Shown one piece after another: positions 1 to 64,000 of a stretch of DNA of 64,000 nucleotides. The position numbers and the translations under genes were made by a program. The notes under the pieces were generated by a model. The model did no database searches. It was not told the origin of the DNA and was given only the letters and a program-made list of their open reading frames with translations. This stretch comes from Mermis nigrescens. Taxonomy: Eukaryota > Nematoda > Enoplea > Mermithida > Mermithidae. Positions within the stretch are counted from its first letter, which is position 1; every line of letters begins with the position of its first letter. The stretch covers positions 124,001-188,000 of the forward strand of contig JAVLUZ010000702.1 in the NCBI GenBank assembly GCA_036768485.1. The letters are read 5' to 3'.

Positions 1-830
1 GTTTTGTAAAAATTGGTGCTGGTTTTTTTAGGTTACAACTGGTTTTTTTTAGGTTTGGCTTTGAAGGTATACTGTAGCTATGTGGATGACTTGGGAGAAC
101 TAAATTTTTTTCTGACATTAGTCTGCAAGGAAGCCTAACGTGAAAACATAAAAGATTCCACCAAATATGAATACGGGTAGAAATACTGACCCTCAAAAAT
201 GCTTTAAAAAAATCATGAAAATGGCAATTTTTAGGAACTTTTCGACAAATTTATATCTCAAGTTTCTGAATGATCCGGAAAGCGACCAGGGGTCAATTGT
301 AATCCTCACGGCATAGCTTGTTTGCCAGTATAATATCATCAGTCATCTCCTTTTGGTTATGGAAAAAAGGGGTGGTTTTTTAGGTTACAAATCGACTGGT
401 TTTTTTAGAGGCCAGCACTATATGTCACAAGAAACAAATTTAGTCCAGTGTTTCATTGTCTGAATCATCAGTAAAGTCTATGTCGCTACTATTAGCACAC
501 TTATATCATTTGAATCTTCGCTACTGCTACTGCTGCTGTAGCGATTGGATGCAATAGGTATTGGATGTAATAAATGAGGCATCACACATTCCCATAAGGG
601 GGAGGGGTATAACCCCCCTCAGGGTCCAAGACACAAGTCACTGTCAGACGATTTTTGGTGAAAACCTTTTGAATTTTTTGAACTTAATTTTTTAGTATGA
701 CAAAAATGTACCCAACTATTAGAATTTCACAAAGCGATACATTATTTTAGAATGTGAGCTAGAGTAAATAGATAAACTATATCACAATAAAATATGCATG
801 TAATCGCTAAAAATTTCATGAGGGTCCCTC
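1..830. other. Transposon remnants, no gene
   Basis: 1-415 is bounded by similar segments containing TTTTTTAGGTTACAA, with GTGCTGG near 15 and CCAGCAC near 415, so it is probably most of one inverted-repeat element. 580-660 is a fragment of family E (TAACCCCCCTCAGGGTCC). I see no coding exon. Confidence 0.45.
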
Positions 831-837
831 AGTATAC

Positions 838-1050
838 ATGTAACGGCTGGAAATCTGGGGTAGGGGTCTCTCGCCATTTTTAGAAGGAGGGGTTAGCGAC
901 TAGATCAAAAATGGTAAAACATAAAAATAGCCAAAACAGCGCAGGTTTTCGCCAAAAATGGGGGAGGGTAGTCAAATATTTTCTGACCTTCAAGGAAGTT
1001 TGGGGCTTCAAAGCGCGGATGGGGGATGGCCCAAACCCCCTGTCATATGT
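838..1050 (+). mobile_element. Family F repeat copy
   Basis: Runs from CATGTAACGGCTGGAAAT to CCCCCTGTCATATGTA; the ends are imperfect inverted repeats (TACATGTAACGG type). The interior is built from GGCCATTTTTAGG, GCCAAAAATGG and GGGGGATGGG blocks shared by a dozen copies in this window. Confidence 0.6.
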
Positions 1051-1129
1051 ATATTTCTCGGCCATTTTCAGGGGAAGGGGGGTAAACAGCTCCATTTTTG
1101 CAGCCGCTTACCCCCTGAAAATCTTTAAA

Positions 1130-2240
1130 ATCGTAGAATTTGCAATAAGGAATTCTACACCTTTTTACAGTTTTTGTTCTTCAAAAATCTTTGTACATGT
1201 ACAAAGACGGTCCTGAAACGTCTTTGTACATCAGCAAAAATCTTCGCCGAATACAAAAAGACCGTGCTTCTAAATGTGATAATTCGGCCTGAATTTATTT
1301 GATAATATTAGTTCGGCGCGAAGTGCCGAAATTTCTATGAGCTTTTGATGGAATTCACACATTAAACTCGACTGAGAAAGCTAAAACAACTTGTAATACA
1401 AAATCAGAAACATTACAAAAATTGTAATATGCGAATTAAATCTTGTAATAAGCAACACTGCGCTTAGAATGGAAAAATGGAAAAATGTCAAATATTCAGA
1501 AACCAAAAAATTGGCCAAATACACTACTAAAGGTCGAAAAACTATGTTCTACCACACTGAAATCGTTACTGTACCATATTAAAGTATAAAAAAATTTGTA
1601 TGTACAAAACAGTGTTTTTTTGTATTCGCCAATGATTTTTCCCGATGTACAAAGACTTTTCAGGAATTGGTAAGATAAAAACTGTAAAAAGGTGTAAAAT
1701 TCCAAAAATTTTTCGGTGCTTCTGCTGATATGAAAAATTGTCTGTCCTATATATCTTTAAAATGGCAAACTTTGTATTTAGAATGGAAAAATGTCAAATT
1801 TGTAGGCGCTTCGCGCCGTTTTGAGACAATTTTAGTAATTTTTGGCGTTAGAAACCCAGAAATTAGCTAAAATACACAATCAAAAGTCAAAAGACCCTGT
1901 TTTACCACACTAGAATCGCTACTCTACCATATTATTGTAACCAAAAATTTGTGTGAACAAAATGTACAAAGACTTTCGGGGACCATCTTTGTATATGCGC
2001 AAACGGACCGTGTACAAAAAAAACACTGGTACAAAATGTATATACAAAGACTGTTGGGTACCATCTTTGTTCATGCAAATACAAAGGTACATTGTACAAA
2101 AAAACACTGTCATATACTGATAGTATGCGAAAATGTGTACGTTTAAAAATATATTTATATAATATAGCTACAAAAATTTGTTAGCTCATACAAAGACCTT
2201 TTCAGAGATCTTTGTACAAGCACGAGAAGCTCGTACAACA
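1130..2240. mobile_element. Cluster of family B (hAT-type MITE) fragments
   Basis: Contains several CTTTGTAC/GTACAAAG motifs, the CGGCGC(GAA)GCGCCG-type hairpin near 1315 and 1806, and a recognisable B unit from 1610 (CAGTGTTTTTTTGTA) to 2109 (TACAAAAAAACACTG). The right end is tandemly duplicated: one copy ends near 2029 (ACAAAAAAAACACTG), a second at 2109. Confidence 0.65.
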
Positions 2241-2811
2241 AAATAGAGTCGGCTAATAATAGTCCACCACTTAATTTTCTGGTCCTCCAATTTGGGATTT
2301 CACCCCTCCCTCGACTCTGGACCTTATGAAACTACTTGAGACATATTTAGTTTATCAGATCGGACTCAATTCTGCAGCGTAGTTTACCTTCGCCTATAAT
2401 TAACCTCCGTCCTAATAACTACTACACAAGAAACGCGTTTTAAAGCCCGCGGTTCCCATTCAATTAAATGTAAAAGTGTTTTTTGTAAGAATTGTTTGTT
2501 GAAAACGTACAATTTCCAACTAGAAATAGAACGTATTTGTCAACTCTAAATCTTTTAGCCATAGCTATGAATGAATGAGTTAAAAGTAGCATTCAGTTTA
2601 AATAAGTTAAGTAGAGGAATCGAAAACATGCAGATTTTCCTGAACATTTATTCAGTAAAAGCTCGTTTATACACAGTAGCAAAGTTATAACAAGGACTAA
2701 GTAAGTATACATATGGTCTAATCAGTACAGTTCTCAAAATTAACACTTGCTCATTGTTAAATAATTGCCAGTATCACAGCCTGTACAAAATACGAATTAC
2801 ACTAAATTTTT
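2241..2811. other. AT-rich non-coding stretch
   Basis: 2275-2340 resembles the end of a family E element (ATTTGGGATTTCACCCC). The remainder has no recognised repeat and no exon-like segment. Confidence 0.35.
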
Positions 2812-2902
2812 CCCCGGCCCCGGCCATTTTTTGACCTTGCCCCGGCCAGGGCCGGGGATGCTCTAAAATGGCCGGGATTGCCGGGGCCCCGGTCGATCAC
2901 TA
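2812..2902. repeat. GGCCGGG/CCCGGCC array: orphan end of a TAGTGATCGA element
   Basis: A dense run of CCCCGGCC units ending CCCCGGTCGATCACTA at 2902. It matches the outward-facing end of the element at 4560-6240 but uses a different GC hexamer. No partner end is visible upstream. Confidence 0.55.
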
Positions 2903-4040
2903 CGTCTAAGCTTTGTGCAGGCGCGCTCGCTCTCCTGTCGATAGATGCTTGTTCTTTACTCTTAGCTGCTGAACTTTGTTGTTTGCATTTTGGTATTTTG
3001 TTTTTGCGACTTTTTCGTAGTGAGTACTTCTTCCTTGTAACCAAGATATTATTTTGTTGATAGCGGTATGGTCGGACGGAATAACTGAGTAGATAAGTGC
3101 TGCATATGGGTTTGGGTTTTGTCAGAAATTGATAACACTGGGTTAAGAAAATTTGTAGCTTTAATAAAACGTGCAGGAAAGGTGAGGAGAAGGCTCGGAA
3201 AACAAGTCTGATTGAAACCCGTCTTTCTTATTCCGAAATAGCTGAAGATTTACTTGTTTGTTAACCAAAACCTTCCAAAATTTCGTACCTATTTTCTGCG
3301 CAGATTTACCAATCGCTTGCCTAGATACTTTGCAGAGCTAAGATTTGTGCAGCGCATGTAAAATTTAAATTTTCGTTCTTTCGCAATATTACGGATACAT
3401 TGTCTAACTCTTTGTCAAAATTAGAGTTAATTAAATGCTGCTAAAATGCTACAATTTTTTGCGCTTTTTAGTATATTGAAGAAAGCCTTGCAACTATGAA
3501 ATTCATCTCATTGATATTCGGAAATGCATTGCCGTATAAGTTTGATCTTTGCAATTTTGAATATGTCGCTCATTTAGGCTATATTTCTGTGTAGTTAAAC
3601 GTAATCCTACACAACGATTGAATTTAAGAGAGAGGCTCAACGACTTGCAGTTAAATACGTCGTGAAGTTCAGTACAATCTTTTCACCTCATTCTTTCTTA
3701 TGCGTGCGCCGCACCAAAATGAATTTTAAATGAGTCGCGCACCAGCTATTATACGATAGTTCGTCGCTCTTGCATTATACTGTACTGTTGCATGTAAAAA
3801 AGATAAGTCCCCGATTCTATAAGTGCCTAATCAAAACTGATTTAGCCCCAAGCGTGCGGTTGAAACAGTCCATATTCAGTATTTTTATAACATAAAGGAG
3901 CATATTCATATCTTATGTCTTCTTTTCTTCTCAGATTTAATGCAGAAAATTAGATTTCTGCAAGAAGCAAGAATGAAAAATTTTTAAGCCATGATGACTA
4001 GTTTTGCTGATGAGCTTTTTTAAACTATTTTTAGCATACA
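2903..4040. other. Non-coding stretch with degenerate repeat of family K
   Basis: About 3840-3990 (AGCGTGCGGTTGAAAC, then TGCAGAAAATTAGATTT, AAGAAGCAAGAATG) matches segments near 21230-21350 and 21960-22085, so it is a dispersed repeat. The rest has no recognised element or gene. Confidence 0.4.
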
Positions 4041-4448
4041 TGTAACGGCTCGAAATTCGGGGAGGAGGTCCCGGCCATACCATACATGGTAATTCAGGGC
4101 GGACGAAATTTTAAAGTGCTTTTTCGGGCCCAAAAAATAGTAGATACGCGTAAAAAACATAGTTTTTCAGCGTTTTTGACGATGCTTTATCTTTCTAGAG
4201 CATACAAACATAAAAACATTTTTAAAAAATCAAAGAAGTCGAAGAAATTGAACAAATATAGTCAAAACATGAGTACAATGGCGCGAAGTGCCAAAAATTT
4301 GACACTTTTGAGCAAATAAATAGCTACAAACCTTTAAAAAAATTTCTTTTCTACTTTGGAAACTTTTGGAAAATCGCCAATTCTGGGGCGGTTAAAAAAT
4401 TGTTGCAGGGGTGAAAATTTTTGTTGGGGTGAAACTTCCTTCCAAGAT
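4041..4448. mobile_element. Family F end joined to family G copy
   Basis: Starts CATGTAACGGCTCGAAAT (F), then GGCCCAAAAAATAG, AGCGTTTTTGACGATGC and GGCGCGAAGTGCC as in family G copies near 24150, 43250 and 36850. No coding content. Confidence 0.45.
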
Positions 4449-4877
4449 CATGTGGTCCTGGCCGTTTTCAAGGGGGGGGGGTAAATGTCCTCTAATTTTT
4501 GGCCAAAAACGCCCAAAAATGGCCAACAAATATGATTTTTTTTCTAAAAATGGGGGGAGTAGTGATCGACCGGAGCGGCCGAAATGGCCGGAGCCGGAGA
4601 TCCAGCCGGAGCCGGATTGGAACATGTTGCTCCGGCTGGAGCCGGAGCCGGAGAAATATTATTTTACACGTGTGGATAGATAGGACATATTTGTGACCGA
4701 GATCTAGACCATAGTGCATATGCATCTCAACTGCATACCAGCTAGTAAGTAGTTATGTAAAATAGAGTACATTCAACAAAATTTCATTCAAAATTACCCG
4801 GCAATCTTGTCATCATTTTGCAGCTAAGTGTCTATAATATCTTCACTGTTCGCGGTATCTATAAAATCATCAACGTA

Positions 4878-5820
4878 CAGTGGCGGGTCTAGGATTTTCC
4901 TAAGAGGGGGCGGTATCCCAACTTCCAAAAAGAGTCAAAAATAGGGCCAAAAATTTGCCCTTAACGCGCGGAATAGCGTTTTTTTCGGTGTCTTACATTG
5001 TATACTTTTACATGAAATCAGTTTTGACGCAATATTTTCTCTGAAAATTTTAATATTTCAGACAATTTTGTGCGAAAAAATCATTAAATTTCTTTGACTT
5101 TTACAAAAATCTGGCGTGAAGCGCCGGAAAATTTGTGAAATTAAGGCGGATAGACGTGTAGAAGCATGATTTACTGCTTGATTTCCTGCATTTATAGCAT
5201 TTAATGCGAAACATCGAAATTTTTAATTTAAAATAGGAGGAAACTATGCAAAAATAGCTGTTTCTGCTGTTCAAATTGTTTTGAAACCTACATGAACAGA
5301 AAATGGCTTCCAAATAGTGTTTGTTTGTGCAAAGATGGTCCCTAAAAGTTTTTTTACATTTTTTACACACAAATTTTTGGGTACTTAGCGACTTTAGTGT
5401 GGTAAAAACAGTTGTCCGACCTTTGATAGTGTATTTTAGCTAATTCCTGTCTTTATGAGTGCAAAAATAATTAAGAATCATTTTAAAAGGGCGCGAAGCG
5501 CCGAAAAATTTGACATTTTTCCTTTCGGAATGCGATTTCTGCTATTATAAAGATATACAGGACACACAATTACCCATTTCGGCGCTTTGCGCCGAAATTT
5601 TTTGCGAATTTCAGACCTTTTTTGCACGTTGTCTTTCCAAAAATCTTTGTACGTGTACAAAGACTGTTCCGAAGTCTTTGTACATCGGGAAAAATCTTTG
5701 CTGAATACAAAAAAAATTGTGCTTCCAGGTCGCCAAGAAAGTAAATAAATGTCATTAATAGGTACCATCCGTCGCGTAGCGTCTGAAAAATTTGCTGGCC
5801 AATGGGGTGATCCGCCCCTG
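4878..5820 (-). mobile_element. Family C copy (C1) inside the TAGTGATCGA element
   Basis: Ends CAGTGGCGGGTCTAGGATTT and GATCCGCCCCTG, inverted relative to C2 at 33877. It carries a family B insertion at 5315-5721. A clean TSD is not recognisable. Confidence 0.75.
5315..5721 (-). mobile_element. Family B copy inside C1
   Basis: Bounded by CTTCCAAA and CTTCCAGG (degenerate 8-bp TSD). It contains GTACAAAGAC motifs and GGCGCGAAGCGCC near 5492. The site corresponds exactly to the B site in C2 and C3 (CCTGGAAG on the other strand). Confidence 0.75.
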
Positions 5821-6299
5821 CGTACAGAATGGACAGCAACATTATCTGGAAAATCAGTATAGCATGTGCAGTGCAGGCCAGACTGCATCTTATGCTACTC
5901 TATGAGTTCAGTGTTAACAGGAATTTCCTGCAGCGATTTTCACAGCGATTGCATGAATCGATCAACAGATTAATTTTCTTTTCTTCTAAAAATGAATATT
6001 CTACGATTGTGGTGGTGATAGACACTTTATTTAATGCAATTTCCTTTTTTTGCTATTGTATTGTGCTCTGACTAAATTTAATAAGCATAATGTCAGCAAT
6101 TAGTCCGATCGGTCACTATTAAAAAAAGAAAAATTCTTTGGCCTCCAGCCGATTTTCGGATGTCTTCCGGCCGGAGCACTGGAGTGGAAAAAATGGCCGG
6201 ATTTGCCGGAAGCTGGAGCCGGATCTCCGGTCGATCACAAGGGGGGGAATCACGTCCGACTTTGGGGGATCTCCATCTCCCCTCTTGCCTGTATGATTT

Positions 6300-6574
6300 T
6301 TAGACTGAATTTATAACAAAGATTCGGCTAATTTTTTAATATTTCAACGCTACGATTCAAACTTAAAGTTCGTCTCGAAGTAGCGCGGTTTATTTTTATT
6401 CAGTGTTCCGACTCTTGGTACAAGTAAAATTTTGCCAACTGAAGGAAACAGCAATGTGTTGCGTCAATATAGCTTTTGAAAAACATGATTTATATTAAAC
6501 GCAGACAGTGATTTGAAGAAATATATGCAGCACTTATATTTTTAGATAGATAGTGATATATTAACCGCTAAACT
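6300..6574 (+). promoter_or_regulatory. Probable PHB2 promoter and 5' UTR region
   Basis: About 275 bp of non-repeat sequence separates the last upstream transposon fragment (ending near 6297) from the PHB2 start codon. No convincing TATA box or initiator is visible. The assignment rests on position only. Confidence 0.4.
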
Positions 6575-6704
6575 ATGGCTGAACAACAATTTGCTGATTT
6601 GCTCGGAAAAATGGGAAAGGCTCCAAAGGGCCTTGGCCTTGGCGTTGGGTTGTTCGCCGCCGCTGGAGGATTAGCCTACGCACTTAGCAAATCGCTATAC
6701 ACTG
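6575..6704 (+). CDS. PHB2: PHB2 exon 1 (residues 1-43 plus first base of V44)
   Basis: Begins [17 protein letters not shown] and contains the hydrophobic anchor [17 protein letters not shown]. The donor is ACTG|GTAATT, phase 1; the orphan G joins TG of exon 2 to make the valine of VEGGHRA. The translated reading frame runs into the intron after this point, so the junction rests on homology. Confidence 0.95.
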
Positions 6705-9700
6705 GTAATTTAATCAACCAACTTGCGTCGTAATATATATACGTGTATATACTGGGGTCATGTGTCGTTTGCATTTAGAAAATTATGTGCGGCATACGAG
6801 TAACAGGAGGAGATGGGGGATCTCTCCATCCAAAGTTGATCGTCTCCCCATTCCCTAAAGCCAGAAAATTTTTGACTCCCGATTTTTGGAAAAAGTTGAT
6901 TTTTTTGACCATTGTTAGCTATTTTTTGGTCAGTTTTGGCCAAAAATTGAACGATATCCACACCCGCCCCCTAAAAACAATACCAAGTTTCGCATCATAT
7001 CTAAAAAACCAGACTAGTTATGTGAGCTAGGCACTTAAAAAAGTTTTTTGACGGTTAGACCGAAAGGTCCACGTCAGAATTGCCTATCTTTGAAACATAA
7101 TAAAAATCTGTTTGACAGATGTTGCACATTAGTAAAATTAGGTACATTTTAGAAAAAAATTCCACAACGCAGGTGAACAGTCTCACGAGGAAAGTCGTTG
7201 CTATTTGTGCGTATAGTACAGATGCTATTACTATGTAAGCATGTTAATTAAATTGAAATCATGGCCATTCTAGAGTCCAATGGAGCTTGTCACGAAATAC
7301 TGAATTAAGACGGAAATAAAATTAATGAACATTTTTGCGGCGTTTTCACTCCATCGCTGCAGCATAATGTGTCTGTATTACAACGCAGCTCATGCGGATC
7401 TTGTTTGTCGACTTTTTAAATGTATTGTATATCATTCCAAAGAGAACAGATTGAACGGGTGGGTGATATGGGCAAGAAAACAAATTTGCAAACAGACTGT
7501 TAGTCTTCCGGAAAATAAAAAACATCATTTGTACGGAATTAGATATTGCAAAGTCGAGTGCTAGCCTTAAAAAACGGGGGATTTATGAGTTAAAACAACC
7601 CACCGTTTTTCTCAGTATGCAAGAGGTGATGGCCAATTATATGTATCATGCTGTGAAAGAACTATGCCATGTATATGACAACTGAGGCCTGATCTCTTAT
7701 CTATCGGATCATTCGGGAACTTGAGGTATGAATTTGCCAAAGAGTTACGAAAAATTACTTCTGAAAATGAGCAGATGACGGCTAAGATTGTGATTCCGTT
7801 TACAAATACTTATTTTTCGAGCAATAGATTGTTCAATTCGTTCATCCGGACACTTTTAGCCCATAATTTGGTATATACATATTTGGTGTTAAAGGTCCTT
7901 ACGTTGCCCTTAGTGTTATATTCATGAAAAATTAAATACAACGAATCATAGTTTCGAAAGGTCGAAAGTCCAGGGGAGGTGAAATTCCAAAATTTAGGTC
8001 CACTAAATTTAGAGTCTAGCCTTTTTGCAGGTCAATTATGAAAAATGGCTAAAACGTCCTATATATGTAGCATGTTTGAATGTAAAAAACTGCATTTCTT
8101 ACTACTTTTTGTACCATTCTGATTAGTTTTGTTGCTTTTGTAAGTAAAAAATATAAGAATTCATCAAAAATTTAGACTTTAGATCATTTTAAGTTCATTC
8201 TAGGTATTTTATGCGTAAGCAAAACAGAAATGTATTAGTCGGCGCGAAGCGCTGATAAAATTTTAGTATCTTCGCTGCTTTTATACCCAAAACTCATGCA
8301 GAAAATGTTTGATAGTTCAAAATCGTCCGACAGTGATTCAAGTCTCGGACCCTGAGGTGGGGTTAATACCCCCTCTCACCCCCCTATGAGAATGTATGCA
8401 ACAAATGAAGTATTAAACTTTGACGCTGAATGGGTTAAAAATTACTCATTCACCCTCCAGGAAACTCGCTTTATCCCCTCCCCAGAGCTTCAGATCGTGC
8501 GCATGCATGGACCAGTCTTATGTAACGTAAGCTGCTGAAGTTTTCCTGTAAAGATGGTCTCAACCAATTTCAATATGACTAGATGTTACATTCATTTTAC
8601 CAGTGTCGCCGAGTAGAAATAAACAAGGTGATTTTGTTTTCAAATAACAGAAACAGTATTATGTTCTTGAAAATGATTCTATTTTCTGCATAAACGGCGT
8701 CAAAAAATAGAAGAAAGATAGATGCAAAATATGATTGGTTGTTAACGGTTGATTATATGAAGTGTTTAAAATGCACGCTGGGGGCTTAATAGATTGTTTC
8801 GGCGCGAATTTCGGCTATTGAAAAAATCCTTTTTCAATTTGATTCGGGGAGGAGGTTATTTCGTCCTTTTTTAAATTTTGTTTCATTTTATTTCCACGTT
8901 ATTTTGCAGTGGAAGGTGGCCATCGGGCGATTCTTTTCAGTCGATTGACCGGAGTGGGCAAAGAGGTGTACCACGAAGGCCTTCATTTCCGCATTCCCTG
9001 GTTTCACTATCCAATCATCTATGACGTCAGATCAAGGCCCCATAAAATAACTAGTCCGACTGGTAGCAAAGGTGCGATAATGCTCGTCCTTTCGTTTGCA
9101 TTTTCTATTGCATTAACATAATGCAAATGCCATTTATTACGCGCAAACACAAGTGACAGTGTATCATCAAGCATACGCTCAATAGAGGAACGAGGGATAC
9201 TCCACTCAAAGTCGATCGCCCCCCCAGAATTCGATTTTGAAAATTTTCTTGTTTTTTCTCGCAATTTGTTATGCCAATGGATAGTGTTCGATGAGAAACG
9301 TTAAAAAATGTTGTTTTTTCGCCATACCACCATTTTTAAGGCTATTTTTTGACCTTTGAAAAATATTGCACCCCACCCAGTTAGAACTTTGGTGATGCCC
9401 ACCTAATGCTTCCCATCCCCCTTAGTCAAAAAATTTTGATCTGACCTCTCCGTCTATTTTTGGCGAAAACTTGCGTTTTCTGGCCATTTTTAAGTCATTT
9501 TTTTGCGATTTTGGTTGAAGATTGGAGTTTATTTTCCCTTCCCATCCTAAAATGACCGGGAGTGGGCGCTCCCCTCCCAAATTTTGAGCCGTTACATGTT
9601 TGTCACCAAGCATTTGTTTAAACATGTAAATAGAAAAGGTATGTAAAGAAGGAACAGATAAATGTGATAAGTGAATAAATATATAATATATGTGAATAAA

Positions 9701-12700
9701 TAGATTAATAATGTAAATTGAAGTTTAACAAACTGTTCAATTTTATTTTTATTCGTCGTGTCGAGGCGGTATAAAATTATTCTTCATTTTCATTCTCAAT
9801 AATCGATGTTAACATGTTAATCGTAAAAAATGCTTATCAATGACCCATAAAATGAATGCTAGAGTGGAACAGTTTAAGTCTCGAATCCAAGCGTTTGGTG
9901 CTCGTTTGACGATGTAATATTTTATATGTCTTAATTCAATTAAATGATGATCATCATATCTTAAAAGTAAGATTGCAACCATATGTGTGTATATCGCTTA
10001 TTTTTGAATGATTAAATTCTACGATATCTGGTCTCTCTTGAAGCATTTGTACGCGCCGAAAAAATTTTTGTCCAGTAGGCGTAGTATATATGTACGTGTG
10101 TGTGTATTATTCTGTTATATTTTTTCATTGCTTCGTATTGGCTTAACCGGAAATCACACATTTTTTAACCGAAAAAAGGAATTTAAGAAGTCTAAAATTT
10201 TAAACTTTCACTTTAGGTGGGCGGCGCCAAAGTTCTAGGAGGGGGAGTGCAAGATTTTTTCTAAAGTCAAAAAATGGCCTTAAAAATGGTGGTATGGTGT
10301 AAAAACACCATTTTTCAACGTTTCTCAACGTGCACTATCCATTGACATGAAAAAATTGCGAAAAAAAACAAAAAATTTCCAAAAATTGAGTTCCTGGGGG
10401 GTATTTTGGTTTCAGGGGGTGCATACCCCCAAATCCCCACGCCCAGGTATGCTCCTAAGCCTATTATGCGTTATTGTATAAGTCAACACTCGTGAAAACG
10501 ATGTTTCAACTAACCGATATATTTGTCATTAAATTTTGTCCCACTATTTAGCTCGCTTGATAATTCTTTCAGATTTACAAATGGTTAATATTACGCTGCG
10601 AGTACTCTCGCGCCCCGATTCGATCAATTTGGCGCAGATGTATCGATCGATAGGTTTAGATTGGGACGAAAGAGTTCTTCCGTCAATTTGTAATGAAGTA
10701 AATCGATAGCGCGTACCGCATCTGGACGTGGGGGTTGGGGGTATGCACCCCCGAGAAACCAAATACCCCCAGAGTTCAATTTTTAAAATTTTTTCCCGTT
10801 TTTTTCTCAATTTTTTGACGCCAATGGATAGTGCTCGATGAGAAACGTTGAAAAATGGTGTTTTTTCGCCATACCATCATTTAAAAGGCCTTTTTTTACC
10901 TTTGGAAATAACTTGCACCCCCTGCCTCAGAATTTTGGTGCCGCCCACGGCGCGTCTGTGCGTGTTAAATTGAGTCGAAATTTGTGGGAGAAAGCGGACC
11001 AATATTTTTTGATTCTTAGTTCGAAAAATTTTCGATTTTTCGTTTATCCCAGTCAAAATAATGAAGATTACGACGAAAAAATAATATTAGGAAATAAAGG
11101 ATAGAAAAATGAAATATAAGAATGAATAAGTATTTCATCTTAAAAATCTGAAAATACCTTTATTTTGATATCAGCAAGCTCTTTAGTTGATTTCTGAGCC
11201 AGTTTACTCCAGGCACGTATCTGGCCCCCTTATTTGGGGGGACCAACACCAATTTGGGGGGGGTCTAAGCCAGAAGTAGCACAAAATAACGTTTGAAAAA
11301 ACCTATTTTTCCATTTTTTCTGAATTTTGGGGGTCCGGACCCTCCCATTCCCCCACAGCTACGTGCCTGGTTTACTCAGAAGTCTGTTTTTGCGAGTTCC
11401 CAGTATAATAAAGAATGAAAAAGTTAAAAATAATAAGAGAAAGTCGAAATTAAAGTTAGGCAGTTAAGAATTTGCTCGGCCTGTGCTTTGATGACATAAG
11501 CTACCTACCAATTCTTAATAAAAAATTAAGTATTGTCAAGTAATCAAATTTCGTGGCGAGAATTGCATCAAAGGTTGAAAAATGCTTAATATTAATTTTT
11601 TCTCAAATTCCGTTTTGCAACAAGGTACGTCTCTGTCGCTCTACGTATTCCCGGCCAAAAACGACGGTAAAGTCTAAAAATGAATTGGGCTTTTCCTTGG
11701 AATTTTCAACAATTATCGCCTCTCCACGAATCCCAAGCATCGAGTCCTAAGCATACATGGGCAGCAAGAAAATTGTGGGGTACTGGTTGGGTGAAATTGC
11801 TAAAAATTGTCAAAAAGTGTTACTAACAATAGAAATTCTGGGGTTTACAGTAATCTGATTTCTGGTTGGGTTTAATCTCCCCAACCCCCACACGCCAACA
11901 AGTGTTTTTTTTGTACTCGGCAAAGATTTTTCCCGATGCACAAAGACTTTTCGGAACCGTCTTAGTACATGTACAAAGATTTTTGGGAAGACAAAAATTG
12001 CAAAAAAGGTCTGAAATTCGCACAAACTTTTTGGCGCTTCGCGCCGAAATGAGTAATTGTGTGTATTGTATGTATCTTTATGATGGCAGAAATTGCATTT
12101 CAAAAGGAAAAATGTCAAATTTTTCGGCGTCGCGCAGTTTAAGACGATTCTTATTGATCTTTGCCCTTAGAGACCCATAAATTAGCTAAAATACACTATC
12201 AAAAGTCGAACAACTCTGTTTTTACCACACTAAAATCGCTACTGTACTATATTATAGTACACAAAAATTTGCATGTACAAAATGTACAAAGATTTTGTGA
12301 AGACAAAAATTGTAAAAAGTGTAAAATTCCAAAAAATTTGGCACTTCGCGCGAAATGAGTAATTGTTTGTCCTATACATCTTTAAAATGGCAGAATTTGC
12401 ATTTAGAATGGAAAAATGTCAAATTTTTCCGCCGTTTTGAGACAATTTTCAGTAATTTTCGGCGTCAGAAACGCATAAATCAGCTAAAATACACTACCAA
12501 AGATCGAAAACACTGTTTTACCACACTAAAATCGCTACTGTACTATATTATAGTACACAAAAATTTGCATGTACAAAATGTACAAAGACTTTTGGGGACC
12601 ATCTTTGTACATGTACAAACGGACCTTGTACAAAAAAACACTGTCGCCAACGTGTAGTCGCCAGCATAGGTGGGCGGCACCAAAATTCTGGAGAGGGTTG

Positions 12701-15700
12701 CAAGATATTTCAAAGGTCAAAAATGACCTTAAAATGGTATGGCGAAAAAATACCATTTTTCGACGTTTCTCATCAAGTACTATCCATTGGCATCAAAAAA
12801 TTGCGAAAAAAACTTTAGAAGAAATTCAAAAATTGAATTCTGGGGGTATTTCGGTTTCTGGGGGGTGCATACCCCCTCCCCGAACCCCCTACGCCCAGGT
12901 ATGAGTCGCCAGCCATGTCATAACATAAGACGTCAGCGTACAGTTTCTCAGGAAATTTGAACGATTAACATTTAAAAGGTCTCTTAAGGATTGAGTTGCC
13001 TACGCTGACGTTGTCATATGTTTTAGCAAAGCAATGCAAAACATATACGGCGACATTATGTGTGTCAGATACTGAATCCTTAAGAAAACGTTAAGGACTG
13101 TTAATTGTAAAAAATTATGGCGAGAACAGTATGTTTTACCACAATACGAAACATATGACGACGTCCTGTCTTAAACATGAGCAGCTGAATCCTCAGCAAA
13201 AGTTGCAGACTTTAAATTGTTCGAATTTCGTGGCGACCATACATGATCATGGGGGTTGGGGGTATCAACCCCAGAATTCGCGATTTTTCAAAAGTTCCTA
13301 AGAATGTCCTGAAAATTCGTAGAAATGGTGCTTTTTCAAGCGTTTTTAACCATCTGTTTGCTCAAAAGTGTCAGATTTCCGGCGCTTCGCGCCATATGCT
13401 CGTGTTTCGACTATATTTTGTTCAATTTGTTTGACTTTTTTTAATTTTTTCGAAATTTTCCAATGTTTTTATGCTCTAGAAAGACAGAACATCGTCAGAA
13501 ACGTAAAAAACGGTGTTTTTGACGCGCGCCTACCATTTCTGGGCCCAAAAGAGGCACTTTAAAACCCCCCCCCCGCAGAAGTCCGTCTGGTGCCGACCAC
13601 TCCTGGGCGTGGGGGGTTCGGGGTATGCACACCCCCGAGAAACCAGAATACCCCCCAGAATTCAATTTTTGAAATTTTTTTCGCAATTTTTTGATGCCAA
13701 TGGATAGTGCTCGATGAGAAACGTTGAAAAATGGTGTTTTTCCGCCATACCACCATTTGTAAGGCCATTTTTGACCTTTGAAAAATCTTGCACCCCAGAA
13801 CTTCGGTGCCGCCGACCTATGGTGACGACTGGCCAGAACTATGAATTCGCGGTCAATAAAACGCTCCGGCTACAGTAATTAAATTAATTAAAAATTTTGG
13901 CGCGATTCGCAGGTATTAAAAAGCGTCGTAGCCAAATTCAACGCGTCCCAATTGATCACGCAACGTCAGCAAGTTTCGCTGCTGATTCGCAAGCAATTGA
14001 TCGACCGGGCGAAAGACTTCAACATTATTTTGGACGACGTTTCCATAACCGAATTGTCGTTCGGTCGCGAATACAGCGCGGCGGTCGAATCGAAGCAAAT
14101 CGCGGCGCAGGAGGCGCAGCGCGCCGCGTTCTACGTCGAAAGGGCCATTCAGGAACGGCAACAAAAAATCGTTCAGGCCGAGGGAGAAGCGCAGGCGGCT
14201 AAATTGGTGGGTGGGCTTATTTTAGCTTTTTTGGTGATTATTGGGGTCGACGATAGGCTCTCAGCTGAACCCTGTGATAATAGGTGGGTGGCACCAAAAT
14301 TCTGGGGGGGGCAATATTTTTCAAAGGTCAAAAAATAGCCTTAAAAATGGTGGTATGGCGAAAAAACACCGTTTTCCAACGTTTCTTATCGAGCACTACC
14401 CATTGGCATGAAAAAATTGCGAAAAAACAAAAAAATTTCAAATCTTGAATTCTGGGGGTTGTTTTGGTTCTCGGAAGGGGGATGCATACCATACGTTGGC
14501 AGCACCAAAATTTGGGGGAAAGGGGCGGCGCAAAATTTTTCAAAAGTCAAAAATGGCCTTAAAAATGGTGGTATGGCGAACAAAAACACCATTTTTCAAC
14601 GTTTCTCATCGAGCGCTATCCATTGGCATCAAAAAATTGCGAAAAGAACAAAAGAAATTTCAAAAATTGAATTCTGGGGGGTATTTTGGTTTCTGGTGGG
14701 TATTTTGGTTCCTCATTTAACCCCCCTCCCCACGCCTAGGTGTGCCTGTGATGCCCTATTATTAATTCACCCTATTGGAGACGTGTCCAAAAATATTTTC
14801 TTGCTGGGCTTGGCATAGGCGCTTAAGTCAGTATCGCGTCCGATCCGCCGGGTCAAGCACCGTCGGGCGCGGTTAGTCATTGGAACGAATTCGCGACTGG
14901 ATTTTATTTTAATAAATCCTGATTGATCGTCCGATTATAGATCGTACATGTAAAAAGCTCAAAATTTTGGGATGGCGTTGTAGGGCTATTTGAGGAGTGG
15001 GTAAATGATCCATTTATGTATTTCTGACCAAAAATAACGAGAACAAGGATATGCATATAAAAATGGCCTAAATACGCAAGTTTCTTCCACAAAAGTCGAA
15101 AGAGGATAGAAAATCTCAGCCTCTGAAGCATTCGGGTAACGGCTCGAAATTCAGGGTGGGAGTTCCTCGGCTATTTTCGGGAGTGGGGGTGAATGACTTA
15201 TAATTTTGGGCCGAAAATGGCCATAAAAAACATCGAAAATGGCCGAAAATGCATGTTTTTCAAAAATTGTGGTCTAAAATTAATTAACTCCGGGGGTTGG
15301 ACGGGGGGGCCGACCAGCTTTGGGTAAAGGGATCCCCCATCCCCCTGCTATATGCCTGCTCTGGGGGATGGTCGACTTTGGATGGGGCATTATCCATCCC
15401 GTATTACTTGTGCGCTACCAGTGGGAACATCGGCACGACGGGCTCGTATAATCGTATTTGAAATTTACTTTTCTCACCCTATGATAAACCTTTATTGAAA
15501 AAAGTGTCAATCAGTATTATCTCAGGATTAATGAACCCGTAGGGTAATTGTTCACTATTGATTTTTGTTTTGTTTTATAATTGTACATTTTTTCTCGATT
15601 TTTCGTAGCCTTTTTCTTTACTGTCAGTAGATAGAGTTTGATGAAAAAGTCGAGAAATGACGTTTTTCTGTTCTCATTTTGGCCACATTTTGACCTTTCT

Positions 15701-16882
15701 TAATAATAATATATTTGCTCAGATCGGCGAGGCTTGTAGCATTGATCCGGGCTATCTGAAATTACGAAAATTGAGAGCTGCTCAGAATATTGCTAAAACG
15801 GTAAGCGTACCGTTCACGTACCAACTCAGGTTTACATGAATATTGCAATGATGTCCTTTTAAATTACAATCGTGTGTCCGTATGTGCATCAGGTCCAAAT
15901 TTTGAGAGGTGCAGAAATTTTGAATATTTTATTAGAAAAGGGCGAAAAGATGAGCACGGACCATAGGTGGGCGGCACCAAAATTCTGGGGGGGGGGGTGC
16001 TAGATTTTTCAACGGTCAAAAAATGGCCTTAAAAATGATGGTTTGGCGTAAAAACGGAAAAATTTCAAAAACTGAATTCTGGGGGTATTTTGGTTTCTGA
16101 GGGTGGATGCATACCCCCCAAACCCTACTCGCCCAGATGTGGCAAGGACTGGAAACGGTATTTTTAAACGTTTCTCGTTAACCTTCATCCGTTGTCATCG
16201 AAAAATTGCGAAGGACATGGAAAGATTTTCAAAAATCGGATTTCGTAAGTCTGTCAGATTTTGAAGAGTTGCCTAAACCCCAGAACCCCACTCGCACGCA
16301 CGCTTAGGAGGTTTCGTGACTGTCACATAAATTTTTTGGCGTGGTTTTATAGAAAATGAATGGCGAAAAATGTGAAAAATTGCATATTTCGCGAAATTTT
16401 TTGAAAAAATATTATCAATAAAAAATTGGATGAATTCTTAACATATATAAAGAATATAAATTTGTATTACCTTTCTGAAAACGGTCTCGAAACAACAATT
16501 AAAGCAATCATTTTGCCTTATTCTTCCACAGTGAATAATTCTCGTTTTTTCGTTCTGGTGTCTAGTGATCTCCTAATCTCCTCACACGCATGTCTGATCC
16601 ATCCGCCAGAATTAATTTTTTTAAATTTTTTTCACTTTTTTGCGATTTTATGACGTAAATAGGACAGAGCTAGATGACAAATGCTGAAAATAATTTTTGC
16701 CTAGGTAAATTTTTCGGCACTTTTTTTGACATTTTCTATTTATTTTTTTTTTATTTTTCAATTTTTTCTATTTTTTCTATTTATCTATGTATGTAGATAG
16801 AAAAATAAAAAATATACAAAATATAATTTCGCAAAAAATCGAGAAACCGACCATCTTTTTATTATCATTATTAGTATTATTA

Positions 16883-16914
<32 letters not shown>

Positions 16915-17250
16915 ATTTATTTATTATTATTTATTTATTTATTATTTATTGTTTTTTCGCAATATTCGGTTAGGCGTCTACAAGGTTCTATTTTCATTAT
17001 TTGTTTAACGAGTGAACTTGTTATTGAAGAACTTTTCAAGATGAATCATCTGATCGTTTATAATCAGATTTCGGGTCTTAAATATTTATACATTTTTTAA
17101 TTTTATATTTATATATTTATATATTTTACATTTATATTTCAGGTTTCGCAAGCTCAAAATCGCGCTTATTTGGACGCAGGCAGTTTAATGTTGAATATTG
17201 CGAACAAAGATTACCAAATTGACTCCGCCGACGTGAAGAAGAAGAAATAA
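6575..17250 (+). CDS. PHB2: Prohibitin-2 gene, 6 exons, complete CDS (298 aa)
   Basis: Exons are 6575-6704, 8910-9071, 10573-10697, 13913-14206, 15723-15800 and 17143-17250; they sum to 897 nt (298 codons plus TAA), against about 299 aa in vertebrate PHB2. Residues 20-37 form a Gly/Ala/Leu-rich membrane anchor, followed by the SPFH/prohibitin domain ([38 protein letters not shown]-like, [38 protein letters not shown]) and a helical coiled-coil segment at about 190-240 ([24 protein letters not shown]). Known family role: PHB1/PHB2 hetero-oligomeric rings in the mitochondrial inner membrane that act as scaffold and chaperone, protect cristae and regulate m-AAA protease. The start ATG sits in an A(-3)/G(+4) context and begins the conserved N-terminus. 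The odd part is the C-terminus, which ends in a lysine run (DVKKKK) and diverges from other animals. All introns hold transposon copies. Identity is very secure. Confidence 0.97.
6782..6995 (-). mobile_element. Family F copy in PHB2 intron 1
   Basis: GAGTAACAGGAGGAGATGGG through GCCAGAAAATTTTTGAC and GGCCAAAAATTGAACG to CACCCGCCCCC. Same block order as other F copies, reverse orientation. Confidence 0.55.
7030..7950. other. PHB2 intron 1, no recognised repeat
   Basis: Short open frames (for example 7325-7564) have no family signature, no splice context and normal intron composition. I see nothing functional here. Confidence 0.4.
7955..8410 (+). mobile_element. Family E repeat copy
   Basis: Blocks GGTCCACTAAATTTAGAG, CAGGTCAATTATGAAAAATGG, TCATTCTAGGTATTTTATG, GGCGCGAAGCGCTG and CCTGAGGTGGGGTTAATACC are shared with 60150-60560 and (inverted) 24912-25370. 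The ends show no clear TIR. Confidence 0.6.
8910..9071 (+). CDS. PHB2: PHB2 exon 2 (V44-K97 plus first base of D98)
   Basis: The acceptor ATTTTGCAG|TGGAAGG restores [12 protein letters not shown]. The exon encodes the first half of the SPFH domain and ends PTGSK plus G, with donor G|GTGCGA in phase 1. The reading frame continues open past the donor (GAIMLVLSF), which is intronic because the family sequence continues with DLQMVN from the next exon. Confidence 0.96.
9340..9610 (-). mobile_element. Family F copy preceded by a family A fragment
   Basis: 9200-9400 carries A blocks (CCAATGGATAGTGTTCGATG, TTCGCCATACCACC, TTTTTTGACCTTTG). 9410-9605 is F in reverse, ending GAGCCGTTACATGT. These lie in PHB2 intron 2. 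Confidence 0.6.
10212..10451 (+). mobile_element. Family A MITE (A1), PHB2 intron 2
   Basis: TAGGTGGGCGGCGCCAAAG through TTCTCAACGTGCACTATCC to CGCCCAGGTATG. The left end has lost the first bases; no TSD is recognisable. Confidence 0.8.
10573..10697 (+). CDS. PHB2: PHB2 exon 3 (D98-E139)
   Basis: The exon is 125 nt after TTCTTTCAG and encodes (D)[18 protein letters not shown]..., through [11 protein letters not shown], then donor GTAAAT in phase 0. A simple open-frame scan would miss it because it is short and starts in split phase. A family A transposon begins only about 23 bp after the donor. Confidence 0.95.
10721..10950 (-). mobile_element. Family A MITE (A2), 23 bp after PHB2 exon 3 donor
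   Basis: TGGACGTGGGGGTTGGGGGT through CCAATGGATAGTGCTCGATG to GTGCCGCCCACGG. It lies almost against the exon 3 donor without damaging it. Confidence 0.8.
11210..11369. mobile_element. Family J mini-element (160 bp) with perfect 8-bp TSD
   Basis: Ends CAGGCACGTA and CTACGTGCCTG, with identical GTTTACTC on both sides (11202-11209 and 11370-11377). The G-rich interior has no coding capacity. hAT-like termini and TSD length. Confidence 0.85.
11899..12643 (+). mobile_element. Family B MITE with duplicated interior
   Basis: From CAAGTGTTTTTTTTGTAC to TACAAAAAAACACTG. About 280 bp of interior (from ATTAGCTAAAATACACTA) occurs twice. It contains TCTTTGTAC/GTACAAAGA motifs at both ends and several GCGC hairpins. 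CGCCAA occurs on both sides. Confidence 0.8.
12665..12903 (+). mobile_element. Family A MITE (A3) with perfect TSD
   Basis: CATAGGTGGGCGGCACC to CGCCCAGGTATG, flanked by AGTCGCCAG at 12656-12664 and 12904-12912 (9 bp). Confidence 0.9.
13230..13599 (+). mobile_element. Family G repeat copy
   Basis: GATCATGGGGGTTGGGGGTA, then CCGGCGCTTCGCGCC, GACTATATTTTGTTCAATT, CGTCAGAAACGTAAAAAACG and CTGGGCCCAAAAGAGGC. The same block order occurs near 24130-24490 and 36730-36990. Confidence 0.55.
13600..13821 (-). mobile_element. Family A MITE (A4)
   Basis: CCTGGGCGTGGGGGGTTCGG through ATGGATAGTGCTCGATGAG to GCCGCCGACCTATG. It lies about 90 bp upstream of PHB2 exon 4. Confidence 0.85.
13913..14206 (+). 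CDS. PHB2: PHB2 exon 4 (V140-L237)
   Basis: The largest PHB2 exon, 98 codons, starts [13 protein letters not shown] after GATTCGCAG and ends GEAQAAKL before GTGGGT. It carries the end of the SPFH domain and most of the coiled coil. It is clearly GC-richer than its introns, which is why spurious open frames overlap it on both strands. A dimeric family A insertion lies about 70 bp downstream. Confidence 0.97.
14279..14744 (+). mobile_element. Dimeric family A element (A5) with a single outer TSD
   Basis: Two A units in the same orientation, joined near 14490 where the first lacks its right end and the second its left end. CCTGTGAT flanks the whole at 14271-14278 and 14745-14752, and no TSD lies at the internal joint. 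Confidence 0.85.
14945..15360 (+). mobile_element. Family F copies in PHB2 intron 4
   Basis: 14945-15100 is a partial copy and 15130-15360 a fuller one, running GGTAACGGCTCGAAATTCAG, GGCCATAAAAAACATCG, TTTGGGTAAAGGGATCC, CCATCCCCCTGCTATATG. Confidence 0.6.
15723..15800 (+). CDS. PHB2: PHB2 exon 5 (I238-T263)
   Basis: 26 codons between TTTGCTCAG and GTAAGC, encoding [16 protein letters not shown] and [10 protein letters not shown]. This matches the conserved LGEA...PGYIKLRKIRAAQNIxKT block of the family. Phase 0 on both sides. Confidence 0.96.
15962..16141 (+). mobile_element. Internally deleted family A MITE (A6)
   Basis: CATAGGTGGGCGGCACC to GCCCAGATGTG; the central CAACGTTTCTCATCGAGC block is missing. 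TSD GCACGGAC / GCAAGGAC (7 of 8). A diverged relative follows at 16150-16305. Confidence 0.85.
16860..16955. repeat. ATT/TTTA microsatellite
   Basis: (ATT)n and (TTTA)n tracts occur in PHB2 intron 5, with an AT-rich homopolymer zone at 16735-16800 just before. Confidence 0.85.
17143..17250 (+). CDS. PHB2: PHB2 exon 6, C-terminus and stop
   Basis: Starts [20 protein letters not shown] after TTATATTTCAG and ends in a short lysine-rich tail (DVKKKK) with stop TAA at 17248-17250. It matches the SQNKxYLxxxSLMLNIQ region of prohibitin-2. The extreme tail is lineage-specific. Confidence 0.95.
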   Translation, partial: VSQAQNRAYLDAGSLMLNIANKDYQIDSADVKKKK

Positions 17251-17356
17251 GCCGAAAAATCGAGGAACCGGCCATCTTTATTGTTTGCTTGTTATCGTTT
17301 TTTTCCTAGAATTTTGTTAACAAACTTTTTTTAATCGATCGACGAGAGTTTTAATC

Positions 17357-17362
17357 AATAAA
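17357..17362 (+). promoter_or_regulatory. PHB2: PHB2 polyadenylation signal AATAAA
   Basis: A canonical AATAAA hexamer lies 107 nt after the PHB2 stop codon, and is followed by a T-rich stretch near 17400. It is the first perfect hexamer after the stop, so the inferred 3' UTR is about 125-140 nt. Confidence 0.7.
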
Positions 17363-17449
17363 TCATCAGATAGATCCATCATCGCCATCGAGCGCGTCAT
17401 TTTTTTTCAAAAGTGTAAACCGAGTGCATTTTTCTATTTGGGTAACAAC

Positions 17450-17689
17450 TTAACCTGGGCATGGGGTTTGGGGGTATTCAACCCTCAGAAACCAAAATAC
17501 CCCTCCCCAGAATTCAATTTTTGAAAATTTTCTGTTTTTTCGCAACTTTTTGATGCCAATGGATATTGCTCGATGAGAAACGTTGAAAAATGGTGTTTTT
17601 TTGCCGTACCGCCATTTTTAAGGCCACGTTTTGATCTTTGAAAAAGTCTTGCACCCCCCTTCCCAGAACTTTTGTGGCGCCCACCTATG
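17450..17689 (-). mobile_element. Family A MITE (A7) downstream of PHB2
   Basis: ACCTGGGCATGGGGTTTGGG to GTGGCGCCCACCTATG, with GTAACAAC / GTAACAAG flanks. It sits about 90 bp past the PHB2 poly(A) signal. Confidence 0.85.
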
Positions 17690-17697
17690 GTAACAAG

Positions 17698-18826
17698 CAT
17701 TAAGTGGGCTGGTCATAAATTTAGCAATAGTTCATCGGGGCTAACAACATCCCGAAATTGTGAATAATGACTAAAAGTTAGAAGTTTACCGGGTACACAA
17801 GTTTTGGTTCTCGTAAATGATGTTTCTAACTAACGCGGATAACATGAAGTGTAAGGCTTTGGTGGGAAATTACGGCTTGTCAAAAACTAATCGGTTTCAA
17901 GAAACCTACGTGGATCACAATTTTGGAGTAGATATTTGATTTCAAAAAAAGTTTAAACTGAAATAACCGAGATATAGTGATTGATGAACGTATTTGCCTA
18001 CCTTTAAGGTTTTGCTACGTAAAACTATTGCTGTAAGGCTAATCTAGAAGCCACTATGTTGCCTTTCTCGCTTGAGTTTTTACAATTGATTTCCGTGCGC
18101 AAGGCTTCGGGAAATAGATTTCGTAAGTAGGTTATATATGCATTAATTGAACACGAGATACTTTGCCCATTCTAAAGAGCCTATTTTCCCAAAGAGCTTT
18201 AAAATTGTACAGGCTATAAAAGGGCATTACACTTGGGGCCATTTGGAGCAATAGTTATAATCTATTTCACGAAACCTTGTGCATGAAAGTCAATTTTCAG
18301 CGTTGAAGTAAGTAGATACAAAAGTGTTTTCTAGGTGGACTACAGTAATATATACAATTTTACATAATAAAACTGTGCTTTTCAATAGCTATTCTGAGTG
18401 CGGTGCACAAACACTCGTCGAGGTCGTGCGCTGCCATTTTTCGTAGCTTTTCCCGTCGGCTCGTTTCGGTGTTTGGATGCGCTATTTACAGCTTATGCGC
18501 CCTTTTTTTGCGCTCCAACCCGTTGAGATGATGTTTCATCTTCGTATTGAATTGCGCAATTTTAAGGGTAATTGAGCACCGGCTCGGCTCGCACAAGCGA
18601 CTGAACACTGGCTAGTGGCGGTACCTCGAGAAGGCCCAGTTTTTGGGCTTCTCAATTACAATATGCGCAGTATCGTGATTGTTACTTTAGTTTAAACCGC
18701 TTTTGTAATCGATTTACATTGATTCAAAAATTGTGATCCATGCACAAGATTTCGTGAAAGTCTGTTTCCACATAAATTCGTGCATAATTAAGAATTTTCA
18801 TCGACAGAAAGCCGAGGGGTTACCGC
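17698..18826. other. Intergenic, no recognised repeat
   Basis: Mostly AT-rich. 18400-18620 is noticeably richer in CpG (CACTCGTCGAGGTCGTGCG, GGCTCGGCTCGCACAAGCG). No exon with family signature is visible in either strand; it is a possible regulatory or non-coding RNA region. Confidence 0.3.
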
Positions 18827-19112
18827 GTTGGACTAGGGGTTTGGGGAAGGGCATGCAACCCATCCAGAAGGCCAAATACACCACTTCCAGAAGGCCAAAT
18901 ATGTACATCCTCCCTGAAACCAAATACGCCTCCCAGAGTTGAATTTTTGAAATTTTTTTGTTTTTCGCAATTTTATTGATACCAATGGATAGTGCTCGAT
19001 GAGAAACATTGAAAAATGGTGTTCATTCGTCATACCACCATTTTTAAGACCATTTTTTGACCTTCGAAAAATCTAGCACCCTCTTCCATAATTTCAATGC
19101 TGCCTACCTATG
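18827..19112 (-). mobile_element. Diverged family A MITE (A8)
   Basis: GGGGTTTGGGGAAGGGCATG to GCTGCCTACCTATG, with decayed flanks GTTACCGC / GTTACGAA. It contains a local duplication of AGAAGGCCAAATA. Confidence 0.75.
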
Positions 19113-19639
19113 GTTACGAAAAATGCTATAATCTCAATCTGCCAGCTTTCGGAAACACTTTTTTGAAGTTTATGACCAAACTTGAGTGAAACAGACTATA
19201 TATATGTACGGCGATTAAAGTGATACGCTGAAACCATTCAACGTTTTCTATTGATATACACTTTACAACAAGCTACATACAATCTGATCAGAAATTCTTA
19301 GACTTTTACGATGAGGTGATACGCAGAAAAAGGCTTTTAAGGATTGAGAATGCGATCTGTTCTGATGATTGGTTTTAGACAACTGAAATTTTTTGGCAAT
19401 CTGAAACGGCATTTCTCGCGCATTTTCTTTTCATCGCTAGGTTTAGGAAATTTGAATTAATTGTGAGTGGAAAGTCTTCTATTTTACAAAAATAACTATC
19501 CAGTCCAGAAGATAATATCGATTTATTTATTTACTGTAGTTGAGCTACGTTCGATACAGTGAGCATCCGTATCAATTCAGAACCACCACGCTCCTGCAGT
19601 CAGCAGAATGTCTTTTAATTTTGTCACATCCTGAACACT

Positions 19640-20604
19640 GCCGTAGCCAGTGGGGGGGGGGGGTAAGGTGGAAATTCCCCCACGGGGAAATGTTTTAATT
19701 TTTTAAATGAAGCTATGCGGCTGCGTACGCTGTTCTGCGTTGATTTGTTGAGAATAAATAAGAAATTCGGGATTTATTCTAGTTTTGGGTGTTATTTTAA
19801 CTTAATGGCAACAAACAAAGAACTATGAAGTGTTTGTCGCCATGAGAACATGAAGTACCTATTTGCAAAATTTTCTAGCCAATAGAAATTCAAAAGTATG
19901 GAGAAAATTCGTGCGCTTTGCGCAGGTTCCGTTTTTAAAAGCTGCTTAGCAGTATAGGGAACATGACAAGTCTACAAAAGATTCGCACCTCATGCGTTTT
20001 CAGAATTTCTTCATCTATTCTGGCATAGAAATATCAGAAACTTTCCGCGCTTCGCGCAAGTCTATTTTATCTATTTATCATCTGAATTAAGGACCATTAT
20101 TTGGACGATTTTGTGAAAATTTTTACATTCTTTGTAATCTAAAGTTCTACCCGAGTAGTAAAACTTGCAAAGTGAGCAGCATCAATTCCAAAAATTTTTA
20201 TCTTTGCGTTTTAATTATTGCAGGACGATGTGAATATTCCAAAAAAGGCATTGTTTAACGTCTCAGACGCATTTTTATACGTTTTTATGGACTTTTGATA
20301 TAAAAATCATTTTCGGACCCTCCTGGCAAAAATCCTGGCTAAGCTTATGCCTCTTTTCGCCGATTTCTTCTATCTTTTGGCAGTTTCTATCGTTTTATTG
20401 CAACAAAAGTAAAAAAAATTAGCGCTTCGAGCGCATAATAAGCATTTTTCCGTCAAAAACGTAAGAAATTTTGATAAAAAAATTCTACTATTGCTTCAAT
20501 AGTGCAGGTGGACGTGAAAAGCCCAAAAACAAGTTATTCAAAGACCCCGCCCATTTTCATGAGTTTTTCAGACGAAAAAATGGATTCCTCCTGGCAAAAA
20601 TTCT
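19640..20604. mobile_element. Family I repeat (CGTAGCCAG ends)
   Basis: Begins TGCCGTAGCCAGTGGGGG and contains TTTTGGCAGTTTCTATCG and AGCGCTTCGAGCGC, which recur inverted at 26640-26720. Its right part is abutted by A9. No coding content. Confidence 0.45.
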
Positions 20605-20612
20605 GACTACAC

Positions 20613-20879
20613 CACAATTGGGCGTGGGGGGGGGGTTTGGGGTATGCGATCCCCAGAAGTTGAAATACCCCCCCCCAGAAATCAAAATACCCCCCAGAAA
20701 TTTTTTTTTGCTTTTTCAGCAATTTTTTTATGCCATTGGATAGTGCTTGATGAGAAACGTCGGAAAATGGTGTTTTTTCGCCATACGACCACTTTTAAGA
20801 CCATTTTTTGACCTTTAAAAATTTTGTCACCCCCCCAGGAATTTTTTCACCCCCAGAATTTCGGTGCTGCCCACCTATG
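20613..20879 (-). mobile_element. Family A MITE (A9) with perfect TSD
   Basis: CACAATTGGGCGTGGGGG to GCTGCCCACCTATG, flanked by GACTACAC at 20605-20612 and 20880-20887. The G/C runs are expanded. Confidence 0.9.
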
Positions 20880-20929
20880 GACTACACCTATGATCATGCT
20901 TTAATGTAAATTGTACTTTCGTTGGTTGT

Positions 20930-21510
20930 ACAAACTTCCTGCTTTAAGGATTCAAAAAATAGGGATGGCACTGGCAGGGATTTATCCTAAAGGCGAATTT
21001 CTATTTTTTACTAGTTGGCTTGCTTATTTTTCTGCTCCTGAAACTTGAAATAGCGATTGCCAAAGTAGAAAATATCTTCATTATTTGAACTAGAAAAATA
21101 GGGCGCTCTCTGACTCTCTGAAATGAATTATGAGAATGATTTGTTCCTTTATATACTCTCCTTTGCTTTTTTTGGTCAAAAATCGCAAAAAATTTTCGCC
21201 GAATTTCACAATTATAATTAGAGTCTATGTAGTCCCAAACGCGCGGTTTAAACACTCACTTTTTAGTCTTTATACAACCTAAAACGTATTTTGCATCTAT
21301 ATCTTCTGCACAAGTTTTATGCAGAAAATGAGATTTGTTCAAGAGGGTGTCCATTGGATTCTCACTATTTAAAGCAAATGTGTAGGAAAATTTACAAAGT
21401 TTACAGCTCTAGTGGTCGTAAAACATCTTTGTTCAATTCATCCTTTGGTTCCCCTAATGTTTTAAAAAAAATTTGGTCGTGAGTGCCTCCCCCAAAACGA
21501 AAAAAGGTAT
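20930..21510. mobile_element. Family K repeat copy
   Basis: Segments GTATTTTGCATCTATAT, TTATGCAGAAAATGAGA and TTTAAAAAAAATTTGGTCGTG recur in the same order inside the element at 21800-23083. Confidence 0.5.
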
Positions 21511-21799
21511 CCATTAATATGTAGGTAGGCTATTTTCTATTCCGGCGCCATAAGTAGGTAGGTACTTCTTACCTATTCTTGTTTTGCACCGCACATACGT
21601 ACTTACCTTAGAGTCTTTTCATTATCGACTGTTTGATGGTAAAGGCTATTACGTTATCAGAACAGAACTACTAGTACTATTTTGCTTGTTATCGCTTATC
21701 ATTGCTAATGACGTCATGCGAATTGCCTACTTTTCTTCAGCAGTACCGTAGGTTTCCCTTGATTATCAAGACATTTCCGGTGATTGCCTTTAAATCATG

Positions 21800-23083
21800 C
21801 TGGCCCGTATCCAGGGAGGGATAGGGGGCTTGTGCCCCTGAAATGAAGACTAAAAACGATTTTTCCGTCCACTTTTCCTTTGCTTTTTTGGTTAGGCATC
21901 GCTGAAAAATTTTCGGCGCTTAGCGCCGAATTTTTCAATTAATCAGAATCTACGTAGTCCCGAACGCGCGGTTTAAACATTCCATTTTTACTCTTTATAC
22001 TACCTGAAGCGTATTTTGCATTTATGTCGTGTTCTTCTGGGTGTTATGCAGAAAATGAGACTTTGTTTAAGAAGCAAGAATGGCAGCAATTTTTTGGTAA
22101 TGATCATGAATTATATATATATCTGCTAAACTTTGATCATTTTGAGCATGATTTTAGAACACTGATTCGGCTGATTTTGTAAAAATTTTATCGATACAAT
22201 TCAAAATTGAAGTACTCTCTTTACATAATTTTCCGGGCTCAGTCCCGGACCCCTCTGGGGGGAGGGGTGCGCTTGAGCGCGCTAGCCCCGACCATTACAT
22301 GCACATAGGAGGTGAGGGGTATTACCCTCCCTGAAGGGTAAGCCGGATAGGTACTGTTCGGCGATTTTGAGCTGATGGAACGTTTTTTGCATCACTTGTG
22401 AGGTCAAAAGCAGTGAAAACGTCAAAATTTTGTTCAGATTAGTACTCTTAAATACTTTTTACTCACAAAGCGCCCAAAATTGATAAATTCTTGTATTTTT
22501 GATTTTAAAAGTGATATAATGCTGTCAAAATAGACTAAAAATGCTTTTAAAATGCGATATTAACACAAAAAAACATTTTATAGGCTATTTTGACCATTTT
22601 GATAGTTAAAACAGCAAAAAAATCGTGAACGTTAAATTAACTGGTTTGGATTTTAGGGATTTCACCCCCTCCTGCTGACCCAGACCTTGTGCACCTATGG
22701 CCCAGACCTTCCCAGCCCTAAAAGGGATGGATTCTTGGCATTTATAAAGAATAGTAACTGCTGTTGTGCAGAATTAGTCGCAACGGTTATTGATTTTTTC
22801 AAACTTCTCAATTTTTCCTTGGCTTAGGCTTAGATTTATGTGGGTGGTAGTAATCCCGCTCAGGTCGGTACCGCTCCCGCTTAGGTCGAGATTCAGTTTG
22901 TCTGATGACGTCATAATCCTTCCTATTCTGTCGAAGTACCGGATTCCATTAGATTAATACCGAATCTATAGTATCCGGGTAGCAAAATTTGCAAGCCAAA
23001 ATTCTTCTTCGGTCCCCATTAGGCTTTAAAAAAAATTTGGTCGTGCCCTCTCGCAAAAAAACAAAATCTTGAATACGGGCCTG
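21800..23083. mobile_element. Family H/K element with ATnCATG-type TSD, carrying a nested family D copy
   Basis: Left end CTGGCCCGTATCCAGGG, right end CTTGAATACGGGCCTG. Flanks AAATCATG (21792-21799) and ATATCATG (23084-23091). The interior holds family D (22298-22700). Non-coding. Confidence 0.75.
22298..22700 (-). mobile_element. Family D copy (D1)
   Basis: CATGCACATAGGAGGTGAGG through GCTGTTAAAC-type and ATAATGCTGTCAAAATAGAC blocks to CTTGTGCACCTATG. It reads as the inverse of D5 at 53568. Confidence 0.7.
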
Positions 23084-23091
23084 ATATCATG

Positions 23092-24020
23092 AATAGATAA
23101 ACGAATTCGTTAATGCCGTATCAATCAATTCTTTACGTCATTGATGTGCTTTTTTCTAATTTATACTGCACATGTAAATCAAAAACTTTGCGATCGAGGT
23201 TGGCGCTTAAATAAAAATCTGAGTCTTGCGTTATTCTAACATAAATCGATAAATAATTCATTTTTGCACTCATTCGCTCGCTGTTTTATCTGGACTGCTT
23301 GAGACTTCTTGATATTACAAGTACTTTTAGCTGTATAGTGTATTATGTGTCTGCTATGTCAAGCGAATATTTAAGGTGCTCATTTTCATTCGCAGAGTTC
23401 ACTGTATATAAATATGCAGTTATTTAGTAATTCGTGGAAATGTCGTTTTAGTGAATCAATTAGTAAATATAATAAGCTTCTTCTCGCAGGAAACCAAAAC
23501 GCTCAAGTCCTATTTATTGTTCTTTCAAAACAGCCGTTCTTTTAGTCAACGAAGGCTCAAAAATTGACTCCCGGCCATCAAATTAATTCAGTAGTCGATG
23601 CGTTATGTTGCGTTCATTTAACCGCAAGAATGTTATTACGAATTAACAACGTATCTTAATTTATTTGATATCTATTCGATGAATTCATCGTTGAATTGAT
23701 TCGATACGCATTTCGAAAATCTCATCGTTCTCCCACGCACGATCGATCGTTGCGGCCGATTTTTTCATCGATCGGATATTTATTACATATAATATCGATT
23801 TTTCGCTCATTTTCCTTCAAATGCTCGCTGCGCTGGCGGAGCGTCGTTGAATTATAATTAAGCAATTTAGCTTAGATTATAAACGAGCCAATATTTGCCC
23901 TTACTATTTTTATTCATTGTTTTTCGGCTTGATGCCACAAAAGTTTTAGTCATAGGGAAGAGCAAGAAACGCGTTTTATCCTCGTCCACCGACAACACCA
24001 GCGAGCTATTGGCTGCTGAC
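23092..24020 (+). promoter_or_regulatory. Repeat-free SSBP upstream region / 5' UTR candidate
   Basis: This stretch is free of the A-J transposon families that surround it and contains many homeodomain-type ATTA/TAAT cores and GATCGATCG tracts near 23740. From 23895 the frame is open into exon 1. It probably holds the promoter and 5' UTR, possibly with an upstream non-coding exon. Confidence 0.4.
23406..23415 (+). promoter_or_regulatory. TATA-like element upstream of SSBP
   Basis: TATATAAATA lies about 600 bp upstream of the SSBP start codon inside a repeat-free 0.9-kb stretch (23092-24020). In AT-rich DNA such a match is weak. It is listed only because the surrounding stretch is the natural promoter candidate. 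Confidence 0.2.
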
Positions 24021-24085
24021 ATGTATTCGAAAAAGATGAACAATACGCCGGCATGCGTACCATCGGACGCCCAGGCTAAGGAAAA
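24021..24085 (+). CDS. SSBP: SSBP exon 1 (M1-E21 plus two bases of K22)
   Basis: Encodes [21 protein letters not shown], then AA|GTATGT. It aligns with the family start MYxKxK...VPSDxQAREK, which fixes the ATG at 24021. The frame is open upstream to 23895 (42 codons), but that stretch is not family-like and is treated as 5' UTR. Confidence 0.9.
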
Positions 24086-27000
24086 GTATGTACATACTCG
24101 TCGGATGGCTCGAAATTTCGTGTGGGGCTAACATGATCATGGAGAAGTTTTCACCCTCCCCAGAAATTTTTCACCCCTACCCCTCCCTCAGAATTAGCGA
24201 TTTTCCGAAAAAATTCTGCAAAAACTTCGTAGAAAAGGTGTCGTTGTTTCAAGCGTGTATTGCTATCTGTTTGCTCAAAAGTGTCAAATTCTTCGTGCCA
24301 TAATCATTTTGACTAAATTTTGTTCGATTTAATTAAATTTTTCAAATATTTTTTCAAGATCTTTTCATGTTCACGCTCACGAAAGATAGATCGTCACCAG
24401 GAACGCCGGAAAACGGTTTTCGATGTGTACTCACCGTTTTTAAGCCCAAAAAAATCGTTTCAAAACTTAAAGCCGCCCCCCGCGAATTGATATGCTTATT
24501 ACTGAAGTTTTTATATCAGCAGTTTATTGGAATATCGTGCTATTCGCATTTTCAAATTTTAATCAGGTCTTTTGTTCAAATTCAGGAAAATCAAAACTAG
24601 TGCAATTTAAAACGTTAGATTCGCTCATAAAATCACAAACTCGTTAATTTTTACATTAAAACTTACACTAGCAAAATAGGAAAGAGCTATGCATGTTCAT
24701 AGAAACCACTGAGAAACTACCGTTTTTATAATTTTGATATTAAATTAAATCGGATATAATTCAAAAAATGCAATAGATTTGTGGCCGCAGAGTTAGCATA
24801 TAAATAGTCGATTTTATAAATGTAAACATAATGTGAAAGACATTATAGTTAGTACAGTGTTTAATCCTACCGCGCGAAGCGTGGAAAACTTTTGTATACA
24901 TTATGTACTTCTATAGGTGGGCATACACATTCTCATAGGGGGGTGAGGGGGGTATTACTTCCACCTCAGGGTCCGAGACTTGAAATCACTGTCAGACGAT
25001 TTTGAGCTATCAAACATTTTCTGCAATGATTTTTGGGTACCAAAGCAGCGAAGATAGTAAAAATTTTTCGGCGCTTCGCGCCTACTAGTATATACATTTC
25101 TGTTTTGTTTACCCATAAAATACCTAGAATGAAATTAAAATTATTTGAAAAGTCAAAATCTTCGATGAATTCTTATATTTTCTTACAACATTGACGAAAT
25201 TAGTCAGAATGGGACAAAAAGTAGATAAAGATGCAGTTTTTCACATCAAAACATGCTATATAGGATGCTTCAGCCATTTTTCATATTTGACCTGCAAAAA
25301 GGGCTTGAACTCTAAATTTATTGGCCTCAAATTCTGGGATTTCACACCACTGAACCTTCGACCTTGGGAAACTATGGGTGGGCAGCACAAAAATTTTTTT
25401 GGGGGGGGTGCAGAATTTTTCACAGGTCAAAGAATCGTCTCAAAAATGGTGGTATGGCGGAAAACCATTTTTCAACGTTTCTCATCGAGCACTATCCATT
25501 GGCATCAAAAAATTGCGAAAAAAATTTCGAAAATAAAATTTTCTGGAATATGCGGCCTCCTGAGGGGATGCATACCCTTCCCACCCACGTGTGCTTATGT
25601 ATATATAGTACAAAAAAATCTGCGGTCGTGCAAAAGGATTTGGGAGGTTTTTTGCGCGGTGCAAAGAGGCCCGTGCAGAAAAAACACTGATAGGGAGGAT
25701 CTCTCACGTTGAAACCAAAAGAACTTTTTCGCGCACGCATGCGAAACACGCGTTTTACGAATTTTTATGTCATGCTTCGTCTTTTGAGCTCATTTTTGCT
25801 GCTAGTGATGAGAGATGACAAAAAATAATCAGTTCGGTGTGATGCACGAGTTGTTTTGATATTTTAATCCTTTATTTAAAATGAGGTTCGCTGCTATGTC
25901 GACTAATAGGGAAAATAAAGTTTCTACCTGCGGGCGTGAATCATCGGAAAAATTTGACGTTATCACTAATCGGTGGTTTTTGCTACCAAAAATCGCTAAT
26001 TTCTCGAGCAAAAATTAATTTCACCTCGACGAGTCTTTTTTGCCAAAAAATCCTAGTTTAAGCCGGTCGTGCGCATTGTTTGGATGAATTTAGTTTATTA
26101 GCGTGATTTATGCCAACTTGATGGCAGATACTGCTGAATAAATTGAAATGAAATAAATCTAAATCTTAATTGAAAACAATTCATTGAATCGAATTTTCAA
26201 TTTTTTATTTTTTGCGATTTTACGACGTCATTTGATTGATTAGGCTGATGTGAAATGTCAAAAAAGGATGTCTCTTCGCAACTTATCTTCAATTTCGGGC
26301 CCCTTTTTCATCTTCAATCTTTCGGACCCACCCTAGAAACCCGTAGTTTAGGCGCTGTCTGTGCTCGGTCGAAAATAAAGTATTGCGATTTTGATGGATC
26401 CTACCGGGGTCATTGTCATCTTTCATTCCTTCCTACGTGCATTGCATACTGCATGCTTAGGCGTAGCCAGGATTGTTCGCCAGGGGGATCCTTCATCTAA
26501 AAACTTGTAAAAAACGGGCTGGGGCCGTAAAATAACGTGATTTTGGGCTTTTCACATCGTTCTACGCTATTTAAGCGATATAGAAATTTATTTTTTTGAA
26601 ATTTTCTTACTTTTTTGACGGAAAAAATGGTTATCATGCGCGCGAAGCGCTAATTGTTTTCACTATCCCCACAATAAAACGATGGAAACTGCCAAAAGAT
26701 AGAAAAAATCAACGAGAAGCGCCGACTTTTTCGATTTTACGCCGCAGAATAGCATCAAGCAAACATATTGCTCAGCTCTTGAACATGTCGAAATTTTCCC
26801 CAGGGCGGAATTCACCCTCCCTCCACTAGCTACGCCAGTGCATGCATGCATTTTCTAATTAAAATGCAGGTTTAAGCCCCTCTTATTTCAAGAAAGTATC
26901 GACTCGACTTTCCCCATCTAGATTTTTTGCAAACTAAAACACTTCTTATTACAAAAACTAGATCTATTGAGATTTCGTCTTTGATGCAACAGGGGATTGA

Positions 27001-30000
27001 GAAAGATTTCATTTAAATTCGGCCGTCACCTATAAGGGATTTGATTGGAATCGGTAGCCAGGGCAGCAGCCGAATTCTTAGTTGTCTGGGTGGTGTAAAA
27101 CTCGCAAAATCTAAAAAAACGCCAGAAATTCAATTAGAGGGAAATATCGATTTTGGGAGGTCTGTCGGATTCTCGAGGGTCTAAACTCCCCAGCCTTCGC
27201 CACCACCCCCACGCCCACGTGTGGTATCCAATCTGGAAAGTTTTAGAATAATGTGAATTAACTTTGATATAGTATTTTGTTTGAAGTTATTGATAAAAAT
27301 GCGCATATCGTTATATTTTGTAATATATTATTTCACAAGTTTTTTAATTTGGTTGTGACATTCTCAGAATATTGATGAAAAAAATCAGATTTCCCTCAAA
27401 ATTTGAATCATTCAGTATATTGATTTATGTGATAAAGTTCGCATTAGGTGTCAAAATGTAAACTCGAAATTAGTGATTGAAACAGAGTAAAATTTCATTT
27501 AGAGCGAAAGCGAAATGGATTGTCTTCTGACAAAATTCTAAAGATTTTATTTCCTTTAGCTAGCATGACTATTAATCAAAAATATAACGAATTAGGTTTC
27601 GACTAAAATAAAAAACGGTCATTTAAGTTGATGTCGAAAAAATAAGAATTAAATTTCAATAATTTTTGTACTAAATCTAAATTTTCTTTACTGAGCTGTC
27701 GTCATGAATAATCGTATTTCGATCGGTTTTCGCACTTTAACGAATTATTGTTCCGATCTCAAGTCCATTAATCGATTTTTGAACCGATTTTTAAATTGAT
27801 TTAATTCAATTCGATTGTGACATACAAGCATTTGAATATTAATGGAAAAATAGGTTTTTGCTCAAAATTTGCCCAAAATTACCAATATCGCCATTTAGGT
27901 ATGATTTTTTAAGTTTATTTGGAAAATGCTTGGATTTTGTACACCTTTCTTCAATTAAGTAGTATTTTTATTGCGAATTTTGCGATTTTTCTTTCTAATG
28001 TGGATAATTATCGTTAACAGGTCCATATCTAGGATCCGGCCAAGGGGAGGGGAGCGGACCCAACCTAAATTGGTCTTTATCTCCGAAACATCCGTTGTGA
28101 TAGCTCGTAAAGACCGCATTTTTCGACCTTTTTCGACATGCTCTATCCATCAACAACATAATAAAATTCGAATTAAAAAAATTTTTTACTCACAAAAAAG
28201 CTATAAAAAAGTCATTTTTTACGCGCCTGAGCCCAAAATGATAGAAAAGACTTTACATCCGGCGCGAAGCACCGAAAATTTGAAGATTTTCCGTCAAAGA
28301 CAGTCGATGTTTCCATCTTTGCGTGCATTATCTTACCTTTCATAATTCTTTTCGCGGTCAAGGGGAGGGCGGCCGCTCCTTGAATACAGCCCTGATCGTA
28401 AACGTAGCTTTGCATTTGTAATTTTCGATTGCTTAGTGCTTTCTATTTTCCAAATTCATGCATTTATGTTGTTGGCTAAGATTTTCACGGTCTAGTCGGG
28501 TTTTTCTGGTACTTTTTAAGAAAATGTAGACAGGTTTTCTACTTCTGAATAATAATTCCGGAAATTTCCTTGATGAGCTTTTCTGGGAAAATGTGCTCGG
28601 TCGAAAGAGTCAGTAGAGTCGATTAAATTTTGTTTTGATTTATATCAAAATCACCAATTCGTCAATTATCTGATTAATTTTTATTAGAATTCATCGCTTT
28701 ATTTAAAAAATAGATCTTGAATTGAATTACTTATATACTGATTTTTTTCTCTTCAGCTGTAGTTCCTTAATTTTGTTGCACATTTCAGATTTTTTAAAAT
28801 TAATATGTACATTATTAAATAAAATGACTGATATAAAATATATGGAATATTTGATTGCCAAGATGTTCTTTAGGAATTAGTCAAATGTAAGTAGTTTCGA
28901 GTATCTTTACTAAATTTTCGATAATCAGATTTTTTAATTTCGAGAATTGATTCTTGGCTTTGAGCCAAAACGACATTTTTATTGCATAAAGATAGTTTTT
29001 AAGGCATCTCAGTGGAATTTCAAGTTTTTGCATTTTCATATTTCTCATCGATAATTAAACACTGAAAAAAATATCCGGTCGCCAGGCTGGTCAGTCGAAT
29101 AAAACGTTTTGTGATATGTACAGGTGTTATACGCTCAATCCGTATCGCAATTTTTTATGTTCGACCTACTTTTCAGTTTGACAGTGCTAGTGACCGAATA
29201 ATTGTTTTTAAGGCATAGTTTTGTATTTATTTCACAGATATTAAAGCAATGCTTTAAAATACAATACATCGGATGCTCGTTTTATTTTCATCGAAAACCA
29301 GTCGTCCGTTCATATCTTTCCATTTCGTATTGATCTTAGATGACAATAAATGTAACTTAAGAGTGAAGTTATTTAGTTCGAAGATCTGTTTTTCTTTTAA
29401 TTTCTAATCTATTAGGCAAAGTCAGATTATCCTAAAAACAATATTTCGAATTTTAAGTATGCTCAAAGGCGTTTGTATCTGGCGTGAAATTTAAGTTTAG
29501 TTTAAAATGTATAATTTTGGTATTCTTTAGAAGTTCTTTAAATTCGTATAAGTTTTTCACCCCTTGCCCCGCAAAAGATTCTCAACCGCTCACAAAATGG
29601 ACAAATGTTTAGGAGACGTTAAATTTGGCTCGTTTCTCTTAATTTTGACACATTTTCCGGACTTTCAACTCTAAAACTTGACCGGTCGTGTTCTTGACGC
29701 GTTGCTGGTGCGTAAATGTAATTTTTTAGTTTGTGTTGGGAGATCAATTAGCTTCATAACAATTATTTTGAATCCGTTGATTATTCTATTGTGCGTGAAT
29801 ATATAGCAGCTTATGGAATTTCTTAATATTATTCAATTTTTAAAGTTCCTTACAGAGGCTTGCATGAAGTCTGACTGTAAAGCATTATTTTAATAAAAAA
29901 GAGTGTAAGACATTTATGCATTGGACCGAAAATTATCATATTGGATTAATATCTAGCAATTTTTCGAAATTTAAGAGTTTGAATTGTTTTTAGTTATTTT

Positions 30001-33000
30001 GATTGGCATAATTCCGCAATAAATTTTATACAAAATCGCACAGACAGCTAATAATTCATTTGAAACTCCTTGTCATATGCACTTGCAGGCCCGTATCCAA
30101 GATTTTATTTCGGGGGAAGGGGGGCGGGGGCGAAAAATTTGAGGTCAAATATCTCGACAACCATTAGGAGATGGGCAAAAATGAAGACATTTTTGAGCAT
30201 ATCTCAACGAGCTCTATGCAACGGTGGAAAAACTTCAGGAAAAAGTTTAAAAATTTTTCACTTTATTTCATATTCATATTACACAAATCTATCGTTTAAA
30301 CAATCTACACAACTGATTTCTCATCATTTAATCGACGAATAATTTCCTAACTTCTGTCTTTGTGATTAATCTTTGTCATTTACAAAGAAAAACAATACAG
30401 AAAATGAATAATTCGGCGCGAAGCGACGAAAAAATTTGACATGTCTACATGTCTTATTCAAATTTGAGCGGTTTTGGGCGGGCTAGAAGACAAAAATTAT
30501 ACATAAACAATAAGTCCGGCGCGAAGCACCGAAAAATTTTGAGTTTACTAGCTCAAAAGAACGCTGAAAACGTGTTTTGGTGGTGTTTCTGACCCACTTT
30601 GAGAATTTTTCATTTTTTCATTTAGGGGACCCTTGTGTGTTTCAAAAATTATTTTTCATTTCCGGGGGGCGCCCCCTGCCCCCCTGAACACGGGCCTATG
30701 CACTTGTATGAAGTTCTAGCCTCAAGGTATATTTTTATTCATTATTCTCATTTGTTTATTTTCAGACTGGCTATTTACGTCTACGAATATTTGTGTCACG
30801 TCGGTGCTCCTCAGGCGGCAGATTTGTTTTTGACGGAGATACATTGGAATAAGCAGATTACCATCAGCACCGAAAAACCAGGGTTCCTTCAGTCTTGGTG
30901 GTGGTAAGCATCGTACATGTAACGGCTCGAAATTTTGGGTGTTTGGGGGGGTCCCGGCACACGTGGGCGTGGGGGTATGCACCCCCAGAAATCCGGATAC
31001 CCCCACCCCCCTCCGAAATCAAAGTAACCCCAGAATTCATTTTTTGAATTTGTTTTTGTTTTTTTCGCATTTCTTTAATGCCAACGAATAGTGCTCGATG
31101 AGAAACGTTAAAAAATTGTGTTTTTCGCCATACTACTATTTTAAAGGTCATTTTTTACCTTTGCAAAATCTTTCACCCCCACCTCCCCCGAATTAAGGTG
31201 CTGCCTTTATATTCTCCGGCCAATTTTAGGGGGTGGGGTGAATGACTTTCAATTTTTGGCCAAAAATGGCCAGAAATTCAATTTTTTCAAAAAATCGGGG
31301 GAGGAGGATTAAAAATTTTCCCGGCTTTGAGGGGGATGATGGGACGCCCGACTTTGGGTGGGTGGGGATTCCCTCCATCCCCCCTTACATATATGATGAG
31401 CAATAAGCGTAAATGATCATGGGCATACACAGCATGGGTGCACAAAATCAGGGTCGTCAGGGGGTTGAAATCCCCAAAAATCCAAAACAATTAATTTAAC
31501 GTTCACGTTTTTTAGCTGTTTCAACGAACAAAATGGTCAAAATAGCCTATATAACGTTTTTTGTGGTAATATTGCATTTTAAAAGCATTTTTAGTCTATT
31601 TTGACTGCATTATATCACTTTTAACACTAAAAAATGCAAACATTTATCAATTTTGGGTGCTTCTTGAGTAAAAAGTACTCAAAAGTACTAATCTGGTGCG
31701 AAGCGCCGGAAAAATTTCTGACGTTTCTACTGATTTTGATCTGAAAAATGATGCAAAAAACGCTTTATCAGCCCAAAATCGCCGGAGAGTTTCCAACCCC
31801 AAAACAGTTTTCACTCCCCCCAATGTCATTTTCCAAAAATCATAGATAGGGCGATGTCTTAAACGATTTAGCCATACATATAACAGGAGGGATGGGGGAC
31901 CCCCATCCAAAGTCGGACGTCCGCCTGATCCCTCCAAAGCCAAAAATTGACCCCCCTCCCGATTTTTGGAAAAATTTGAATTTCTTGGCCGTTTTTAGGC
32001 GTTGGCCAAAAATTGGCGTTCATTTACCCCTGTCCCCCAAAAATGGCCAGCCCCCCAATTTCGAGCCGTCACATGTATGGATTTAGCGATCTTTTAGCTT
32101 AAAAGTGTCAAGTATTTGTTTCGAAAAATATATATTTCTGACTATATCTTATTGAATTAACTCGATTTTTTGAGATTTTTTCGAATTTTGTTGTTTTCTT
32201 CTGTTCCAGACAGAAGGCGCAATCAGAAACATCAAAAAATGGTTTTAATGACGCGCCTGTAATTTATGAGCCTAATAGGGCACTGAAAATTTTTTGGTTT
32301 CTCCCCCAGAATTCTCATACCGTGCATATGGGGTGGTAAGTACAACGTTTCACCTTACTATTTGGAATATATAACTGGCAATAGTTATCTATTTGTTGGG
32401 AGAACGTAAAAGACCTATTTTGACCGGAAACTAAGAAAACACCTAGGAAAGCTAAGAAATAAAGTTTTTGAGAAAAGGTGAAATGTGTTTGAGATGGCCG
32501 ATCTTTGATGAGTTTCTGATCTCCCTTACATACATGCACATATGTAGGGGGTGAGGGCCATAGGTGGGCGGCACTAAAATTCTGAGGGGGTGCATGGTTT
32601 TTTAAAGTTCAAAAAATTGCCTTTAAAATGGTGGTATGGCGAAAAACACGATTTTCCAACGTTTCTCATCGAGCACTATCCATTGGCATCAAAAAATTGC
32701 GGAAAAAATTTCAAAAATCGAATTCTGGGAGGGGGATATTTTGGTTTCTGGGGGTGCATACCCCAGACCCCCCACGCCCAGGTATGGTGAGGGCTATTAC
32801 CCCTAGAAGGGTTAGCCAGACAGGTATTGTCTGGCGATTATGAGCTGACGGAAGGTGTTTTGCATCATTTTTGAGGTCAGAAGCATGGGAAATAAAATTT
32901 TCCGGCGCTTCGCACCAGATTAACTCCTTTATATATTTTTCACTTTAAAGCGCCCAAAATTGATGAATTGCTGTATTTTTTAGTGTTAAAAGCGATGTAA

Positions 33001-36000
33001 TGCAGTCGAAATGAACTAAAAATGCTTTTAAAAGATGATTTTGCAACAAAAATGCGTTTTACAGGCTACTCGTATTTTGTCTATTTTGGTAGCGCGAAAA
33101 TAATCCTGAACATTAAATTAGTATTTTTGATTTTTTTTATTTTACCCCCCTACCCCTGCTGACCCTGACCATGTGCATCTATGCTCCTATGGCCCTCTTG
33201 TACGTACCCTCTGCTCATGTTGACTCGCTAGTAAATTTCTCGCATTCTGTCATTTCGGGGCGAAACCTATCCTTAACGAAAAAAGTGTAATATGCACACA
33301 GGTTGGTATTCAGAGAGGGCGGGGGGAGCCGCCCGCCAGGGAATGAAGAATAATTTTTGAAACACTCACGTGTCCCGCAAAGGGAAAGATCAATAATTCT
33401 TGAAGTAGGTCTAAAACACCACGCTTTTTAGCGTACCTTTGAGCTAGTAAAGTCAAAATTTTTATTGTTTGTTTATATTGTTTATTGTTTATTTTATTTA
33501 TTTATTATTTAATTTATTTATTTTATTTATTTATTGTCTATCTATTAGGGATGCAACGGGTACCTGGACCCGTTATTGCCCGGTTCTTTTTTTAGACCCG
33601 GACCCGTACCCGTTATTGAAAATTTTGAGACCCGGACCCGGAACCGGTAAAATTTTGCTTGAAAAAGAACGGGTAACGGGTATTAAAAAATTTAAAAAGA
33701 TGCGAATGATGAAAGACTTGAATGGCGACTAAAGACTTCATTTCCAACTTCTAAATCTTTACATTAATACCAGATAGTATTTCAAAAACAATCAGATTCA
33801 TCTATTTGTATTAGTTTGAGAGGCAATGAATCAGGGTCAAGGTGTTTTTGAATTTGTTCAAATTTTTTTCTGTTCGCAGAAGCGGATTTAAGGTGGGCGG
33901 GGGCGGCTGCCCCCTCCTATTGGCCAAAAATATTCGGCGAGATAGAGAATTTTATGCAATTGGCAATGATTTTTATCCGTCAGTGACCATAATTTCTCAA
34001 AATTTTCCGGCGCAGCCCCGGATGACATTTATTCACTTTCTTGGCGACCTGGAAGCACGGTTTTATTTTATTCGGCAAAGATTTTTACCGATGTACAAAG
34101 ACTTTTCGGAACCGTCTTTGTACATGTACAAAGATTTTTGGAAGACAAAAACTGCAAAAAAGGTCTAAAATTCGCAAACATTTCCGGCGCTTCACGCCGA
34201 AATGAGTAATTGTGTATACTTGTGTATCCTATATATCTTTATAATAGCAGAAATCGCATTTCGACAGGAAAAATGTCCAATTTTTCGGCGCTTCGCCCCG
34301 TTTTAAGACGATCTTAATGATTTTTGCCCTCATAAAACCAGGAATTACATAGCTAAAATACTATACGAAAGGTCAACAACTCTGTTTTTTACCACATTAA
34401 AGTCGCTACCATACTATATCATCGTACTCAAAAATTTGTGTGCACAAAATGTACAAAGACTTTTAGGGACCATGTTTGTATATACATGTACAAACGGACC
34501 TTGTAAAAAACACTGCCTGGAAGCCATTTTCTGTTCATGTAGGTTTCAAAACAATTTTAACAGCAGAAACAGCTATTTTTGCACAGTTTTCTTCTATTTT
34601 CAATTAAAAATTTCGATGTTTCGCATCAAATGCTATAAATATAGGAAATCAAGCAGTAAATCATGCTTCTAGACGTCTGTCTGCCTTAATTTCACAAATT
34701 TTCCGGCGCTTTGCGCCAGATTTTTGTTGAAGTCAAAGAAATTTAATGATTTTTTCGCACAAAATTATCTAAAATTCAACATTTCAAGAAAAAATATTGC
34801 GTCAAAAGTGATTTTATGTAAAAGTATACAACGTAACACACCGAAAAAACGCTATTTTGCGCGTCAAGGGCAAATTTTTGGACCTATTTTTGACTGTTTT
34901 TGGAAAAGTTGGGATACGCCTTCCCTAGGAAAATCCTAGATCCGCCACTGTCTGTTTGAGTCGCTTCTGTGAAAATGGCAGGCCATTTGTCGGCAAATAA
35001 GGCCCTTTTTTAACCGTTTGCTGCTGTTCGATAGCCTGGATAAATGGGCTGAGAAGTATGTACATGAAACTTGCGAAAAATAACTTTTTTGTCACTACCG
35101 CTATCAAATTATGCTCCGCACAGCTACACTTGGGAATGTTTGTACGATTATCGCGTACAATAAGGTGCACCTGCAAGAAATTCATAAAGATATTGTATGA
35201 CTCTTAGTTAATTTAAGAATATACACGCTAACTCACTAATTATTTTTTAATGTCCCACGAATAAAGCATGTTTTCGGGCACTTCGCTTAAATATTGTGCT
35301 GTATGATGCTCAGCACCTAAAGGTGATGCATGCAAAATCCACTTTATCAGCTTAAAGTCAGTCCGAAATTGAATGTGCTCTTAAACTTAAAAATTAAAAC
35401 GTTGGGATTAATCAATTATGTTACAGAGTTTTCAAGGTTAAGAAAACTTGCCTAAACAATGATTCGCTGATGCCAGACCAAATGTCAGTAGTGAATGAAA
35501 TACCGATTTTAACGCATTTCTTAACCTGCTCAGCTATTTTTCCCGCACACTTTCATATTCACTCAGTACTTCATTTTTATAAAATGTTTTTGATTTAAGC
35601 TCATATAACGGAATCTAGAAAATAAACTCGATTAGTTTATATTACTCGAAATTTAATAGGCAATTTAAAAAAGAATTTCTCGCTTTAATTCCATAAAACC
35701 AATATTTTCAACAGACTGAAAAGGCTGATCGTCCAGTGCAATCATTCGAGCAATTTTGCTATCAATACGTCTCAAATTTGGATCGTTTCTGCCCCACTTT
35801 TTGCTAACAAAATTATAGATATGTATATGTCACCTTTAGATGTATAAATAATTATTCAAATCACTTATTCAGGAACTTTAATTTTTTGTTGACTGAGATT
35901 CTGGAAATAAGAAGCAATCACGCGATCTGCGTGCATTAAAAAATTAGCTGTATATGAATAATAGGACCATTTTGTTCATATAAGACATAATTCACGAATT

Positions 36001-39000
36001 CTCGTGGACCCGGACCCGGACCCGAACCCGTTATTTTTTTCAGACCCGGACCCGGACCCGTTATCCGAAAAATTTGAGACCCGGACCCGGACCCGGACCC
36101 GATATTTCAAAAAATCTGGACCCGTTGCATCCCTACTATCTATAGTCTTTGTTTCCTAGCCCTATATTGTTTTTTATTTATTATTTTATTTATTTTTTTA
36201 TTTATTTCATTTATTTATTGTTTATCTATAGTCTTTGTTTCCTAGCTCCTCCCAAAACCACTCAAATTTGAGTTGGACATGTGGAAAATTTCGAATTTTT
36301 TCGGCGCGATTCATTTTCTGTATTCTTTTTCTTTATAAATCAAAAAGATTAAATACAAAGACAGAAGCTAGGAAATTATTTTGTCGATTGAATGATGAAA
36401 AATCAGTTTTGTAGTTTATTTAAGTGATATATTTGTATAATATGAGTATAAAATAAAGTGAAAATTTTTGAAATGTTCTCTCGAAAATTTTACTTTACCA
36501 TTGCATAGAGCTCGTCGAGATACGCTCAGAAATGCCTTCAATTTTACCCATCTCCCAATGGTTCTCGTCGTCGAGATATGTGACCTCAAAATTTCGCCCC
36601 CTAAATAAAATCCTGGATACGGGCCTGAATATGCATGTGCCTAAAAACGGACATTTTTATCTAAAATCGTCAATAATGAGGGCGGGAGCTAATCATAAAT
36701 TTTGGAGAATTTGGAACGGCCGACTTTAGACGACCATATATGATCTGGGGAGGGGGCTTTTTGCTACTCAAACGACGAAAATAGTCAAAAAGTAGCCTAT
36801 AAAACGCTTTTTCGTGATTTGACTATATTTTGTTCAGTTTAATCGATTTTTTCAAAATTTTTCTATTTTACTTTTAGAAAGAACGAGCATTGTCCGGAAC
36901 GTCAAAAACAGTGTTCTTGACGTATACCCATCGTTTGTTGAACCCAAAAGCATTTTTTGAAGTTTTGTGGGCCTTACCCCCCCCACCGAATTTCCATGAC
37001 GCGTACATATGCACGTGATTTCATGATTTTTATTCTAAGCGTGTTCTGGGATTTATATTGTGCATCGCCGGAGAAAAGGGACTCGTACGATCATTCGACG
37101 GAGGCCAAAATGTTCCACGAATATGTAAGAATTCTTTTAAGATTAAACGTTGTGATTTCTGATATTTTTTGTGAATATTTTATGTAAATTTTTCTTTGAT
37201 TTTTTGTCATATTTATCAATTGTATGAATGTTTTATTAAAGGAATGAATCTGCGTGTAATAATAATATTTAACGGGTATTTCAGATTCGGATCGATGTTT
37301 AAGATTAGTGACGTAGCATATTTGATGCAGGATCGAATCAGGGACTATGTACGTCTAGCCAGCATAGGTGGGCGGCACCGAAATTCTAGGGGGGGTGCAA
37401 TATTTTTCGAAGGTCAAAAAATGGTCTTAAAAATGGTTATATGGCGGAAAAAAACACCATTTTTCAACGTTTCTCATCGAGCACTATCCATTGGCACACA
37501 AAATTGCGACAAAAACAAATAAAAATTCAAAAATCGAATTCTGGGGGTATTTTGGTTGCTGGGGTATTTTCTTCAGGGGGTTGCATACCCCCAAACTCCC
37601 CCGCCACGCCCGCCCAGTATTGCTCATCGAATCGGTAAAGAAATTTGGGGTTTGAGGTTTGAAAATTGACGAAGATCAACGAAGGGTCAAAAATTTTGGG
37701 CAGGGACTACGTAACTTTTTTGGCTTCCCTTATCCAGCTTTATTCGTTAACGCACAAAACTCGCGGAAAACACGGAAATAACTTCTATAATAACGTTTTT
37801 GAAGCATGCAGTGAGGATTAAGATTCTGGGGAGGGTACAATTTTTCTCAACCTTGAGCATATATGTTACGGCTAAATTTCAGGAGGGGATCTCCGACCAT
37901 TCTTTTAGGGGAACGACCTCCAATTTTGGCCTAAAATGTCGAAAACACTTGAAAATGGTAAAAACGCAAGTTTTCGCCAAAAGTCCCGGGGAGGAGGGGT
38001 CTAAAATTTTTGACTTTGGGGGATGGGGATCCAGCATCCTCTGGTACATGTATTTTTCTTTTAAGCGCATTTGCATATGCTCTAAAAGAAGTTTATTTTG
38101 TTATTTATTATTATTATTAATAATAATATTATTTATTATTACTATTCTTATTTATGTTTATTCGTAGATACTTTTATTTTTATGTATCTATTTTTTATCT
38201 ATAGGATTTTTATCGATTACTCAGCTTTTATAATTTTTTTGTAGTTCAATTTTCAGCGAACGCTGAGTCCTTTCATAATTTATAATCACGTTTTTTGACA
38301 ATTTTCTTAGTATTTACATAGGTTTTCTATCGCCCTATTGTTCACAAATCAGAAAATTGGCTGATTTAGTTTACTAACGTCCAAAATTCTCAATTATTTA
38401 GAATCTCTACGAGTACGAAAAAAACCTGCTGAATTTTTTTCCGTTTTTTCGCAAACTTTTTATGCCAATGTTTGGAGCTCGATGAAAAATGCAGAGATGA
38501 TGTATTTTTGCGACTACCATTTATTTTTGGCACTTTTTGAGCATTTAAAATTTGTAGCTCCTCAAAATTTAGGCATTGCCTCTGTATGTAAATTTATCGA
38601 TGAAAATAAGTGATTTTAGCCGCATACTGCGCATATAACGTTTCCAAATTTCGAATGAATAAATAGTTTGCTTTTCAGTTAAATAACGAGTTCCTGTCAT
38701 ATATGGGGCAGCAAGAAAATTCTGGGACGTCTAGTCGGGTGAAATCCCCGAAAATTGCCAAAAATGTTACTGGAGGTCTGCAATAATCTGCGGGGGTGTT
38801 CAATTTCTGCGGGGAGCGTATTGTATACCCTAGACCATAGGTGGGCGGCACCAAAGTTCAGGGGGTGCAAGATTTTTTCAAAGGTCAAAAAATGGCCTTA
38901 AAAGTGGTGGTATGGCGAAAAACACCATTTTTCAACGTTTCTCATCGAGCACTATCCATTGGCATCAAAAAATTGCGGGAAAAAACGAAAAAAATTTCAA

Positions 39001-42000
39001 AAATTGAAATCTGGGGGGTATTTTGATTTCTGGGGGGGGTGTTTTGATTTCTGTTGGGTATTTTGGTTTCTGGGGGTGCATATCCCCCAAAACCCCCTCG
39101 CCCATGTGTGGCTTCTGCCCAAAACTTAAGGGGTGCAGTTAAAAACTTCAATTTTTGATTTTATATCCATCGTTCCAGCATCGAGTTCTTTTGCTTCGTG
39201 TCATTATTTGCAAATGGACTTAATTTGTTCTTTTCAGAATTGCAATATTAACTCGGGATTTGTTGCCAATGGCTTACATGGACCTGTAAGTTTTCGCTTA
39301 AGTTGTTCATAGATTAGAATATGGAGTTATCCTAAAATAATTGTTTCATTAAGACAAACTTTATTTCTGAATTATTTTAGATTTTTTAAAGAGTTTTCTT
39401 AATTTTCCATGTAGGCAACAGTTATGTTTTTCACCAGTTCATTTCTTTGTTTTTGCCGGTTGATCTCTTCTTAACGATGACTTTTCTTTCGCGATATAAA
39501 TCGTCGTACGCAGACATATAACAGCTAAAACTTTAAGAGAGGTAGTCGGCTATTTTAGGAGCAGGTGCCTAAAGGATCTTAAATTTTAAAATGCCATGAA
39601 AGCAATTAAAAATGGTTAAAGAAAATGCATTTTTTGCCGTTAATCCGTGGGGCTTAAAATTTCTGACTTTATGAGGGATTGGGGGCACCACCGACATCGA
39701 ATAAGGGAATTCCTCATATACCGTTTGTCACATGTTTGTGTTTAAAATTGAATTTCAGCTCGTGCTCTCACATTTTTGGGTAAATCTAAAATGCGATTTT
39801 TGATGGAAAATTTGATAATTTTAATTTCGAATACGAAATCGAGGAAACATTACTTCCTGAATATTTTGAACTCTCAATTCGGCCCATGGTGCAGATAGTC
39901 TACCGTAGAATTAAGATTCCTCATTTCGGTCGTGAAATCCTCGAAAACAAGTCTTTGTGGCCGGTTTTTTTACTGATTACTGTTTTTCTTTGATAAGCTG
40001 GTTTTTTTACTCGTTGTGCAAACTTTCTCCATTTTATTCTGTTACTTTTTCATTTTGTCCATTTTAACTGCTCTCTACTTTCGCTACTTTTTGTGTCCTT
40101 GAATTCTGATTCTGATCTTTGCTGTTGAAAGATCAGTTATTTTTGAAATCCCGCTGTATATGTTATTGGGAGTCTCTTCAGTCAATGCGGCATGCGCTAA
40201 TTATCACCCGACAAAGTAAACGACGTCAAACGGGATGAAAACCTTTCTTCCTTTGCCATTTCCCAGTTAATCGTATCGATTAGTAAATGCACTTTTGCTC
40301 GCGAAGTATGCGCGCAGGTTAATTTCTTCATTAGACTTACTTTTGTTGCACTCTTCCGAGATCTCGGTATCATCTACGCTGCGCGCACTTTAAACGCTCA
40401 TCGCCGAGGTTCGCTCTCGCTCACCATGGGAACCTTTCTCCCCGGCCACCTTTTCCTATTAGCAATTATCAGCTTAACTAATCGAACGTTGCGATTATAA
40501 CGCCTTGTTAGGCTTATCACTTCGCCCAAAGTAAACATTGCTCGGAGAATGCTGGCTTTGAATCGATTTTCGTGTGGTGATGAGCTGCATAAATCAGTGT
40601 TCTAGCGTGCACTATGCGGTCTTAAGTGGAATATTATCTATGGAAGACGCGACTCGTTTAAAAATTCGCCTAACGTAGGTAGAACCAAAACGATGCAGTT
40701 TTTGAATCTTAACATTTTGCTCAACGACAGTCTCTTATCGATTTTTCGTAACGAAGAGCTGGGCTCGATGAATAGTCGATACTTTCTTTCTTCTTTCACG
40801 CTTACCTACGTTGCGAACGTAGTACACGTCGTACGGCGTTTGGAAAATAGATTTTCTCGAGTTTTCCGCTTAAATGGCTTGCGTTAGATACCAATCCAGA
40901 CGCTCGTTTATACACTTTTATAACTGCTACGCGCGTAAATATAGCCCGGCCGAAAGCAGACCCATAGGCGATGCGTTATATATAACGCGGAATTATATTG
41001 GTGTCGTGTGGGTACACACTGTTGTACAGAGTCGTAACCTTTAAGCAGTGTAGGTACCGGTTTCACAGAGAGAACCCGCTATTGTTATTATGCAGAGCAT
41101 GCGTAAAACTCGTCACACTAGCCAACAATAGCGTCAAGTATATTCGCACAACAAACGTTAGCGCAGCAGACGCTCTAGGAAAGTAGACTTGCTGACAGAG
41201 CGGCGGCTAGTTTTTGTATCGCACAAGTGTGCGATACAGGGGTATACTTATGAATACGTCGCCTTTGCCCATGTTGCACGTCGGACGGGCCAAAAATCTG
41301 ACGCGATCGCGAAAAACTCTTAAATCGCCCTCTCTTTCCGATCAAAAACTCTTATATCGCCCTCTGTTCTAAAAACGCGATCGCGCGCATACTATTTCAG
41401 TGCGCATCGTCTACATCACGTGTACACGACCACTTTTTTCATTGCGTGTTAACTATAACATCAGCAATTGTTCGCGTTTTTAGGTTAGTAGCAAACTATA
41501 CATAGGTACGTTTGCTGGGATGGCAAAACCAACAGTAATTAAGCACAAGGCAAACGATTGCTGTATTTCTTTGGCGTATACTACATAGTACAACACATTG
41601 GTTGGTACGCGTAGTATCGGTATGTTCCTAAGTAAAATGACATTCCTTGTCAACCGTAGGAGCCTTATTTAGGGTAGATGCAGGTTAGTATAACATTGTT
41701 CGGTAAGTATGCAGGTTCAGACGTACAATGCAGCAATGCGTAGGTACCAATTGTGCAAGTTTATGGACATGCGGCCTGGCAGAATTAATCGATCGATTAA
41801 AGGATAATCAATTAGTAGCAAGAATAAACAAAACGAGTAACTAAAACTACTAATTTAAGTGTCTGTTTCGTCGTCGTGGTCGGGTCGTCCGATTGGGATT
41901 GAAATAGAACCGGAATGCAACGCGATTAGCGCGGTGGTATATAATATGTTGAAAAGGCGCGCATGTTCACAGTTCATACGTGGTTTACCGTAAAATTACT

Positions 42001-45000
42001 CGTGACGGAAAAAATGGGCGAATAATTGCCGACCGACAGTCAGATTAGCACTCAAAATGGGGCACGACGATAATTAAAATTAAAGTCAAGTAAATACCTA
42101 TGCCTAAAGTTTACTCGATTCGAGAATAAGGATAATAGAGTCGTTGAGTTGACCATTCGAATGTAACGTACGTATGTCTGAAAAGATTATTTAATTTTGG
42201 TTTTTGACCCTTGGCATTTCTTTGAGCAAAATTGTCATAAGCATGATCACGTCAACAAGTGCATCTAAGATGCCTGTTCTATTGAATTTATGAAAGTTGT
42301 GAACTTCCGTGACAAAATGAAATTTTGTATATTGCTTTTATGAGACTTGTGTGTTCCTCCTGGAGAAATTGATAGCTTTGAAAGAAAGGAAAAGATAATT
42401 TAATATTAGGAAGAATAGTCATACGAAACATTTGATCCTAAGAATGGCATGGCACAGTCGATGAAAATTTCCCAGATTAGAAAGCAAGACGCGCAAATAA
42501 AGTTTACATAAGTTGTCGCTAGACGTGCACAGCATGTGAATTCTGGGTTGGGTGAAATTTAAAAGTGTATTTTTCGAGCTCTAAAACGGTGGTGTGTACA
42601 GCATGGAAATTTTGGATATTCAGGCTCAAAAAATTTTTAAAAAGTGCTTTTTCTGGGTTGAAAGCGATGGGTACACGTAACGCTGTTTTTGGACGTTTCG
42701 GACAATGCTCGTTCAAAGGAAAAAATCTCGAAAAATTTGAAAACGGTCAGATAGAAACAAAATGTAGTCTAAAAAGTGTATATGGTACAAAGCGCTGAAA
42801 ACTGGAGACTTTTGAGTCAAAAATGAGCAAAACATGCTAAAAAGGTGCACTTATCACAATATTCAGAAAAATCGACAATTCTGGGGTTTCGCTTGCAGCC
42901 ATTTTGCAGACGTTAGTAGCGTACGTGGGCAGCACCAAAATTCTGGGGGGTCGCAAGATTTTTCAAAGGTCAAAAAATGGTGGTATGGCGAAAAAACACC
43001 ATTTTTCAACGTTTTCTCATTGAGTACTATCCATTGGCATCAAAAAATTGCGAAAAAAAAACAAAAAAATATTGAACTCTGGGGGATATTTTGGTTTCTG
43101 CGGGGGGGGGTATTTTGGTTTCTCGCGGGGTAGGTGCATACCCCCCAAACCCCCACGCCCAGGTGTGGTTAGTAGCCATTCTGGGAGAGGTGAGTCAATC
43201 AAAATCTCCTTTCCCAGAACACATGGATACGCATCAAAAACATCTTTTCTTGGCTTTTCTGACGCTGCTCTATTTTTGTAGAGCATAAACAGATAAACGA
43301 TAGGTATGTGTCACCTTTTTAGAACATGAAAAGTTCGAGAAATGTTGAAAAGAATGTGATTGATGAAATTGAACAAAATATAGTCAAAAATGAGTGTATG
43401 GCGCAAAGCGTCGAGAATTTGACACTTCTTAGCATACAGGTAGCGGAAAACTTAAAACGGCACATTTTCTTTGAATTTTTTGAAAATTTATGGAAAAACG
43501 CGAGTTCTCGGGGGGGGGGTTGTAAAGATTTCTGGGCTCCAAACCCCTCTCCAGATCATGTATGATCGTCGTGTATCCTTCATCAAATGCTGGGTGTTGA
43601 AAATTCGAGGGAAAATAACAGAAAATAAAAAAGAAAATAAATAAATTAGAACAGGAGATCGACATCGGAAAACTCTCGTTTAATACATAGACACTTCGTT
43701 TATTTAGACGGCAACAAATGATTGACTATTGTTGCTTGCTGTAGTAATTTGAGAAAACAAATTATCGGCTAGTCAGTTTTGCGGACACAATCATAAAATT
43801 CACTCAAATACACTAAATCAATGCTCTTCTTAATTGAAAATGACCGGTTCGGCTCCGCTCGTTTTTTACCCATATTTCGCTAATCGACTGACCGACAGCT
43901 TAGATTTGTAACAATAGGAACATTTATTTTGTTAGAATTGTAGCCTTTAAATTTCGTTGTTAAATTAAGTTGGAACATGGGCATATTACTTAGCGAATAT
44001 ATATAAGGAGTAAATAATTTTTGAGCATTTGCTTTAAATAAGCAACAAAGCATTTATATACACGTTTTTCAATTTCACTCTGCTTTTGATATTCTTGATT
44101 GATGTGCATATGCCTCTCTTCAGTATTCGCCTCAGGGAGCGGACCGCGTATACTTTAGTCTGCTTATTATGAAATAAAACAATTGCATTTTGATGCTTTT
44201 CATGATGCTACTACATCTTTTGAGACCATAAAATTCGATTTTTTTAAAACTTTTTCAATTCTTTTCCAAGCGTAAAAATACCGAAGACAAGATGAAGACA
44301 AAACAAGGGTGAAAATCGAAATTTGTGCTTCGATTTAAGTGCTAACTGTATATTAACATGATTCAGAAAAGGACCGCCGTGCTTTGCATCTCTAATGGAA
44401 ATGGGGACCAGGGCCCAGCAGTGTTTTGGCTGAATCCGATCCTGGGGGGGCACACCGCCAGTTCTGACTGCAGCGACTCGAGCAAACAAATTAGCCACCC
44501 GAGCGCTCACTTAAGTAAACAAAAGTGAGCAATTAATTATGCTGGGCTGACCTCGTCGGTCGACCAATTATGCGTCTGGTACTTACCACACATGGGCGTG
44601 GGAGGAGGGTTTGGGGGTATGCACCCCCCAGAAGTTGAAATACCCCCAGAAATCAAAATACCCCCCAGAATTCAAATTTTGAAATTTTTTATGCTTTTTT
44701 AGCGATTTTTTGATGCCATTGGATAGTGCTCGGTGAGAAACGTCGAAAAATGGTGTTTTTTGGCCATACGACCACTTTTAAGACCATTTTTTGACCTTTG
44801 AAAATTTTTTCACCCCCCCCCAGAATTTCGGTGCTGCCCACCTATGGTACTTACACTAATGCGCCCGACTAGGGGAGCATTTTTTTAACACAATTTTTTT
44901 CCAGAGCGAAAATCAAATAAATTAAGTTTTTCGAGCTCATCGTGAAATTTTGTTCATAAAAGTTGAATATTTTAAAATAATTCTAAGCCAACAGCGTTAA

Positions 45001-48000
45001 CATGAAAAACCACGATTTGTCAACGAACATTATACATAGAAGCACGCGCATCGTAAAAATCGTTGAACAATCGCTCCTTCGAATCAAACTTGCTGCGCCA
45101 GATCCATTCGACCAGAAACCCTTCTTAAGTCGCCGTATTCATACATCCAACCCTTCGTCTAAGCTCAATGGTCTAAGGCTAAACGGGACATTAGACGAAG
45201 GGTTGGACGAATGAATACAGCGACTTATGAAGGGTTTCTGGTCGAATGGATCTGGCGCAGCAAGTTGGATTCGATGGTGCGATTGTTCAACGATTTTTGC
45301 GATGCGTGTGCTTCTATGTATAATGTTCGTTGACAAATCGTGGTAGTTTTTCATGTTGACGCTGTTAATTTAGTATTATTTTGAAATATTTAACTTTTAT
45401 GGACAAAATAAATGTCAAGTGCTCTCAAAATTTAAAATAAGTCAACTTTTCCCAGAGTGGATGAAATTTTGTAAAATTATATATTTTCTCGCTCCATTTT
45501 TCACGATGAGCTCGAAAAATTAAACTTTAAAATTTGATTTTCGCTCTGTAAAAAAATTGTGTTCAAAAAAGGCCCCCTAGTCGGGCGCATTACTGTAAGT
45601 ACCAAACGCATAATTGGTCGACCAACGAGGTCAGCCCAGCATAATTAATTGCGCACTTTTGTTTACTTAAGTGAGCGCTCAGGTCGCTAATTTGTTTGCT
45701 CGAGTCGCTCCGGTCAGAACTGGCGGCGTGCCCCCCCAGGATCGGATTCAGCCAGTGTTTTTTTGTACTCGGCAAAGATTTTTCCCGATGTACAAAGACT
45801 TTTCGGGACCGTCTTTGTACATGTACATAGATTTTTGGAAAGACAAAAATTGCAAAAAAGGTCTAAAATTCGACCTTGTACCTTGTACAAAAAAACACTG
45901 GGGCCCAGGCGCTTAGCGACGCAATGTTTAATATTTTGGCATTTATTTTCTTTCATTCCAGGTTCAGGTTATGCTTAGCTTAAGTCGGCGGTTTAGTCGA
46001 TAATTTTAGCGTAATTTATTTTAAATCAGACCTTATCGATCGCTTTCTATTTAAATAAAGCCTTGCTTTGCTTTCTTGAAAACTTCGAGTTTTTGCTGTA
46101 GAATTAGTTTTATCTGCAAGTCGAACTCTGACAAAATCAAATCCCGCAAGTTTACATCGACTGACGTTAAAATATATAGGAACTTTGGAAATCAAAAAAT
46201 ATGACAATCAGGGATACATGAATTAATAGAGGGTCGAAGATTTTGATGAATTCAAGGCATTCAGATAGGGTGACATTCATCAATGAGCCAGTGGCGGATC
46301 TAGGCTTTTCTTAAGTGGTCAAAACTCCAACTTTTTCAAACCAGTCGGAAATAGGTTCAAGATTGGCCTTTCGATGCGAAATATCGTTTTTCCGTCGTTT
46401 TTCATTGTCTCCTTTTATTTAAAATCAGTTTGGTGCCAAATTTCGACGAGAAAGTTCAAAATTTTCGGAAATTTTTTCGAAAAATATTTAAATTTTTTAT
46501 ATTTTTGCGAATTTTTTAAATTTAGCCAGAAGAAATTCAGAGATTCGAGCTTTTCTGGCACATCGCAAGAAAACGAAAATTTTCCGAAAATTATGACTTA
46601 AGGGTTTCGGTTCTGGGGTTCAGCAACTCTCTGAAACCCTCACGCCCGTGTGTGGTCAGAAGTCGAGTCACAACAATAACATGATCAAGGATCGTCTGAC
46701 TCATCGACTAAAATATGTTATTGTGCAATAAATCCCGTGTTTCTATTTGTTTACGTAGATATCGCGCGTCGAATCGATTAATAATTATGTGCAATGCTCT
46801 CTGGTCTTCATAAGCATCGTGATTCTGCTTTATTAATACATGTAGCATCACGGTGGCCAAAGGCTACTACTTTTCGATCGCCTGGATTCTGCCTAGTCCG
46901 TCGTTCTCGTTATCAAAACATGTGACGTAGCTGCACGTGAAATGAATGCTTAACCGATTTAATAGCAAATCATAACGCACGTACGAATCTGCATTCAGTT
47001 TTATATTAAGATAGATATTGTGTATTACTGTTTTGTTAAATCCTTTTCATACGACCCACCGGAGCATTCGTATGTAGCTTCTTTTAGCAGTCGCAACGAT
47101 TTTCCGCACGTTAGCTAATAGTTAAATCGTAAAGCCCGTAATATTGCGGCTACACGTGATACAATTAAAAGTATAAAATTGCCTACGTCACGCTTCATAC
47201 GCAAGCATCGAGGAGCCGTCGAAAGTCGTTTCCGCATTCAATAAATACCTACCTTCTACCAGCCTAGTACCCCCTCTTTGCAACTTTCGACTTGTCGATT
47301 AAACCAATTTTACTATTCGTCGTGTCGCTCGTACGGAAGGTGATGGGTGGGCTACATTTTGTCGGATTATTAACAGGATATAAGCTTACACGTTTCAAGA
47401 GACTAGGCTAACTCTAGCTAGCTAGCTGGCTGTGCGGTCTTCGCCAAGCCAGTTTAGCTAACAATTCGATCTTTTGCGTATTTTGATGGAAAAAATCGAT
47501 AATGACGACAATCTGTTTTTTCTCTCAGAATTCCGGTTAGAGGCGGTTTTTACGCTTCACTCGCCGACATTTTAATGCTTAACCGAATAAATATTATTCA
47601 GCAACAATAACAAATAAAAATCAAGGGGAGAAGTTTTTCAAAAACATAATCTAGTGCATACGTAAATAAATAAATGGGTAGAAACCCGATTCGAAATCGC
47701 TTTTTTCGTCGTGATGTAGCAAGTTGCCGATGAGTTGTACGTCATAAATGTCAACAAGGTCAAAATATTTTTGGGGCAATGCTCGTCAATCACTTGATTT
47801 GAAAAAGCGTGTCGCGTTTTCGATCCTTTTGGTTCTGCGATGGTGTTTAAATAACAAAAATATTTTGCATTCGTTGGAGACTTCATTGATTGGGCTAATT
47901 TCTAAAAACTGAAAGTTTCCTCATAATTTACTTGAGCAATAATTTAATTTTTTATATAACAATAAATTATATTTTGCTTTAATTAGAACTTTGAGTGTAG

Positions 48001-51000
48001 TATTAGAAGAATGCGTACATATTAAGAAAAGAAACTTAAATTGCCCTCCAAGGTTAGTGTTCCGGTAGGAGTTCGTCAACTTAATATCGTTTTGGCCTTC
48101 CCGCTACGCTTTGGTCTATCATTCAAACGTATGCAACAAATTAGGCTTAACAAATGCCAGCAAAGTTAAATCAACCATGAACGCATAATTTCAAAATCAT
48201 ACATGTAACAGGCAGTGTTTTTTTTGTACAAGGTCCGTTTGTACATGTACAAAGATGGTCCCCAAAAGTCTTTGTACATTTTGCACATGCAAATTTTTGT
48301 GTACTATAATATAGTACAGTAGCGATTTTAGTGTGGTAAAACAGGGTTTTCGATCTTAGGTAGTGTATTTTAGCTAATTTCTGGGTTTATGACGCCAAAA
48401 ATTACTAAAAATTATCTGCTAACGGCGCGAAGCGCCGAAAAATATTGACATTTTTCCATTCTAAATGCAAATTCTGCCATTTTAAAGATATATAGGACAA
48501 ATAATTTATCAGTTCGGCGCGAAGCGCCAAAAATTTTGGAATTTTACACCTTTTTACAGTTTTTGTCTTCCTAAAAATCTTTGTACATTTTGTACACACA
48601 CAATTTTTGGGTACTATAATATGGTACAGCAGCGATTTTAGTATCGTAAAAACAGAGTTCTTCGACTTTTCGTAGTGTGTTTTAGCTAATTTCTGGGTCT
48701 CTAAGGGCAAAAATCACTAGGAATCGTCTTAAAACGGCGCGAAGCGCCGAAAATTTGACATTTTTACTTTTGAAATGCAATTTCTGCCATTATAAAGATA
48801 TATAGAACACACAATTACTCATTTCGGCGCGAAGCGCGAAAATTTTCGAATTATAGACCTTTTTTGCAATTTTTGTCTTCCCAAAAATCTTTGTACATGT
48901 ACAAAGACGGTCCCGAAAAGTCTTTGTACATCGGGAAAAATCTTTGCCGAATACAAAAAAAAACCGTGGTAACAGGGCAGGAGAATGCGGGTGTTCCAAG
49001 GTCGGTAATTTTTGACCCCTACTTTTTGCGAAAACTTGCGATTTTTTGGACATTTTTAGCTTCTTTTTTGTCGTTTTCGACCAAAACTTGATGGTCATTT
49101 GAAGCCTCCCTCTCGAATTGGCCGTCTACCTCCAACCAAAATTTTAGATGCTACGCTTGTAGTGAAAATTAATTCAGTCTATCATTCACGAATCGCAACA
49201 TTATTCCCCAAGTCTACATATAAAATTAGATCCGCAATATGCAATGCATCACCTTACGATTTGCACGATTCATCTATGTTTCAATACTTTGTGCTCTTCA
49301 TAGTATCACATTTAGGGTGATACTGTACCAAATGTTGTATTTTAATAAATTCGTGAAAGCCGTGTCGTCGTAAAAGAATTTGTGATATCTCCCAAATCGC
49401 TAGATTCGCCTGGCTAAAGCTAATTAATATCGTCATTCTGCATTTAATAATTGAACAGGTGGTTTTATTTCATAATTTTATGTTTATGCTGTTTTCTTAT
49501 TTTTAGAATCCAACGCCAAGTCCGATCGGCTTACCGCCCTCGGACGGTATGGCCCCTGGCCCAGCTGGTATGGGCCCACCACCCCATGGTTTCTTTCCGC
49601 CCGGCGTCCCTGGACCCCATATGAGGCCCTCGCCGCCTCAACAATCTGTGTCGCAACCGTCCCCTCATGCCATGATGAACCAATCTGTGAGTTTTCCCAG
49701 ATATTCTTAATTTAATTCTTTTATTCATTTTTCGTTCCTTTTTGGTAATGTAATTAATGGCGATGTTATGATTGATTATATGTGCATATTGTTCGTTTGC
49801 CGCGATTGATTTGTTCCGCTCGATTTGCTTTTAACTGTTTGTTATCGTCATAAGTATGAAGTCGAGAGGATATTATCAGTTTAGTATCAAAATTTATGAG
49901 GCGATGCACTGCATTGATTTTATTTTTCTAAACTATTTTTTTCAAGTTTTATTATTTTTTTACTATTTTTTCAAGTTTTTAAATGAATTGCCCATTTTCT
50001 TAGTAGACGAAATTCGGCGACTTTTGCTTGTATTGTATCCGTTTTTTAGGGCTTCATGCAGGCCAGGTATCCTGGCCCTCGTGGAGCCATGCGTATGCCA
50101 CAAGAACAACCCCCTTACGGCGCGAGCCCCGGCCCGCCGATGTTTCCCGACCCGATGAGAATAGGAGGTCCTCAGTTGATAACCCAGCAAAGGCTCGGGC
50201 CGGTAGGCCACGGCCGAATGCCGCCCATGAGCCAGAATGTGAGTTCAGTTATGGTTCGTATGGACAGAAAATCATCACCCAAAGTCATACGTAGGAAAGA
50301 GGTGGGGTATCCTTCACTCATCGGTGGGCGACACCAAAAGTCTCGTGGGGGTGCAAGGTTTTTCAAAGGTCAAAAAATGACCGTCAAAAATGGTGGTATA
50401 GCGAAAAAACACCATTTTTCAACGTTTCTCATCGAGCACTATCCATTGGCATCAGGAAATTTGCAACAAAAAATTTCAAAAATTGAATTCTGGGCAGGTA
50501 TTTTGATTTTGGGGGGGGGTATTTGATTTTTGGGGATATTTTGATTTTCTGGGGGTACCCCCAAACCCCCCACGCGTAGGTATGGTCGTCTCCCCCATTC
50601 CTCCCCCCCCAAAGTCTAAAAATTTTGCACCTCACTTTTTGTATAAACTTTCGTTTTTGGTCACTTTTAGGTGCTTTTTTGGCCAATTTTAGCCATAAAT
50701 TTAAGGTCATTTACCCCCTCGACTCGAACTGGCCGACTACCTAACCCTTATTTTGAGCTGTTACACAACTTGCCGCAATCGAACCTTCACCCATTCCTCA
50801 AACCTTTTTATCTCCCTCTTTTTACGATTTTTCGACAGCGCTTTTTATGCTTTTTCACATTTTTTGCGCAAAGAAGGTAGAGGGTCAATTGCCGTTTTGA
50901 ACAGCCTGCCATTTCGTCAAAAAAATTTCTGGCCAATAATTTCGTGATTGCAGTCTTTGGTGGATTTTCTATTCAAAATTTATCATTCTCCTAAAAGATA

Positions 51001-54000
51001 TTTGAATATGTAGTTATGTACTTTTATAGGTGCACAAAGTCAGGGTGGGAAGGGGGGGTTGAAATCTAAAAAATCTAGAACAGTAAAGTTTACGTTCACG
51101 TTTTTTGCTGCTTAAACGTCAAAATAGTCAAAATAGCCTTTAAAACGTTTTTCGTGATAATATCGCATTTTTAATGCATTTGACTGTATTTTATTACTTT
51201 TAAAATTAAAAAAATGCAAAAATTGATTAATTTTGGGTGTTTTTTAAGTAGAAGGTACGTAAAAATACTAGTTTGGCGCGAAATTTTGACCTCAAAACTG
51301 ATGCAAAAAACGTTCCATCAGCTTAAAATCGCCGGACAATACCAGTCCGACTGACTCTTCTGGGGGTAATACCCCCCTCACCGCCCTGTGTGCATATATA
51401 GTTACTTTACTTTCATTCTTCGGTCGGAATGTTCAAAAAGAATGGGTGTAAAATCGTTATGAAAAATGGCGGCTCTAGCAAAATGAGCCTATCAGTTTTT
51501 CAGCAAAAAAATTGGAACTTATCAGATAAAATTTTCAAGCATCATAAAGTATCTATTAACCCGAAATAGTAAAGTTTATCATTTTCTCTTATCGTGTGTT
51601 CGGTTGTTTTAATTAATTAAGTTGGCATTCTAATAATGGCTTGAAATTTCGGGAGGGGGTCAACGGCTATTTTCAGAAGGGAAGGGGGAGAATGAGCTCC
51701 ATTTTTTTGGCCAAAAATGGCAAAAAAGCGACTAAATCGGCCAAAAACGAAATTTTTCGCCAAAAGTCGGGGGCTGGTCAAAAATTTACTGAATTGGGTG
51801 GATGGTGGATTCCCCATCTCCCCTGTTAACTTTATGATTCTAGTTTATTTAGCATCATATGAAGCATATTAATTGATAAATTTATTAGTTTCATTCAGTG
51901 ACTGATTTACGGGGGGCGGCCCCCCATTGGCCAAAAATTGATGGTGAGAATAAAGTATGGATATGTCATTTGCATTGATTTTCAGCCGTCAGCGACCATA
52001 GTTTCTCGATTTTTTCCGGCGCTTCGCGCTGGATAATACCTATTAATGACATTTATTTACTTTCTTGGCGACCTGGAAGCAGTGTATTATTTTTACTCGG
52101 CAAAGATTTTTGGGAACACAAAAATTGCAAAAAACGTCTGAAATTCGCAAAAATTTTCGGCGCTTCGCGCCGAAATCAGTAACTGCATGTTCTATATATC
52201 ATTATAATGGCAGAAATCGCATTTCAAAAGGAAGAGTGTGAAATTTTTCGGCGCTTCGCGCGTACAAAAACTGTAAAAAGGTGTGAAATTCCCGAAAGTT
52301 TTCGGCGTTTCGCGCCGAAATGAGTAATTGTTTGTCGTATATTTCTTTAAAATTGCATAATTTGCACATAGAATGGAAAAATGTCTAATTTTTCGGCGTT
52401 TCGCGCCGTTTTGAGGCAATTTTTAGTAATTTTTGGCGTCAGAAACAGAAATTAGTTAAAATACACTACCAACGATAGAAAACCCTGTTTTACCACACCA
52501 AAATTGCTACTGCACTATATTATAGTAAAAAAATTGTATGTACAAAATGTACAGATACTTTTGGGGACCATCTTTGTACATGTACAAACGGACGTTGTAC
52601 AAAAAGCACTGTCTGGCCTGGAAGCCATTTTTGCTCATGAAATAGGTTTCAAAACAATATCAACAGCAGAAACATCTATTCCAACATAGTTTTCTTTTAT
52701 TCTCATTCAAAAATTTTTGAGACGTTTCGCGTCAAATACCACAAATACAGGAAATCAAGCAGCGAATCAAGTTTCTAAATGTCCTTCCGCCTAAATTTGA
52801 CAAATTTTCCGGCGCTTTGTGCCAGATTTTTCTTTAAAGCCAAGAAAGTTTAGTGATTTTTTCGCATGAAATTGTCGACAATTTTAAAAATTTTTTGAAA
52901 AAAACATTGGGTCAAAAGGGATTTTAAATAAAACTAGACAATGCAAAACGCCGAAACAGGCTATTTCGCGCGTGAAAGGGCAAATTTTTGGACCCATTTT
53001 TGACTGTTTTTTGAAAAGTTGGGTACCGCCCTCCATTCATGTAACGGCTCGAAATTGGGGGTGGTAAATGATCTCCAATTTTTTGGCCAAAAACGTCTAA
53101 AAACGGCTAAAAAATTCGATTTTTTTGCCAAAATTCGGGGGGTCAGAAATTTTCTGGATTTTGGAGGGATGATGGGGGGACGTCCGACTTTGGGTGGTGG
53201 ATCCCTAGCGTCGACAGTTGTGGGAGTCGTTGCTTTTTGGCGAGTGTTAGGGTTTTATAGTACAAAAAAAGGTTTGCTCTCGTGAGCCTATACTGGACTA
53301 GTCAATAGGATGTTATAATTAGTATAGTATAAGGCTCTAGTAAGAGTTAAGCTATTAGTTCGCATGAAATGAATCTGATTTTTAGAGTTTCACCATGAGG
53401 CCGCTTGTTAATACGTCATTGGGTCCAGGGATGGCATCTGGTGCGCACATGCCTCGATGGCCAGCGTCGGTGAGTTTAAATAATTATTGATTTAATTGAT
53501 TTTTTGTTGATTGATTCAGAATTTAAATTTTTCCAATTTACTTATGCGCATTCTCGTACTTAACAAGCATAGGTGCACAAGGTCAGGGTAGGCAGGGGGG
53601 TGAAATGCCAAAAATCTAAAACAGTAAATTTAACGTTCACGATTTTTTTGCTGTTTAAATGATCAAAATAGCGTATAAAACGTTTTTTCGTGTTAATAAC
53701 ACATTTTAAAAGCATTTTTAGTCCATTTTGACTTCATTATATCACTTTTAACACTAAAAAATGCAAAAATTTATCAATTTTGGGCGCATTTTGAGTAAAA
53801 AGTAATTAAAAGTACTAATCTGGCGCGAAGCGCCGGAAAAATTTCGACATTTTTACTGATTTTGATGTCAAAAATGATGCAGAACAAGACCTGTTTGCTC
53901 AAAATCGCCGGACAGTACCGGTCTAGCTGACCCCTCAGGGGGTAATACCCCCCCTCACACCCCTATGTGCATGTGTGTTAACAAGACAATCTGATGTAGG

Positions 54001-57000
54001 AATTAAATTGAATTAAAAAATTAATTAAATGTGAAAATTTTAAATTAAAAAAATCGATTCTGCTTGAAAGAGCAAAAAGCGCTTAAATTAAGAAATTAAT
54101 TAAGTGCGAAAATATCAAATTGTTCAGCAGCGGCAAAAAGCGCCTAATTGATTTAAAATGATCATATTGCGGACTATCTGTCTTATCATGATTACGGTAT
54201 TCTTGTACTTACATTTGCATAATTGCTTACTACGTTTTTATTATCGATTGATCGGCTACTTGTATTCATTTACTTGATTTATTATTTATTTACTATGATT
54301 TACTATATTTACCATTTATTTGTTTATGTATTTATATATTTATTTCTTTACTAGATTTCATGTTTAGCATTCTGCGTCGAATTCGCTCCATTTAATTTTT
54401 ATTAAAATGGTTTCAGATGCAGTACAACGATCCAGGGCCCTCCCAATTTCCCGTAAGTTTTTTATTAGTAGATGCGACGTATACATTTTTACGTGTTCAT
54501 TCCACTTTTAACATATTTCGAAATTTTACTTATATGTATTTATCTGAATTTTTTAATTTGTTTAAATTTATTTTATTTCCTCTATTCTTTTAAATTCATT
54601 TTATTTCCTCTATTTTTGAAATTTATTTCATTCTGAATTGGCTTATTAGTTTTATCTATTTTTTAAGGGATCGTCAATGTCAGTTAACAATGGACCACCT
54701 CCTGGACCTGGAACGCCGATAATGCGAAGTCCGCATATGCCCGGTGAACATTTATCGATTTTTAGTATAGTTTCTTCCTTTTTTGCTGCGAAAATGTTCT
54801 AAAATTAAGGGTTTCGTTAAAAATCTGTACTTTTCGTAGTGTTGTTCAATAAGGCAAACTGCAAGGAAACTTTGTTCTCCGTTTAGGAGCAGCTGGATAA
54901 ATTTGTGATAGGAGATTAATATTTGAAACCGTTAGAATCGTGTTTTGACCAGACACGCACAGCATGGGAATTCATGGAGAGTGGGCTAAAGTTTAGAGTG
55001 CCTTTTTTGAGCTCTAAAACACGGCGGATATGCGTCATAAAACATGATTTTTGGCGATTTGGCCATGCCCAATCTTGCTAGAGCGTAAAAACAATAAAAA
55101 AGTTCTAAAAAATATGAGAAAAATTTGAGAAGATTGAACGAAATATAGGGGCGCCGAAAATTCGATACTTTAGCGAACAAATAGCTAAAAACGTGTAAAA
55201 TGCCATCTTTCCCTACGAATTTTATGGACAAACCTCAATTCTGGGTGGGGTGAAAATTTTTTGGGGAGGGGTAAATTTTTTTGTTGAAATAAGACTCGCT
55301 CAACCCCCAGACCATACATGGTTCTGACCAGGCCAATATCCAGATCGGTCATGGGGGCGAGCATAAATTGGCCTATATCCCGGAAAAATTCGTCGGGATA
55401 GCTCGCGAAACTCGCATTTTTCGACGTTTTTCGACTTTCGCTTATCATTAAGACCGTAGAATTCAAATTTTTTTGAAAAAAGTAATTTTTTTACTATTAA
55501 AAAGAGTCGTTTTTCAATCACGTTTGAGCCAGAATTATGGACAATATTTTCACATCGGGCGCGGAGCGCGGAAAATTTGAAGATTTCACAAGACCGCGGA
55601 ACCCGTGCATTATGGAGCTTTCGACATTTCCCGGCCCGGCCAAGGAGGGGCGGCCGCCCCGCCCTCCCCTAAATACGACAGGGCCCTGGTTTTGACTAAT
55701 AATTTACACTCATGTTTTATTGTGTCTGTATGTTTTGTACTTTAAATTGTTTTGTTAGACGCATTTAAAAGATATAATTTAAGGTGCGCAACGTCAGGGT
55801 CGGCGGTGGTGTGGGGGGGGGGTGGAGTTGAACCCCTAAAAAACCGAAACAGTCAATTTAACATTCACGATTTTTTTGCCGTTTTAACGATAAAAATGAT
55901 CAAAATAACCTATAAAACGTTTTTTTCGGGGTAATATCGCAAATGTAAAAGCATTTTTAGTCTATTTGGACTGCATTATATCACTTTTAACACTAAAAAA
56001 TGCAAAAATTTATCAATTTCGGGCGCTTTTCGAGGAAAAAGTACTTAAAAGTACTAATCCAGCGCGAAGCGCCGGAAAAATGTTGACGTTTTTACTGCTT
56101 TTGACCTCAAAAATTAGGCAAAAAACGTTTCATCAGCTCAAAATCGCCGGACAGTACCGGTCCGGCTGAACCTTCAAGGGGTAGGGGGGTAATAACCCCT
56201 CATCTCCTAAGTGTATTTATGATATAATTATGTACTAATTACCTATTGCTGATTATGTAAAATCTTTTTTCATCTATGATCCTCTTTTTTCACTTTTTTC
56301 AAAAATTGATTACAATTTCGCATTGCATATTTTGTGTGAAATGGCCGCGTTCGTTTAGATGGTCCTTCGGATAGATACGCAATGATGCAAACTGGCGGAC
56401 CACCTATCGGAGGGGTAAGGCTTCGATTCAGTTGGTCAGTTTAATGGCTTAATGTTTGCCAGACGGGCACGGCTTGGGAATTCTGGTGTGGGGGGTGAAA
56501 CCGATAAAATTTCTAGTAAAAAGTGTTTTAGGGGGTCGAAAACGATGGGTATATTTATAAAAAAACAAAAAATTCACAACGGATTTCGAATATGTTGAGT
56601 AAATTGAACAAAATATAGTCAAAAGATGAATAGTTCTAGCTTTTGAGCCAAAAGATCGCTAAAAAGGCTTAAAACAGCACCTTTGATTCCGATTTTTTGG
56701 AAATCAAAAATTCTGGGAGCGGAAAAATTTCTGGGATTGAAAACCCTATAAATCTCAAGGTTATACTCGTAGTAATGCTTGTTTTATATTTCGGCCTTTC
56801 TCAGCTGTCATTCGACTCTCCAGTTTTTCATTGTAAATGAAGAAATCCCTTTACTAAATAAAAGCTGAGAGTCTAGTGATTCAATTAATCGACAAATGTT
56901 AAAATATATGTTAGCTAAATAGGAAAATATATTCAATTAATTAACGGGAAACTCAATTTATCTAGTATGAAGTTTTGAAGCTTGTTTGAAGGTAAGGGCT

Positions 57001-60000
57001 TTTCATTTCACTCGAATAAGTTCCTCGTTCTAGAGTCGAATCTTTTCGGGCAAAGCTTCTAACGCGGGGAATAGATAAAAAACCAGAAATAAATCAGAAA
57101 AAGCAAATTATAAAACCTTACAACCCTCAAAAAATCTAATAACAAATGAATTGATAAAACGAATATATACATAAAAAGCGTAAATCTAAGAAAATTGTAA
57201 TGTGACCACACCTGGGTGTGGAGGGATTTGGGGGTATGCACCCCTCCCCCCGATAAACTAAAATACCCCTTCCCTTCTCAGAGAAACCAAAATTCCCCTC
57301 AAAATTCAATTTTTGAAAATTTTTTTTTGTTTTTTTCGCAATTTTTTAATGCCAATGGATAGTGCTTGATGAGATTCATTGAAAAATTGTGTTTTTTTCG
57401 CCGTACTACCATTTTTAAGGCCATTTTTTTGACCATTGAAAAATCTTGCACTCCCAGAATTTTGGTGCTGCCCACGTATGAATGTGACTCATTGTGCATA
57501 AGTAATATGTATAGGTAGTAGTGATGCACCGGGTACCGGTGGCGGTACCAGGACCGGTACCGGTGCCGGTACCACTCTGGTACCGGCCGGTACTACTTGT
57601 ATTAATTTAATTTTTTGAGCTTAAAGTGAAGGAGGAACTGTTTCAGAATAAAGCCCACTCTGTAACAAATAACAGTGCAATAATAAAGAAGCACCTCTCT
57701 GCAAATTTTATTCGATCATTCATTTCACTTATTTCAACAAGCCTTAATCAACAGTACGTAAATTTTTTGGACAAAAACACGAGCATTTCCAAATTTTTCG
57801 GCAACAAACGCGTTTGCCTGTCAGAGCATATATTGCCACTTTTGTACTGAACAGTCTTTCATTCGGTACACTAGTGGTACCCAGGGGCGGATTTAAAGGG
57901 GGCGGCCGCTCCCCTATTGGCCAAAATATTTGACGCGATAAAGAATGGATATGCAATTTGCAATGATTTTTGGCCGTCAGTGACCATAATTTCTTAAATT
58001 TTTCCAGCGCTACGCGCCGGATGATACATATTAATGACATTTATTTACTTTCTTGGCGACCTGGAAGCCATTTTCTGTTCATGTATGTTTCATCACAATT
58101 TAACAACAGAAACAGCTATTTTTGCATACTTTTCTTCTATTTTCAATTAAAAATTTCGATGTTTCGCATCAAATTCTATAAATACAGGAAATCAAGCAGT
58201 GAATCATGCTTCTAGACGTCTATCCACCTTAATTTCACAAATTTTCCGACGCTTCGCGCCACTGTTTCTTTTGTACTCGACAAAGATTTTTTCCGATGTA
58301 CAAAGACTTTTCGGGACCGTCTTTGTACATGTACAAAGATTTTTGGGAAGACAAAAATTGCAAAAAAGGTCTGAAATTCGCAAAAATTTTCGGCGCATCG
58401 CGCCTAAATGAGTAGTGTGTACTATATATCTTTATAATAGCAGAAATTGCATTTCAAAGGGAAAAATGTCAATTTTTTTCGGCGCTTTGCGCCGTTTCAA
58501 GACGATTCATATTGATTTTTGCCCTTAAAGACCCAGAAATTAGCTAAAATAGACTACTAAAAGTCGAACAACTCTGTTTTTACCACACTAAAATCGCTAC
58601 TGTACCATATTATAGTACCCAAAAATTTGTGTGTAAACAATGTACAAAGACTTTTAAGCACCATCTTTGTACATGTACAAACGGACCTTGTATAGAAAAC
58701 ACTGCTTCGTGCTAGATTTTTGTTAAAATCAAAGAAATTTAATGATTTTTTTCGCACAAAATTGTCAAAAATTTTGAAATTTCAAGGAAAAATATTGCGT
58801 CAAAAGTGATTTTATGCAAAAGTAAACCATGTAAAAAACCGAAAAAAGCTTTTCGCGCGTTAAGGGCAATATTTTGAACCTATTTTTGACTGCTTTTGAA
58901 AAAGTTGGGATACTGCCCCTCCCTAGTAAAATCCTAGATCCGCCACTGGTGGTACCGGCGCCGGTACCAGGGTACCGGTACCGGCTGGAAATGAGGTACC
59001 TGTGCATCACTAATAGATAGCATCATTTATGATTACAGTGGGAAAATATTTATTGCGATGTATTTAAATTGTTTGCGTCAAGTTTCCCATGACCTCCGAA
59101 CAGTCGGGAGGCGTGGGCGGCCTCGTGGGCGATATTCTCATGAACGGCGACGGCATGGACATAAAGAGTTCGCCGGCGTCGGCGCACGGATTGAACGGCA
59201 CGCCCGGTCCGGCGGGCGCCGCCGGACCGGGCCCCGGACCGGGCGGCGCGCAGGGTTCCCAAAATGGCCCTCAGGGGCCGAGCGGCTCCGGCGGGGGGCC
59301 GGTTGGCGGGCCGAATTCGGCCCCGCCCCCAGTCTCACAGGACTCCTGTTCACTGGACTACGGACCGGCTGGCGGTATGCACCCGTTTCAGACCGGGACT
59401 AGCGCAGTAAGTGCGATGTGTAACCAGACATTTAATGACTCCCAGTTTTGGGCGTGTATCTTAGGCCATTGCGGGGAGGGGGTAAATAAACCCCCAATTC
59501 TTGGCCAAAAGGCAACGGAAACCTAAAAATTGATAAAAACGCAAGTTCTTGCCAAAAATGGGGGTACAAAATTTTCTGACTGGGGGGGTTGGATGGAAGA
59601 CCGACTTTTTTGTACGGGAAAAGACCTACATGGTACATTTCTGTGTGTAACCATACGCACATAAGGTGGGAATTCTGGGGGGCGAAACAAAAAATTTTCT
59701 AAATTGCCTTTTTTGGGCTTAAAAACTCTGAATTTCTCGTCAAAAATATAATTTTTCGGCTTTCTGACGATGCTCTTTCTTCCTAGACGACACAAATATC
59801 CAAAAATTTTCAATATTCAATCAATTTCAACAAAATGTAGTCGAAAATGGCCGCGACACTTCTTAATAGATCGCTGAAGACGTTTAAACCAGGACTTTTC
59901 TACAATTTTTTTGAAAATCAGTTCTGGAGGGCTGGTTGAACCCCAGCTTTTAGAAAAAATGCGAAAGACCGGTTCGGAATTGACTTTCAGTACTGTGTGC

Positions 60001-62599
60001 AAAGTATACTGCGTCAAAAATATCCGATGAAAGAAAAATTTTTCGGCAGTGTTTTTACCTTTAAATTTTTTAGGAATCCGCAGGCATAGCTTGCTCAGGC
60101 GCTGCCCTTTTATGACTATATAAGTAGGATATTATCGGGTACACAGTTTCCTAAAGTCGAAATTTCAGGGGGAGTCTCTAAATTTGGGACCACTGAATTT
60201 AGAGTTCTATCCTTTTTTCCAGGTCAAATATGAGAAATGCTCAAAACATCCGATAAAAAATGTTTTGGTGTGAAACACTGCATTTTTAGTACTTTTTTCC
60301 ATTTTTTAAGTAAAAAATATCAGAATTCATCAAAAATTTCAAATTTTCAGGTCATTTTAAGTGCATTCTAGGCGTTTTATGGGTAAACAAAATAAAAATG
60401 TACTAGTCGGCGGCCGGCGCTAAAAAATTATCATCTCTGCTACTTTCGTCTCCGAAAATCATGCAAAAAAAATGTTTGGTAGTTCAGAATCGTCCGACAG
60501 TTATTCGAGTCTTGGACATTGAGGTAGGGCTAATACTCCCCCTCCCCCTATGGGGATGTATGATCGTATACATACCTGGGCGTGGGGGTTTGGGGGTATG
60601 CGCGCCCCAGAAATCAAAATTCCCCCCCCTCAGAAACCAAAATACCCCCAGAGTATAATTTTTGATTTTTTTTGTTTTTCCGCGATTTTTTGATGCCAAT
60701 GGATAGTGCTTGATGAGGGACGTTTAAAAATGGTGTTTTTTCGCCATACCATCATTTTTAGGGCCATTTTGGACCTCTGAAAAATCATGCACCCCGCCCC
60801 AGAACTTTGGTGCCGCCCACCTACATATGATCGTATAGCACATTGATCATCGTAAGGGGATGTGTAAAATACGTGTATTTATTACAAAAATGCTTGAAAA
60901 TTATAAAAAACTGGATTTAAAGTATCTATTAAAGATCATTCAAGGGTCGGCTACTTCGATTTGCTGGATTTCTCCTTAAGGTCACGCTTTGAGAGCATTT
61001 CGATTTTTTATTATCGTTAAAGTGTGCATTTTCTCAACTTCGGTTCGCTCAGAAAATAGATGTTTCAATTTTCTAACCAATTCATAAATTCAAAATGGCG
61101 AAAGCACAGCTCACAATAAAGATTGAATGTATATATTCTGGAAGGCATTTTCTCATACATATAGCAGGGAGAGGGGGTCCTTCACCTAAAGTCGGACGTC
61201 CCCCCAAAGGCAGAAAATTGTTGACCTCGCCGATTTTTGGAAAATACGAGTAGTTTTATTTTTTGGCAATTTTTATGTGTTTTTTGACATTTTTGTCCGA
61301 AAATTGGAGGTCTTCAGCCCTCCCCTCGCGAAAAATGGCAGGAGACCATAGGTGGGCAGCACCAAAATTCTGGCTTTGCATTTCTTCAAAGGTCCAAAAA
61401 ATGGTATTATGGCGAAAAAACACCATTTCTCAACGTTTCACATCAAGCACTATCCATTGGCATCAGAAAATTGCGAAAACAAAATTTTAAAATTTGAATT
61501 CTGGGGCATTCAGCCTTCTAGGGGGTTGCATACCCCCTCGCCCCCGCCAAAACCTCCACCCCCAAACGCCCACGTGTGCCGTAGACTCCCTCCCAAATTT
61601 TCAGCCGTATATGATTGCTTTTGTCTTGCAAATAGACATGTAACAGCTCAAAATTTTTGGGTAGGGTTAGTCGGCCATTTTTAGGAAAGGGGGTGGTAAA
61701 TAACTTTTATTTGCCAAAGCAAGTAAAAAAGGGCCGAAAATCTCAAGTTTTTGTCAAAAATCAGGTGATTTTAAGTTTAAAATTTAAATTATTTTTTAAA
61801 TTCAAAAAGGAAAGGGTCAAAACTTTCTGACTCTAAAGAAATGGGGGTGCCGTTGATGTAAAGGTTAAAAATTTTTGATCGGGGTTGGGTGGGATGACTT
61901 CCAATTTTTGGTCATGAATGACAAAAAACAGCTAAAAATGGCAAAAAACGCGAGTTTTTGCCTAAAATGGGGATCGTATCGCATTTTTCTGATTTTGGGG
62001 ATGACCGACTTTGGGCGGAGGCATGCCTGTAACGGTTCAAAATTTGGATGTGTGTCGCCGCCATTTTTTAGCAGGGCAGGGTAAATATCCTCAATTTTTC
62101 TTCAAAAACGGCCAAAAACACGTAAATATGGCCAAAACGCAATTTTTTCCCAAAGAGGGGCGGGGGAGGTCAAAAAATTTCTGACTTTTTTGGAATTAGG
62201 ACGTCCAACTTTGGGGAGGGTTATCTCTCAAATCCTCCTGTTACATATTTGGGCGGGAGATTCACAGCATAGGTGGGCGCCACCAAAGTTCTGGGGGGTG
62301 GTCAACACTATCCATTGGCATCAAAAAATTGCAGAAAAAAACAACAAAAAATTTCCAAAAATTGAATTATGGTAGAGTGGTATTTTCGTGTCTGGGGTTG
62401 CATACCCCCAGCCCACGCCCAGGTATGATCCATACATATGTAAGCTTGCAAAATTTCAAACAATCGTTCAATTAAAACAAAGGAGCAAGAAGCCGAAATT
62501 CAAAAAATCAAAGATAGCATATCGGAAGAGTCGAAAACTTTTCTGAGCAAAGATCGGCCTTCGTCGGACAGCGGCGATTATTTTAATACTATGCGTTGA
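24021..62599 (+). CDS. SSBP: Ssdp/SSBP-family LIM-domain-binding cofactor gene, 12 exons (465 aa)
   Basis: Exons: 24021-24085, 30766-30903, 37040-37124, 39238-39285, 49507-49686, 50050-50238, 53386-53469, 54417-54452, 54668-54743, 56359-56414, 59083-59406, 62483-62599; total 1398 nt, frame kept throughout. Residues 1-96 form the LUFS/LisH domain ([58 protein letters not shown]), nearly diagnostic of the family. The rest is Pro/Gly/Met-rich and low complexity, as in SSBP2/3/4 and fly Ssdp (MRP...[21 protein letters not shown]). Known role: a nuclear adaptor that binds LDB1/Chip, stabilises it and supports LIM-homeodomain enhancer complexes. It is longer than human SSBP3 (about 388 aa) and near fly Ssdp. 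The 10.2-kb intron 4 fits a developmental regulator. Orthology is secure for exons 1-3 and 5-11, and weaker for exons 4 and 12. The paralog number cannot be fixed, so the symbol is generic. Confidence 0.93.
24120..24490 (+). mobile_element. Family G repeat in SSBP intron 1
   Basis: CATGATCATGGAGAAGTTT, AAGTGTCAAATTCTTCGTG, GAAAGATAGATCGTCACCAGG and TTTTTAAGCCCAAAAAAATCG follow the family G order. Confidence 0.5.
24912..25371 (-). mobile_element. Family E copy
   Basis: TATAGGTGGGCATACACATT, TCAGGGTCCGAGACTTG, TCGGCGCTTCGCGCC, CCTGCAAAAAGGGCTTG and GGGATTTCACACCACTG; the inverse of 7955-8410. Confidence 0.6.
25372..25593 (+). mobile_element. Family A MITE (A10)
   Basis: CTATGGGTGGGCAGCAC through TTCTCATCGAGCACTATCC to CCCACGTGTGC. 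It abuts the end of the E copy. Confidence 0.8.
25600..26455. other. SSBP intron 1, mixed sequence without recognised gene
   Basis: A B-like tail (GTGCAGAAAAAACACTG near 25690) is followed by unassigned AT-rich DNA. No exon-like segment was found. Confidence 0.3.
26456..26845. mobile_element. Family I element
   Basis: Left GGCGTAGCCAGGATTG, right CCACTAGCTACGCCAG, with TGCATGC on both sides. It contains GCGCGCGAAGCGC and the TTGGCAGTTTC block in inverse. Confidence 0.55.
26846..28017. other. SSBP intron 1, largely unique AT-rich DNA
   Basis: 27150-27225 ends like a diverged A relative (CCCCACGCCCACGTGTGG). The rest is non-repeat, rich in ATTAAT/AATTGA cores, with no exon. Confidence 0.35.
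28018..28394. mobile_element. Family H element (377 bp) with 7/8 TSD
   Basis: Left CAGGTCCATATCTAGGATCC, right CTTGAATACAGCCCTG. Flanks ATCGTTAA (28010-28017) and ATCGTAAA (28395-28402). Contains GGCGCGAAGCACCG. Confidence 0.75.
28403..30085. other. Repeat-free intronic island, 1.7 kb
   Basis: None of the local repeat families appears, in sharp contrast to the flanks. It is AT-rich with many ATTA-type cores. No coding exon in frame with SSBP is visible. Confidence 0.4.
30086..30698 (+). mobile_element. Family H element with perfect 8-bp TSD
   Basis: CAGGCCCGTATCCAAG to AACACGGGCCTA, flanked by TGCACTTG at 30078-30085 and 30699-30706. It contains two GGCGCGAAGCnnCG hairpins. It ends only 67 bp before SSBP exon 2. 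Confidence 0.85.
30766..30903 (+). CDS. SSBP: SSBP exon 2 (K22-W67 plus two bases of C68): LisH core
   Basis: The acceptor TTATTTTCAG|A completes AAA (K22), followed by [20 protein letters not shown] and PGFLQSWW. It ends TG|GTAAGC, and C from exon 3 completes TGC, giving the invariant SWWCVFWD. Differences from other animals lie mainly in [11 protein letters not shown] (family: ITLGEPPGFL). Confidence 0.96.
30913..31400 (+). mobile_element. Family F copy split by A11
   Basis: CATGTAACGGCTCGAAATTT at 30916, interrupted at about 30958, resuming at about 31211 (TTCTCCGGCCAATTTTAGG) and ending CCATCCCCCCTTACATATA. Confidence 0.65.
30959..31210 (-). mobile_element. Family A MITE (A11), 55 bp after SSBP exon 2
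   Basis: ACACGTGGGCGTGGGGGTAT through ATAGTGCTCGATGAGAAACG to AATTAAGGTGCTGCC. Flank remnants GTCCCGGC / TCTCCGGC are consistent with a decayed TSD inside F. Confidence 0.8.
31430..31800 (+). mobile_element. Family D copy (D2), truncated right end
   Basis: CATGGGTGCACAAAATCAGGG, AATTTAACGTTCACG, GGTGCGAAGCGCCGG, ATCAGCCCAAAATCGCCGG. The terminal CACCCCTATG part is missing. Confidence 0.65.
31870..32080 (-). mobile_element. Family F copy
   Basis: CATATAACAGGAGGGATGGG to CGAGCCGTCACATGTA: a near-complete F with inverted ends. It is followed at 32085-32330 by family G blocks (GACGCGCCTGTAATTTATG). Confidence 0.65.
32529..33183 (-). mobile_element. Family D copy (D3) interrupted by A12
   Basis: TACATGCACATATGTAGGGG, then the A12 insertion, then TATTACCCCTAGAAGG, GGCGCTTCGCACC and CTGACCCTGACCATGTGCA. 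The interruption point carries the A12 TSD. Confidence 0.75.
32559..32786 (+). mobile_element. Family A MITE (A12) inside D3, perfect TSD
   Basis: CATAGGTGGGCGGCACT to CGCCCAGGTATG, with GTGAGGGC at 32551-32558 and 32787-32794. Confidence 0.9.
33877..34950 (+). mobile_element. Family C element (C2) nested in the TAGGGATGCA element
   Basis: CAGAAGCGGATTTAAGG to TCCTAGATCCGCCACTG. Flanks TCTGTTCG / TCTGTTTG (7 of 8). It carries a family B insertion. Confidence 0.85.
34056..34515 (+). mobile_element. Family B MITE nested in C2, perfect TSD
   Basis: CACGGTTTTATTTTATTCGG to TTGTAAAAAACACTG, with CCTGGAAG at 34048-34055 and 34516-34523. Contains the palindrome-like CTTTGTACATGTACAAAG. Confidence 0.9.
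36730..36990 (+). mobile_element. Family G fragment upstream of SSBP exon 3
   Basis: ATATGATCTGGGGAGGGGGC, TTGACTATATTTTGTTCAG and GAACGTCAAAAACAGTG blocks match other G copies. It ends about 50 bp before exon 3. Confidence 0.45.
37040..37124 (+). CDS. SSBP: SSBP exon 3 (C68-Y96)
   Basis: Starts in split phase after TATTCTAAG and encodes (C)[18 protein letters not shown] and [10 protein letters not shown] before GTAAGA. It closes the LUFS domain and matches family [13 protein letters not shown]...HSSEAKAFHDY. The acceptor has a modest pyrimidine tract. Confidence 0.95.
37363..37622 (+). mobile_element. Family A MITE (A13)
   Basis: CATAGGTGGGCGGCACCG to CGCCCAGTATTG. TSD not recognisable. 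Confidence 0.82.
37855..38160 (+). mobile_element. Family F copy plus (TTA)n microsatellite
   Basis: ATATGTTACGGCTAAATTTC to CAGCATCCTCTGGTACATG (F), followed by an ATT/AAT-rich microsatellite at 38098-38160. Confidence 0.6.
38836..39110 (+). mobile_element. Family A MITE (A14), 130 bp before SSBP exon 4
   Basis: CATAGGTGGGCGGCACC to CGCCCATGTGTG, with the TTTTGATTTCTGGGGGG end block triplicated. Confidence 0.82.
39238..39285 (+). CDS. SSBP: SSBP exon 4, 48-nt small exon ([16 protein letters not shown])
   Basis: A 16-codon phase-0 exon with an excellent acceptor (TTGTTCTTTTCAG) and donor (CCT|GTAAGT). Its [11 protein letters not shown] resembles the Ser/Gly/Asn-rich segment that I recall following HDY in insect Ssdp (...SGYGVNGI...). 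Because it is in frame it could be included or skipped. No homology search was possible. Confidence 0.75.
39290..42510. other. Large repeat-poor island in SSBP intron 4
   Basis: Except for a weak F-like patch near 39520-39750, this 3.2-kb stretch lacks the dispersed repeats. Between about 40180 and 42160 it is richer in CpG. The short frames here (for example 40693-40887) show no protein family signature. Best read as unique intronic DNA with possible cis-regulatory function. Confidence 0.4.
42519..42910 (+). mobile_element. Family G copy
   Basis: GTGCACAGCATGTGAATTC, TTTCGAGCTCTAAAACG, CTGGGTTGAAAGCGATGGG and GGACGTTTCGGACAATGC; similar to 54950-55325 and 56460-56760. Confidence 0.5.
42920..43167 (+). 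mobile_element. Family A MITE (A15) with perfect TSD
   Basis: CGTACGTGGGCAGCACC to CGCCCAGGTGTG, with GTTAGTAG at 42912-42919 and 43168-43175. Confidence 0.9.
43180..43570 (+). mobile_element. Family G copy
   Basis: ACATGGATACGCATCAAAAAC, GACGCTGCTCTATTTTTG, GGCGCAAAGCGTCG and CAGATCATGTATGATCG follow the G pattern. Confidence 0.45.
44587..44846 (-). mobile_element. Family A MITE (A16) in the left foldback arm, perfect TSD
   Basis: CACACATGGGCGTGGGAGG to GCTGCCCACCTATG, with GTACTTAC at 44579-44586 and 44847-44854. The right arm has the same locus uninterrupted, with one GTAAGTAC at 45595-45602. Confidence 0.95.
45747..45900 (+). mobile_element. Short family B unit forming the right end of the foldback
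   Basis: CAGTGTTTTTTTGTACTCGG to TTGTACAAAAAAACACTG, 154 bp, with internal GTACAAAGAC and CTTTGTACATGTACA. It has no TSD of its own; the outer foldback TSD follows directly. Confidence 0.85.
45909..48204. other. SSBP intron 4: C fragment then repeat-poor island
   Basis: 46285-46400 begins CAGTGGCGGATCTAGGC like family C and is truncated. 46600-46660 ends like an A relative (CACGCCCGTGTGTGG). 46660-48200 shows no dispersed repeats and has mixed composition; no exon was found. Confidence 0.4.
48213..48968 (-). mobile_element. Family B MITE, longest copy (756 bp), perfect TSD
   Basis: CAGTGTTTTTTTTGTACAAGG to GAATACAAAAAAAACCGTG, with GTAACAGG at 48205-48212 and 48969-48976. It holds four GGCGCGAAGCGCC-type hairpins (48425, 48515, 48736, 48826). 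Confidence 0.92.
48990..49150 (-). mobile_element. Family F fragment
   Basis: TTTTTGACCCCTACTTTTTGC, GCGATTTTTTGGACATTT, TTTCGACCAAAACTTGATGG, GAATTGGCCG: an F copy in reverse without clear ends. Confidence 0.45.
49507..49686 (+). CDS. SSBP: SSBP exon 5 (NPTPSPIG... to MMNQS)
   Basis: 60 codons after a TTATTTTTAG acceptor, ending NQS|GTGAGT. It contains [27 protein letters not shown] and QPSPHAMM, matching the family run PPNDGMPGG...PGFFQGP...QPSPH. It is GC-rich relative to the introns. Confidence 0.93.
50050..50238 (+). CDS. SSBP: SSBP exon 6 ([12 protein letters not shown]... to MSQN)
   Basis: 63 codons, GTTTTTTAG|GGCTTC to [25 protein letters not shown] corresponds to the FMSPRYAGGPRPxIRMG block of SSBP proteins; the rest is Pro/Gly/Met-rich. 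The intron before it is only 363 bp and lacks a recognisable transposon. Confidence 0.93.
50319..50584 (+). mobile_element. Family A MITE (A17)
   Basis: CATCGGTGGGCGACACC to CACGCGTAGGTATG, about 80 bp after SSBP exon 6. It is followed by a reversed F copy (50585-50770). Confidence 0.82.
51026..51396 (+). mobile_element. Family D copy (D4)
   Basis: ATAGGTGCACAAAGTCAGGG, AGTTTACGTTCACG, AGCTTAAAATCGCCGGAC to CACCGCCCTGTGTGC. The hairpin block is reduced here (GGCGCGAAATTTT). Confidence 0.72.
51640..51832 (+). mobile_element. Family F copy
   Basis: GGCTTGAAATTTCGGGAGGG to GATTCCCCATCTCCCCTGTTA, including GGCCAAAAATGG and CGCCAAAAGTCGGGGG. Confidence 0.6.
51896..53034 (+). mobile_element. Family C copy (C3), right end truncated
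   Basis: CAGTGACTGATTTACGGGG to GTTGGGTACCGCCCTCC, then replaced by F sequence. It contains a B insertion at the same internal site as C1 and C2. Confidence 0.78.
52080..52611 (+). mobile_element. Family B MITE inside C3
   Basis: CAGTGTATTATTTTTACTCGG to TTGTACAAAAAGCACTG. CCTGGAAG at 52072-52079 is repeated after a 5-nt extra segment at 52617-52624. Confidence 0.85.
53036..53215 (+). mobile_element. Family F fragment, upstream of SSBP exon 7
   Basis: TCATGTAACGGCTCGAAATTG through GGCCAAAAACGTC to GACGTCCGACTTTGGGTGG. Confidence 0.6.
53386..53469 (+). CDS. SSBP: SSBP exon 7 (SFTMRPLVN... to RWPAS)
   Basis: 28 codons between ATTTTTAG and GTGAGT. It encodes [16 protein letters not shown] and PRWPAS, matching family MRPPPNSLGPxMPG...GRPW. 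A second AG two bases downstream would break frame, so the first AG is used. Confidence 0.88.
53568..53977 (+). mobile_element. Family D element (D5), complete, perfect TSD
   Basis: CATAGGTGCACAAGGTCAGGG to CACACCCCTATGTGCATGTGTG, with TTAACAAG at 53560-53567 and 53978-53985. Contains TGGCGCGAAGCGCCGG at 53820. Confidence 0.9.
54417..54452 (+). CDS. SSBP: SSBP exon 8, 36-nt microexon ([12 protein letters not shown])
   Basis: A 12-codon phase-0 exon flanked by TGGTTTCAG and GTAAGT. Its position and Tyr/Pro/Ser content fit the short variable segment between the GRPW and GTPIM blocks. Support is splice-site quality plus frame compatibility. Confidence 0.8.
54668..54743 (+). CDS. SSBP: SSBP exon 9 ([20 protein letters not shown]...)
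   Basis: Begins after TCTATTTTTTAAG and encodes [19 protein letters not shown] plus G, with donor G|GTGAAC in phase 1. It matches the conserved GGPPGTPIMPSP motif. The orphan G pairs with AT of exon 10 to give D301. The intron before it is 215 bp, the shortest in the gene. Confidence 0.9.
54952..55325 (+). mobile_element. Family G copy
   Basis: CACGCACAGCATGGGAATTC to CAGACCATACATGGTT, with TGACCAG on both sides as a decayed TSD. Confidence 0.5.
55326..55690 (-). mobile_element. Family H-like copy
   Basis: Blocks TGGGGGCGAGCATAAATTGG, ATAGCTCGCGAAACTCGC, GGGCGCGGAGCGCGG, CGGCCAAGGAGGGGCGGCC and TAAATACGACAGGGCCCTGG match the H copy at 28018-28394. Confidence 0.5.
55780..56220 (+). mobile_element. 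Family D element (D6) with GATATAATT TSD
   Basis: AAGGTGCGCAACGTCAGGG to CATCTCCTAAGTGTATT; GATATAATT occurs at 55771-55779 and 56221-56229. Confidence 0.82.
56359..56414 (+). CDS. SSBP: SSBP exon 10 (D301-G319)
   Basis: CGTTTAG|ATGGTCC completes Asp and encodes [18 protein letters not shown] before GTAAGG. This matches the family run S(S)DNIYTMINPVPPGG in position and pattern (SDxYxM...PP.GG). Confidence 0.9.
56455..56765 (+). mobile_element. Family G copy after SSBP exon 10
   Basis: CGGGCACGGCTTGGGAATTC, GGGTCGAAAACGATGGGTA and AAATTGAACAAAATATAGTC follow the G order; its ends are decayed. Confidence 0.45.
57207..57480 (-). mobile_element. Family A MITE (A18) with perfect TSD
   Basis: CACACCTGGGTGTGGAGGG to GCTGCCCACGTATG, with AATGTGAC at 57199-57206 and 57481-57488. 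Confidence 0.92.
57882..58948 (+). mobile_element. Family C element (C4), perfect TSD
   Basis: CAGGGGCGGATTTAAAGGGG to TCCTAGATCCGCCACTG, with GTGGTACC at 57874-57881 and 58949-58956. Its CCTGGAAGCC site (near 58060) lacks the B insertion seen in C1-C3. Confidence 0.92.
58260..58704 (+). mobile_element. Family B MITE inside C4 at a different site
   Basis: CACTGTTTCTTTTGTACTCG to TTGTATAGAAAACACTG, with CTTCGCGC (58252-58259) and CTTCGTGC (58705-58712). The insertion falls inside the GGCGCnnnGCGCC hairpin of C. Confidence 0.88.
59083..59406 (+). CDS. SSBP: SSBP exon 11, GC-rich ([10 protein letters not shown]... to FQTGTSA)
   Basis: 108 codons starting FPM (family NFPMGPGSDG), then [18 protein letters not shown] and [18 protein letters not shown], ending [16 protein letters not shown]. 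The acceptor (TTGTTTGCGTCAAG) lacks a good pyrimidine tract, so the exact start could shift by a few codons. Much of the exon is CpG-dense and far richer in G+C than the window. Open frames in the other five frames here are by-products of that composition. Confidence 0.9.
59440..60000. mobile_element. Family F then family G copies in SSBP intron 11
   Basis: 59445-59600 has F blocks (GGCCATTGCGGGGAGGG, GCCAAAAATGGGGG). 59660-59990 has G blocks (AAGGTGGGAATTCTGGGG, TTTCTGACGATGCTC). Confidence 0.5.
60150..60560 (+). mobile_element. Family E copy
   Basis: TCGAAATTTCAGGGGGAG, GGGACCACTGAATTTAGAG, TGCATTCTAGGCGTTTTATG and CCCCTATGGGGATGTATG. Confidence 0.62.
60571..60830 (-). mobile_element. Family A MITE (A19), perfect TSD
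   Basis: CATACCTGGGCGTGGGGG to GCCGCCCACCTACATATG, with ATCGTATA at 60563-60570 and 60831-60838. It has a small ACAT expansion at the right end. Confidence 0.88.
61150..61346 (-). mobile_element. Family F copy
   Basis: CATATAGCAGGGAGAGGGGG, AAAGTCGGACGTCCCCCC, GGCAGAAAATTGTTGACC to CTCGCGAAAAATGGCAGG. Confidence 0.55.
61347..61578 (+). mobile_element. Family A MITE (A20)
   Basis: CATAGGTGGGCAGCACC through TTTCACATCAAGCACTATCC to CCCACGTGTG. Confidence 0.82.
61635..62260 (+). mobile_element. Three successive family F copies/fragments
   Basis: CATGTAACAGCTCAAAATTT (61637), GGTTGGGTGGGATGACTTCC (61881) and GCCTGTAACGGTTCAAAATTT (62025) each start F-like blocks. The last ends CAAATCCTCCTGTTACATATT. 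Confidence 0.55.
62268..62427 (+). mobile_element. Internally deleted family A MITE (A21)
   Basis: CATAGGTGGGCGCCACC to CGCCCAGGTATG, 160 bp; the block between the left end and CACTATCCATTGGCATC is gone. It lies 55 bp before SSBP exon 12. Confidence 0.82.
62483..62599 (+). CDS. SSBP: SSBP exon 12, C-terminal charged tail and stop (tentative)
   Basis: A phase-0 stretch after ...AAACAAAG encodes [18 protein letters not shown], then [19 protein letters not shown] and TGA. The heptad-like, charged first half predicts an amphipathic helix. I recall a similar xIxKIKxSxxEExKxF...DYF tail in arthropod Ssdp but could not check it. It is in phase with exon 11 and ends at an immediate stop. The acceptor has a poor pyrimidine tract; an alternative AG three bases later would drop one residue. 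Confidence 0.65.
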   Translation, partial: EQEAEIQKIKDSISEESKTFLSKDRPSSDSGDYFNTMR

Positions 62600-62930
62600 A
62601 CGCAATCCAATCAAACAACGACGCGGCGTCGTCGGCGGCGACGTCGACGTTTCGTTCGCGTTCAATTCAAAGCCGATTCGACTCATCGACTCATTCTCAC
62701 GCAAAATCGGCCGAAATTTCCGCTCGAATGCTCGGCCCGCTTCTAAAATAGCCTAATTTTGTACCTATAGTAATTTCATTGGGCCGATGACCTTTGACCT
62801 TTCGTTGGGATTCTGGCCACCTAATTCTCCGCTACGTTTTCTAATCGATTCAGGTTCTCGCGCGCGCTCGTCGAACGGTTGTCTCGTTCGGCATTTTTTA
62901 TTTATTCCTACCGTGCGCGTAACGGTTCGA
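62600..62930 (+). other. Probable SSBP 3' UTR / flank, GC-enriched, non-repeat
   Basis: About 330 bp with no recognisable transposon and higher G+C than its surroundings, including a CGN-repeat stretch near 62630. All + frames contain stops or lack an entry splice site. No AATAAA is seen before the next repeat, so the transcript end is unknown. Confidence 0.45.
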
Positions 62931-62975
62931 AATTTTGGGAGGAGTCCCTCGCCATTTTTAGAGTAGGGTGGTGAG

Positions 62976-63229
62976 CATACCTGGGCGTGGGGGTTGAGGG
63001 TATGCACTCCAGCCCCCCCCCCCCGAGAAACCAAAATACTTCCCAGAATACAATTTTTGAATTTTTTTGTTTTTTTTGCAATTTTTTGATGCCAATGGGT
63101 AGTGCTAGATGAGAAACGTTGAAAAACGGCGTTTTTTCGCCATACCACAATTTTTAAGGCCATTTTTTGACCTTTGAAAATATCTTGCAATCCACATCTC
63201 CCCTTGAACTTTGGTGGCGCCCACCTATG
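62976..63229 (-). mobile_element. Family A MITE (A22) inside a family F copy, perfect TSD
   Basis: CATACCTGGGCGTGGGGG to GTGGCGCCCACCTATG, with GTGGTGAG at 62968-62975 and 63230-63237. The F host starts at about 62918 and resumes after 63238. Confidence 0.9.
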
Positions 63230-63237
63230 GTGGTGAG

Positions 63238-64000
63238 TGTTCTTTTATTTTTGGCCTAAAATAGCCAAAACACGCGAGTTTCCTCGACAATGGGAAATCA
63301 AAATTTCGACTCGGGGGATAGGAAGTCGATTGATTTTGGGCGGGGGTCATACATGGGCAGCGACAAAGTTCTGAGGGCCGATGGGGCCAAATTGCCAGAA
63401 AGTAGCACAAAAATTCAATTCTAGGGATATTTCAGATTTTGGGGGGTCCAGCCAGACCCCAAGACCCAACGCGTCCGGGTGTGGTGGGGATCCTCCCCAT
63501 CCCCCTTTTTTATACATGAACGATTCCTACTGTACACTACGTACTCATGAAAGCCATTATGTGACGTAATGAAATATTTTTGGGCGCCGAATCGGCCAAA
63601 GTTTATTTTTGGTCAATTCTGATTTCCGGTACAGCTTTTGTACGTTACACATAGTGGCGTATAGGAACCTTCATTCGCAAACTTTACGCAGAAAATGCGT
63701 ATCTGTGGTTCTTAAATTTTGGCCTGTCAGCATTAACCCCTCCCAGAATTTTGAGCCGTTACGCGTATGGTCAGCATACTGTAGGCTTGGCAGGGGCCTA
63801 ATTATCAGACGGTTACATCACGAATATTTCAAAGGTCAAACATGGGCCGAAAAAATACGTGGAAAGGCGCCATTTTTCGATGTATCTCATTGAGCTCCAA
63901 GTCATCGGCATCTAAAAATAGTGAATTTTGAGAAATAAGTTCGTCTTTCTGCATTTACGTAGTTTTTTTGATAAATTGTCAAAAGATTAATTCTATTTGA
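63238..64000. other. 3' flank: F remainder, A relative, no gene
   Basis: 63352-63485 resembles a short diverged A (CATGGGCAGCGACAAAG to CGCGTCCGGGTGTGG). 63730-63770 ends like F (GAGCCGTTACGCGTATG). The open frames here are repeat-derived. Confidence 0.4.

Follow-up and report, generated by a model that had tools for sequence, protein, structure and literature searches.

Short repeats in the genome of the nematode Mermis nigrescens share a module of about 23 bp (YC-GGCGC-GAA-GCGCC-GR-AAAATTT). Its palindrome is confirmed as genuine and enriched far beyond chance, and the repeats that carry it have the features of non-autonomous hAT-type DNA transposons (MITEs). We tentatively favor the reading that the module is a subterminal repeat of these hAT MITEs and a protein site with two half-sites, and not a functional hairpin. 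The window referred to throughout is the whole stretch of DNA analyzed, 64 kb in length.

On both strands of the window there are 33 GGCGCGAAGCGCC sites with no more than one mismatch, relative to a mean of 0.04 in 100 dinucleotide shuffles, and 16 strict GGCGCnnnGCGCC sites (shuffle expectation 0.01); a GGCGCnnnGCGCC site at 14113 lies inside a prohibitin-like exon and is apparently unrelated to the repeats. Across the 524-Mb genome the exact motif occurs 47,266 times (6 for the reversed control), and allowing one mismatch yields 107,199 sites (control 1,337), of which 59,933 have exactly one; about 68,700 sites have a perfect stem. The ten sites given in the original prediction are located to within 9 bases (5490, 8241, 12033, 13381, 25070, 48424, 48736, 52159, 53822 and 56061), with one mismatch apiece at 8241 and 56061, and its loop variants are likewise present, reading on the element's own strand as AAA at 34705 and 58481, TAA at 21915, GAT at 58392 and TTT at 5581. 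A 22-mer gave no matches in a public viral contig collection and matched two Saccharibacteria contigs among public prokaryotic genome contigs, both collections being uninformative on animal relatives; in the open-licence literature the core 11-mer matched only papers with titles on unrelated subjects.

The motif sits in several families of small gene-less mobile elements (Table 1). Those with definable ends are short and non-coding, with 8-bp target duplications and mostly CA..TG termini, and the duplications are perfect for P, Q, G3 and G9 elements in the window. Short terminal inverted repeats (TIRs) of the CAG..CTG type are present in P (CAGTGTTT), Q (CAGTGGCGGATC), G9 (CAGGCCCGTA) and G8 (CAGGTCCATA). 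Less typical of hAT elements are the CATA starts of G3, G4 and G5 and the absence of CA..TG from one G3 copy. The longest open reading frame of the whole window is 173 aa, and the high copy number is that of the 47,266 exact modules genome-wide, not of counted elements. By duplication, TIR, and non-coding, high-copy character, the repeats fit hAT-type MITEs. Automatic element calls have a perfect duplication in 14 of 28 cases and one mismatch, the search maximum, in the other 14, with some 8 of all these calls appearing to be spurious. An element call was obtained at 41 of 126 distinct sites and a perfect duplication at 23, compared to 51 and 27, respectively, among 600 random anchors; a large share of these anchors land in the same MITEs. 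End calls for family G7 and for the single sites 1315, 19912, 20046, 24871 and 45908 are not trustworthy, and their membership is unproven. A further MITE family, D1, with about 20 copies, is mobile without the module, a point against the reading favored here.

Table 1. Module-bearing elements and individual module sites in the window
Feature	Position	Strand	Description
Element P, 756 bp	48213..48968	+	TIR CAGTGTTTTTTTTG / CACGGTTTTTTTTT; 8-bp duplication GTAACAGG on both sides; four modules
P module 1, exact	48424..48436	+	
P module 2, exact	48516..48528	+	92 bp downstream of module 1
P module 3, exact	48736..48748	+	
P module 4, one mismatch	48826..48838	+	start 143 bp from 3' end
P copy	11900..12643	-	duplication ACGCCAAC/TCGCCAAC; module at 12033; other modules deletion-damaged
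P copy nested in Q	34056..34515	-	duplication CCTGGAAG; modules 34186 and 34287
P copy within a Q module	58260..58704	-	duplication CTTCGCGC/CTTCGTGC; modules 58392 and 58481
Element Q with nested P	57882..58948	-	TIR CAGTGGCGGATCTAGG / CAGGGGCGGATTTAAA; duplication GTGGTACC; modules 58248 (interrupted) and 58006
Q module, one mismatch	5113..5125	+	
Q module, loop AAA	34705..34717	-	
G3 element	53568..53977	+	duplication TTAACAAG; one exact module, 53822
G3 element	55779..56220	+	duplication GATATAAT; module 56061; outermost bases TTAAGG .. TTTAT, not CA..TG
G5 element	7947..8398	+	duplication CAACGAAT/CAACAAAT; module 8241; G3 relative over full length
Exact module, G5 element	25070..25082	-	
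G9 element	30086..30698	+	TIR CAGGCCCGTATCCAAGA / TAGGCCCGTGTTCAG; duplication TGCACTTG; modules 30415 and 30518
Exact module, family G4	13381..13393	-	
G8 module, GCACC variant	28261..28273	+	
Module with loop TAA	21915..21927	-	relative at 21120-21275 has the hairpin deleted
P module, loop TTT on element's strand	5581..5593	+	fits loop inversion plus one change

Two other identities were considered for the palindrome. Helitrons lack TIRs and target duplications and have their hairpin roughly 10 bp short of the 3' terminus; a Helitron 3' hairpin is ruled out by the TIRs, the 8-bp duplications and the location of the module at least 134 bp from the end. A structured RNA was rejected, there being no Rfam matches in the window at the gathering score.

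Conservation between 17 family/site sequences lies above all 400 random draws at positions -1 to +11, 13, 15 and 16, and is raised to about +21, which confirms the GAAAAATTT tail noted after the motif. Elements have one to four modules, none of them at the 5' ends examined, and the last module starts 134-205 bp from the element end faced by its A/T tail. This distance is 142-145 bp in seven P copies (208 in one rearranged copy), 137-138 in Q, 155-160 in G3, 158 in G5, 134 and 137 in G8-like elements, 181 and 183 in G9, and 198 and 205 in G4, with one weaker call at 184. In elements of 375-760 bp such distances are not strikingly terminal. The G4 module lies in the middle of its element (198 of 399 and 205 of 407 bp), and we therefore give less weight to a hAT protein site and more to common descent.

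The stem does not mutate as fast as its flanks. Within families, stem G/C changes in 37 of 439 cells (0.084), about half the rate of flank G/C (275 of 1515; 0.182), and in 20,000 draws from the flank G/C columns no value was as low as that of the stem; the constraint is weak in G4 (0.20 vs 0.26) and absent in G6 (0.114 vs 0.095). CpG decay was rejected as a confounder, with CpG undepleted (observed/expected 1.16) and flank CpG changing more (0.217) than stem CpG (0.089). The proposal that the stem is kept over the loop holds within families, where the loop changes in 19 of 129 cells and the stem in 40 of 448, whereas genome-wide the excess rests on the first loop base. This base has 10,000 single changes. 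At most 11,411 fall on the remaining two loop bases, so that the ten stem positions share 38,522-49,933, or 3,900-5,000 each on average. The first loop base thus varies about twice as much as the mean stem position and is the freest position in the module, and it accounts for 11 of the 12 loop changes among 42 single-mismatch sites. The loop picture is mixed, in that the pair of loop A positions has a within-family rate of 0.138, relative to 0.095 for flank A/T.

Greater variability of loop than stem within families would also be consistent with a functional DNA hairpin – the module being extruded, or folded as a single strand, and kept for its pairing in replication, excision or strand transfer – which we regard as quite unlikely. 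Seven 31-mers have predicted folding energies of about -8 to -12 kcal/mol, and one pair alone, the outermost at -2/+14, shows clear covariation from family to family (TA in 15, CG in 11 and unpaired in 17 of 44 sites), although it is weakly paired and the test uses related sequences, such that its shuffle figures are not probabilities. The 44-site alignment omits 12340, 45908, the P copy at 1670-1799, the G4 copy at 42722 and copies carrying large deletions. Of 14 long gaps, 9 overlap the hairpin vs 3.0 expected (p 0.0005), a count somewhat inflated because references were picked for an intact module, and with three of the nine overlaps from the poorly aligned G4; one 10-base insertion was included and the end gap (54..82) of the G6 copy at 5720 was excluded as terminal divergence. 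Because of these gaps, and because the module at 5581 looks like a loop inversion, the hairpin probably does form at times. However, deletion hot spots suggest that the hairpin is unstable rather than beneficial, and changes that restore pairing are not in excess. For the third stem pair, to which the genome-wide double-change count applies, 197 restoring double changes are seen vs 181 expected from single changes; among 34 double mismatches in a sequence subset two fall in one pair and none is complementary; and the three inner pairs have no double change in the 44-site alignment. The prediction that the stem is conserved as pairing, with compensatory changes, is therefore not supported. Nor is GAA kept as a special mini-hairpin loop. 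The sequence GCGAAGC, that of the mini-hairpin described for synthetic DNA, is contained in every exact module, but a stable GNA mini-hairpin needs its first loop base, here the freest position. Of the functions originally suggested, a role in transposition fits hAT-like elements, whereas a structure based on pairing is not supported.

The host families are in part related. With the module masked, 10 of 55 family pairs exceed all 200 random sequences of equal dinucleotide make-up, although only the seven with z of at least 6.3 are safe because reversed-strand scores reached z 5.3. Masked G3 and G5 align over their entire length (z 29), and G4, G8, G9 and the module-less D1 have a second common block 70-170 bp from the 5' end (safe pairs z 6.5-9.5). 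With modules unmasked, P matches G9 through the two-module layout (E 1.5e-8). These similarities are those expected if all families branched from a single ancient MITE superfamily, of which the module is simply the best-preserved scrap, without present function, which would also explain the similar module-to-end distances. We consider descent alone possible but on the improbable side, since 45 of the 55 masked pairs fail to exceed all 200 random sequences and P and Q have no masked similarity (z -0.3), yet the block is nearly identical, and within families stem G/C changes half as fast as flank G/C. The description of the families as otherwise unrelated is thus appropriate for most pairs and wrong for some: part of the sharing is common descent, as in the P-G9 match and the related masked pairs, and most pairs have no detectable kinship.

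In the reading that we favor, the module would be a quasi-palindromic duplex site with half-sites GGCGC and GCGCC, a short spacer and an A/T tract on the 3' side. By analogy with characterized systems, a hAT transposase, or several related ones, may contact it through a zinc-finger DNA-binding domain, and the need for binding would keep the module while flanks diverge. In the available text on Hermes, a pair of BED domains recognizes a subterminal quasi-palindrome next to A/T-rich DNA, at the left end only (PMC10368747), and the module resembles this STR1-STR2 site in palindromic form, A/T-rich neighbor and membership of a superfamily with 8-bp duplications. It differs in half-sites (AAGT/AAGC in Hermes) and in distance (11-27 bp from the tip, compared to 134-205 bp), and Hermes is a single transposon, whereas the module is in many MITE families and its protein binding is putative. 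Proteins like hAT-19 favor CGG or CGC, and some coelacanth relatives GCGC, according to the portion of the source available (PMC8097297). These CGGBP-like transposases, with zf-BED/Hermes domains, also have subterminal motif matches, but the binder of the module here is only putative, and a PF10683 profile search gave no match, its control being silent too. Mar MITEs of Drosophila (hAT, Buster; about 600 bp and non-coding) similarly have a short CAG-start TIR and an 8-bp duplication, although the TIR CAG(G/A)GGTAGGC differs and the available account of Mar does not mention a subterminal palindrome.

Transposases of the hAT type are abundant in the genome, and 150 of 3,147 candidates were scored. 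Among PF05699 loci, 13 of 30 contain modules, as do 4 of 30 PF14291 loci. The modules that were traced come from MITEs already present in the window, and several others, L060 350-593 and L057 2547 among them, are without assignment. Counting against the favored reading, no transposase-coding element with the module was found among the hAT loci examined, and the module is missing at the 3' ends of the six hAT families read there. In its favor, five hAT families other than the module-bearing MITEs have closely packed subterminal arrays, specific to each family, at what appear to be their 3' ends, and two of these arrays are palindromic. A DUF4371 hAT element, read without its 5' end, has a 770-aa open frame followed by the terminus CAGGCCCGTAGCCAGGATTTT, nearly equal to the G9 TIR; the 4.67 kb read contain no module even when three mismatches are allowed.

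Conservation of the half-sites and a freer spacer base would suit any dimeric protein, including a host transcription factor or silencing protein whose site is carried by the MITEs and aids their spread or repression. The half TTCGCGCC resembles an E2F site. Domesticated hAT proteins are able to bind GCGC, as described in part of one source (PMC8097297). A host-factor site nonetheless appears very improbable, because it does not need similar distances from one transposon end across families, and a search of the open-licence literature found nothing joining transposon, E2F binding sites and MITE.

The genome supplies very large natural variant counts for the module, and the case illustrates how double-change counts can distinguish a palindrome showing a stem-over-loop pattern from a hairpin. 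The sharing of transposases among MITEs whose ends differ is a practical question still to be settled, for which a site conserved across TIR-distinct families offers a direct test. It is conceivable, if unlikely, that the module is a common recognition badge by which a single transposase or small set moves at least seven MITE families with at least five kinds of terminus; if so, families would gain new ends while keeping the site, and about 68,700 perfect-stem sites would have been seeded in this way.

A palindromic module of the consensus C or T, GGCGC, GAA, GCGCC, G, then A/G-AAA-A/T-TTT is repeated in the window as first noted, with 33 sites within one mismatch of its core GGCGCGAAGCGCC compared to 0.04 expected. 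The assembly (524 Mb, 860 contigs) contains 47,266 exact core sites (23,501 + 23,765) and 2 + 4 sites of the reversed control; allowing one mismatch gives 107,199 and 1,337 sites respectively. Among 17 family or site sequences, which were picked by the motif itself, conservation lies above all 400 random draws at positions -1 to +11, 13, 15 and 16, and is raised until about +21. The window (C664:124001-188000 of the assembly) is eukaryotic DNA, animal-like on account of a gene with Band_7 exons at 8843-9118 and 13892-14335, which we take to be prohibitin-like.

Repeat families were distinguished by self-alignment of the window and by reading individual copies, and the module is carried by P, Q (which takes in groups G2 and G6), G3, G4, G5, G7, G8 and G9, plus single copies. 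Eight groups emerge when the masked flanks of 40 exact sites are compared, 30 of them from the top of the genome listing and ten from the window. Definable element ends have 8-bp target-site duplications and inverted termini mostly beginning CA, and for carriers whose ends are defined the best description is that of non-autonomous hAT-type transposons, using the hAT features given in PMC3517528. An automatic search of the window and further loci made 28 element calls, with perfect duplications in 14 and about eight that look spurious; among the 126 distinct sites, 41 have an element call and 23 a perfect duplication, compared to 51 and 27 of 600 random anchors.

Module-carrying elements with defined ends in the window
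Family	Coordinates	Duplication
P	48213-48968	GTAACAGG
P	34056-34515	CCTGGAAG
Q	57882-58948	GTGGTACC
G3	53568-53977	TTAACAAG
G3	55779-56220	GATATAAT
G9	30086-30698	TGCACTTG

Module orientation is consistent among copies within a family, and the last module starts 134-160 bp from the tail-facing end in P, Q, G3, G5 and G8, 181-183 bp in G9, and 198-205 bp – mid-element – in G4; outlying distances are 208 bp in one rearranged P copy and 184 bp in one weaker call. P elements have up to four modules, spaced by about 91 bp inside pairs. At locus L060, three module-like sites (350, 472 and 593, two mismatches each) form another array layout, in tandem at about 122 bp spacing, and a GGTACCGGTGCC unit forms a short tandem array at 57532-57597, about 300 bp from the tabulated Q copy.

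Several carriers are nested. P sits exactly within a Q module at 58260-58704, with the duplication GCGCGAAG/GCACGAAG (P strand), and similar junctions are present at loci L022 and L033; either a composite is spreading or the module is targeted repeatedly. P is also nested in Q at CTTCCAGG in three copies (4877-5793, 33890-34951 and 51896-53034), one of which has CTTCCAAA at one flank; this composite seems to have multiplied as a unit, and the tabulated Q copy has the site empty. A 240-bp MITE family lacking the module (D1, about 20 copies, among them 12665-12904 and 17449-17688) has ends CATAGGTGGGCG and CGCCCAGGTATG, duplications GTCGCCAG and GGTAACAA, and a 5′ block common to G4, G8 and G9.

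The host families were originally regarded as otherwise unrelated, which holds in part. With modules masked, 10 of 55 family pairs beat all 200 random sequences, and because reversed-strand scores reach z 5.3, pairs were trusted only at z ≥ 6.3. Seven qualify – G3-G5, related along their full length (z 29), and G9-D1, G4-D1, G8-D1, G3-G9, G4-G8 and G9-S219 – while Q-G3, G9-G8 and P-G9 are doubtful, and the remaining 45, including P-Q, have no firm similarity. The sharing is thus part descent and part a block outlasting its flanks.

The proposal that the stem is kept over the loop as a functional hairpin is supported as to stem constraint. In homology-defined alignments, changes affect 40/448 stem, 19/129 loop and 594/4883 flank cells; with bases matched, 37/439 stem G/C cells are changed versus 275/1515 in flanks. 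None of 20,000 draws from flank G/C columns is as low, with or without P, and the stem/flank ratio is 0.40-0.52 when groups are left out singly, G6 and, weakly, G4 being contrary. Genome-wide, a perfect stem with any loop occurs 68,677 times (reversed control, 60), of which 47,266 have GAA and 57,266 NAA; the first loop base is the sole difference in 10,000, and 11,411 have other loop changes. Those 10,000 form one part of the 59,933 single-mismatch sites, and the ten stem positions together take 38,522-49,933 (3,900-5,000 each).

Conserved pairing predicts an excess of restoring double changes over the product of singles, and this part of the proposal is not supported. At pair three, the one pair counted genome-wide, the two single transitions (2,737 and 3,118 sites) give an expectation of 2737 x 3118 / 47266 = 181, and 197 (87 + 110) are seen (z 1.2). 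Among 34 two-mismatch sites from the window and further loci, two have both changes within one pair, neither complementary; across 44 sites, double changes number three and one at pairs one and two and none at the three inner pairs, the covariation signal coming mostly from the outermost -2/+14 (TA 15, CG 11, unpaired 17). Most variation is post-insertion decay, however, a phase for which no model predicts compensation. Long gaps overlap the 13 bp in 9 of 14 cases (3.0 expected, p 0.0005), a count somewhat raised by the choice of reference copies with an intact module and including three overlaps from the poorly aligned G4. The loop at 5581 is TTT in the element's orientation, the outcome expected of an inversion with one further change; the palindrome therefore seems unstable, which fits cruciform formation or slippage and is no argument for benefit.

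A first look with the PF05699 profile yielded 3,147 candidates, and 150 of them were scored. Downstream of the match, the five hAT families that were read (L034, L043, L093, L094 and L095) have an apparent end CTA (CCCTA in four) and dense subterminal arrays of types GGCCGATATATCGGCC, ACCCGGGT, GGCCCCGG, GGGTCC and CGGTTCC, and lack the module on the 3′ side read. Their apparent ends are TAGGG- or TAGTG-type, and the arrays are family-specific, palindromic in two. PF14291 matched 39 of 80 candidates, including a family (L066-L068) with a 770-aa open frame containing DUF4371 and Dimer_Tnp_hAT; L096 and L097 were grouped with it. The L066 terminus lies about 950 bp after the frame, and its complement, CAGGCCCGTAGCCAGGATTTT, nearly equals CAGGCCCGTATCCAGGATTTT, the G9-type terminal inverted repeat of the 36-kb copy. 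The CAGGCCCGTA-type MITEs may have their source in this hAT; no module was found at up to three mismatches in the 4.67 kb read, a stretch that stops short of the 5′ end. A palindrome with an A-run 162 bp from its terminus is noted, not claimed.

Conserved half-sites, a freer spacer base, the lack of excess restoring changes, the A/T tract and recurrence across families suit a subterminal site with transposase as its putative binder. The solved case is Hermes, with a quasi-palindromic left-end site bound by two BED domains and an A/T-rich neighbour assisting, and other hATs require about 100-200 bp at each end (PMC10368747); Kat1 has repeated subterminal hexamers (PMC4763223), and hAT-19-like proteins, like their domesticated relatives, favour CGG or CGC and in some cases GCGC (PMC8097297). 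The module would be a subterminal palindrome common to several MITE families whose ends differ.
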